This document shows, one piece after another, positions 1 through 30,797 of a stretch of 30,797 nt of DNA. The first letter of the stretch is position 1. Each line of letters opens with the position of its first letter. Location: positions 1-30,797 of the IMG/VR virus record IMGVR_UViG_3300009788_000242; one strand, 5' to 3'. Source of the stretch: a virus. Under the pieces are notes generated by a model, which was not told where the DNA came from, searched no databases, and saw only the letters and a list, made by a program, of their open reading frames with translations. The position numbers were made by a program, and so were the translations under genes.

Positions 1-1
1 C

Positions 2-154
2 TACTTCGACAACCTCATCCGGACCCGGCGCATCTCTGACGCTCCCGGCGCTCGTTTCCGGATCGAGGACATCAAAGCATGGACGGAAGTCGAGGGGAAG
101 TCCGCTCATGAGATCGCATGGGGCGTTCCGAAGGGGCGCGTTCTTTCAGCATGA
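2..154 (+). CDS. C-terminal end of an unidentified protein (5'-truncated)
   Basis: An open frame enters from the left edge and ends at TGA 152-154, giving about 50 residues of the C-terminus of an upstream gene. The piece is polar, with an Arg-rich start and a Trp-containing middle, and shows no motif I recognise. The next gene starts inside the stop codon (ATGA overlap at 151-154), so the two are probably translationally coupled in a rightward operon. No function can be given from this fragment. Confidence 0.6.
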   Translation, partial: YFDNLIRTRRISDAPGARFRIEDIKAWTEVEGKSAHEIAWGVPKGRVLSA

Positions 155-720
155 CTCCGGAACCGCTACCCGGAAGCTTTCCGATTGCGAATCGAGCGCA
201 ATACTTCGCTCTTTGGGAGCGGGATGCGCTAGGGAACCGTCTTCGAATCTGGAACACAGTCGAGGAGATTCCGGAAGATGTACGCTCAGTCATGGTTCGA
301 GAAGTCAACCCGAACGGCGGCGGCGGTCTCGTCAACGTGACGAAGGTCGCTACTCTCCGGAAGCGAAGACCCTCGAAGCGGGTTGTCTACAATGAGCTTG
401 CTCCGGATCATCTCGCGACGATGCAAGCTTACATCCGGAAGGAAGACGGGATCGTTTACCTCGAAGCAAAACTAACAGCGCGTGAGAAGCTCCCTACACG
501 ACCGGAGCGGATGAGACAGGCGATCAGACGGGCGAAGCGTTACGAGGGGCTTCAGGCGCTTCATATCGTCAGGAACCGGGTCTCTCCGCGCGACTATGAA
601 GACATCGTTGAGTTGCTTGACGCTTATCCGAGTCACGTCCTCGAATTTACTTCCTATGCTTGCGGGGTTGGATGGGCGAAGCATTCGAACGTGATCTTCT
701 GGGAACTCCGGGGATATTGA
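151..720 (+). CDS. hypothetical protein, 189 aa
   Basis: Soluble, basic protein of unknown function. I start it at ATG 151, which overlaps the stop of the preceding gene as ATGA; an in-frame ATG at 118 would overlap that gene by 37 nt and has no better ribosome site. Visible parts are an aromatic N-terminal stretch (FALWERDALGNRLRIW), a Gly run near residue 60, a basic middle and a final FWELRGY. There is no membrane segment or signal peptide. It is followed after 2 nt by a small membrane protein gene and is part of the rightward run 2-1165. The family was not recognised. Confidence 0.75.
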   Translation: MTPEPLPGSFPIANRAQYFALWERDALGNRLRIWNTVEEIPEDVRSVMVREVNPNGGGGLVNVTKVATLRKRRPSKRVVYNELAPDHLATMQAYIRKEDGIVYLEAKLTAREKLPTRPERMRQAIRRAKRYEGLQALHIVRNRVSPRDYEDIVELLDAYPSHVLEFTSYACGVGWAKHSNVIFWELRGY

Positions 721-722
721 TC

Positions 723-842
723 ATGTCGAGACAAGATGAACTCTATCGCGTGTATAGATCAAAACAGGTCAATAGATTCATCCTTGGATTGTTGATCGGC
801 GAAGTGTCGGCGATTCTTGCCTACCTTCTGGGAAGACTATGA
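723..842 (+). CDS. small single-pass membrane protein, 39 aa
   Basis: A 39-residue gene. The N-terminal half is charged and tyrosine-containing; the C-terminal half, FILGLLIGEVSAILAYLLGRL at the end, is one hydrophobic helix. A GGGGA ribosome site lies about 9 nt before ATG 723, and the stop overlaps the next start (ATGA 839-842). This tight packing supports a real gene. An in-frame ATG at 660 would overlap the preceding gene by 61 nt and is less likely. Function unknown; small membrane proteins of this kind in phages may be holin-like, regulatory or exclusion factors, which is only a possibility here. Confidence 0.6.
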   Translation: MSRQDELYRVYRSKQVNRFILGLLIGEVSAILAYLLGRL

Positions 843-1165
843 CCGATCTTCAGTTCAGAGCGCTTCAGTTCCTTCAGGGAGCAAACGACCGTTCTTGTGA
901 GGAGATCTTCCGGAAGCTGTGGTCACAGCATAGATTCAACACACTCGATACAGGGAACTCAAAGGGCGGTCCTTCTCGGATTCAGTTCGTCGTGAATCAC
1001 TATATGGGGAAGCTTCGAAAGAAGGGATGGGTTTTCCAGATCTGGGATGACTTTCGCGGGCGGAGTTCTCAAGACTTCTCACTGACGTCGAGCGGCGTCT
1101 CCGCTCTCCGGAAAGAACGGGAAGCCCGTCAGCTTAGGAGAAGAGAAGATCGAGCGGATCGGTGA
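839..1165 (+). CDS. winged-helix-like small protein, 108 aa
   Basis: A 108-residue basic protein coupled to the preceding gene by an ATGA overlap. An N-terminal helical region (residues 1-30) leads to MGKLRKKGWVFQIW near residues 55-68 and then FSLTSSGVSALRK near residues 80-92. Recognition helix, beta hairpin ('wing') and a 'LT..G..AL' ending are the usual pattern of MarR/PadR-type winged-helix domains. A DNA-binding role is therefore plausible, and it is the only obvious DNA-binding candidate besides the sigma factor in this window. Its last 32 nt overlap the convergent gene 1134-1436. The fold is an inference from pattern, not a family match. Confidence 0.7.
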   Translation: MTDLQFRALQFLQGANDRSCEEIFRKLWSQHRFNTLDTGNSKGGPSRIQFVVNHYMGKLRKKGWVFQIWDDFRGRSSQDFSLTSSGVSALRKEREARQLRRREDRADR

Positions 1166-1436
1166 ACTTTGCAGCATCGGCGGAAGCGGCGTCGTCCTCG
1201 GCTTTGAGGGTAGCGACGCGGGCGGCGTCAAGCTTATCGATTGCGGCTTGAAGCTCGGCGGCGGCGATATACTCAGCGGCGGCGCGAACAGCGCAAGCAA
1301 GCGTGGAGACCGAAGCGAAGCCGAATTCCCCGCCTTTGACGGAGACAACATACTTCGCGCCGACCGGGCGGACCTGAGTGACCTCGAAGATTACGCCTTC
1401 GACCTTGATCTCTTTGGTGTTTTTGTTGGCTTCCAT
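1134..1436 (-). CDS. hypothetical protein, 100 aa, leaderless leftward gene
   Basis: Small acidic protein of unknown function. The N-terminal half looks like beta strands (KEIKVEGVIFEVTQV then KYVVSVKGGEFGF); the C-terminal half is a long Ala-rich helix (about residues 45-90). It is preceded by a full promoter, with TATTCT at 1443-1448 ending 6 nt before ATG 1436, so no ribosome site is expected or seen. It is the last gene of the leftward cluster 1134-3809, and its 3' end overlaps the convergent gene 839-1165 by 32 nt. No family recognised. Confidence 0.75.
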   Translation of the reverse strand: MEANKNTKEIKVEGVIFEVTQVRPVGAKYVVSVKGGEFGFASVSTLACAVRAAAEYIAAAELQAAIDKLDAARVATLKAEDDAASADAAKFTDPLDLLFS

Positions 1437-1487
1437 GATTCAAGAATAAACCTTCCGGAAGGATTTGTCAAGAACTTTCTTCCGGAA
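1437..1487 (-). promoter_or_regulatory. leaderless promoter P1 with two TTCCGGAA sites
   Basis: On the minus strand: TTGACA (1466-1471), 17-bp spacer, TATTCT (1443-1448), 6 nt, ATG 1436. A 12-bp perfect palindrome CCTTCCGGAAGG (1451-1462) fills the spacer and a second TTCCGGAA lies at 1480-1487; their centres are 27 bp apart. The palindrome position should block RNA polymerase if a protein binds it, so operator function is inferred. Confidence 0.85.
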
Positions 1488-1496
1488 AAATAAGAA
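1449..1496 (-). repeat. 48-bp exact repeat, copy 1
   Basis: Identical base for base to 2575-2622. The repeat covers the promoter spacer with its palindrome, the TTGACA box, the distal TTCCGGAA and the terminator T-run. The neighbouring genes are unrelated, so this is a duplicated regulatory module rather than a gene duplication. Confidence 0.85.
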
Positions 1497-1522
1497 TGGC
1501 TCCCGGTTGTTTGCCGAGAGCC
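1486..1522 (-). terminator. intrinsic terminator of gene 1552-1890
   Basis: Read on the minus strand, arms 1514-1522 and 1498-1506 (GGCTCTCGG / CCGGGAGCC, one mismatch, 7-nt loop) are followed within a few bases by CTTATTTTT (1486-1494). It sits just downstream of the stop of gene 1552-1890. The T-run overlaps the distal TTCCGGAA of P1, so terminator and next promoter form one compact module. Confidence 0.7.
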
Positions 1523-1551
1523 GTGGTGGAGCATTCGATCTTGTCGGTCAG

Positions 1552-1890
1552 TTATTCACGCTTCACAATGGGCGGCGGTGCGGCAACGGTCTCATTCGAT
1601 ATAGGTTTGACGCCTTCCGGGTTGCCGGGACTCGCGCAACTACACCCGCAGAGTATCGGGTACCGCCTGTCACAGCACTTGGAACAATAACCGGTCGAGT
1701 CAGGCATCGGAAAGGGTCCGAGGTTACCGACTATCGGCAGCGGCGGAAGCAAGGTCGCAATCGAGCAAGTGGTGAGATTGAGGGGTAATTCCGTCAGTGT
1801 CGCCTCCGCAACTAAGGGAAGCGTAAAAATGACCATCATGAATAACATGAGGGTCACCTTGAATAGAGTGTTCATGTTGGTGTTAACCAT
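1552..1890 (-). CDS. predicted secreted cysteine-rich protein, 112 aa
   Basis: N-terminal signal peptide: a short charged start, a hydrophobic core (VTLMLFMMVIFTLPLV, about residues 12-27), then Ala-Glu-Ala as a likely cleavage region. The mature part is Pro-rich and holds seven cysteines, six of them in GYCSKCCDRRYPILCGCSC (residues 67-85). This spacing suggests disulfides or metal binding outside the cytoplasm. It starts at ATG 1890, 6 nt after TATTCT; a second Met at residue 6 is also possible. A terminator follows at 1486-1522, so it is a one-gene transcript. Envelope modification or superinfection exclusion would fit but is speculation. Alternatively it could be a lipoprotein-like surface protein, though no lipobox is evident. 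Confidence 0.75.
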   Translation of the reverse strand: MVNTNMNTLFKVTLMLFMMVIFTLPLVAEATLTELPLNLTTCSIATLLPPLPIVGNLGPFPMPDSTGYCSKCCDRRYPILCGCSCASPGNPEGVKPISNETVAAPPPIVKRE

Positions 1891-1941
1891 GCTTCAAGAA
1901 TACACTTTCCGGAAGCTCCTGTCAAGAGAAAACTTCCGGGA
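1891..1941 (-). promoter_or_regulatory. leaderless promoter P2 with one perfect and one broken TTCCGGAA
   Basis: Minus strand: TTGACA (1920-1925), 17-bp spacer, TATTCT (1897-1902), 6 nt, ATG 1890. The proximal TTCCGGAA is at 1907-1914. The distal copy at 1934-1942 reads TTCCGGGAA on the plus strand, one base longer than the others, with its core 27 bp from the proximal core. Confidence 0.82.
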
Positions 1942-1956
1942 AGTTAGGAAGAGATT

Positions 1957-2208
1957 CTAGCGACCGAAGACGCTCGGGTGAAGCTCCAGTCCGAAGCTCC
2001 AGTCTCCGCGATGCTTCAACTCGCGAACCTCGACGAGTTTTCCGGAAACAGACCCGCGCTTGTATGCGAAGAATAACCGAAGCGCGGCAAGCTCAGAACA
2101 GCAGCAATACACGATGTTCCCAATGACGCGAAGCTCGGTCAGCGGCTCTTGCGCGATTCGGGTCCATTCGGTCTGGACTTTGTTCAGAAGTGTATGTGTC
2201 GTTGTCAT
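1957..2208 (-). CDS. hypothetical protein, 83 aa, leaderless leftward gene
   Basis: Small protein with a helical N-terminus (residues 1-25) and an unusual Cys-Cys-Cys run in VIGNIVYCCCSELAALRLFF (around residues 28-47), then a basic beta-rich end. ATG 2208 lies 6 nt after the CATACT box, with no ribosome site. The stop is just downstream of P2 of the next gene, leaving no room for a separate terminator. It contains TTCCGGAA at 2040-2047. No family recognised. Confidence 0.72.
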   Translation of the reverse strand: MTTTHTLLNKVQTEWTRIAQEPLTELRVIGNIVYCCCSELAALRLFFAYKRGSVSGKLVEVRELKHRGDWSFGLELHPSVFGR

Positions 2209-2259
2209 GGTCTAAGTATGAACCTTCCGGAAGCTCCTGTCAAGAGAAAACTTCCGGAA
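2209..2259 (-). promoter_or_regulatory. leaderless promoter P3 with two TTCCGGAA sites
   Basis: Minus strand: TTGACA (2238-2243), 17-bp spacer, CATACT (2215-2220), 6 nt, ATG 2208. TTCCGGAA at 2225-2232 lies inside the spacer and at 2252-2259 upstream of the -35, centres 27 bp apart. The -10 box is the CATACT variant. Confidence 0.83.
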
Positions 2260-2274
2260 AGTTAAGAAAGGGTT

Positions 2275-2562
2275 TTAGCTGACGTAAGCCGTGATCTCGT
2301 AGCGCCCTGATTGCTCCATCTTGAACCATGACATTGCGATCCATGTCTTCGATCCGACTTGCTCATGAACTCGACCTTCACGCCCGCAGTAGATTCCGTC
2401 CATCGGTTCGCGGTCGAAGCCGTTCTCCGTCAGGATGTCGGCGATCTCTCCGACCGGGATTCCGTCGTGATAACGGCGGCTCAGATCAGCGAGAGAATCG
2501 TTCGTGGCGTTCTGTGCTTTCCGCTCCGCTTTGCGACTGTTGAGGGGGTTGGTGTTTGCCAT
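2275..2562 (-). CDS. hypothetical protein, 95 aa, leaderless leftward gene
   Basis: Small soluble protein. The first 25 residues are polar and Asn/Lys-rich, followed by a helical segment (SLADLSRRYHDGIPVGEIAD, residues 23-42) that could hold a short helix-turn-helix, then a beta-rich end with several Trp and Tyr. ATG 2562 is 6 nt after CATACT. The gene is bounded by P3 on its downstream side and by P4 with a terminator on its upstream side, so it looks like an independent cassette. Function unknown; DNA binding is a weak possibility. Confidence 0.72.
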   Translation of the reverse strand: MANTNPLNSRKAERKAQNATNDSLADLSRRYHDGIPVGEIADILTENGFDREPMDGIYCGREGRVHEQVGSKTWIAMSWFKMEQSGRYEITAYVS

Positions 2563-2613
2563 AACTAGAGTATGAACCTTCCGGAAGGATTTGTCAAGAA
2601 CTTTCTTCCGGAA
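2563..2613 (-). promoter_or_regulatory. leaderless promoter P4 with two TTCCGGAA sites
   Basis: Minus strand: TTGACA (2592-2597), 17-bp spacer, CATACT (2569-2574), 6 nt, ATG 2562. TTCCGGAA at 2579-2586 (within CCTTCCGGAAGG) and 2606-2613, centres 27 bp apart. From 2575 to 2622 it is identical to P1. Confidence 0.84.
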
Positions 2614-2622
2614 AAATAAGAA
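2575..2622 (-). repeat. 48-bp exact repeat, copy 2
   Basis: Second copy of the promoter and T-run module at 1449-1496, with no mismatch. Outside the repeat similarity continues weakly into the terminator stem (GGCTCC after one changed base). Confidence 0.85.
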
Positions 2623-2647
2623 CGGCTCCGGATGGGTTCCGAAGCCG
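2611..2647 (-). terminator. intrinsic terminator of gene 2667-3092
   Basis: Minus strand: CGGCTTCGG (2647-2639), 7-nt loop, CCGGAGCCG (2631-2623) with one mismatch, then TTCTTATTTTT down to 2612. It lies 19 nt after the stop of gene 2667-3092 and abuts the distal TTCCGGAA of P4. Confidence 0.72.
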
Positions 2648-2666
2648 TGCTCTCAACTCGGGTTAC

Positions 2667-3092
2667 TTACATCCCGACCGTATAGGTTGAGTAGAGAAGA
2701 AGGATCGCAGTGTCGGCAGTCATCCCTTCGATGCGGGGGCGATTCTGAACTGACATCGCGTAAGTGTTGACTTCCGCGCTGTAATCGACATGGATTGGAC
2801 CATGAGTCTCAGAGATGATCGAGACCGCTCCCTCTTTGAAAGCGATGATCAGATCTTGTGTCGCGGCTTCGACCTTGATCGCAGTCACGAAGGCGCGGTC
2901 CGCATTCGCGTTTGAGACGATCAAGATTCTGACGCTCTCGCCGTCTGATGTGCGGCGGACTGTCCGGAAGATCGGATTCGAGATCCCTTCCAGTCTTAGC
3001 GCGTCAAGCAAGTTGGTTTCAGTTGCGGGATTGATCTCGATCATCCCTTTGAAGTTTTCGTCCGGTCGGTTTGTTTTCATTGTGTTTGTCAT
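2667..3092 (-). CDS. hypothetical protein, 141 aa, leaderless leftward gene
   Basis: Largest gene of the cluster. It looks like a compact alpha/beta protein with alternating strands (VRILIVSNANADRAFVTAIKV about residues 54-74; DLIIAFKEGAVSIIS about 79-93) and no membrane segment or signal peptide. ATG 3092 lies 6 nt after the CATACT box; two further Met codons at residues 5 and 17 are possible but lack any ribosome site. It has its own promoter (P5) and terminator (2611-2647). No family recognised. Confidence 0.75.
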   Translation of the reverse strand: MTNTMKTNRPDENFKGMIEINPATETNLLDALRLEGISNPIFRTVRRTSDGESVRILIVSNANADRAFVTAIKVEAATQDLIIAFKEGAVSIISETHGPIHVDYSAEVNTYAMSVQNRPRIEGMTADTAILLLYSTYTVGM

Positions 3093-3143
3093 AACTAGAG
3101 TATGGACCTTCCGGAAGCTCCTGTCAAGAGGAAACTTCCGGAA
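3093..3143 (-). promoter_or_regulatory. leaderless promoter P5 with two TTCCGGAA sites
   Basis: Minus strand: TTGACA (3122-3127), 17-bp spacer, CATACT (3099-3104), 6 nt, ATG 3092. TTCCGGAA at 3109-3116 and 3136-3143, centres 27 bp apart. Confidence 0.84.
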
Positions 3144-3146
3144 ACC

Positions 3147-3335
3147 TTAGAGTGTTCCGATGAACTTTCCAGTCTCATCATAGGCGTCAACGAAAGAACG
3201 GATCACGTCATCGGCGCAAAGCTTCTGATCGACTTCATAGTTCCAGTCGTCTTCAACATCCTTGTTTAGAGTCGCGGCGAGTTTCTCCGCGTCCTCGATA
3301 CTCATGGGCGTCGTTACCCGTTTCAGAATCTTCAC
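3147..3335 (-). CDS. hypothetical protein, 62 aa, SD-led leftward gene with GTG start
   Basis: Acidic 62-residue protein (EDAEKLAATLNKDVEDDWNY in the middle), probably helical at first. I choose GTG at 3335 because a strong GGAGG lies 9 nt upstream on the minus strand. A longer frame from ATG 3446 would run through the 3373-3476 inverted repeat and has no ribosome site. It is the only gene in this leftward cluster without the TTCCGGAA leaderless promoter, and is preceded by a 177-nt noncoding stretch holding a large inverted repeat. It may be read from P6 or from a promoter of its own. No family recognised. Confidence 0.6.
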   Translation of the reverse strand: MKILKRVTTPMSIEDAEKLAATLNKDVEDDWNYEVDQKLCADDVIRSFVDAYDETGKFIGTL

Positions 3336-3372
3336 TCTAGTAAACCTCCATAAGGTTGCAGAATCTCTACAC

Positions 3373-3476
3373 TCTCTGGGAGACGGATAGACCTGTAAAC
3401 GTTTGAACAAGACTCGCGAAATCCGATTCAAACTGAGGCGTGTCAACGGACCCTTTACCTATCCGTCGCCCAGAGA
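3373..3476. repeat. 18-bp inverted repeat flanking a 68-bp centre
   Basis: Arms TCTCTGGGAGACGGATAG (3373-3390) and CTATCCGTCGCCCAGAGA (3459-3476) are inverted copies with one mismatch. A further GTAAA match lies just inside each arm with a 4-nt offset. On the minus-strand transcript between genes 3513-3809 and 3147-3335 this would form a long stem ending about 40 nt before the GTG start, so it may be a leader RNA structure; a protein-binding or recombination site is the alternative. A TTGACA (minus, 3441-3446) lies in the centre but no good -10 follows at 17 bp. The rest of 3336-3512 holds no gene I can support. Confidence 0.65.
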
Positions 3477-3512
3477 AAGTAGAGCTTCCTCGTTTCCCTC
3501 GGGAGAGACCCG

Positions 3513-3809
3513 CTAGAGGCGGATCTTCTTCGAGAGCTTTGCAATTACCAGTTCTTGAAGCTGATCGACGTAGACTCTGTCAAGCGGCTCCGACTTGTCG
3601 AACCCGACGTAGTAGGTCAGTTCGTAGTCATCGGCAGCAACGTTGTACTTGACAATGACTCCCTGAGACCCGCGCGAGACCTTCACGGTTGTATCGGTGA
3701 GGATCACGTAAGTAACTCGGATCGACTTCGTCATGCAAGCAAACACGCGGCGGGCGGCTTCAAGCTGTCTGATCGTCGTCTCGTTTATTTGGGAGATGCT
3801 GTTTGCCAT
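3513..3809 (-). CDS. hypothetical protein, 98 aa, leaderless leftward gene
   Basis: First gene of the leftward cluster. An N-terminal helix (residues 8-26) precedes a run of beta strands (IRVTYVILTDTTVKV, then GVIVKYNVAADDYELTYYVG) and a C-terminal helix with a basic end. ATG 3809 lies 6 nt after TATTCT and the region is divergent from the rightward gene at 3898. Helix-strands-helix organisation is also seen in the leaderless gene 13252-13482, but I cannot show homology. Function unknown. Confidence 0.74.
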   Translation of the reverse strand: MANSISQINETTIRQLEAARRVFACMTKSIRVTYVILTDTTVKVSRGSQGVIVKYNVAADDYELTYYVGFDKSEPLDRVYVDQLQELVIAKLSKKIRL

Positions 3810-3870
3810 GACTCAAGAATAAACCTTCCGGAAGCTTTTGTCAACCCTTAAAGTGATTATTTTTCCGGAA
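3810..3870 (-). promoter_or_regulatory. leaderless promoter P6, distal operator 10 bp further out
   Basis: Minus strand: TTGACA (3839-3844), 17-bp spacer, TATTCT (3816-3821), 6 nt, ATG 3809. Proximal TTCCGGAA at 3826-3833. The distal copy is at 3863-3870, 37 bp centre to centre instead of 27, a shift of about one helical turn. That copy also serves the divergent rightward promoter. Confidence 0.82.
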
Positions 3871-3897
3871 AGTTTTCGAGGGGCGTATTCTTAGAAC
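3863..3897 (+). promoter_or_regulatory. rightward leaderless promoter overlapping a TTCCGGAA site
   Basis: TATTCT at 3886-3891 ends 6 nt before ATG 3898, as in the leftward promoters. The position of the -35, 17 bp upstream, is TTCCGG (3863-3868), which is the first part of TTCCGGAA, so the operator replaces or covers the -35. Promoter strength without TTGACA is uncertain and activation by a bound protein is possible. Confidence 0.7.
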
Positions 3898-4152
3898 ATG
3901 GAAGTCAAAAAAGACCCGAGACAGAGACCGGGCGTAATGCCGATGAAACAAGTCCTCGACTGGGGGAAAATTACGCTCATTGCTTTCATCCCGATTCTGC
4001 TCTTGCTCCTCTTGCTTGCGCCTGTCGTCGCGCGTTACTGGACAGTCCAGAGCGCGAGGGCGGAAGCGGAGAAGATCCAGATCATCGGCGACATTCTAGA
4101 GACGCCTGAAGGCGCTCTCTACATCCAATACCTCGAAGGGAAGAACAAATGA
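3898..4152 (+). CDS. small single-pass membrane protein, 84 aa
   Basis: A basic, cytoplasmic-looking N-terminus (residues 1-24) precedes a strong transmembrane helix (ITLIAFIPILLLLLLLAPVV, about residues 26-45), then an amphipathic charged helix (RAEAEKIQIIGDILE). It is the first gene of the rightward run 3898-5771 and starts leaderless, 6 nt after TATTCT. The stop overlaps the next start as ATGA. Function unknown; paired with the next small membrane protein it could belong to a two-component envelope system such as spanins, but no lipobox or diagnostic motif is visible. Confidence 0.75.
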   Translation: MEVKKDPRQRPGVMPMKQVLDWGKITLIAFIPILLLLLLLAPVVARYWTVQSARAEAEKIQIIGDILETPEGALYIQYLEGKNK

Positions 4153-4337
4153 TTCTGATTGATATCGGCTGGAAGCTTTTCGGACTGCTATTGTTGGCGC
4201 TTCTTCTATGGACGTCCATTCGTTCCAAACAAGCGGAGACGCATAAGGCGGAAGCGGATGCCTTCCGGAAACTTGCGGATATGAAGGACGTCGAGCGAGA
4301 TCGAGAGATCGTTGTCGCCAAACTTGGGAAGTCATGA
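4149..4337 (+). CDS. small single-pass membrane protein with charged tail, 62 aa
   Basis: Short protein with one N-terminal hydrophobic helix (LFGLLLLALLLWTSI, about residues 10-24) followed by a highly charged helix (KAEADAFRKLADMKDVERDRE). It is coupled to the genes on both sides by ATGA overlaps (4149-4152 and 4334-4337). The architecture resembles many small phage membrane-anchored proteins; a coiled-coil partner interaction with the preceding product is plausible. No family recognised. It contains TTCCGGAA at 4263. Confidence 0.72.
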   Translation: MILIDIGWKLFGLLLLALLLWTSIRSKQAETHKAEADAFRKLADMKDVERDREIVVAKLGKS

Positions 4338-4837
4338 ACTGGAGAGATGAGAACCGCGTTCAGTGTTTCGATTACGATGTCTCACTCTTTGCGGGGAAGC
4401 ATCTTCAAATGACCCTACCGGCTCAGTCGAAACGACAAGTCGGACTGATCAAGCGGCTTTGGCAAGAAGATGAACCGGTTGACGGTTTCCGGAAGATTAC
4501 GGTTAAGCTCTACGACTGGACTCAGATCGAAGAGTACCTTCCGGTTATTCGGTTCTATGAAGTTGAGGGGAAGACGGCAAAGGTGAGAGAACGGATGTTC
4601 GTTCCGCACATACAAGCGGCATTCTTGCTTGCGGATCTCTGGGAGCGACGAGGAAGGGCGTTAGAACGTCGCTACGCCTTCCGGCTCTGGACTCCGAAGG
4701 TAGGCGTCGATCACAAAGAGAAGACGCTTTACGACGCTCCCATGAGTCGAGTCTCTGTCGGTCCCGCGTTTCAGATCGGACTCTCGCGTAAACGCGAATG
4801 GTCGCGGGAGTTCATGAGCGAGAAGGTCCCATTTTAG
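4334..4837 (+). CDS. hypothetical protein, 167 aa
   Basis: Basic soluble protein, coupled to the preceding membrane protein gene by ATGA. It is rich in aromatic residues and Arg, with a mix of strands (FRKITVKLYDWTQIEEYLPV) and a helix (HIQAAFLLADLWERRGRALERR, about residues 93-114). No signal peptide or catalytic motif is evident. It precedes thyX by 19 nt in the same operon, so it may be early or metabolic rather than structural. Family not recognised. Confidence 0.75.
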   Translation: MNWRDENRVQCFDYDVSLFAGKHLQMTLPAQSKRQVGLIKRLWQEDEPVDGFRKITVKLYDWTQIEEYLPVIRFYEVEGKTAKVRERMFVPHIQAAFLLADLWERRGRALERRYAFRLWTPKVGVDHKEKTLYDAPMSRVSVGPAFQIGLSRKREWSREFMSEKVPF

Positions 4838-4856
4838 GGAAGAAGGAATCTATCAG

Positions 4857-5771
4857 ATGACACAAAGAGAGATGTTCAACGGCGACGAGACGAGCATGCT
4901 TCGTCCGCCTTTCATTGCTTCGCCCGTCTTCAAAACAGACGGCGGCGTTTACTATTTCAAAGAACCCTCGGTCGCGCTCGTCTCACGTCCTCAAGTGAAT
5001 CTCGAAGCGATCCGTCCGTTCCTCGAATCGTTTCCGGAAGAGCACGGCTTTACGAGCTACCTCGACGATCCGGATAACCTTCCGGACGCTGAAGCGGCGG
5101 CGAAGTTCGCGGGTCAGCTTTGTTACCTCTCCCTCGGTCCGAGAAGGACGAAGAACAAAGAGGCGGAGAGATACTTCCGGAACATTAACGAAAGCGGTCA
5201 CGGCTCCGTCTACGAGCATCCCGGCTTCTCGTTTCTATTTTGGGGCGTGTCGCGGTCACTGACTCACGAACTTGTCAGGCATCGCGCGGGGTTTGGCTTC
5301 TCTCAGGTCTCGCAACGTTACGCGAGTGGAAGTCTCCTCCGCTTTTGTATGCGTCCGGAGTTTCAGGGAAACAAGGATCTCGAAGAGAACTTCCTTGACG
5401 ACATTGAACTTCAGTACGACTTCTATCATTTGACTCGGGAGAAATGGGGAAAGATTCTTGATCAGCGACTTACGTCAGATGTGAAGAAGGCGCTCGGGAA
5501 ATCGGGTCTCCGGAAAATGAAGAATCAGGTCGCGCGGAACTCTCTCCCGAATTGCACTGAAGCTCCGATCTACGTCACGATGAATACGCGGGCGCTTCGT
5601 CACTTCCTTCATATGAGGGGATCGAAATTTGCCGAGACAGAGATCCGGGCGCTCTCTCTGAAACTGTTCAAACTTGTACAGATTCACCTTCCGAACATTC
5701 TCCGGGATGTTACTACGGAAGATCTTCCGGACGGAACCTCGGGTTTACACTTGCAATTTCCAAAGGTCTAG
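4857..5771 (+). CDS. thyX: flavin-dependent thymidylate synthase ThyX
   Basis: ThyX methylates dUMP to dTMP using methylene-tetrahydrofolate and FAD with NADPH, supplying thymidylate for phage DNA synthesis. The 304 residues carry the ThyX block: SGHGSVYEHPGFSF (about 113-126), then HELVRHRAGFGFSQVSQRY (137-155) with the RHR signature at 141-143, and a later conserved block LPNCTEAP...NTRALRHFLHMRG...A..EIR. Between RHR and the Ser of SQRY there are eight residues, one more than in the usual RHRx7S statement of the motif. An AGAAGGA ribosome site precedes ATG 4857. It is longer than typical bacterial ThyX (about 220-250 aa), with extra N-terminal residues. A hairpin with T-run follows. Identification is confident. 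Confidence 0.95.
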   Translation: MTQREMFNGDETSMLRPPFIASPVFKTDGGVYYFKEPSVALVSRPQVNLEAIRPFLESFPEEHGFTSYLDDPDNLPDAEAAAKFAGQLCYLSLGPRRTKNKEAERYFRNINESGHGSVYEHPGFSFLFWGVSRSLTHELVRHRAGFGFSQVSQRYASGSLLRFCMRPEFQGNKDLEENFLDDIELQYDFYHLTREKWGKILDQRLTSDVKKALGKSGLRKMKNQVARNSLPNCTEAPIYVTMNTRALRHFLHMRGSKFAETEIRALSLKLFKLVQIHLPNILRDVTTEDLPDGTSGLHLQFPKV

Positions 5772-5792
5772 TAGTAAGCTTCTAATCAGGTG

Positions 5793-5828
5793 GAGGGAGT
5801 GCGGCGGTCTTGTCGTGCTCCCTCTTTG
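5793..5828 (+). terminator. possible terminator after thyX
   Basis: GAGGGAG (5793-5799) pairs with CTCCCTC (5818-5824) around an 18-nt loop and is followed by TTTGT. It is modest as a terminator because the loop is large and the U-run short. It lies where an alternative GTG start (5790) of the terminase would be, which favours the downstream ATG. Confidence 0.45.
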
Positions 5829-5903
5829 TATAAGCGACAAAGGATTGTAGATCTTTCAAAGGCGGCGGGGCGTCGTCAAAATAAGGACCGGACCGTCGCT
5901 TAT

Positions 5904-7307
5904 ATGGGCTACGCCTTAGAAAGAGCTATCACCACAGAACGGATCGAGGCGGGGCGTAGAACCTACCGGAAAGATCCCGAACTTTGGGACGCTCAGTTGA
6001 ATATCGTTCTCTCGCGCTATTGGGGAGGACATCGACCCCACTTGCTACAGAAGGTCTTCCTCGCTTGCAGAGAGGATCAAGAAGTATTCTTCGGCGGAGC
6101 GGCGGGCGGAGGGAAGTCTGACGCGCTCCTGATGGGCGCTCTCCAGTTCATGAACATCCCCGGATACTCCGCGCTGATCTTGCGGCGGACATACGCTCAG
6201 TTGGGCAAAGCTGATTCAATCATGTTCCGCGCTCAGCAGTGGTTAGCGAAGTTTCCGGAGATTCGATGGAATGAGCAGAAGCATCAATTCCTGTGGCCGA
6301 ATGGTGCGACACTGGAGTTCGGTCATCTTCAGTACGATAAAGACTGTTGGAATTATGACGGACCCGCCTATCAGTACGTCGCATTCGACGAGCTAACTCA
6401 GTTCACCGAGTATCAATACAAGTTCATGTTCGGGCGCGTGCGAAGACCGAAACAGGGACTCTTGTCGAAAGTTCCGCTTCGGATTCGTGGCGCGAGTAAT
6501 CCCGGAGGAATCGGTCACGATTGGGTTAAAGGTCGCTTCGTTACGAAAGAGACGGCGATTGCTCCCTTCATTCCGGCAATGATCGCTGACAACCCGTCTC
6601 TTGATGCAGTCGCCTATCATCAAATGTTGGCGCATCTTCCGCCGATCCTCCGGAAGCAACGTGAAGAGGGCGATTGGGAAGTCACTCCGGACGGTTTAAT
6701 TTTTCAGTCGGAATGGTTTCAGGACTACGTCGATCAAGCTCCGGTCGATTGCTACCGTTTCCGCTTCTGGGATCTTGCGGCGACAGACAGGAAGGACGCG
6801 GATTATACAGTTGGCGCTCTCGTCGCAATGGATGGGCGCGGAGACATCTTCATCGAAGACATTGTTCGCGGACAATGGAACCCCGGCAAAGTTGAGAACG
6901 TTATCAAGGCGACGGCGGACGCGGACGGTCACGGCGTTAAGATTCGGATAGAGCAAGAACCCGGCGCTTCCGGAAAACTAACGATAGGAAATTTTGCACG
7001 AATCTTGATCGGATATGATTTTCAAGGAGTACCCTCAAGCGGTGCGAAGGTCACGCGATGGACTCCTCTTGCGTCGGCAGCAAATAACGGTCTTGTGAAG
7101 ATCGTCAATGCACCATGGAATCACGACTTCATTAACGAACTGGTAAACGTTCCGGAAGCTGGACACGATGATCAAGCGGACGCGACTTCCGGCGCGTTCC
7201 TCCAATTAGCGAATAATCGTCCGGTCGCCGTGGGCGTTTCACGCATTCGTGGCATCAAGAAGAAGGACGAAGCTAAAGTACAGGACCGAGAAAAGGTGAA
7301 CGCATGA
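5904..7307 (+). CDS. terL: terminase large subunit
   Basis: ATP-driven motor and nuclease that packages phage DNA into proheads. From ATG 5904 the protein has 467 residues. Walker A is GGAAGGGKS (residues 64-72) and Walker B is VAFDE (159-163), followed by the coupling region around SNPGGIGHDW. The C-terminal RNase H-like nuclease starts with FRFWDLAATDRKDADYT (acidic residues 290 and 300) and ends with GHDDQADA. An in-frame GTG at 5790 would add 38 residues, but that stretch overlaps a hairpin and reads like noncoding DNA; neither start has a clear ribosome site. No small terminase was recognised nearby; the unknown gene 4334-4837 is not a convincing candidate. Confidence 0.95.
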   Translation: MGYALERAITTERIEAGRRTYRKDPELWDAQLNIVLSRYWGGHRPHLLQKVFLACREDQEVFFGGAAGGGKSDALLMGALQFMNIPGYSALILRRTYAQLGKADSIMFRAQQWLAKFPEIRWNEQKHQFLWPNGATLEFGHLQYDKDCWNYDGPAYQYVAFDELTQFTEYQYKFMFGRVRRPKQGLLSKVPLRIRGASNPGGIGHDWVKGRFVTKETAIAPFIPAMIADNPSLDAVAYHQMLAHLPPILRKQREEGDWEVTPDGLIFQSEWFQDYVDQAPVDCYRFRFWDLAATDRKDADYTVGALVAMDGRGDIFIEDIVRGQWNPGKVENVIKATADADGHGVKIRIEQEPGASGKLTIGNFARILIGYDFQGVPSSGAKVTRWTPLASAANNGLVKIVNAPWNHDFINELVNVPEAGHDDQADATSGAFLQLANNRPVAVGVSRIRGIKKKDEAKVQDREKVNA

Positions 7308-7963
7308 TTACGATACCTCAATCACTGAACCTGAACTCGGGAATAGATGACTACAAGGAAGACGGACCCGAAGTAGTTCCTTCCGGAAGATCGCAAGTTC
7401 AAACCCTCGTCGAAGACAACGGCGGGAGATTACGCGACGTTCTTCCTTTCGTGCTCTCCATTGTTCAACGTGTGAAGCGCTCGAACAACGTCGCGAATGT
7501 GTCCCATGAGGAGATGATAGCAGTCGCTCTCATGGCGCTTGCGAAGTGTCGTTATCGTTTGAAGCCAAAAAGCGGGAAGCTGACAACTTACGCTTATCGA
7601 GCAGTCAAAGGCGCTATTCAGGATTACATCGCGGGAGAGCTTCGCCACTACGGGAAGGTCACTCCAGTCGATCCCGTCGTGTTTCACGCGCTTCCGGCTC
7701 CGAACCATTTCGAAGAGACACTCTCGAACAAGCGTCTTTTCGAACGAGTTCGCGATGCTTTGGATCGCATCGAACCGTTGAAAGCTTATATTATCCGGAA
7801 GCATTTCCTCGAAGGCGTTCAAGAGTATGTTCTAGCTAAAGAGTTAGGCTTCACAACTCAGAACATCTCTGCTCTCCGGAAGGAAGCTTTCAAGGATATC
7901 CGGGCGATCATCGGAGCGACAGAGACCGGCGCGGGTCAATGGGTCGCTAGTGACGACAATTAA
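7304..7963 (+). CDS. phage sigma-70-family RNA polymerase sigma factor
   Basis: 219-residue protein with the two core sigma domains. Residues 66-112 match region 2: a helix, then KLTTYAYRAVKGAIQDYIAGELR, which resembles the 'F.TYA..RIRGAI.D.LR' block of FliA/SigB-type factors. Residues 143-202 match region 4, with a helix-turn-helix in YVLAKELGFTTQNISALRKEAFKDIR (about 175-200). Region 3 seems shortened, and a proline-rich linker lies between. It would redirect host RNA polymerase, probably to phage middle or late promoters. ATG 7304 overlaps the terminase stop (ATGA), so it is made together with the packaging and head proteins. This position, between terminase and portal, is unusual. Fold assignment is by motif, and promoter specificity is unknown. 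Confidence 0.85.
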   Translation: MITIPQSLNLNSGIDDYKEDGPEVVPSGRSQVQTLVEDNGGRLRDVLPFVLSIVQRVKRSNNVANVSHEEMIAVALMALAKCRYRLKPKSGKLTTYAYRAVKGAIQDYIAGELRHYGKVTPVDPVVFHALPAPNHFEETLSNKRLFERVRDALDRIEPLKAYIIRKHFLEGVQEYVLAKELGFTTQNISALRKEAFKDIRAIIGATETGAGQWVASDDN

Positions 7964-7984
7964 GAAGTGCTAGGAGAACTGACA

Positions 7985-9352
7985 ATGAATTTTACAACCT
8001 CTCTCCAGAAGGCGGGGCGCTTCTTCACGAAGACGGAAGAAGCCCAAACTCCGGGTATTCTGTCCGCTGTCTTTTCAGCTTCCGGAAGCGGTTCCGGAAT
8101 GTTCGGGGGCAAGTTTAGTTTCATGAAAGCTGTAGCTTCCGGATACAAAGATCTCGTTTGGGTCTACCGATGTGTTTCGAAGAAAGGCGAGAGCGTTGGT
8201 TCTGTTCCGTGGAAGGTCTATCGGAAGGCGACGGCAACGACAAGTCGAGAGCATCTAATCGATCATCCGTTACAACGGCTGATCGACCGTCCAAACAAGT
8301 ATATGGATCGGACGCAATTCTTCATTCAGTGGATCTCGGATCTTGACCTTGGCGGAAATTCCTATTGGGAGATCGGACGAGAAGGCGGGAGACCTTCCGG
8401 AATTCCTACGAGTCTTTGGCGCATGCGTCCGGACTGGACAACTCCACGACCGGGGAAAGAAACCTTTCTTCGCGACTACAAGTTTGATTCCGGCGCGGGA
8501 ACCCCGGCGTTCTTCAATGTCGATGACGTCATCCACATGAAGTATATCGATCCAGTTGATCCCTATGTTGGAATGAGCGTGATCCAAGCGGCGGCGCGGA
8601 CGATCCTCACAGAGAACGCGGCTATCGGCTGGAACAAATCGATCCTCGATAACTCGGGTGTTCCGAACGGGATCTTGAAAGTTCCGGCGCAAACAATGTT
8701 GACGATGGACAAAGCCGTTCTTCAGGAGAACATCGAAGACGAGTTTGCTAAAGAAGATTCCCGTCACCGTCCTATGATTCTTTGGGGCGGCATGGAATGG
8801 GAATCGATGTCACTCTCTCAGAAAGACATGGACTTCCTTAACCAGCGGCGCTTCAACAAATTCGAGATTTGTTCGGTTCACGCGGTTCCGCCGATGGTTG
8901 TCGGCGCTCTGGAGAATCCTACTTACTCAAACTACGCGATTGCACGTCTTTCATTCTGGGAAGACACAGTCACACCGTTACTCGATTGGCTTAGGTCCCA
9001 TTTGAACTATCGTCTCGCTCCCGCCTTCGGTCCTGATATCGAGATCGACTATGATCTCTCTCAGGTTCCGGCGATGCGGGAAGCGTTCAAACAGCTTGTT
9101 GATACAGCAAAGACTTTGCATGAAATGAACTATCCGATCAATGCAATCTCAGAGCGGCTCAGTCTCGGAATGGACGCGGTCCCGTGGGGCGATGTTGCTT
9201 GGATTAACCAAAGCTTGATCCCGACTGTTCCCGTTGAAGGCGGGGCGGTTCGACCGGCGGATGAGGAATTGCTAGACGATGAAGGAAACTCGCGCGATCC
9301 TTATCGACTGCAACCGGCTGACGAAGAAGCGCGGCGCGGGCGTCTTATCTAG
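7985..9352 (+). CDS. portal protein, HK97 type
   Basis: Forms the dodecameric channel at the head vertex through which DNA is packaged and to which the tail joins. The 455 residues show the usual features: an early YRCVSKKGESVGSVPWKVYRK segment, DHPLQRLIDRPN, LDLGGNSYWE, a stem and wing region with VIHMKYIDPVDPYVGMSVIQAA, and FEICSVHAVPPMVVG followed by the clip/crown end. I start at ATG 7985, which has AGGAG 8 nt upstream; an in-frame GTG at 7967 lies before that site. It follows the sigma factor gene by 21 nt. Identification is firm at family level. Confidence 0.94.
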   Translation: MNFTTSLQKAGRFFTKTEEAQTPGILSAVFSASGSGSGMFGGKFSFMKAVASGYKDLVWVYRCVSKKGESVGSVPWKVYRKATATTSREHLIDHPLQRLIDRPNKYMDRTQFFIQWISDLDLGGNSYWEIGREGGRPSGIPTSLWRMRPDWTTPRPGKETFLRDYKFDSGAGTPAFFNVDDVIHMKYIDPVDPYVGMSVIQAAARTILTENAAIGWNKSILDNSGVPNGILKVPAQTMLTMDKAVLQENIEDEFAKEDSRHRPMILWGGMEWESMSLSQKDMDFLNQRRFNKFEICSVHAVPPMVVGALENPTYSNYAIARLSFWEDTVTPLLDWLRSHLNYRLAPAFGPDIEIDYDLSQVPAMREAFKQLVDTAKTLHEMNYPINAISERLSLGMDAVPWGDVAWINQSLIPTVPVEGGAVRPADEELLDDEGNSRDPYRLQPADEEARRGRLI

Positions 9353-9363
9353 GAGAAGCAAAC

Positions 9364-9870
9364 ATGAAGAAGCTATTCGTACTATTCACGGTCGTTGCGA
9401 TCATCGCGGCGGTCGCTTATTCGCAAGTCGCGGTCACGGTTACGCAAGTCCCTCAGACTCAGCTAACCGGCGAAGTGACTGCGACCGGTTCAATTTGGAT
9501 TACACTTCCGGACGGAACTCCGCGTCAGGCATTGATTGAAGCGTCCGCTTGGGACTTGATCCTTCCGGCTCCGGGTTCCGGCGCTCCGCCGATCCTGAGA
9601 CCGAAGGCGACGTCGACACTCCCTCCCGACCCAATTGTGCAACGTCTCGGCGTTCGTGTTAACCCTTCCGGAAACTTAGAGGGAAGAGAGTATCAACTTG
9701 CGGAGACATTCGTCGACGGGACACTAATCATTTTCAGGAACGGACTCAGACAGGCGGAGGGGATCGACTTCGCTTTCATCGATAACCGGACGGTCGTTTT
9801 CGTCAATCATTACGCGAACGACGCTGACGCGCTTGTCCTCGTCGATTACAGACACGATCCCGAAGCTTAG
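9364..9870 (+). CDS. protein with signal peptide in the head operon, 168 aa
   Basis: The first 20 residues form a classic signal peptide (Lys-Lys, hydrophobic core FVLFTVVAIIAAVAY, then Ser). The mature part is beta-rich. Residues around 110-150 contain YQLAETFVDGTLIIFRNGLRQAEGIDFAF, a pattern I know from beta-sandwich modules in phage structural and adhesion proteins. A ribosome site (AGGAG) sits 9 nt before ATG. A secretion signal is odd for a gene between portal and MuF: the protein may be exported by the infected cell, or the leader may be a membrane anchor for something acting at the envelope. Function unknown. Confidence 0.8.
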   Translation: MKKLFVLFTVVAIIAAVAYSQVAVTVTQVPQTQLTGEVTATGSIWITLPDGTPRQALIEASAWDLILPAPGSGAPPILRPKATSTLPPDPIVQRLGVRVNPSGNLEGREYQLAETFVDGTLIIFRNGLRQAEGIDFAFIDNRTVVFVNHYANDADALVLVDYRHDPEA

Positions 9871-9882
9871 GGGCGGGGCTGT

Positions 9883-9925
9883 GGCGTCGTTGGGCGTCCG
9901 GACGCGCTAGGCGTCGTTCGGGCGT
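9883..9925. repeat. short direct repeat around a GCGTCCGGACGC palindrome
   Basis: GGCGTCGTTGGGCGT (9883-9897) recurs at 9910-9925 with one extra C. Between and overlapping them is the 12-bp perfect palindrome GCGTCCGGACGC (9894-9905), a variant of the TCCGGA theme. All lie in the 90-nt gap before the MuF gene. Confidence 0.6.
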
Positions 9926-9940
9926 TAAACATTGCTTAGG

Positions 9941-9964
9941 ATGGCTAAGATCATCACGACATGA
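9941..9964 (+). CDS. possible 7-residue leader peptide before MuF
   Basis: ATG 9941 opens a frame reading MAKIITT and stopping at TGA 9962-9964, which overlaps ATG 9961 of the MuF gene. The MuF start has no ribosome site of its own, so termination-reinitiation from this mini-frame is a possible way to translate it. AGG just before ATG 9941 is too close to be a normal ribosome site, so support is weak. Confidence 0.25.
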   Translation: MAKIITT

Positions 9965-11841
9965 CATTCCTCGCGTCTCCACTTTCGGAACTCTCCTCGG
10001 AAGAAGTCTCAGTTGCTTCACTTCCTGAAGCTCTTCAGAACTGGATCAAGTCCGTCTATCGCGGGTGTTCTCCCTTCTTTGATCTTCCGGAAAAGGTAAG
10101 TTTCCGGATGGTTCGTTCTGTGTTGAGATGGAAGGCGATTGACGAAGAGCGGCGTCCGCTTGAGGACAAATGGGGAGAGCGTCTCGCCGATGATTTTCAG
10201 CGATGGGGAAGAGCAGTCGGAAGAGCTTATACGCGGACGGAGCGGATCGGGGACACGCTTGACGTTGCAGACGATCTGATCCGGATACAGTTCCGGAATG
10301 AACTCGCGCTTCTATGGGTTGAAGTTGGAAAGAAGTTTCATCGGATCGCGTCTGACGAGATTCTCGGGAAGGCGATCTCGGATGACTTTACAGAACTGGA
10401 GACCCTCGACGATGCGGAGTTCCAAGCATATGTCTCGCGCTCCGTCGCTCAGAAGGTGACGCGCGTCGCAAGTTCGACGAAGGCGGCAATCGCGCAAGTT
10501 ATCGAGCGCGGACTTCGAGACGGGGCTTCGATCCGAGACATCGTCGAGAAGCTTCAGACGGGTCTTACTTTCGGTCGTCACCGAGGATTCCTGATTGCAC
10601 GGACGGAAGTCATCGGCGCTTCAAATGGCGCGACTCACTTCGCGTATGGGAAACATCTTGACAGAGCGACGACTGAGAAGGAATGGTTAGCGACTCGGGA
10701 CGGGCGCGTTCGAGCGACTCACAGTGTCGCAAACGGTCAACGTGTTGCTTTTACAGAGTACTTCTCAGTAGGCGCGGCTCAGCTTATGTTCCCGGCTGAT
10801 ACTGAATCTGGCGGCGGACATCCCGAGGAAGTCATCAATTGTCGTTGTACCGTTCTGTATCATTCAACGGCGACAACGAACCCGGCGCGGAGGACTCCTC
10901 GACGACGGCGACGACCCGGCGCTCCCGTCTCTCCCGCACAAGCGGCGGCGGAAGAGCTTACAGCGGCGTCAGTACGTCGGAAGGTGATCGACGAACTAGA
11001 AGACATCGGACGCGAAGTCAAGGCACTAGAGGACCTCAGAGATCAAGTTCGGAAACGTCAAGTTGTGCTTCTCAAAGAAAGGGCGGAGGGTAGCTTTTGG
11101 GATAGCACGCAGCGTGCGGACTGGCGAGTGCGTTACGACGTCCTCGGGAATGAGATCCTCGATATCGACGGGAAGCAAATCAAGAAGCTTAACAAGAAAA
11201 AACAGAAGGCTTTCCTCGACGCTTGGAATCCTTCCGGAAAGAAGTCAACTGTCATCGACTTCGAGAATTCTAACATCTACCGGAGGAAGCGTCCGGTCTC
11301 GACCGCGAAGCTGAAGGAAGCGAAAGCATTCCTCGAACAGCTAGGCGGGATTGAAGGCGTTGACGCGATGAAGGTAGGAACGAAGACGTTGAAGAAGGGC
11401 AAGAGAGCATTTCAAAATAACGCTATCTTCACGCAACCGGACGGCGGTAAGAAGCTGAAGACGTTCATTAACATCGCTCCGGATGACGGCGTCAACGTCG
11501 TGATTCATGAGACGGGGCATTCGATGGAGACGCTCTCGAAGACTCAATCGGACAAGGTTGACGCTTTCCTGAAACGACGAACGGCGGGAGAACCCCTAGA
11601 GAAGCTCAGCGATGTTACGGGAATCAAAGGTTACGGCTCGACTGAGGTTACGAAGAAGGACAAGTTCATCAATGCGTATCAAGGGCGAGTCTACCCGTTT
11701 CGAGCGGCGAATGGGAATGTCGCGTCAGAGGTTACTTCGATGGGCGTTCAGATGCTCTACGAAGATCCCTACAAGGTTGCAACGCAAGATGCGGATCTCT
11801 TTGACTTCCTCTGGGATCTGTTCGGGAAACCGGCTCCGTAG
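9961..11841 (+). CDS. MuF-like head protein fused to HExxH metallopeptidase-like domain
   Basis: 626 residues in two parts. The N-terminal half is a SPP1 gp7/Mu gpF-type head morphogenesis protein, with LIARTEVIGASNGATHFAYG (about 210-230), EWLATRDGRVRATHSVANGQ, then FPAD...GHPEEVINCRCTVLY (about 275-300). A basic Arg-rich, Ala-rich linker follows (300-390). The C-terminal half has VIHETGHSME with HExxH at residues 516-520 and a candidate third metal ligand, Glu590, in VASEVTSMGVQMLYEDP, as in gluzincin-type zinc peptidases. MuF proteins are minor head components that can enter cells with the DNA, and MuF proteins carrying C-terminal enzymatic effector domains are a known class. Whether this domain cleaves a host protein, or its own capsid partners, cannot be told. 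Confidence 0.85.
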   Translation: MTFLASPLSELSSEEVSVASLPEALQNWIKSVYRGCSPFFDLPEKVSFRMVRSVLRWKAIDEERRPLEDKWGERLADDFQRWGRAVGRAYTRTERIGDTLDVADDLIRIQFRNELALLWVEVGKKFHRIASDEILGKAISDDFTELETLDDAEFQAYVSRSVAQKVTRVASSTKAAIAQVIERGLRDGASIRDIVEKLQTGLTFGRHRGFLIARTEVIGASNGATHFAYGKHLDRATTEKEWLATRDGRVRATHSVANGQRVAFTEYFSVGAAQLMFPADTESGGGHPEEVINCRCTVLYHSTATTNPARRTPRRRRRPGAPVSPAQAAAEELTAASVRRKVIDELEDIGREVKALEDLRDQVRKRQVVLLKERAEGSFWDSTQRADWRVRYDVLGNEILDIDGKQIKKLNKKKQKAFLDAWNPSGKKSTVIDFENSNIYRRKRPVSTAKLKEAKAFLEQLGGIEGVDAMKVGTKTLKKGKRAFQNNAIFTQPDGGKKLKTFINIAPDDGVNVVIHETGHSMETLSKTQSDKVDAFLKRRTAGEPLEKLSDVTGIKGYGSTEVTKKDKFINAYQGRVYPFRAANGNVASEVTSMGVQMLYEDPYKVATQDADLFDFLWDLFGKPAP

Positions 11842-11849
11842 CTACGGAG
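11834..11849. terminator. 16-bp perfect palindrome across two back-to-back stop codons
   Basis: CTCCGTAGCTACGGAG is perfectly symmetric. Its centre TAGCTA is the stop of the rightward MuF gene (11839-11841) joined to the stop of the leftward gene (complement of 11842-11844). RNA from either strand would fold into a tight 6-7 bp hairpin. There is no strong U-run on either side, so a bidirectional terminator is a guess. Confidence 0.45.
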
Positions 11850-12108
11850 TAACGAAGTCGACTTCTTCGAAGAGGTCATCCGGATTGGGGCGATCCTCTT
11901 CGAGCATGATAGAACCCGGAAACGCTTCGAGGATCGGGCGGACAATCGCTTCCTCTTTTTCCGGAATGTAACCCGGTTCAGCTAGGATCAGTTTCGTCTC
12001 AGCGTTCAGATACTCCGTGATGTAGTCTTCCGACGAGGTCCATGTTCCATCTTTCAGCGTCGCTTCGATCTGAACACTGTCGGTTAGGACTAACTGAATC
12101 TTCGTCAT
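11842..12108 (-). CDS. hypothetical acidic protein, 88 aa
   Basis: Last gene of the leftward island 11842-13482. It is strongly acidic, with a strand-rich start (KIQLVLTDSVQIEATLKDG) and a Glu/Asp-rich end (PNPDDLFEEVDF). The pI would be low, which could suit a nucleic-acid mimic or an inhibitor, but nothing specific supports that. The start overlaps the stop of the upstream gene as ATGA (12105-12108), so translation is coupled. It ends exactly where the MuF gene ends on the other strand. A TTCCGGAA lies inside it at 11959. No family recognised. Confidence 0.72.
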   Translation of the reverse strand: MTKIQLVLTDSVQIEATLKDGTWTSSEDYITEYLNAETKLILAEPGYIPEKEEAIVRPILEAFPGSIMLEEDRPNPDDLFEEVDFVTP

Positions 12109-12341
12109 GACTTGATCTTACCCTCTCTGTTCAATCGGCGACAACGTTCCTCGAAGTCAACGATGTCTCCGGAAGGAACCATTCGAAAAGTTCCGTCTCC
12201 TATGACGTCGCATCCGTAGTCTTCTCCTGGCGCGGTCGCGGGGACCGTCTTCCGGATCGGTGTCAAGGTTTCCCTGTCGAGATCATACCCGAGAACGTTC
12301 GGGCGTTCCATGTCGCGAAGCTTGCGTTTGTCTTTGCTCAT
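12105..12341 (-). CDS. hypothetical protein, 78 aa
   Basis: Basic N-terminus (MSKDKRKLRD), then a mixed region ending in DIVDFEERCRRLNREGKIKS, a likely amphipathic helix. I start at ATG 12341, which has AAGGAAG about 9 nt upstream on the minus strand; longer in-frame starts run through a terminator hairpin and are rejected. It overlaps the downstream gene by ATGA. Function unknown. Confidence 0.7.
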   Translation of the reverse strand: MSKDKRKLRDMERPNVLGYDLDRETLTPIRKTVPATAPGEDYGCDVIGDGTFRMVPSGDIVDFEERCRRLNREGKIKS

Positions 12342-12360
12342 TGTTGTTTCTTCCTTGTTT

Positions 12361-12368
12361 TTCCGGAA
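12361..12368. promoter_or_regulatory. TTCCGGAA site before gene 12105-12341
   Basis: Single exact copy, 20 nt upstream of ATG 12341 and directly beside the T-rich tail of the terminator at 12370-12403. There is no TTGACA or -10 at the promoter spacing, so it is an isolated intergenic site of the stoperator type. Confidence 0.55.
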
Positions 12369-12369
12369 A

Positions 12370-12403
12370 ATTAAAGGGAGAGGGTCGATCTCGTTCGACC
12401 CTC
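12370..12403 (-). terminator. intrinsic terminator after gene 12425-12658
   Basis: Perfect 9-bp stem GAGGGTCGA / TCGACCCTC (12380-12388 and 12395-12403) with a 6-nt loop. Read leftward it is followed by CTCCCTTTAATTTT. It separates gene 12425-12658 from the two genes further left, which would need readthrough or a separate promoter. Confidence 0.7.
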
Positions 12404-12424
12404 GGTCCTCCCTCGGTCCCCGTT

Positions 12425-12658
12425 CTAGGCGTCTTCGGGCGAAAGCTCCTCTCCGGTTTGAGCGTCGAGTATAACCCAAGTGTCTTTGGTTCCGATCAGC
12501 AACCGTTGAATCTTGTAGGACCCATGAAGGGTCAGACTCGGAAGTCTTCGAAACTTGTCAAGTCCGATCTTGACCGCGTCTTCGTTGATAGCGGCTTTGA
12601 ATTCCGCTTTGACGCTAAGATGTTCGCGGTAAGTCCAGATCAAACGGTATTGGTGCAT
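12425..12658 (-). CDS. hypothetical protein, 77 aa
   Basis: Small basic protein. It is strand-rich at the start (YRLIWTYREHLSVKAEF), has a helix near residues 20-35, and ends in TWVILDAQTGEELSPEDA. ATG 12658 is chosen because a consensus GGAGG lies 7 nt upstream; a frame extension to 12730 has no initiation signal and overlaps the next gene. It is followed by the terminator at 12370-12403. Function unknown. Confidence 0.72.
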   Translation of the reverse strand: MHQYRLIWTYREHLSVKAEFKAAINEDAVKIGLDKFRRLPSLTLHGSYKIQRLLIGTKDTWVILDAQTGEELSPEDA

Positions 12659-12674
12659 GGTGTGACCTCCAGTG

Positions 12675-12917
12675 TTAGAACTTGTCGTTGAACTCCTCTT
12701 CATTTTCGTACACGAAGACGGCGAGTTCAAAGTACTTGTGATTGACGTAGAGCGGAAACGTCACGATTGCAATCGGCTGAACCGCGCGGAAGGGATCGAA
12801 CTCCGGGTAGGAGACGACAGCGTCTTCCGGCTTGCAGAGAAGCGAGGCTCTCTGGCGGGTAGTGAGGGAGAGCGTAGCGAAGTCACGCATAACGTTGTCA
12901 GTTTCGATTGAAATCAT
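12675..12917 (-). CDS. hypothetical protein, 80 aa
   Basis: Protein with a helical first half (residues 10-35, containing LTTRQRASLL) and a beta-rich second half (IAIVTFPLYVNHKYFELAVFVYE). The ATG at 12917 overlaps the stop of a 26-residue frame upstream (ATGA 12914-12917) and also has GGAG 10 nt before it. It belongs to the SD-led, coupled part of the leftward island. No family recognised. Confidence 0.72.
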   Translation of the reverse strand: MISIETDNVMRDFATLSLTTRQRASLLCKPEDAVVSYPEFDPFRAVQPIAIVTFPLYVNHKYFELAVFVYENEEEFNDKF

Positions 12918-12994
12918 AGTGAGAGATCTCCAAGTCTCGGATAGAGCAAGAACGCGATTACGTCGAGGATCGTGTTTTCGATAGTGAGCAGCAT
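12914..12994 (-). CDS. 26-residue hydrophobic microprotein
   Basis: Very short frame: ATG 12994 with AGGA 8 nt upstream, ending in TGA that overlaps the next ATG (12914-12917). The peptide is hydrophobic in the middle (ILDVIAFLLYP) and so may sit in the membrane. The ribosome site plus the exact ATGA junction argue that it is real, or at least that it is a coupling leader for the next gene. It could simply serve to load ribosomes. Confidence 0.5.
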   Translation of the reverse strand: MLLTIENTILDVIAFLLYPRLGDLSL

Positions 12995-13004
12995 CTCAAG
13001 ATTC

Positions 13005-13178
13005 CTAGAAACGCCCGCGAGAGCAAGCCGAACCGTTCTCATTGAAGTAGACTCCGGTTGCAGTGTGGTTGAACGGAAGCTTCCGGATGATCGAAGGCGC
13101 GAAGTAGAAGATCGCGAACATGAACCCGAAGAAGATTCCCTCGATCAGGTCGGCGTTTGCTGCTAATGTCGTTTCCAT
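13005..13178 (-). CDS. 57-residue membrane protein, leaderless
   Basis: ATG 13178 lies 6 nt after the CATACT box of P7, with no ribosome site, as in the other leaderless genes. The 57 residues contain one aromatic hydrophobic helix (IFFGFMFAIFYFAPSII, about residues 15-31) and a polar C-terminus with one Cys. It is too short for ordinary gene-length cutoffs, but the promoter placement fixes the start. It is followed after 10 nt by the 26-residue frame. Function unknown. Confidence 0.7.
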   Translation of the reverse strand: METTLAANADLIEGIFFGFMFAIFYFAPSIIRKLPFNHTATGVYFNENGSACSRGRF

Positions 13179-13229
13179 AATCTGAGTATGAACCTTCCGG
13201 AAGGATATGTCAAGAGAAAACTTCCGGAA
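13179..13229 (-). promoter_or_regulatory. leaderless promoter P7 with two TTCCGGAA sites
   Basis: Minus strand: TTGACA (13208-13213), 17-bp spacer, CATACT (13185-13190), 6 nt, ATG 13178. TTCCGGAA at 13195-13202 (within CCTTCCGGAAGG) and 13222-13229, centres 27 bp apart. Confidence 0.84.
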
Positions 13230-13251
13230 ACTTAAAAAAACTTTTCTGTGG

Positions 13252-13482
13252 CTATTCCGCCTTCTTCTTCAGGGCTTCCACGATGACTTTGCGGGCTACT
13301 CGTTTTTCATCCAAGTAGAAGGTAGCTCGGAAATGGTCGCGTTGTTGACGTGTCCGCGCTTCTACGGGGACGATGTAGCATTGAAACCTTCCCTCACGGT
13401 AAGAGCCATACCCGCATCGTGTCGCGCTTGCAACCGCTCTCGCCTTTTCGATTAGTTCTGTTAAGGTCAACGTCACTTCCAT
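13252..13482 (-). CDS. hypothetical basic protein, 76 aa, leaderless leftward gene
   Basis: First gene of the leftward island inside the head module. A short N-terminal helix (LTELIEKARAVASAT, residues 7-21) is followed by strands (GRFQCYIVPVEA; HFRATFYLDEKR) and a basic C-terminal helix (KVIVEALKKKAE). ATG 13482 is 6 nt after CATACT of P8. The small alpha-beta-alpha plan and basic charge would allow nucleic-acid binding, but I see no motif. Family unknown. Confidence 0.74.
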   Translation of the reverse strand: MEVTLTLTELIEKARAVASATRCGYGSYREGRFQCYIVPVEARTRQQRDHFRATFYLDEKRVARKVIVEALKKKAE

Positions 13483-13533
13483 AATCCAAGTATGAAGCTT
13501 CCGGAAGGATATGTCAAGCGAAAACTTCCGGAA
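13483..13533 (-). promoter_or_regulatory. leaderless promoter P8 with two TTCCGGAA sites
   Basis: Minus strand: TTGACA (13512-13517), 17-bp spacer, CATACT (13489-13494), 6 nt, ATG 13482. TTCCGGAA at 13499-13506 and 13526-13533, centres 27 bp apart. It is divergent from the protease operon. Confidence 0.84.
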
Positions 13534-13599
13534 AGTTAAAGAAAGTTTTCAGCGAAGATGGGGAGGACCTCCGGAAGGACTCGCGCGACTCTCAGCACA

Positions 13600-13613
13600 A
13601 ACCGATAATTAAC
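13600..13613 (+). promoter_or_regulatory. CCGATAATTAAC box upstream of the protease operon
   Basis: CCGATAATTAAC at 13602-13613 recurs exactly at 19968-19979; each is about 50 nt before the first gene of a rightward operon. GATAAT is one base from the sigma-70 -10 consensus, and CCGATAA resembles the FliA-type -10 (GCCGATAA). No clear -35 of either class is visible. The remaining part of the 13534-13659 gap holds no gene. Confidence 0.5.
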
Positions 13614-13659
13614 GAACGTATAGGGATGGTAGCGTTCCGATAGGAAGGTCTCAGCACAT

Positions 13660-14613
13660 ATGCTCCGAAAAAAGATCGACCCTGACCTGACAAAAGTCAA
13701 AGTCGTGGAGGAAGAAGGTTCTGACGCTGGATTCCTCGAAGGCTATGCCAGTGTGTTCAATAACGTCGACCTGGGAGGCGACGTCGTCCGTAAAGGCGCT
13801 TTCAAGAAAACGATCAAAGAGCGATTGAAGAAGGGGATGATTCTCCTCTACGACTCGCACGCGGTCTATGAAGGAACAAGCGCGGTCATCGGCGTCGTCA
13901 CGAAGGCGGAAGAGCGCGACGAAGGTCTTTGGTTCCATGCTCCGTTCTCCGCTGTCTCGCGTGCGCAAGACGTTCGAACAAAGGTTCGAGAGAAGATCCT
14001 GAAGGCACTCAGCTTTGGGTATGACGTGATCAAGTCGCAACCCTCCACTGAATTCGGCGAGGATGTTGCAGAGTTGACAGAGCTTCGGCTTTGGGAGATC
14101 TCAGTTGTTCCGTGGGGAATGAATCCGAAGGCGGCGACTGATGTTGTTAAGGGAATCGGTCTCGGACAAGAGTTCGCATTCGCGGCGAAGGATCATCCGT
14201 TCGACCCTGTCGGCGCTCGGAAGCGCATCGCGGAGTGGGCGGAAAACGATCCGTTCCTCTACTCGAAGGCGTTCGTATGGGCGGATGCGGAGAACGATCA
14301 ATCTCCGCTCGGGTACGCGCTTCAAGTTGTTGACATCGTCGACGGGGAACCCAAGTACATTTTGAACGCGGCGAAGACGGCGCTCAGTCGGACTCGTGGC
14401 GACGAAGACGCTGTCTGGAAGAAAGATAGCGACGCTATCGTAATCGACCTGAAGACTCTCTATCAGAAGGTCGAAGAGGAATTTCCGGGAGTGGAGACTC
14501 CGGACGAAGATTTTCAGGGTCTGTCCGAACTGTCGAAAGGCGTTCAGGATTTCGCCCTCGTAACATCCCTCCGGAATATTCGTGAGGGATTGGGAACATT
14601 GTCCGCGAAGTAG
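13660..14613 (+). CDS. prohead maturation protease, HK97 type, with C-terminal extension
   Basis: Serine protease that clears scaffold and delta domains during head maturation. Residues 25-165 show the family: GYASVFNNVDLGGDVVRKGAF, His67 in LLYDSHAVYEG, Ser118 in KALSFGYDV, and LRLWEISVVPWGMNPKA. A C-terminal part (about 180-270; HPFDPVGARKRIAEWA ... DGEPKYILNAAKTAL) resembles a separate module found on several phage head proteins that may act as scaffold or ligand. AGGAAGG lies about 11 nt before ATG. It is the first gene after the leftward island. Confidence 0.92.
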   Translation: MLRKKIDPDLTKVKVVEEEGSDAGFLEGYASVFNNVDLGGDVVRKGAFKKTIKERLKKGMILLYDSHAVYEGTSAVIGVVTKAEERDEGLWFHAPFSAVSRAQDVRTKVREKILKALSFGYDVIKSQPSTEFGEDVAELTELRLWEISVVPWGMNPKAATDVVKGIGLGQEFAFAAKDHPFDPVGARKRIAEWAENDPFLYSKAFVWADAENDQSPLGYALQVVDIVDGEPKYILNAAKTALSRTRGDEDAVWKKDSDAIVIDLKTLYQKVEEEFPGVETPDEDFQGLSELSKGVQDFALVTSLRNIREGLGTLSAK

Positions 14614-14645
14614 GCGGGTGACCTCGGTCACTACTTAGACACTTC

Positions 14646-14653
14646 TTCCGGAA
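14646..14653. promoter_or_regulatory. TTCCGGAA site between protease and capsid genes
   Basis: Exact copy in the 121-nt gap 14614-14734. The gap also holds a GTGACC-TC-GGTCAC inverted repeat just after the protease stop; it has no U-run. No promoter boxes like P1-P8 accompany the site. Confidence 0.5.
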
Positions 14654-14734
14654 GCCGTTAGAGTACGCCGACAGAGGGTTTGGCAGCCGATCCTTGATCA
14701 CTGCGAGAGAGACTTCGAAACAGGAAAGGGAATC

Positions 14735-16033
14735 ATGGACGTACAAGTAGAACTTAAGAAAATCAACGAGACTTTCGCAGGGTTCAAGACTCTGAACGAG
14801 GAAGCTCTCGAACAGGTCAAGCAGTACGGCAAGGTCAGCGGTGACCTTGACGCGAAGATGACGAAGATGTCCGACGACATGGACGCTTCGGAAAAGAAGC
14901 TGAACGAGCGACTCGCCGCAATCGACGTCAAGGCGGAGAAGGTCGAGGCACTGGAGAAACAGGTCGAGGACTTCAAGGCGTTCGAGTCCGAGGTTCGGTC
15001 GCGGTCGAACAGCGGCGGCGGAGCGGGCGGTGACGATGGCGCAACCGTCAAGGCGATGCGGAAGTCGATCTTCTGGAAGGCGATTCGTGGCGGATTGTCT
15101 CCGGATGTTCTGGACTTTCACAAGGGTTTCAGTGACGACGAGAAAGAGTTCATTTCCGCCAGTGCTCAGAAGGCGATGATTGTCGGCGACGACGAAGCGG
15201 GCGGCTACCTTGCGCCCGAAGAGTACGTCAATGAGATCATCGCGGACACCGTCGAGTTCTCTCCGATTCGGAGTCTTGCTCGTATCCGGACGACTAGCCG
15301 TAAGGCGGTCACGATTCCGAAGAAGACCGGAAGCATCTCCGCGACATGGGTCGAGGAGACCGGCACTCGCGCCGATTCCGGAAATCCCACTTACGGGATG
15401 GAGCGGCTTCAGTCCTATGAGATGCACGGTCTCATCAAGGTCTCAAAGCAGGAACTCGAAGACGCGGCGTTCAACGTCGAGGGTTTCATTCGGGAAGAGC
15501 TTTCCGAGCAGTTCGGATCGGCGGAAGGCACTGCCTTCGTTTCCGGAACCGGAACGGGTCAACCTCAGGGCGTTCTCTCGAATGCCAGCGTTGCTTCGGT
15601 GAACTCCGGTCACGCGACCGAGATCACGGCGGACGGTCTGATCGATCTGTACTTCGAGCCGAAAGAGGTCTATGCGAACAATGGCGTCTTCGTCATGGCG
15701 CGGTCGACCCTGAAAGCCATCCGGAAGTTGAAGGACGGTCAGGGTCAGTACCTCTGGACTCCGGGATTCAAGACCGACGCGAAACCGGCTACGATCATGG
15801 ATCGTCCCTATGTGGTCGCTCCGGACATGCCGACTATCGGGGCGGATACTTACCCGGTTGTCTTCGGCGACTGGCGGCGGGCGTACTACATTCTCGACCG
15901 GGTTGTGATGGAGATCATCACGGACCCGTATTCGAGCAAGAGTGTAGGGATGATCGAGATCAGCGCTCGGAAGCGTGTCGGCGGTCAAGTCGTTGCACCG
16001 TTCGCGATCAAGAAGCTGAAGATCTCGGTCTAG
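14735..16033 (+). CDS. major capsid protein, HK97 fold
   Basis: Forms the icosahedral shell. Residues 1-80 are a charged coiled coil (delta/scaffold domain) followed by a Gly/Ser/Asp-rich stretch near 90-105, the likely region of protease cleavage. The shell part begins with GGYLAPEEYVNEII (about 155-170) and continues with the E-loop region (TIPKKTGSISATWVEETGTRA), the spine helix (SKQELEDAAFNVEGFIREELSEQFG), GTGTGQPQGVL, and a final P-domain strand set with SVGMIEISARKRVGG. It is 432 residues, normal for the family. AGGGA sits just upstream of ATG 14735. It depends on the protease encoded upstream. Confidence 0.95.
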   Translation: MDVQVELKKINETFAGFKTLNEEALEQVKQYGKVSGDLDAKMTKMSDDMDASEKKLNERLAAIDVKAEKVEALEKQVEDFKAFESEVRSRSNSGGGAGGDDGATVKAMRKSIFWKAIRGGLSPDVLDFHKGFSDDEKEFISASAQKAMIVGDDEAGGYLAPEEYVNEIIADTVEFSPIRSLARIRTTSRKAVTIPKKTGSISATWVEETGTRADSGNPTYGMERLQSYEMHGLIKVSKQELEDAAFNVEGFIREELSEQFGSAEGTAFVSGTGTGQPQGVLSNASVASVNSGHATEITADGLIDLYFEPKEVYANNGVFVMARSTLKAIRKLKDGQGQYLWTPGFKTDAKPATIMDRPYVVAPDMPTIGADTYPVVFGDWRRAYYILDRVVMEIITDPYSSKSVGMIEISARKRVGGQVVAPFAIKKLKISV

Positions 16034-16051
16034 GGAACTAGACCTTCTGAC

Positions 16052-16077
16052 GGGACCTTTCCGGAAGGTTAGGTCCC
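16052..16077 (+). terminator. hairpin with TTCCGGAA in its loop after the capsid gene
   Basis: GGGACCT (16052-16058) pairs with AGGTCCC (16071-16077); the loop is TTCCGGAAGGTT with the exact site at 16059-16066. It lies 18 nt after the capsid stop. There is no U-run, so a processing or attenuation hairpin is as likely as a terminator. It may lower expression of downstream genes relative to capsid. Confidence 0.45.
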
Positions 16078-16100
16078 ATTCAAACAGGAGAAAATGAATC

Positions 16101-16601
16101 ATGGGAGCTTCAGTACTAAACTACTTTGAGCAAGCAACGGCGGCGGGTGACAACAAGCTGAATCTCGGCGGTACCGCTGACATCACGGGAACCCTGCAAC
16201 GTCACGGCGCAAGCGTCGGCGACGCACTGACCTATACGAAAGCAATTCGGATCACTCTCGCAGAACTGAACGCGGGCTATGAGCTTGTCGCGGCTGTCAC
16301 GGGCAAGTCGATCCGAGTTGTGAACTACTACCTTCGGATCATCGGCGGCGCGGCTACCGCTGCAACCGACGTTCGCATTCAGGACGATGAAGGGACTCCG
16401 GTCGTTGTCGTCACGGCGGCTGTGGCGGCTTTGACGGAGGATATCGAGATCAGCGGACAGAACACTGTGGCGAACGTCACGAAGGGCGCGGGTTGGATGG
16501 CGCTTCTCACGGCGGGGCAAGCTCTTGACATCGTCAAGACCGGCGCTACCATGACGACTCTGTCGCACGTCGACGTCATTGTCCAGTATCAGATCGGCTA
16601 A
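16101..16601 (+). CDS. putative capsid decoration/structural protein, 166 aa
   Basis: Beta-rich, Ala/Thr/Val-rich protein directly downstream of the capsid gene. The centre (ELVAAVTGKSIRVVNYYLRIIGGAATAATDVRIQDDEG) and the end (TMTTLSHVDVIVQYQIG) resemble a family of virion proteins often found in this location, which I recognise by pattern only. It is expected to bind the head surface. AGGAG lies 10 nt before ATG 16101. It shares location and composition, but no clear sequence identity, with the next gene. Confidence is good for a structural role and moderate for decoration. Confidence 0.72.
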   Translation: MGASVLNYFEQATAAGDNKLNLGGTADITGTLQRHGASVGDALTYTKAIRITLAELNAGYELVAAVTGKSIRVVNYYLRIIGGAATAATDVRIQDDEGTPVVVVTAAVAALTEDIEISGQNTVANVTKGAGWMALLTAGQALDIVKTGATMTTLSHVDVIVQYQIG

Positions 16602-16605
16602 TTCC

Positions 16606-16613
16606 TTCCGGAA
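16606..16613. promoter_or_regulatory. TTCCGGAA site in the gap 16602-16665
   Basis: Exact copy inside CCTTCCGGAAGG, 4 nt after the stop of the preceding gene and about 50 nt before the next start. No promoter boxes are seen. Confidence 0.5.
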
Positions 16614-16665
16614 GGATTCGATCAAATTGAAGAGAGGAAATTTCGAATAAGGAAGGAAACAGAAA

Positions 16666-17097
16666 ATGTTCAAACTTGCAGGCAACGTAAAGGTAAATCG
16701 GGCGATTGACTACGCTCAGATCACTGCCGACAAAACAGGGGACGTGATCATCGATACTCAGGGATACGACGACGTCTACTTCCTGATTCACGTTCATGCA
16801 GCGGCTACCGCTGACGGTGACCACTACTTCACTGCGAAAGTGCATGAAGGGGACAACTCGGCTCTGTCCGATGCGGCTTTGGTCACGGATGGCACCACGT
16901 ATCCGACCCGCTACTTCGGGGAGTCGCCTTCCGACCGTGCTATCGATCTGGTAGCTCAGGCGGACAGCTTCGTCGTGTTCGGTGTCCGTCTTCACAAGCG
17001 GTACATTCGGCTGTCTCTTATAGAGACCGGCACGTCTGACATCACGATCAGCGCGGTTGCAGTCCTCGGAAATCCGAAGACGGCTCCGACTGTCTAA
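16666..17097 (+). CDS. putative head structural protein, 143 aa
   Basis: Beta-rich protein with IIDTQGYDDVYFLIHVHAA (about 27-45), then an extended acidic section, FVVFGVRLHKRYIRLSLIETGTSDITISAVAVLG (about 102-135) and a short tail. The '..KRYIRL...TG....AVAVLG.P' ending is a pattern I know from small virion proteins encoded next to capsid genes. AAGGAA precedes ATG 16666 by about 9 nt. It ends the capsid group, as a strong terminator follows. Exact role unknown. Confidence 0.72.
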   Translation: MFKLAGNVKVNRAIDYAQITADKTGDVIIDTQGYDDVYFLIHVHAAATADGDHYFTAKVHEGDNSALSDAALVTDGTTYPTRYFGESPSDRAIDLVAQADSFVVFGVRLHKRYIRLSLIETGTSDITISAVAVLGNPKTAPTV

Positions 17098-17127
17098 CGA
17101 AGTCGCCTTTCGCGACGGTCCGGATGA

Positions 17128-17163
17128 GATCTCGCGCCTTTCGGGGCGCGGGGTCTTGTCCTT
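17128..17163 (+). terminator. strong intrinsic terminator after the capsid group
   Basis: GATCTCGCGCC (17128-17138), 6-nt loop, GGCGCGGGGTC (17145-17155): 11 paired positions counting G-U pairs. It is followed by TTGTCCTTTG. A smaller GTCGC/GCGAC hairpin lies just before (17102-17116). It divides head genes from connector and tail genes. Confidence 0.75.
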
Positions 17164-17181
17164 TGCTGTACTGTGGTGACT

Positions 17182-17874
17182 ATGCCGATCTTCGATGCAA
17201 TCTCTCAAGCTGAAAGTTCTTCCGGAAGGGCGCGGTCGCGGGGCGTCGATGTCACGCGAACGGTTGACCCGGAATTTGCGCCTGTCACAGCGGCGGATGT
17301 AATCGCTCATTTGAAACTCCCTTCCGGAAGTTCCGAAACCAACATTGACCGGATCATCGGAGCGGTCGTCGGCGCGATTGAGAAGTATACGAATCGTGGC
17401 TACATCAAACAGACGATCCGTCAGACGCATGATCAAGTCGGACCCATGCTCAAGCTTTGGGTTCGTCCGATTCTCTCAATAGTTACAATCCAGACAATCG
17501 CTTCCATGTCGGCGGATGACCTCGTGCTAATGGACTCTGACGACTATGCGGCTTCGCTCGATAAGGACAAGATCCGACCGCGTTCAGCGTGGCCATCACA
17601 TCGCGGCTTTGCGTCTTTCATTGCGACCTATACAGTCGGGTACAACGATCACGTGGACAGTCCGACCGCTGAGCAGATTGTCACGGCACAAGAAGCGGTT
17701 CCGACCGATGTTCGAGAAGCGATTCTTCAATGGATCGGTCATCTATACAACAACCGGGAAGGACAATCCGGGGAACTGAAATACGAAGTCGTTGCGAAGC
17801 GGATCGGTATCATTCCCGCGAACGTGGCGATCATGCTCGAAGGTTACCTTGACCGGAGACTGACTCTCTCATGA
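17182..17874 (+). CDS. head-tail connector protein, HK97 gp6 / phiE125 gp8 type
   Basis: Adaptor that docks below the portal. The 230 residues contain the family's helical start, PVTAADVIAHLKLPSG (about 35-50), IDRIIGAVVGAIEKYTNRGYI, a beta centre with RPILSIVTIQTIA, FIATYTVGY, and the ending VPTDVREAILQWIGHLYNNREG. I choose ATG 17182; an in-frame GTG lies 9 nt upstream and neither has a ribosome site. TACTGT (17169-17174), 7 nt before the ATG, could be the -10 of another leaderless start, but no -35 is seen. Two TTCCGGAA sites lie in the first 150 nt of the gene (17220, 17322). Confidence 0.82.
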   Translation: MPIFDAISQAESSSGRARSRGVDVTRTVDPEFAPVTAADVIAHLKLPSGSSETNIDRIIGAVVGAIEKYTNRGYIKQTIRQTHDQVGPMLKLWVRPILSIVTIQTIASMSADDLVLMDSDDYAASLDKDKIRPRSAWPSHRGFASFIATYTVGYNDHVDSPTAEQIVTAQEAVPTDVREAILQWIGHLYNNREGQSGELKYEVVAKRIGIIPANVAIMLEGYLDRRLTLS

Positions 17875-18248
17875 AGCGGACGAAAAAGAACCGTCCGGAA
17901 ACTGGAGACCTTCGATTTTACCTCGCTCTTGAACGTCCGGAAACTACTACCGATGACATCGGCGGGAGTCCTCGTCAGTCATGGACGTTGATCACTTCGT
18001 TATGGTGCGATGTGATGCCACGTTCAGCGATGGAACGGATCGTAGGTTCTCAGCTTGCGGAGATGACTTCTCACGTTATCGAGTCGCACTACTGGGACGA
18101 TTGGAAGAAGGGAGATCGACTCTCCTATACGGACGCGAACACATCCAAGACGCATTACTTCCGGATACTCGCGCGGCTCAATATCAATCAATCAGCGACC
18201 CGGCTCTTCTGGGAAGCTGAAGAGTTCGACGGGTCAAGTGCCGAATAG
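17871..18248 (+). CDS. head-tail joining (head closure) protein
   Basis: 125 residues, coupled to the connector gene by ATGA at 17871-17874. The size, position and pattern (GDLRFYLALERPETTTDDIGGSP near the start, SLWCDVMPRSAMER, HVIESHYWDDWKKGDRLSY, YFRILARLNI) fit the SPP1 gp16/HK97 gp7-like head-tail joining family. It would close the portal channel after packaging and give the tail a docking surface. Overlap with the next gene by 11 nt indicates a dense operon. Confidence 0.82.
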   Translation: MKRTKKNRPETGDLRFYLALERPETTTDDIGGSPRQSWTLITSLWCDVMPRSAMERIVGSQLAEMTSHVIESHYWDDWKKGDRLSYTDANTSKTHYFRILARLNINQSATRLFWEAEEFDGSSAE

Positions 18249-18798
18249 TAATTCTCCAATTGAAGCGAGGCTCATAGGCGCGACCGCGTTGCGGCGGAAG
18301 TTCGGTCTCATGGATCAGCGCTTGAGGGGCGCAATGAAGCGTCTTGTAAACGATCACTCACGGAAGCTGACGAACCGGGCGAAGAAAGAAGCTCCGGTCG
18401 ACATGGGACAGCTTAGAGCGTCCATACGTCCTCAGTTCTTCGCGAACGGGCTAACCTCCAGAATCTCGACAAACGTCGGCTATGCGGCTTATGTGGAGTA
18501 CGGAACGGGTCCTCTGGGACAGGTAACCTCGAAGAACACTCCGAAGGGCTACGTTCATTCAGTCGCCATTAAACGACCTCCGCCCGATGTCATCTTTGAA
18601 TGGGTCTGGAGGAACCGAAAGAACATGAACGGTTCGGGATGGACTAAGGCACAAGCGCGGGGCGTCGCGTTCCTTATCGGTCGAGCGATTGGGAAGCGTG
18701 GTCTCAGGGCGCGGGCGTTCATGGGACCGGCTTACGAAGAGACGAAGAGAGAATTCAACCGAGACGTAAGGCGCGAGTTCAAAAGGACGGCGAAGTAA
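18238..18798 (+). CDS. HK97 gp10-like tail/neck protein
   Basis: 186 residues from a GTG start overlapping the upstream stop. It has a basic helical N-terminus (ALRRKFGLMDQRLRGAMKRLV), then KEAPVDMGQLRASI, VGYAAYVEYGTGP and a C-terminal RARAFMGPAYEET. The A.Y.EYGTGP motif is characteristic of the HK97 gp10 family, placed between the connectors and the tail terminator in long-tailed phages. Role: tail completion or neck assembly. The Arg/Lys-rich C-terminus is longer than average. Confidence 0.85.
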   Translation: MPNSNSPIEARLIGATALRRKFGLMDQRLRGAMKRLVNDHSRKLTNRAKKEAPVDMGQLRASIRPQFFANGLTSRISTNVGYAAYVEYGTGPLGQVTSKNTPKGYVHSVAIKRPPPDVIFEWVWRNRKNMNGSGWTKAQARGVAFLIGRAIGKRGLRARAFMGPAYEETKREFNRDVRREFKRTAK

Positions 18799-19220
18799 TG
18801 GCAGTAATCAAAGGCGGCTCTTCTCTCTACGGCGTATCACTCGCCATTTTCCAGAAGGTATCCGTCGCACTTCAAAACGATTGCGAGGTATTCGACGGTT
18901 TCCTTCCGGAAGAAAAGACTTCGGTCGATTTCCCTTACGCGATTATTGAAGACATGATCGAGGGACAAGAGAACCTTCTGAACCGCGCGGTTCGAGTGAC
19001 TGTTGTCACGATCAAGATCTACACGGCATATCGAGGAACGAAACGAGCGAAGCTTCTTGCAGGGAAACTTGTTGACGCACTGGAAGAGATGGACCTCTCG
19101 CCTGAGGAAGGATGGGCGTTCCCAAAGACACAATACCTCGACACTCGTTTCCTGCAAGAGGACGATGTCCGTTTCACGGCGATTATGCGATTCGAGGTCA
19201 GGGCGCAGAAACTCGCATGA
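18798..19220 (+). CDS. tail completion / tail terminator protein
   Basis: 140 residues; ATG shares one base with the previous stop. Features include GVSLAIFQKVSVALQNDCEVFDGF, PYAIIEDM, a strand-helix region VVTIKIYTAYRGTKRAKLLAGKLVDALEE and an ending FTAIMRFEVRAQ. The order and pattern fit the lambda gpU / DUF3168-like tail terminator fold, which caps the tail tube and joins it to the head. It contains TTCCGGAA at 18904. The family assignment rests on position plus pattern. Confidence 0.75.
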   Translation: MAVIKGGSSLYGVSLAIFQKVSVALQNDCEVFDGFLPEEKTSVDFPYAIIEDMIEGQENLLNRAVRVTVVTIKIYTAYRGTKRAKLLAGKLVDALEEMDLSPEEGWAFPKTQYLDTRFLQEDDVRFTAIMRFEVRAQKLA

Positions 19221-19627
19221 GCGAAGACAAAGAACAGTTAAGACCGGGGGAAGAGTGGGAATACTTTGACGAAGACCCTCCGGAAGAAACACCGTCCGCG
19301 CCTCAATCTCAAGAGGAGATTGACAAAGAGCGCGGCTACTCTCAACTCAGTTGGAAGACCTTCCCTCTCTTCCAGTGTCTCTCCTGCAAGTTCAACCACG
19401 TCGCAGCGGACGGAGACGAAACAAACATAAAGGCACACGTCTGGAAGTTTCACCAAATGGCGGAGAACCTTGCCATGAACGCGGCACTCGAAAGCGTGAA
19501 GCGTCCGGTCGAAGCGGAACTTTATGATCCTTCCGGAAAGCTAATCTCTGAACGCGACGCGACCGAGGAAGAACGCGCGGGAGATTCCTTCCTAGACTTC
19601 GAACCTCCGCAGACTCTTAACGGCTAA
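19217..19627 (+). CDS. small acidic protein with C2H2-type zinc-binding motif, 136 aa
   Basis: ATG 19217 overlaps the previous stop (ATGA). The first 40 residues are acidic and Pro/Glu-rich and probably disordered. Residues 52-80 read FQCLSCKFNHVAADG...KAHVWKFH, giving Cys54-x2-Cys57 and His74-x4-His79, a classical C2H2 zinc-finger spacing with a long middle. The C-terminal third is again acidic. It lies at the end of the neck/tail completion group and its stop overlaps the convergent leftward gene by 4 nt. It could bind DNA or a partner protein; function unknown. Confidence 0.72.
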   Translation: MSEDKEQLRPGEEWEYFDEDPPEETPSAPQSQEEIDKERGYSQLSWKTFPLFQCLSCKFNHVAADGDETNIKAHVWKFHQMAENLAMNAALESVKRPVEAELYDPSGKLISERDATEEERAGDSFLDFEPPQTLNG

Positions 19628-19923
19628 CCGACGAACTGTCTCCAGTCCTCGCAAATTGCTTTCGCGACGACAGGGTTCTTCATGTCGTCGACAAAGGGCA
19701 TGATCGGCTGTAACTTCTTTCCCATTGTCAGCACAGTCATAAACAAATCGAACCCGGCGTTCAGATCGCTGAGTTCTTGGGGCGTCAGTTTGTATCGAAC
19801 TGTGACCGCTCCACTATCACGGGACATGACCGCAGGGAGCGTTTGAAATTCCGACTGATCTTCCGCGATCTTAATCTTCCGGAAAGATTCGTCTCCAATG
19901 AATACAGGATCTTGAGGTGACAT
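19624..19923 (-). CDS. hypothetical protein, 99 aa, lone leftward gene
   Basis: A single leftward gene among rightward tail genes. It starts with a polar segment, then KIKIAEDQSEFQTLPAVMSRDSGAVTVRYKLTPQELSDLNAGFDLFMTVLT in the middle, and ends in a helix (NPVVAKAICEDWRQFV). ATG 19923 lies 6 nt after TATTCT, as in the leaderless group. A TTCCGGAA lies inside the gene (19877). Its strand, isolated position and promoter style make it a likely moron. No family recognised. Confidence 0.72.
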   Translation of the reverse strand: MSPQDPVFIGDESFRKIKIAEDQSEFQTLPAVMSRDSGAVTVRYKLTPQELSDLNAGFDLFMTVLTMGKKLQPIMPFVDDMKNPVVAKAICEDWRQFVG

Positions 19924-19966
19924 GGTTTTAGAATACGCGCTTCTCCCGGCGCGGTTTCCTTCCGGA
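19924..19966 (-). promoter_or_regulatory. degenerate leaderless promoter of gene 19624-19923
   Basis: TATTCT (minus, 19930-19935) ends 6 nt before ATG 19923, exactly as in P1-P8. There is no TTGACA at 17 bp and no TTCCGGAA in the spacer; a TTCCGGAC is found further up (19960-19967). It looks like a family member without the operator, perhaps constitutive or weak. Confidence 0.5.
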
Positions 19967-19979
19967 CCCGATAATTAAC
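19967..19979 (+). promoter_or_regulatory. CCGATAATTAAC box upstream of gene 20030
   Basis: Second exact copy of the 12-mer seen at 13602-13613, again about 50 nt upstream of the first gene of a rightward operon. Possible -10 element for the host or phage sigma factor; no -35 match. The rest of the 19924-20029 gap holds only the leftward promoter and the AGGAT ribosome site of gene 20030. Confidence 0.5.
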
Positions 19980-20029
19980 ACTCGAAGAAGGTTCGCGACA
20001 GGCGGACCGGACGAAAGGATCTAGGATCT

Positions 20030-20383
20030 ATGGCAAGAGTAAGTTTAACAAAGACAACCGCTCCGGGTCCGTACACAGCGGATGGCGTCGCAATCACTTG
20101 GACGGCGGCAGACACTACCAACAAAGAAGAGTTCGTCATGGAGGGTAACGACCTCCTCCTCGTCCGCAACGAAGATGCTTCTCCGCACACCTTCACGATT
20201 ACATCGGCGGCGGATGCAATGGGACGACTCGGAACTATCGCGGGTGAATCCCTTGCGGCGAGCGCGTGGAAGTGTCTCGGACCATTCAAGAAACTAACCG
20301 GCTGGCAGCAGTCGACAGGCGTCCTCTACATCGAAGCGGATGACGTCAACATCGAATGGGCGATTATCAAGCTCAGCAACTAG
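20030..20383 (+). CDS. putative virion protein, 117 aa, tandem paralogue A
   Basis: Beta-rich protein with no signal peptide. Recognisable segments are GPYTADGVAITWTAAD, NKEEFVMEGNDLLLVRNEDASPHTFTI, and GPFKKLTGW followed by LYIEADDVNIEWAIIKL. The next gene encodes a protein of exactly the same length with these segments in the same order, so the two arose by tandem duplication. Encoded just before the tail tube, it is likely a tail or head surface protein. AGGATCT precedes the ATG. First gene of the operon that carries the tail genes. Confidence 0.78.
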   Translation: MARVSLTKTTAPGPYTADGVAITWTAADTTNKEEFVMEGNDLLLVRNEDASPHTFTITSAADAMGRLGTIAGESLAASAWKCLGPFKKLTGWQQSTGVLYIEADDVNIEWAIIKLSN

Positions 20384-20391
20384 AAGGGAGA

Positions 20392-20399
20392 TTCCGGAA
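20392..20399. promoter_or_regulatory. TTCCGGAA site between ribosome site and start of gene 20402
   Basis: Exact copy placed between GGGAG (20386-20390) and ATG 20402 in an 18-nt gap. A protein bound here would sit at the junction of the two paralogous genes, and the site occupies nearly the whole gap. Confidence 0.5.
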
Positions 20400-20401
20400 A
20401 A

Positions 20402-20755
20402 ATGGCAAGACAAGTACATACACCTGATGACGCTCCGGGAAGTTTCCCGACTGCGGGCGTCGCTCTCACTCAGACGGCGGCTGACGCTGTCAACTTCGAA
20501 GAGTTCACAATGACCGGGCGCGATCTTTTGATCGCATGGAATCCGGACGTTGGTCCTCACACAGTTACCATCGACTCGGTCGCGAATCAGCAAGGGCGTA
20601 CAAAAGACGTCACGGCGGATTCCATCGCGGCGGGCGCGACTCACGTTTACGGACCCTTCACCGAACGGCGGGGATGGGTTCAGGGAGACGGAACGCTGAA
20701 CTTTGAGGCGGACTCCGCCTTGATCGAATTCAGTGTCATTCGGATGCCGACCTGA
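20402..20755 (+). CDS. putative virion protein, 117 aa, tandem paralogue B
   Basis: Paralogue of gene 20030-20383: same length and same order of segments (GSFPTAGVALTQTAAD, NFEEFTMTGRDLLIAWNPDVGPHTVTI, GPFTERRGW, LNFEADSALIEFSVIRM). Identity is clear in the core (EEF.M.G.DLL; PHT.TI; GPF..) and low elsewhere, so the duplication is old. Both starting MAR, they may form alternating or hetero-oligomeric rings or decorate different sites. A GGGAG ribosome site is interrupted from the ATG by a TTCCGGAA site. Confidence 0.78.
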   Translation: MARQVHTPDDAPGSFPTAGVALTQTAADAVNFEEFTMTGRDLLIAWNPDVGPHTVTIDSVANQQGRTKDVTADSIAAGATHVYGPFTERRGWVQGDGTLNFEADSALIEFSVIRMPT

Positions 20756-20762
20756 TCGAAGA

Positions 20763-20770
20763 TTCCGGAA
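20763..20770. promoter_or_regulatory. TTCCGGAA site before the tail tube gene
   Basis: Exact copy 7 nt after the stop of the paralogue B gene and about 35 nt before ATG 20806, in a 50-nt gap that also holds the AGGAG ribosome site. Confidence 0.5.
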
Positions 20771-20805
20771 GGACGATCTTTCCAGATAGGAGATAAAAAA
20801 ACAGC

Positions 20806-21240
20806 ATGGCAAGTTCAGCGATTTCCGCCTTCGGAACTTTACTTCAGATCGGTGACGGCGCGACTCCCGAAGTTTTCGCAACGGTCGCAGAATTGCGGAC
20901 TATCTCGGGTCCGTCCCTCAACGCCGATACAATCGACGTCACAACTCACAACACGGCGACACCTTTCCGGCGCTTCATTTCCGGACTGATCGACGGCGGA
21001 GATGTCACGTTCGATATCAACTTCATCCCTCAGGACCCTTCGCACTCTTACAGTGCGGGGATTCTGAAAGACGTGGTCAATCGGACCGCTCGAAACTTGA
21101 AGATTGTCTTTCCGGACAGTGGCAACACTGAATGGATCATTCCGGTTATCTTCGTGAACTTCGAGGTCTCGTCCGATCCCGCCGATGTTCTCATGGCTTC
21201 GATCACTGCAAAGGTCGCGGGTCCGCCTACGTTCACGTAA
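20806..21240 (+). CDS. major tail (tube) protein
   Basis: 144-residue beta-rich protein forming the tail tube. It begins with a strand-rich region, then FATVAELRTISGPSLNADTIDVTTHNTATPFRRFISGLIDGGDVTFDINF (about 23-72), the hallmark of the lambda gpV-like tail tube family, and ends with WIIPVIFVNFEVSSDPADVLMASITAKVAGPPTFT. AGGAG precedes the ATG. Position before the G/GT chaperones and tape measure is the standard siphovirus order. A strong terminator follows, as expected for a highly expressed gene. Confidence 0.9.
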   Translation: MASSAISAFGTLLQIGDGATPEVFATVAELRTISGPSLNADTIDVTTHNTATPFRRFISGLIDGGDVTFDINFIPQDPSHSYSAGILKDVVNRTARNLKIVFPDSGNTEWIIPVIFVNFEVSSDPADVLMASITAKVAGPPTFT

Positions 21241-21300
21241 AGCGGCTATCTTCCCTGACGGGCGAAGAGGATCACAGCAGTGCTACGGAGTGTTTGAGTT

Positions 21301-21335
21301 GAGCGAGGGAGTTCCGGTCCTCTCCCTCGCTTTAA
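21301..21335 (+). terminator. intrinsic terminator after the tail tube gene
   Basis: AGCGAGGGAG (21302-21311) pairs perfectly with CTCCCTCGCT (21322-21331) around a 10-nt loop and is followed by TTAATC. It would reduce transcription into the chaperone and tape measure genes. Other parts of the 21241-21399 gap contain nothing I can name. Confidence 0.78.
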
Positions 21336-21399
21336 TCACGTCACGGTCTCGGCAACGCAAGGAATCGGGATCTCAGGAAGACCGGAGAAAGAAGATTCG

Positions 21400-21786
21400 A
21401 TGAGCGAATCAAAAGCTACGATAGCGAAACAAACAGCGGGGATCGACGGTCGTCCGACTGTCGCCATCAAACTAGGCGGGCAAACCCGCCATCTACTTGT
21501 CACATTCGGGGCGCTCCTCAAGATCGAACAACTTACCGGAAAGTCTATTATCAGCGGCGAAGCATGGGGCGCTGATCTCAAAATCCGGGATGTGAAGCTT
21601 ATGACTCTCGCTGCGCTGTCATGGTGCGACGAGAAGCTGACGGTCGAAGAAGTCGGCAAGTGGATACACATTCAAAACATGCCTTTCATTCTTCAACGGG
21701 TCACGGAGGCATGGACAAAAGGTTTGTCGGCGACTGATCCAGTCGAGGATTACCGCCCTTTGGAGATACGCCCACAGGCAGCGTAA
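21400..21786 (+). CDS. tail assembly chaperone, gpG-like
   Basis: 128-residue helical protein, in the place of lambda gpG: after the tail tube and before the tape measure. It contains RPTVAIKLGGQTRHLLVTFGALLKIEQLTG and a helical region with LMTLAALSWCDEKLTVEEVGKWI, a common pattern for this family. Together with its frameshifted GT form it coats the tape measure and recruits tube protein. Near its end the heptamer CCCTTTG (21756-21762) is in the correct register for a -1 shift. The ribosome site is weak (AAGAAGA). Confidence 0.82.
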   Translation: MSESKATIAKQTAGIDGRPTVAIKLGGQTRHLLVTFGALLKIEQLTGKSIISGEAWGADLKIRDVKLMTLAALSWCDEKLTVEEVGKWIHIQNMPFILQRVTEAWTKGLSATDPVEDYRPLEIRPQAA

Positions 21787-22187
21787 ACGAATCTAAGCTT
21801 GACTGGATTCGCTTGTGGGCATTTGCAAAATATGATCTCGGTCTTTCACGAACGGAGTTTCTCGGTCTCGCTCCTGTCGAATTCTATGCTCTTAAGGATC
21901 GCTGGATCTTTGGCAAGGAAGATCACGACTTCCGCTCCGCTCTCATTTGTACCGTTATCGCGAACGCGAACCGTTCAAAGAAGCAACGACCCTTCAAGGT
22001 CAAAGACTTCATTCCGGAAAGACGAGCAAAGAACAAGGAAGCCGATGCGCGTCAGACATGGAAGCAACAACTCGAACTCGCGAAACAACTCACCGTCGCT
22101 TTTGGCGGGAAGCTTCCGGGCGCGGGTAAGAAACGGCGGCGGCGTAGAAGAAGAGTTATTCCGGAAGGATCTAAAGAGGGAACCTGA
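21400..22187 (+). CDS. tail assembly chaperone gpGT, predicted -1 frameshift product, about 262 aa
   Basis: The frame 21738-22187 has no good start of its own (the first possible is a TTG at 21813 with no ribosome site) and lies -1 to the gpG frame. At 21756-21762 gpG codons read C CCT TTG, a canonical X XXY YYZ slippery heptamer. Slipping back one base after residue 121 continues as GDTPTGSVNESKLDWIRLWA, joining gpG to the T domain (LWAFAKYDLGLSRTEFLGLAPVEFYALKDRW), whose pattern is usual for gpT-type domains. The Arg-rich stretch KKRRRRRRR near the end is notable. The last base overlaps the tape measure ATG. The shift itself is inferred from architecture and the heptamer, both well matched to lambda G/GT. 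Confidence 0.8.
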
Positions 22188-25100
22188 TGGCTGTTAAGGT
22201 AGGAGACCTTTTCGTCGAACTCGGTCTGAAGCTCAGCAAATTCTCGAAGGGTATCGAGGACATGCAGCGGAGCTTGAAGGATGTTGCGGACGACATGAAG
22301 AATGTCGGCGCAACGATGACCGCTACGATTACGGCTCCTATCGTCGGAATGGGCGTTGCGTCCCTGAAAGCTTTCGGGGATTTCGAGCAAGGAATGAACC
22401 GCGTCAAAGCAGTCACTCAACAGAGCGGCGCGGCGTTCGACGCGATGAACTCGACTGCTCTTGAACTGGGAAGGACGACTCAGTTCAGCGCTTCTCAGGC
22501 GGCGGACGCTATGGGGTTCCTCGCAATGGCGGGCTTCAAGGCGAACGAGATCATCTCCGCCATGCCTTCGACCCTTCAGCTTGCGGCGGCGGGCGCTATG
22601 GACCTCGGACGCGCGGCGGATATCACATCAAACATTCTCACCGGCTACGGTCTTGCGGTCTCAGACCTCAGTCATGCAAACGATGTTCTAGTCACCGGAA
22701 TGACGAACGCGAATGTCGATCTCTCAATGCTAGGGGAATCGTTCAAGATGGTTGGTCCCATTGCGAAGGCAGCGGGCGTACAGTTCGAAGAGACTGCGGC
22801 AATGATCGCGTTACTCGGGAACGCGGGTATTCAGGGGAGCATGGCGGGGACAAGTCTCCGGAAGGCGATCACATCTTTGATTGCTCCCTCGAAACAGCAA
22901 GCGGAGATCATGGAAAGACTCGGTATTTCCGTTACGGACACTGTCGGAAAGTTCGTCGGCTTCGCTGACATCGTCGGACAGCTAGAAGAGGCAAGCGCGG
23001 GCGCGGGGGACATGATGAAACTGTTCGGTCTCCGCGCGGGTCCTGCTATGCAGTCGGCGGTTGATCAAGGTTCCGATGCGATCCGGAACATGACTAAACT
23101 CATGGAGGAGAACGCAGGGGTCGCGGAGCGAGTCGCGAAAACTCAGCTTGAGGGTTGGAAGGGAGCAATGACGAAGCTGAAGTCAGCGGTCGAAGGAACG
23201 CTGATCTCTATCGGTAGTATTCTTGCGCCCACTGCTCACGCAATCGCGGAAGCTTTCACATCTCTAGCGGGTAAGGTGACAGCGCTTGCGGAGATCTTCA
23301 AAGAGCTTCCGCAATCGCTTCAGACGGGGATCGTCGCCTTCATTGGAATCGCGGCGGCTATCGGTCCCGTGATCCTGATCTTCGGTCACTTACTGGGAGC
23401 GGCGGCAAATTTGAAGATGCTCGGTCCGCTTCTTGGCGGAGTGAGCAAAGCAATGGTAACGTTCGGGGCAAGCTCTAAGAAGTTGGGCATTGGGCAAGCG
23501 GCGATCTCCAGTCTTCGGGGAGCGGCGGTTCTTGCGACTCCCGCTCTGATGGCGCTCGGGATCGCTGTCGCGGCTATGGCGGTCATGGCTGTAGGTAAGG
23601 GTCTTTGGAATGTCGCGGATGCTATTGGCGGATGGAGCACGGCGGCGAAGGACGCGGCGAAGAGTGTCAAGCAGCTAGAAGACGCTACGAAGTCGGAAGA
23701 GCGAATCCTAAAAGAGCTTCAGCAATCCTTGATCGATGTCAAGAACGGCGTGCATGAATTCGACGATGCGTTCCGGCGCTCTCTTGAACAAGTCGGTCAA
23801 GCTAAGTCCGTTTGGGAGAAGTTCAAAGACGCTGTCCTGAATGTCATCGCACCATGGCGCGGGGCGGCTCAAGCACTCGATCAAATAGCGGACATGATAC
23901 GACTCGCCAAAGGCGAGACGAAAGACATGGGGGACGTTGTTGTTCGTGAGTTGCAACGGATCAATGGAGCGGTTCTCCGCAATGCACGGGCGGAAGCTGA
24001 CGCACGGATTCAACTGATACTGACCATCCGAACGGAGAGGAAAAGACAGGCACAAGAGGAAGCATCTCGGAAAGCAATTGAAGCGACGACTCGCGCGGAA
24101 GAAGCGAAAGCGAAAGTCAATAAACGAGCGGAACAGAATCTTCAGGCGCGGATCGATATGCTGAAGCGCTATGAGGACCGCGCGAAGAAAATCGTCAAGA
24201 TCCAACAACAACTCGAACAGATGGACGAAGAGATCCTTTCGTCCGGACGAGAGCTTCAAAACATGTTCGCGAAAGTCGAGCAGTCGATGGAGCAAGTCGG
24301 TAAAGGCGTCGAGGTCGATATCATCGTTCCGCTAAAAGATCGGCTCGGTCCCGCAATCATGGGAGTGATCAAGGATGCAAACGAACTTGCAGGGGCGTTT
24401 GAACATCTCGGCGTCACATCGACAAACGCTCTTACGAGGGGAGCGGAAAAAACAGAAGCGGCGTTCTTGCGTGTGAAGCTTGCTTATGAGGAAGGGAAGG
24501 CATCGGCGGTTGACTTCTTTAATGCTCTCGTCGCCAATCTTCAAAAACAACTCGAAGTCGCGCAAGCAACCGGCGCGGTGACAGATCAGATTCAGGCGGA
24601 CCTGACGGCGGCGCAACTGAAGCTCGCAGAGCTTGGCGTTGACCTCGACGACAACATCAAGAAAACGAATGAATGGGGTGACGCATGGGAGACGGTCTCA
24701 ACTGCTCTAACTGATATGGGCGGGAAGATCGCTGATCTCATTTGGAGTGGCGGCAATCTCGGGGAGGTCATGGTCAACACCTTTACCGAGATCGGAAAGG
24801 CGATTACTCGTCTCGCTCTGGAGAGCATCGCGAAGGACCTCGTCAACTCCCTGAAGAACGGTGAGAACGCGCTGATCGCTTTCGGGAATTCTCTTTCGAA
24901 GCTCTTCGGTTTTGGAGGCGGCGGGGCGGACGTAGTTACCGACGCGGCGGGAGGGGCGGCGGATAAAGCTTCCGGAGAGATAGGGAAAGCGCTCTCGGGT
25001 CCTATTGGAATGGTGACGTCGATTGTCGACTCCATTGTCGGAATCCTCGGCTACTTCCAGACGCGACGGATGGAGAAGGACATTGGTCGTCTCGAAGTCA

Positions 25101-26083
25101 CGTCGCGCGAACTGAAGAATATCAGTCTCGATCAGCTAGGCAAGATGAACGAGTACCTTCCCTGGCTAAGCGAACTCAAGTTCTTAGGTAGTATTGACAA
25201 ATATACATGGTCGATCTTCGATCTCCTGATGAAGGGCGGCGGAGCTTCCGGAAGAGAGCAGACCGATCAGCAAGTCGAGTACCTCGAACAGATCTCGGAA
25301 AGAGTTCAAGCGTCGAACGATAAACTCGCGAAACGGATTGACGAAGTCGGCGTCCGCGCGGAAGAGGCGGCGGAGATGATCAAACCGTTGATCATGCACG
25401 AACGCCAACAAGCGGTTGAGACAGAAGCTCTCACTCGTGTTACGAAGAAGCTGAACAAGGAACAAGCGGAAGCGGTCAAGCTTGGAACGAAACAAAACAA
25501 AATCACTTTTAAGTTAGGCGGAACCACTGAAGACCTCGTCGATGTTACTGAGGATCTAGAGGACGGTCAAGGCGATCTCGCTCGGGAAACAACCGCCAGA
25601 CTCAGAACGGAAGAGACAGCGTATGATGGCGCGGCGCGAACAACTGCTACTTACGCGAGATCCCTTGATGACCTTTCCAAGACAGTGTCAGGCGCGGCGT
25701 CTATAGTTTCCGGAGGGATGAGCGATATCGCGGTTAACGCGAAGTTCGCGGGTGAAGAGATCAAGAAGGCGTCTGACAAGATCAAGTTCGCGGCGCAGTC
25801 TGTCGGCGCGGTTATAACCTCGGGTCCGCGCACTCTAGCAGGACCGGGCGGAGCGATCAGTCAACCCTCCGCTCCGGCTCCGCCTTCCGGAGGAAACGCG
25901 GGAGCGGCACCAACAGGTTTCATCGATCCATGGACAGGAACGCTAACCAACATTGGCAACCGAACAGCGGCGAACTACGGAAACAATTCTCTTCAGCTTC
26001 AGGTGAATGTGAACAACGCGGACGCTCGACAAGTAGCGGACACGATGATTGAAACGTGGCGGCAACGCGGCGTCGACTTATAG
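22187..26083 (+). CDS. tape measure protein
   Basis: 1298 residues, the longest gene. It sets tail length and is ejected with the DNA. The N-terminal 350 residues match the TP901-type phage minor tail domain: GDLFVELGLKLSKFSKGIEDM, FGDFEQGMNRVKAVTQQSG, LELGRTTQFSASQAADAMGFLAMAGF, TNANVDLSMLGESFKMVGPIAKAAGV, LLGNAGIQGSMAGTSLRKAI. Hydrophobic helices at about 375-400 and 420-465 may be membrane-inserting. Long coiled coils follow at about 480-700 and 980-1110, then a Pro/Gly-rich end. At about 0.15 nm per residue the tail would be near 190-200 nm. Only one TTCCGGAA lies in its 3.9 kb. ATG overlaps the previous stop by one base. Confidence 0.93.
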   Translation: MAVKVGDLFVELGLKLSKFSKGIEDMQRSLKDVADDMKNVGATMTATITAPIVGMGVASLKAFGDFEQGMNRVKAVTQQSGAAFDAMNSTALELGRTTQFSASQAADAMGFLAMAGFKANEIISAMPSTLQLAAAGAMDLGRAADITSNILTGYGLAVSDLSHANDVLVTGMTNANVDLSMLGESFKMVGPIAKAAGVQFEETAAMIALLGNAGIQGSMAGTSLRKAITSLIAPSKQQAEIMERLGISVTDTVGKFVGFADIVGQLEEASAGAGDMMKLFGLRAGPAMQSAVDQGSDAIRNMTKLMEENAGVAERVAKTQLEGWKGAMTKLKSAVEGTLISIGSILAPTAHAIAEAFTSLAGKVTALAEIFKELPQSLQTGIVAFIGIAAAIGPVILIFGHLLGAAANLKMLGPLLGGVSKAMVTFGASSKKLGIGQAAISSLRGAAVLATPALMALGIAVAAMAVMAVGKGLWNVADAIGGWSTAAKDAAKSVKQLEDATKSEERILKELQQSLIDVKNGVHEFDDAFRRSLEQVGQAKSVWEKFKDAVLNVIAPWRGAAQALDQIADMIRLAKGETKDMGDVVVRELQRINGAVLRNARAEADARIQLILTIRTERKRQAQEEASRKAIEATTRAEEAKAKVNKRAEQNLQARIDMLKRYEDRAKKIVKIQQQLEQMDEEILSSGRELQNMFAKVEQSMEQVGKGVEVDIIVPLKDRLGPAIMGVIKDANELAGAFEHLGVTSTNALTRGAEKTEAAFLRVKLAYEEGKASAVDFFNALVANLQKQLEVAQATGAVTDQIQADLTAAQLKLAELGVDLDDNIKKTNEWGDAWETVSTALTDMGGKIADLIWSGGNLGEVMVNTFTEIGKAITRLALESIAKDLVNSLKNGENALIAFGNSLSKLFGFGGGGADVVTDAAGGAADKASGEIGKALSGPIGMVTSIVDSIVGILGYFQTRRMEKDIGRLEVTSRELKNISLDQLGKMNEYLPWLSELKFLGSIDKYTWSIFDLLMKGGGASGREQTDQQVEYLEQISERVQASNDKLAKRIDEVGVRAEEAAEMIKPLIMHERQQAVETEALTRVTKKLNKEQAEAVKLGTKQNKITFKLGGTTEDLVDVTEDLEDGQGDLARETTARLRTEETAYDGAARTTATYARSLDDLSKTVSGAASIVSGGMSDIAVNAKFAGEEIKKASDKIKFAAQSVGAVITSGPRTLAGPGGAISQPSAPAPPSGGNAGAAPTGFIDPWTGTLTNIGNRTAANYGNNSLQLQVNVNNADARQVADTMIETWRQRGVDL

Positions 26084-26093
26084 GAGAAACGAC

Positions 26094-26507
26094 ATGGCAA
26101 CATTCTTGTATGACACGGGTCGCGACAACTTCGCGAACGGAAATATTGATTGGGTCAACGACGACATTCGTTTGATCTTCGTCGACGATGCGGATTACAC
26201 GGTTGACTCCGCGAATGATGCGACTCTTGCAGACATTGGAGCACCCGCGCGGGTCGCAACGGGAGCGGCGTCGTTATCGAGCAAGTCGTCGACGGCGGGA
26301 ATTGTCGATGCAGCGGATCATACGATGAACTCTGTTAGCGGGGATGTGTTCGAAGCAATTGTCATTGTTGCTTACGATACAGGGACTCCGGACAACTCTC
26401 TCTTGATCGCGTACATCGACAACTATTCCGGTCTTCCGGCAACTCCGAACGGCGGGAACATCACGGTCGCATTCCCGAACGACTCGAACAAGATCTTCAA
26501 GCTGTAG
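26094..26507 (+). CDS. putative tail structural protein, 137 aa
   Basis: Beta-rich protein beginning MATFLYDTGRDNFANGNIDW and continuing VNDDIRLIFVDDADYTVD, VSGDVFEAIVIVAYDTGTPDNSLLIAYID, then LPATPNGGNITV and a final IFKL. I recognise this from small tail-associated proteins in many siphophages, often with several paralogues, though the biochemical role is not settled. AGGAG lies 8 nt before ATG 26094; frames extending further upstream overlap the tape measure gene. Placed between tape measure and adhesion-type genes, it is likely a distal tail component. Confidence 0.8.
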   Translation: MATFLYDTGRDNFANGNIDWVNDDIRLIFVDDADYTVDSANDATLADIGAPARVATGAASLSSKSSTAGIVDAADHTMNSVSGDVFEAIVIVAYDTGTPDNSLLIAYIDNYSGLPATPNGGNITVAFPNDSNKIFKL

Positions 26508-26510
26508 TCT

Positions 26511-26518
26511 TTCCGGAA
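26511..26518. promoter_or_regulatory. TTCCGGAA site in the gap 26508-26545
   Basis: Exact copy 3 nt after a stop codon in a 38-nt gap; the GGGAAGGA ribosome site of the next gene follows. No promoter boxes are seen. Confidence 0.5.
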
Positions 26519-26545
26519 GCTTGGAAGAAGGGAAGGACAAAAGTC

Positions 26546-27619
26546 ATGGCTTTGATTATGTTCACGGGGTTTGATCTCTCGAATGACGCGGATCAGTTTC
26601 CGTTCTTCACGGCGAATACTAGTCTCACGCTTTCGTCGACGACCCGATACACTTACGGGTACTCATTGCAAGTTGGGTCTTCCGCTCCCGCAATGATTCG
26701 ACTCGACGCGGCTTACTCGGAACTGATAATCGAGTTCGATTGTTTTCTTTCAACCTTTGAGACGACGGGCGCTCCGGCTGGCGCTTTCTTCGAGATTCAA
26801 ACAGAGGACGGGGTCGGTCAGATTTGTCTATGTTTTGAGAGTGAATCGGGAGGTAGCGCAAATGTTCAGTTCAAGACTGATGCCGGAGGAACGCTCGGGT
26901 CAGCGACGACAGGTTACCCGATTCCTATCAATGCGTGGTTCCATATTGGAATTCGGGTCAAGATCTCTTCGACTGTTGGTGAAGTTGAACTGATGGTAGA
27001 TACGGGCGCGGGACCCGTTCAAGAGATCCTCGATACAGGTCTGGACACCGAACACATTGTCGGCAAGATAATGCAAAACTTCAATGTTCGACGTCCCAAT
27101 TTTTCCGGAAGTTACTTCATGGACAATTTGATTGTCATGGATGAGACCGGGGCGAAGGACAACGACTTCAAGGGACCTTCCCGCGTTTTCTACGGTCTCC
27201 CGGCTACTGATGGTGATCTGACGGACTTCACGCCGTTGTCTTCAACAAATGTGTCGCAAGTGGATGAGCGTCCTCCAGACGAAGACAGTACCTATAACCA
27301 GTCGCCTACCTCAGGGCATCGGGACTGTTTTAATTTTCCAACATGGACGGGCGTTCTTGATGGCGCTCTTCCTATCGTGGGAATTCGCGTCTACTCTTTC
27401 GCACGCAAGACGGATGCGACTCCGGTTTCTTTGAAGAACTTCGGGCGGAGATCATCCGTTAACTACGACGGTTCCAATGCGGTTTCACTGGGAGACAGTT
27501 TTACTGCGATTGCAGACATGGACTCCCCGATTGAGTTTTGGACTGAAGACCCATTTGACGCGGCGGATTGGACTGTAGCAAAGTTGAACGCTTTTCAGTG
27601 GGGCTATACGATTCCGTAG
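26546..27619 (+). CDS. concanavalin-like (LamG-type) tail protein, 357 aa
   Basis: The first 215 residues look like a concanavalin A-like beta sandwich: MALIMFTGFDLSNDADQF, then YSLQV, LIIEFDCFLSTFE, FFEIQTEDG, WFHIGIRVKI, GEVELMVDTG and YFMDNLIVMDETG, the last being a typical closing strand. The rest is a second beta domain (about 225-357). Such proteins decorate tail tips and bind glycans. The start is similar to the truncated gene at 30405 (MAVILIDGFDGHSDFND), so the two are probably paralogous adhesion modules. GGGAAGGA precedes the ATG. Confidence 0.78.
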   Translation: MALIMFTGFDLSNDADQFPFFTANTSLTLSSTTRYTYGYSLQVGSSAPAMIRLDAAYSELIIEFDCFLSTFETTGAPAGAFFEIQTEDGVGQICLCFESESGGSANVQFKTDAGGTLGSATTGYPIPINAWFHIGIRVKISSTVGEVELMVDTGAGPVQEILDTGLDTEHIVGKIMQNFNVRRPNFSGSYFMDNLIVMDETGAKDNDFKGPSRVFYGLPATDGDLTDFTPLSSTNVSQVDERPPDEDSTYNQSPTSGHRDCFNFPTWTGVLDGALPIVGIRVYSFARKTDATPVSLKNFGRRSSVNYDGSNAVSLGDSFTAIADMDSPIEFWTEDPFDAADWTVAKLNAFQWGYTIP

Positions 27620-27636
27620 TAGGAAGGGTCCAATAA

Positions 27637-30405
27637 ATGCCGGGTCGCGTAACTCAGATCGGTACCGAAGTCTTCCTAGAAGGCGGCGCTCCCAAAGCGC
27701 GAGTAACTCAGATCGGTACCGAAGTCTTCCTAGAAGGCGGCGCTCCCGATGCAAGAGTTACGCAAATCGGTATCGAGGTCTTTCAACCTCTGTCGGTTAT
27801 CAGCAGTGATCAGACTCTTACCGGATCGGCTGGCATAGTTTCAGGAGAAGCTTTCGGATCAGGTGGAACGGTTGTACTTCAGGTTATTCTAACTGGCTCA
27901 GCGGGCATAGTTTCCGGAGAAGCTTTCAGTGTATTTGGGGTTCTTGCGGAAAACCTAATCGACGGTCGCGATGTAGCGGGCATAGTTTCCGGAGAAGCTT
28001 TTGGTTCCGGAGGATCTTGCACGGGTCCGATCACTGGATCGGCGGGCATCGTGTCAGCGGAAGAATTTGGCGCGGCGCTCTTGGGACTTGTCTTTCAACA
28101 AGGGCTTGTCGGATCGGCAGGAATAGTTTCTGGAGAAGCTTTCGGCGCTGATGGCGTGCTGGCGGGACCGATCACGGGATCGGCGGGAATCCCTTCGGAA
28201 GAAGCTTTCAGCGTGCTAGGCGTTCTCTCAGGACCCATTACGGGTATCTCTGGGATCACTTCGGTTGAAACTTTTGGATCAGGTGGTTCTATCACGGGTC
28301 CTCTGACGGGCGCGGCGGGTATTGTATCGGCTGAAGCTTTTGGCGCGGATGGGACTCTAGCGATCATCGTCGGTACAAAAGGTATTCCGTCTTTGGAGCA
28401 ATTCGGCGCGGATGGGGCGCTTCTCTTCCCGATGCTCGGTCTCGTGGGAATCGCGTCCGCTGAACGCTTCGGACAAAGCGGCGCGGTCCTTCAGCTTATC
28501 GACGATCCTGTAGCTTCCGGATACTCGCCTTTCGTTGTTCATATCAACGGTCAACAGATGAATGCGCTTGTTGATTCGATCAGGGTTGACCGTCAGTTGA
28601 ACTTCTTAGGCTCGACTACCTTCCGTGTCTACGATGAAGCGGGAACTTATTTCCCGTCGCTCGGTCAAGATGTCTTGCTGTACTTCTGGGATGAGGTCTC
28701 CTCAGATTGGAAAAAGATTTTCGCGGGAACGGTTGACAGCTTCGAGACTTCGAAGCAACCGACGACGGGCGGGATCGAGATCTTCCACGACATTCAAGCG
28801 ACGGATTGGGCGAAGGCGCTTTCGCGGCGGATCATTCGTGCGAAGTATGCCGAGAATTCCTTTGGGGATCTAACCTCGATCCTCGAAGATATCAGCGAGA
28901 AGTATTTAGTTCCGGAAGGTATCTCGTATCTGAGTCAAGGTGATCCGGGAATTGTGATCGGCGATCTGGAGTTTGACGCGATCCCGTTGAACGAGGCGCT
29001 CGACAAACTTGCGGAACTCACGGGTTGGAATTGGCAAATCGATTTCGATAAGAACTTCAGGTTCTACTCGCGACCGGCTGAATCAACTTCCGCTCCATGG
29101 ACAATCACGGAAACGCCTAACGAGGACTGGAGGAATCTTAAGGTCAGACAGAACCGGGGACTCTACAGGAATCGAATCTACATCAAAAGCACTTTCGCGA
29201 AAGCGACGACTGGTGTTGCGGGTGCTCCCGGTTATACGGTCTTCGGCGGACCGGGCGGGATCATCACGTTCGAGTACACGGTTCCGACTGACACGACCGT
29301 CGACGGTCTTCCGGTTTTCTTCTCTGGACAGTACTTGTCAGACAACCGCTATGAGAATCACGTCAAGCGGATTTTGTCGGTTACGTTGAACGGTTCTCCG
29401 CTCTCGTGGTACTACCTCGACGAAGGCGGCGCTCCCTCGGGATGGGATTACGTTGTTGTATGGGGGAACTCGGACGACTCGACGACACCCGGAAAATTGG
29501 ATATGGTCTGGAACTTCTTAGGGAAACCGGGAGCATACCCAACAGGCGGCGACGTTCTTGCGGTCACGTTCGAAGCGACAGAGCAAATCGGAGGAACGGT
29601 TCAACCTTCCGGAAATATAAGCTCCGAATCTCAGGGCGTTCCGCCGATGGTTATTGATAATCAAACGGAGATCGATGCGCGGATAGCGGTTGAAGGCGGA
29701 ACCGGGATCTATGCTTCGAGTGAGATCGTCGACGACGTTGACGACCCGCAACTGCTAGAGGAGTACGCGAACGCACTCCTAGACCGTTTCTCGGAGTTTG
29801 GCGTCGAGGTCACAATCGATTCCGAAAAATGGGGTCTTGAACCGGGACAAGATATGTCCCTGAATCTTCCTTCATACAATGTGACCGGCGTCACTGGGAC
29901 GGTTGAACGAGTCTCACTGGAAGAACGACAACGGACAATACTTACGCAGACGATTACAGTTTCGAATCAGATCCAGCAACGGGATGCGCTTGCAACGATG
30001 CAAAGACTGATTCGTCGTATCCGGAAACAACCTGTTAAGCAACTAAAATCCATTGCGTTTAATATCGCGTGGGACTCGCCTCCGCTGGAACATCCGGGCG
30101 TTGTGGTTCAGAATGATGTTGCTCGACAAGAACTCCCATGGAACATAACCCTGAGAGACATCAAGGTCAACTTTGCGACTCCGCCGACAGGAGACACGAT
30201 CTCCCTCGACGTGAAATCTGACGGCGTCTCCGTTCTTCTTTCCGGAAGCATAACCGGAATCGGATCGGGACAATATACCTTCTCCTCGTTCGCTTCGGCT
30301 CCGCTCACTATTCCGAAGGGCGCTATGCTTAGGATCGACATGCTTCAGGCAGGCTCCACGACTCCCGGCAAGAACGGAACCGTCACGGTTACGGGTTACG
30401 TCTAA
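27637..30405 (+). CDS. tail hub / baseplate-type protein with N-terminal repeat region, 922 aa
   Basis: Three parts. Residues 1-50 hold three copies of RVTQIGTEVF. Residues 60-285 hold ten copies of a Gly-Ile-x-Ser-x-Glu-x-Phe unit (GIVSGEAFG and variants), a pattern seen in phage tail proteins. From residue 295 a hub-like domain follows: FVVHINGQQMNALVDSIRVDRQ, STTFRVYDEAGTYFPSLGQDVLLYFWD, KIFAGTVDSFETSK, FHDIQATDWAKALSRRI, LNEALDKLAELTGWNWQIDFDKNFRFYSR. This arrangement (OB-like domains plus insert) is typical of Tal/gp27-type hub proteins that close the tail tube and carry receptor-binding parts. The C-terminus (about 790-922) is a beta domain. GGAAGG lies upstream of ATG 27637. The repeats may present surfaces for host adhesion. 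Confidence 0.85.
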   Translation: MPGRVTQIGTEVFLEGGAPKARVTQIGTEVFLEGGAPDARVTQIGIEVFQPLSVISSDQTLTGSAGIVSGEAFGSGGTVVLQVILTGSAGIVSGEAFSVFGVLAENLIDGRDVAGIVSGEAFGSGGSCTGPITGSAGIVSAEEFGAALLGLVFQQGLVGSAGIVSGEAFGADGVLAGPITGSAGIPSEEAFSVLGVLSGPITGISGITSVETFGSGGSITGPLTGAAGIVSAEAFGADGTLAIIVGTKGIPSLEQFGADGALLFPMLGLVGIASAERFGQSGAVLQLIDDPVASGYSPFVVHINGQQMNALVDSIRVDRQLNFLGSTTFRVYDEAGTYFPSLGQDVLLYFWDEVSSDWKKIFAGTVDSFETSKQPTTGGIEIFHDIQATDWAKALSRRIIRAKYAENSFGDLTSILEDISEKYLVPEGISYLSQGDPGIVIGDLEFDAIPLNEALDKLAELTGWNWQIDFDKNFRFYSRPAESTSAPWTITETPNEDWRNLKVRQNRGLYRNRIYIKSTFAKATTGVAGAPGYTVFGGPGGIITFEYTVPTDTTVDGLPVFFSGQYLSDNRYENHVKRILSVTLNGSPLSWYYLDEGGAPSGWDYVVVWGNSDDSTTPGKLDMVWNFLGKPGAYPTGGDVLAVTFEATEQIGGTVQPSGNISSESQGVPPMVIDNQTEIDARIAVEGGTGIYASSEIVDDVDDPQLLEEYANALLDRFSEFGVEVTIDSEKWGLEPGQDMSLNLPSYNVTGVTGTVERVSLEERQRTILTQTITVSNQIQQRDALATMQRLIRRIRKQPVKQLKSIAFNIAWDSPPLEHPGVVVQNDVARQELPWNITLRDIKVNFATPPTGDTISLDVKSDGVSVLLSGSITGIGSGQYTFSSFASAPLTIPKGAMLRIDMLQAGSTTPGKNGTVTVTGYV
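27649..27747 (+). repeat. 54-bp tandem repeat inside the hub gene
   Basis: A 45-nt block starting GTAACTCAGATCGGTACCG is identical at 27649-27693 and 27703-27747 (54-bp period, 18 residues). A third, diverged copy follows at about 27757. Perfect identity in one pair shows recent duplication. Confidence 0.85.
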
Positions 30406-30797
30406 TGGCGGTCATCCTGATCGATGGGTTCGACGGTCATTCCGACTTCAACGATGTTCTTCGTTGGACAAAGGTCGGAACGTGGGCTTCCAAAGGTCGC
30501 TATGATTACGGGCGCTACAATCCAGACGCGGACTCTCCAGACAAACGCGACGTCGGCGGACACTACTCGAATTCCGGGTTTGGTTATGGCGGACAGACAC
30601 TCGCCTTCCCGAAACGAACGGGAGATCTATTCTGGAGAATGGACTTCCTGAACTTCGGGCGGGCAACTGACCCGCGCGAGGTTGCGAACACGGCTTACTT
30701 TCGAGTAGCTTCCGGAGACACAGACATCATTCAATCTTTCGTGTGCAAATACGACACGGGAGACGCGCGGTACTATTACGAACTTTGGACGGCAGGA
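30405..30797 (+). CDS. adhesion-type tail protein, 3'-truncated by the window edge
   Basis: ATG 30405 shares one base with the previous stop and the frame stays open to the end (131 residues). The start MAVILIDGFDGHSDFND resembles the start of gene 26546 (MALIMFTGFDLSNDADQ). It continues with KVGTWASKGRYDYGRYN, TLAFPKRTGDLFWRMDFLNFG and TAYFRVASGDTDIIQSFVCKYD, a strand pattern that suggests a concanavalin-like jelly roll. Probably a tail fibre or tip adhesin; the total length is unknown. Confidence 0.75.
   Translation, partial: MAVILIDGFDGHSDFNDVLRWTKVGTWASKGRYDYGRYNPDADSPDKRDVGGHYSNSGFGYGGQTLAFPKRTGDLFWRMDFLNFGRATDPREVANTAYFRVASGDTDIIQSFVCKYDTGDARYYYELWTAG

Follow-up and report, generated by a model that had tools for sequence, protein, structure and literature searches.

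Sigma-70 family protein between terminase and portal

Why does a tailed phage carry a gene for a sigma factor between its large terminase and portal genes, and where would the encoded protein direct transcription? We addressed this question in a virus record of 30,797 bases, called the window below. The window carries the genes of a tailed phage whose head is of the HK97 type, namely, large terminase, portal, Mu F-like head protein, S78 protease, HK97-family capsid, connector proteins, and tape measure. The gene of interest lies 3' of the large terminase gene and 5' of the portal gene, and the S78 protease and HK97-family capsid genes are further along (Table 1).

The 219-residue protein matched Pfam Sigma70_r2 (PF04542) at residues 45 to 110, with 30.4 bits against a cut-off of 24. 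It also matched the NCBIfam model TIGR02937 ("sigma70-ECF") at residues 46 to 200, with 49.3 bits against a cut-off of 42.9. In PHROGs, it matched PHROG 351 ("RNA polymerase sigma factor") at E 1.7e-15 and phrog_248 ("transcriptional activator") at E 0.0073. No small-terminase profile was found among its Pfam or PHROGs matches. The initial annotation had called the gene a sigma factor and had proposed profile searches and structure prediction, with a small terminase-like or other helix-turn-helix family lacking region 2 as the opposite outcome. The two scores above cut-off uphold the call, and we rejected that other outcome on the Sigma70_r2 score. The reading frame encodes a sigma-70 family protein, for which core binding and transcription initiation are predictions.

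Both conserved sigma regions had been described as recognizable. Region 2 is supported by Pfam. Region 4 was recovered through TIGR02937 and through the SigG/SigBFG models, which align residues 147 to 202, and no sigma region 4 model matched in the Pfam search. Among solved structures, the closest relative by sequence is FliA in PDB 1rp3 (E 0.0016, residues 129 to 203). About 30 residues separate region 2, which ends at 110, from region 4, which begins at about 141. There is no space for sigma3, and this domain is therefore absent. With sigma2 and sigma4 only, the protein has the two-domain layout of ECF (group IV) factors. No anti-sigma factor was named among the PHROGs matches of the scanned reading frames. 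The FliA_WhiG model TIGR02479 aligned with residues 46 to 109 at 26.7 bits, and its family cut-off of 189.6 was not reached. With this score and no sigma3, we rejected membership in FliA/WhiG (group III).

The full-length structure model was weak (mean pLDDT, 48). In a Foldseek search with it, ECF sigma factors were on top among the matches listed, none of which had an E value of ≤0.001. A model trimmed to residues 40 to 207 was better yet modest (mean pLDDT, 67). With the trimmed model, all 50 of the 50 matches listed were sigma factors or RNA polymerase complex chains, with E ≤ 0.001 in one, and WhiG, SigB, and FliA led among them. The earlier description of region 2 as being of the FliA/SigB kind agrees with these matches and with the TIGR02479 alignment.

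Table 1. Coordinates of the features discussed (position 1 is the first base of the window)
Feature	Position	Strand	Basis or remark
Terminator-like hairpin in the thyX/terminase gap	5792..5825	+	15 pairs in the window, then T-rich tract; conserved in three genotypes; folding z -4.0 to -6.2
Terminase large subunit	5904..7307	+	Start 5904 set by comparison with relatives; longest reading frame begins at 5790
ATGA overlap (sigma ATG 7304-7306, terminase TGA 7305-7307)	7304..7307	+	Sequence GCATGATT; kept in L004 (G001) and L005
Sigma-70 family factor, sigma2-sigma4 architecture, 219 aa	7304..7963	+	ATG start; Pfam, NCBIfam, PHROGs, Foldseek
Sigma region 2, residues 45-110, FliA/WhiG-like	7436..7633	+	PF04542; TIGR02479 residues 46-109
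Sigma region 4, about residues 141-203, helix-turn-helix	7724..7912	+	TIGR02937 to residue 200; 1rp3 alignment residues 129-203; Foldseek matches to -35 binding domains
Portal protein	7967..9352	+	Profile matches
Early-type promoters TTGACA-N17-(T/C)ATNCT (n = 8)	1443-1471, 1897-1925, 2215-2243, 2569-2597, 3099-3127, 3816-3844, 13185-13213, 13489-13517	-	ATG 6 nt downstream
Site 1 upstream block GACTCGCGCGACTC, candidate -35	13578..13591	+	Window/G001 alignment
Site 1 CCGATAATTAAC, candidate -10	13602..13613	+	58 nt before protease ATG; alignment, repeat search
Prohead protease (S78), first gene after site 1	13660..14613	+	Profile matches
Site 2 upstream block TCCCGGCGCGGTTT, candidate -35	19944..19957	+	Comparison with site 1
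Site 2 CCGATAATTAAC, candidate -10	19968..19979	+	62 nt before ATG of first tail gene; repeat search
Weakly tail-like gene, first after site 2	20030..20383	+	phrog_16194, E 0.0018

Conservation of the gene and its position

In IMG/VR, our scans turned up four more contigs from this phage group: L003, G001, L019, and L005. L003 matches the window exactly over 8,294 bases. G001 (L004; also L013 and L016) has 22,890 bases, and L019 is 99.9% identical to it. L005 is a short contig of a distinct genotype. We therefore counted three genotypes, namely, the window with L003, G001 with L019, and L005. All three have the sigma gene between terminase and portal. It always encodes 219 residues, and its start always overlaps the terminase stop as ATGA (at 6751/6754 in G001 and 2117/2120 in L005), in line with the translational coupling that had been proposed. 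The sigma proteins of the other two genotypes are 84% and 77% identical to that of the window, and Sigma70_r2 matches the protein of each genotype (E ≤ 1). The dN/dS ratio of the gene is 0.068 between the window and G001, at a dS of 1.29, and 0.14 to 0.15 against L005. By these ratios, the gene is kept by purifying selection.

Outside the group, the sigma protein had no match at E ≤ 1 in INPHARED (50,697 phage records), and a search of bacterial genome contigs with the sigma and terminase proteins found no relatives. A plasmid search gave two weak matches, both annotated as sigma-70 family factors; the one inspected had no phage context. The two nearest annotated terminase relatives that we inspected, psiM100 and GMA6, have a small terminase annotated just 5' of the large one and, in the part inspected, no annotated sigma gene between the large one and the genes that follow. 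No small terminase was recognized in a PHROGs scan of the window's reading frames, some short ones being left out, and a divergent one may have escaped it. Literature searches, largely confined to open papers, brought up no phage with a sigma gene placed between its large terminase and portal genes.

Early-type promoters on the minus strand

All eight TTGACA-type matches in the window, and eight of the nine in G001, are on the minus strand with an ATG exactly 6 nt past the -10 hexamer. Every one of these carries a TTCCGGAA operator in its spacer, and the ninth G001 match has neither feature. A looser scan of the first 20 kb gave 14 promoter-like sites against 7.7 expected; these include weaker matches on both strands, which we leave out of the early-type set. 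From its sequence, the early minus-strand set looks like leaderless genes under the host main sigma factor.

The most frequent 8-mer is the palindrome TTCCGGAA, with 54 copies in the 30.8-kb window and 42 in the 22.9 kb of G001. No copy was found in L010, L012, L014, L015, L017, or L018. Pairs of copies 27 bases apart flank early -35 elements at 1453/1480, 2225/2252, 2579/2606, 3109/3136, 13195/13222, and 13499/13526. Many further copies fall in coding DNA, where we take them to be comparable to stoperators or HIP1-like repeats. In a search of open papers, none of those listed contained TTCCGGAA.

Two candidate late promoters

In both the window and G001, small early-type minus-strand genes (at 11842-13482 and 19624-19923 in the window) break up the late plus-strand cluster, and late transcription must therefore restart after them. 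The initial annotation had suggested a search for a shared promoter motif before late genes, and such a search yielded a promoter-like pair. CCGATAATTAAC has two plus-strand copies. Each has a GCGCG block upstream in register, and the two sites also share CGNANANGG downstream in register. When the stretch before the protease gene was aligned with that of G001, it showed two conserved blocks separated by a variable gap, the second of which contains CCGATAATTAAC. Both sites are kept at the same places in G001; silent sites differ between the window and G001 at 46 to 63% in the five genes measured. With gene limits set by hand, 107 exact 11-mers are repeated in 2,643 noncoding bases, and the sole direct repeat outside the early promoter/TTCCGGAA family is CCGATAATTAA(C). 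With one mismatch allowed, the octamer CCGATAAT has a site within 120 nt upstream of 2 of the 27 plus-strand starts, at distances of 58 and 62 nt. These are the two starts at which plus-strand genes resume after the minus-strand genes. Both sites are followed by 5' leaders with purine-rich, Shine-Dalgarno-like stretches. Late operons preceded by a nonhousekeeping motif, here at two conserved candidate sites, are what a phage late sigma factor calls for.

In chance tests, a common 12-mer arose in 31 of 20,000 shuffles of this region pair and, for any pair among 11 regions, in 55 of 1,000 shuffled sets. The sample is two sites per genome in effectively two covering genotypes, as L019 is nearly G001 and L003 equals the window. 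Position, conservation, and register together make a moderate statistical case for the predicted sites. A published method likewise locates the promoters that phage sigma factors use by looking for intergenic motifs that are well conserved and low in copy number (PMC4331800).

Against the two sites, good conservation without the late motif is also seen in noncoding stretches such as the one before the capsid gene. A third site there (GCAGCCGATCCTTGATC, conserved) looks alike by eye. We rejected it because the weight matrix passed over this part and its octamer does not match even when one mismatch is allowed. Conservation in G001 is strong across 14614-14734, 5' of the capsid gene, where there are an inverted repeat, TGACCTCGGTCA, and a copy of TTCCGGAAG.

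Motif matches in other viruses came to eight stretches, three of them from the phage group itself (L013 and L016, which are G001, and L019). Four of the motif-bearing viruses (L012, L014, L015, and L018) have no similarity to 13 window proteins. For L017, similarity is limited to remote matches to terminase (28%) and portal (26%), and its motif lies inside a reading frame at 3927-4265. We take the copies in these five viruses as chance, not as sites of relatives. When the site 1 region was searched against phages, there were two matches, about 23 bases long and with an E value of 1.

Possible link between the protein and the candidate sites

Flagellar-clade sigma factors, WhiG included, recognize a -10 element GCCGATAA and a -35 element TAAA, as given in PMC2859248 and PMC8325347. 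The phage octamers ACCGATAA and CCCGATAA are each one base off the flagellar -10 element (7/8). The flagellar -35 TAAA is absent at the phage sites. Region 2, which reads the -10 element, is the part of the 219-residue protein that aligns to FliA/WhiG. We noticed the likeness to GCCGATAA after the conserved block had been found, and it played no part in finding it. This agreement between region 2 and the -10 element is a suggestive link between the protein and the candidate sites. A further idea, which we consider unlikely, is that the protein is a captured flagellar/WhiG-type sigma factor that has lost sigma3. It would have kept the ancestral -10 (CCGATAA), and its region 4 would have turned to a new -35 (GCGCG). 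The packaging operon would then hold the switch that turns on the head and tail operons, and host flagellar-type promoters might also be readable.

Proposed late circuit and alternatives

We think that the 219-residue protein is probably a phage late sigma factor that acts like gp47 of phage 7-11, at the two candidate sites. Host RNA polymerase with its housekeeping sigma factor would transcribe the early minus-strand genes, to judge from their promoter sequences. The terminase-sigma-portal message would be made next, whether from a promoter or by read-through. The sigma factor would then bind host core polymerase through region 2 and bring it to two promoters that are low in copy number and have the pattern GCGCG-N14-CCGATAATTAAC, one serving the protease, capsid, and connector genes and the other serving the tail genes. 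This proposal is built on the protein's homology to sigma factors, on a gene position and overlap that are conserved, and on the pair of conserved sites at the points where plus-strand genes restart. From these, we infer site recognition by the 219-residue protein, the transcription start points, and the order in time. Terminase and portal are usually late products, and their sharing an operon with the sigma gene argues against a late sigma factor. The absent flagellar -35 element, the weak structure models, and a sigma operon that has a terminator-like hairpin upstream and no copy of the motif before it also count against the proposal.

The protein could instead be a sigma factor for phage genes whose real sites lie elsewhere, the CCGATAATTAAC pair being a coincidence or another conserved element. 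There are two sites only, and the 55 of 1,000 shuffled sets with a common 12-mer fit this reading. However, it is made unlikely by the GCGCG and CGNANANGG blocks in register, the near-equal distances to the ATG, the placement at both restart points, and the conservation in G001. ArpU/LtrC-type proteins have been suggested to be sigma-like activators that no longer work as full sigma factors. We regard it as fairly improbable that the 219-residue protein is such a late activator and aids the host holoenzyme at both sites. Its small size, the missing Pfam region 4 match, the weak structure models, and the phrog_248 match would suit an activator, but its clearest match is to region 2, the core-binding and promoter-melting part, and neither site has an early-type TTGACA-17-(T/C)ATNCT promoter.

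A genuine sigma factor might also turn host polymerase to host genes, for example, at flagellar/WhiG-type promoters, with the phage sites belonging to another regulator. The likeness of region 2 and the octamer to the FliA/WhiG clade is consistent with this, and PMC9429907 describes some phage sigma factors that act on host development. Nonetheless, the packaging operon houses the gene and late operons are exactly what the conserved sites precede, so we find this quite improbable. Very improbable is a packaging protein that replaces the small terminase and binds DNA through the region 4 helix-turn-helix. The coupling to the large terminase and the lack of a small terminase among the scanned reading frames would agree with it. 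However, a region 2 match is unexpected in a small terminase, the matches above curated cut-offs are sigma families, and a divergent small terminase may have been missed.

Relation to known systems

Phage sigma factors as such are not rare: at least one occurs in 13.4% of 4,350 phage genomes, and 86.6% have none, by the figures of one survey given in PMC9429907. In mode of action, gp47 of Salmonella phage 7-11 is, by analogy, the closest. As described in PMC8948821, this factor, like phiEco32 gp36, sends host core polymerase to a few late promoters, as we predict for the 219-residue protein, and gp47 uses a bipartite motif, GTAAtg-16-aCTA. The motif and spacing differ from those found here. 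The gene setting also differs: in 7-11 and phiEco32, the sigma gene is in a minus-strand cluster of functional genes, according to PMC4331800, whereas here it is in the late-strand packaging operon.

With respect to architecture, judged by description, the closest known two-domain phage factor is Xpf of the Bacillus subtilis prophage PBSX. Xpf controls the late operon of PBSX and is a precedent for sigma-like late-operon control; its gene adjoins the terminase genes there. Xpf is termed a positive control factor in PMC10141391, and it is likewise a small sigma2-sigma4 (group IV) phage factor. Our gene differs from Xpf in its place between large terminase and portal and in its FliA-like region 2. 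The protein resembles FliA/WhiG (sigma-28) in its region 2 alignment and in an octamer one base from GCCGATAA, but it scores far below the family cut-off, lacks sigma3, and has no TAAA -35 at its candidate sites. It shares with ECF factors the two-domain layout and the TIGR02937 score above cut-off. It departs from them in the likeness of its region 2 and candidate -10 to the flagellar clade, and no anti-sigma factor was recognized among the PHROGs matches.

Predicting which promoters a phage sigma factor uses is difficult, and here a factor and two candidate sites were paired from sequence alone. With this pairing, one can test directly how a sigma2-sigma4 factor whose region 2 is FliA-like recognizes promoters. 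The pairing also suggests a transcription plan for an uncultivated phage group, with leaderless early genes and leadered late genes.

Transcription of the sigma operon

The initial annotation had considered a positive loop for late genes. We searched upstream of the sigma operon for the late motif and found no copy. A positive loop is therefore unsupported, and we rejected a self-activating sigma gene. The hairpin at 5792-5825 may act as a terminator or belong to a packaging signal. Because it lies between thyX and the terminase gene, the sigma operon may need its own promoter or read-through. A divergent plus-strand, promoter-like TATTCT at about 3889 is a candidate promoter for upstream genes. 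Another terminator-like hairpin, with 18 pairs, lies at 17122-17161 between two connector-region genes.

Follow-up and report, generated by a model that had tools for sequence, protein, structure and literature searches.

A palindromic octamer repeated through genes and gaps of an uncultured phage genome and its possible role as a dispersed operator

What function might a short palindrome serve when it recurs throughout a phage genome, both between the genes and inside them? This question is raised by the 30,797-nt window analysed here, which is the whole stretch of DNA available for virus record IMGVR_UViG_3300009788_000242. The octamer TTCCGGAA, a perfect 8-bp palindrome and hence its own reverse complement, is present in 54 exact copies, compared with 1.13 expected from dinucleotide shuffles, which corresponds to about one per 570 bp on average, with uneven spacing. 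A literature search found no paper describing TTCCGGAA as a phage element. A sequence-only reading had called attention to seven exact copies and two variants in the gaps between late genes and had likened them to the stoperators of L5-like phages. All nine were recovered at their positions and lie outside the gene models, but the seven copies make up only a small share of a larger pattern, as the span from 12361 to 26518 holds 21 exact copies, 11 in gaps (among them two promoter pairs, 13195/13222 and 13499/13526) and 10 in genes. Over the whole window, 22 of the 54 copies fall in gaps (10.7/kb) and 32 in genes (1.1/kb), a density about ten times higher in gaps.

The most precisely placed copies are found upstream of eight minus-strand genes, probably early genes, which are preceded by near-identical leaderless promoters with the layout TTCCGGAA-N8-TTGACA-N5-TTCCGGAA-N4-(-10)-N6-ATG. 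One palindrome lies inside the spacer between the -35 and -10 boxes and a second just upstream of the -35 box, with TTCCGGAA itself occupying the spacer in all eight. The promoters, all on the minus strand, are located at 1443-1487 (operators 1453/1480, upstream of gene 1134-1436), 1897-1941 (operator 1907 and the variant TTCCGGGA at 1934, gene 1552-1890), 2215-2259 (2225/2252, gene 1957-2208), 2569-2613 (2579/2606, gene 2275-2562), 3099-3143 (3109/3136, gene 2667-3092), 3816-3870 (3826/3863, gene 3513-3809), 13185-13229 (13195/13222, gene 13005-13178) and 13489-13533 (13499/13526, gene 13252-13482), the last six being conserved in a relative. The paired operators are 27 bp apart, except for 3826/3863, where the spacing is 37. 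Within the first 13.7 kb, perfect promoter matches with TTGACA number eight, and each of them is one of these operator-promoters. A putative divergent promoter on the plus strand (3863-3891) has TTCCGGAA at the -35 position, followed by TATTCT at 3886-3891, six bases and an ATG at 3898. The relative, which is about 79% identical, carries eight further promoters of this layout, so that 16 promoters in two phages share a common arrangement, with the ATG exactly 6 nt past the -10 box. These 16 near-identical sequences constitute a clean promoter and operator set for an uncultured phage group.

The spacer between the -35 and -10 boxes is a classical repressor position, and the combination of spacer and upstream palindromes indicates a repressor-operator anatomy. 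It is on these eight operator-promoters, which the sequence-only reading had not listed, that the model preferred here, silencing through dispersed operators, mainly draws: TTCCGGAA would be bound as an operator by a single dimeric regulator, in all likelihood a repressor of the phage itself, a proposal to which we assign an even chance of being correct. From the sites and their excess, the constant layout of the promoters and the DNA-level conservation described below, all of which are established by the sequence, we infer such a protein, its identity as a repressor, its binding to all sites alike and a roadblock step. Bound in pairs across the eight promoters, the regulator would cover the -35/-10 spacer and the DNA upstream of the -35 box, which would shut off early transcription. 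The same protein on single sites in late gaps and genes may obstruct or silence through-transcription, and such roadblocks would keep the late region quiet.

Single sites in the gaps provide a second line of evidence. Between 13660 and 26545, TTCCGGAA occurs at 8.1/kb in gaps and 0.82/kb in genes, with 6 of the 16 sites lying within the 5.8% of bases that constitute gaps (binomial p=1.8e-4), and shuffled late gaps contain 0.009 sites compared with the 6 observed. The earlier view that placement in gaps is non-random is borne out by these figures; the equality between gaps and genes that would have spoken against it is absent, and the genes are themselves enriched, 13-fold over a codon null. 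The statement that nearly every gap between late genes carries the octamer or a close variant overstated the case. From 14614 on there are ten plus-strand late gaps of at least 18 bp, of which six hold an exact copy and eight at least TCCGGA, while those at 21241-21399 and 21787-21812 have neither, an observation that counts against the repressor reading. The gaps of the upstream block 3898-11841 contain no exact site, their only variant being GTCCGGAC at 9896-9903. The copy at 12361-12368, which had been placed between late genes, is instead located between minus-strand genes of the presumed early class and has no counterpart in the relative. The late sites upstream of the major capsid gene (14646-14653), after that gene (16059-16066), 4 nt past a stop codon (16606-16613) and, in an 18-bp gap, between a Shine-Dalgarno sequence and an ATG (20392-20399) are all conserved in the relative. 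The site 7 nt past a stop codon at 20763-20770 reads TTCCGGAG there, and that at 26511-26518, 3 nt past a stop codon, is outside the relative's coverage. Other gap variants are GTCCGGAT at 17118-17125 and TTCCGGAC at 19960-19967, the latter upstream of a leaderless-type -10 (TATTCT-N6-ATG) belonging to the minus-strand gene 19624-19923. Four of five comparable late gap sites are thus kept and the loss that would argue against function was not seen, but this is weak evidence because those gaps are highly conserved overall (background of 40% for gap 8-mers, p about 0.09).

Two readings of the late gap copies alone have to be considered at this point. The first, which appears quite improbable, is that they act chiefly as operators for late promoters recognised by a sigma factor of the phage or of the host. 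The region 7304-7963 does encode a sigma-70 region 2 protein, and the 14646 site falls in the spacer of a plus-strand promoter-like match, TAGACA-17-TAGAGT, so that the sites are not wholly free of promoter boxes as had been claimed, although most late gap sites are. This match is weak, however, and the relative does not retain its -10. Comparable boxes are missing from the other late sites, and several are at most 10 nt from a stop codon. The second, that the copies are RNA-level elements such as terminator or processing hairpins, is very improbable and was rejected as a general explanation on folds compared with shuffles. The 16059 site does lie in the loop of a conserved hairpin, GGGACCT...AGGTCCC (z -2.4 against shuffles), but four of the six late gap sites are no more stably folded than their shuffles (z -0.4 to +0.8) and a terminator scan remained at shuffle level. 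Moreover, the palindrome by itself contains no loop, and copies occur equally in minus-strand promoters and within genes.

The genic copies require an explanation in their own right. With 32 observed and 2.5 +/- 1.5 expected under a synonymous-codon null, a 13-fold excess, codon bias is ruled out as their origin. They are found in all three codon phases, and their flanks lean symmetrically to Y...R (24/32 and 26/32), like those of the promoter sites, giving an extended form YTTCCGGAAR. Following the window, and with the state in the relative given in brackets, these copies are located at 269-276, 908-915, 2040-2047, 4263-4270 (TTTCGGAA) and 4487-4494 (conserved), and in thyX at 5032-5039 (conserved) and 5175-5182 (lost). 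The terminase gene has copies at 6968-6975 and 7150-7157, the sigma factor gene at 7381-7388 and the portal gene at 8080-8087, each conserved in two relatives. Two more portal copies are present at 8092-8099 (CTCCGGAA) and 8395-8402 (TTCCGGAC in relatives), followed by 9666-9673 (gene absent), the head morphogenesis gene at 10085-10092 (TTCCGGAG in relatives) and 10291-10298 (conserved in two relatives), 11232-11239 (conserved) and, in a minus-strand gene, 11959-11966 (GTCCGGAC). The major capsid gene contains 15376-15383 (conserved) and 15541-15548 (TACCGGAA), and the head-tail adaptor gene 17220-17227 and 17322-17329, both conserved, as are 18904-18911, 19531-19538 and 19877-19884, the last in a minus-strand gene. 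The remaining copies lie at 22012-22019 (TCCCGGAA), 22159-22166 (conserved), 25246-25253 in the tape measure gene, 27103-27110, 28910-28917, 29607-29614 and 30240-30247. In the relative, 16 of 24 genic sites are retained, compared with 21-30% of control 8-mers, and 40 of the 43 codons within them are kept where 28.8 are expected (p=6e-5). Genic TTCCGGAA is therefore conserved at the DNA level beyond codon expectation.

Scans of other viral sequences showed that contigs dense in TTCCGGAA are very rare, with only the window's phage family and contig G004 standing out; several other rich viral contigs are accounted for by Ser-Gly repeat genes, which do not explain the window or G004. G004 belongs to an unrelated phage (110 kb, GC 0.67) and carries 155 copies (1.4/kb), of which 135 are genic compared with 9.75 under the codon null. 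Its copies are spread unusually evenly, at 13-16 per 10 kb (variance/mean 0.11, p=0.0004). Counts are only 0-7 in each of sixteen other phage contigs and five named phages, nine plasmids from eight phyla are at background level with no excess, and the helicase relative G011 has none. A Thermus-like host for G004 was considered and dropped, as phage phiLo contains a single copy and MN1 none. TTCCGGAA also stands at the end of an intergenic element, present in four copies, of an unrelated phage contig. This element has a TTG-C box and an upstream TCCGGA-like half about 28 bp away, which speaks for the repressor reading.

The main alternative, somewhat unlikely yet a serious contender, is that the scattered copies are an iterated palindrome similar to HIP1, a host-wide octamer taken on by the phage and perhaps tied to a DNA methyltransferase or repair, with only the promoter pairs being true operators. 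Cyanobacterial highly iterated palindromes, HIP1 among them, are octameric and occur in genes at about 1 per kb (PMC4390886). The genic density of 1.1/kb falls inside the range of HIP1 and its substitutes, about 0.5-2.5/kb (PMC4390886), which counts against the repressor reading. The presence of genic sites in all codon phases, their conservation and the abundant, even copies of G004 also fit the alternative. No DNA methyltransferase was found in the window, and G004 has one family match. Against this stand the gap density ten times the genic one, including the precisely placed promoter pairs, the rarity of dense contigs and the low counts in other phages and plasmids. A shared host is also unlikely given the contrast in composition, as GGCC occurs 1714 times in G004 and twice in the window. 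It is improbable that the sites serve, in place of a transcription repressor, a protein that organises or segregates the DNA genome-wide (nucleoid-like, ParB- or Noc-like). Such a role would suit palindromes dispersed over genes and gaps and the even spacing in G004, but not a constant position with respect to TTGACA and the -10 box across 16 promoters, nor window sites that are unevenly spaced and concentrated at the putative early promoters.

Silencing by a dispersed-operator repressor remains the preferred model, and the evenly spread copies of G004 make the case of TTCCGGAA both more interesting and less certain. A phage-specific repressor would not predict the sharing of one octamer, at 1.4/kb, with an unrelated phage of different composition. 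The regulator may be encoded outside the fragment, or within it in unrecognised form: this incomplete window shows no recognisable gene for a repressor (the type with an N-terminal HTH included), for an integrase or for any other lysogeny function, and a winged-helix guess for 839-1165 was dropped (pLDDT 49 in a single-sequence fold, no database match). The operator-pair pattern had no match in genome contigs, where no lysogen was found, and terminase alignment against genome contigs gave no relatives and no host match. The nearest protein matches, at 43% to Methanothermobacter and 41% to Gordonia phages for the terminase, 39% to a Rhizobium phage for the capsid and 53% over 310 aa to a Microcystis phage for the tape measure, are distant and indicate no host. 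A broader proposal, unlikely when taken as a whole, is that one palindrome, selected in genes and gaps, may function as an operator in leaderless early promoters and block transcription elsewhere, with the octamer common to unrelated phages (the window's family and G004). Either a regulator family of wide distribution or a host factor common to these phages would then be implied. If true, coding sequence can itself carry silencing sites, with codon choice in structural genes conserved. The recurrence of TTCCGGAA in an unrelated phage opens to testing the question of whether codes of this kind are set by phage-specific repressors or by a host factor.

In known dispersed-operator phages the sites are long, mostly intergenic and limited to a few tens per genome. 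Among them, the Streptomyces phage phiC31 has conserved inverted repeats that serve as dispersed, symmetric repressor sites. TTCCGGAA resembles these in its symmetry and shares dispersal with both phiC31 and R4, its binding by a repressor being putative, whereas their sites are longer, far fewer and intergenic. For R4, another Streptomyces phage, the portion of the source consulted places stoperators in eight or more intergenic regions and describes no genic set (PMC10276819). In the Bacillus phage SPbeta, the element SPBRE is repeated in many phage promoters and bound by the master repressor MrpR (PMC10516654); unlike TTCCGGAA, it is a 15-bp element of promoter regions with ten or so bound sites and no genic set. 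The intergenic repeats of T1 and Stevie are mostly intergenic and have been likened to stoperators (PMC4319613), but they are asymmetric and oriented, and occur in lytic phages with function unknown. HIP1 shares with TTCCGGAA the octameric palindrome and the genic density, but is a host-genome trait tied to methyltransferases, whereas TTCCGGAA is strongly enriched in gaps and fixed in promoters. The closest parallel is provided by the L5/Bxb1 stoperators of Cluster A mycobacteriophages, in which one site is likewise repeated many times genome-wide, some copies in early promoters and most outside promoters, many just past genes, where silencing of through-transcription has been proposed. L5-type sites are asymmetric 13-mers oriented according to the direction of transcription (PMC9283540), and a 50-kb genome has about 20-30 of them, mainly intergenic and bound by a monomer (PMC9283540, PMC6550527). 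TTCCGGAA is a symmetric 8-bp palindrome with symmetric flanks, for which such orientation is impossible, with 54 copies in 31 kb, more than half of them genic, and it is paired at eight leaderless promoters, the place in probable early lytic promoters being a feature common to both systems. The L5 model put forward from the sequence is supported in part, a repressor with many dispersed sites being the best model, but fails in asymmetry, orientation and mainly intergenic placement. The best reading is that the system would work like L5 stoperators but is not one, given that TTCCGGAA is a symmetric palindrome and often genic.

The window (GC 0.54) encodes head and tail proteins of siphovirus type: terminase, portal, protease, capsid, adaptors and tape measure. 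It also has a thymidylate synthase gene of the ThyX family and, at 7304-7963, immediately 3' of the terminase gene, one for a sigma-70-like factor, a phage-encoded sigma-70 region 2 protein. No tRNA, integrase or repressor was recognised in its 30,797 bases. The tetranucleotide GGCC occurs twice, against 88 copies expected in genes under a synonymous-codon null, and is nearly absent from the relatives as well, which likely reflects avoidance of a GGCC-cutting restriction enzyme.

The palindrome TTCCGGAA occurs 54 times in the window, compared with 1.13 in dinucleotide shuffles. Using our own gene models, built from codon scoring and reading of the sequence and least certain for the small early genes, 22 copies fall within 2,055 bases of intergenic gap (10.7/kb) and 32 within genes (1.11/kb); an automatic gene caller gave similar totals (25 and 29). 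The seven exact sites and two variants (9896-9903 and 19960) listed for the late region in the sequence-only reading are correct, and their non-random placement in gaps holds: across the late block (13660-26545), density is 8.1/kb in gaps vs 0.82/kb in genes, with 6 of 16 sites in the 5.8% of bases that are gap (p=1.8e-4) and 0.009 sites in shuffled late gaps vs the six observed. The impressions of one site per gap and of site-free genes were not borne out. Of the ten late gaps that are 18 bp or longer, six contain the exact palindrome and eight TCCGGA, and the genic copies, in all three codon phases, far exceed the 2.5 +/- 1.5 expected under a null preserving protein and codon usage. One late gap holds a very strong hairpin (17122-17161; 18 pairs, fold z -5.6), nearly unchanged in a relative and likely a terminator or processing element. 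The lone minus-strand gene of the late block (19624-19923) is moron-like. It is preceded by a separate -10 box of the leaderless type (TATTCT-N6-ATG), and the variant GTCCGGAA lies upstream.

Promoters with paired sites, most of them outside the span 12361-26518 first remarked upon, are the most informative feature. A shared unit, reading TTCCGGAA-N8-TTGACA-N5-TTCCGGAA-N4-[TATTCT/CATACT/TATAGT]-N6-ATG on the minus strand, precedes each of eight minus-strand genes (1134-1436, 1552-1890, 1957-2208, 2275-2562, 2667-3092, 3513-3809, 13005-13178 and 13252-13482), and eight more units occur in the relative IMGVR_UViG_3300009788_000311 (L002). Within the first 13.7 kb, only these eight window promoters match TTGACA plus 10 of 12 consensus bases. 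Because the ATG starts six bases past the -10 box in all 16 promoters, their transcripts are almost certainly leaderless. The two palindromes of a unit have a spacing of 27 bp. The exception is the divergent unit 3826/3863, whose upstream palindrome coincides with the -35 position of the plus-strand promoter serving gene 3898. One site within the core promoter and another just upstream has the anatomy of a repressor operator. No other contig among the IMG/VR matches listed has a pair at this exact spacing together with TTGACA, and none was found in GTDB genomes. The 177-bp early gap at 3336-3512 lacks the palindrome; its long imperfect inverted repeats (GGGAGACGGATAG...CTATCCGTCGCCC and GTTTGAA...TTCAAAC) may represent an origin, attachment site or RNA element.

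L002 is 79% identical to the window overall, and the promoter sites are retained there although adjoining DNA falls to 64-75% identity in places. Four of five comparable late gap sites are identical in L002 and the fifth has a single change; since these gaps are themselves 84-94% identical and retain 40% of their other 8-mers, this retention taken alone hints only faintly at selection on the sites. Genic sites provide a cleaner test: 16 of 24 are retained, and for genic 8-mers the figure is 21% overall and 30% when matched for composition. Where the amino acid is unchanged within them, the same codon is used in 40 of 43 cases (28.8 expected, p=6e-5), and a second relative retains five genic sites. 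Some constraint acts at the level of the DNA, within genes as well.

A pattern scan yielded a second case, IMGVR_UViG_3300045974_000806 (G004; 110 kb, GC 0.67), a tail-sheath phage with nothing in common with the window except a faint portal match. It has 155 copies, 135 of them genic (9.75 by the codon null), and they are spaced more regularly than chance would predict (13-16 per 10 kb, p=0.0004). Copies are enriched in gaps (3.2/kb), and four gaps have in common an element that has TTTTTGTnTTGnCTTCCGGAA at its end and, further upstream, a half resembling TCCGGA. G004 also encodes a Nif11-domain protein and a Cro/C1-type HTH protein (54406-54576), the latter with a TTCCGGAA copy a short way downstream. 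Sixteen other phage contigs and five named phages have 0-7 copies each, with none in the helicase relative of G004 among the sixteen, and none of nine plasmids, drawn from eight phyla, is enriched. Either the two unrelated phages have come to use regulators that share one short site, or certain hosts possess a HIP1-like iterated palindrome; cyanobacterial HIP1 occurs at a similar density (PMC4390886). The existence of these two alternatives is the main reason why confidence is not higher. Another phage contig, 60 kb of which was analysed, contains a non-palindromic iterated 10-mer, CCTCCCGGTT (15 copies vs 0.07 expected), possibly an oriented stoperator or promoter element.

The sequence directly shows the sites and their excess, the layout of the promoters, the enrichment in gaps and the conservation as DNA; the mechanism is inferred from these. 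If a regulator is responsible, a dimeric protein would bind TTCCGGAA, excluding RNA polymerase at the early promoters and, by analogy with stoperators, hindering through-transcription at single sites. Since the site is a palindrome, any such roadblock would have to be independent of orientation, whereas the L5 site is orientation-dependent and its reversal abolishes the block (PMC9283540). This constitutes a sharp, testable difference.

The network behaves like a silencing system of dispersed operators, similar to stoperators. It does not belong to the L5 family, because two defining features, an asymmetric site oriented with transcription and placement mainly in short intergenic spaces, were tested and are not found here. 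Symmetric dispersed operators are known from phiC31. In SPbeta, repeated operators are confined to promoters (PMC10516654). What sets the window apart is a very short site present in high number, conserved genic sites and leaderless promoters with paired operators.
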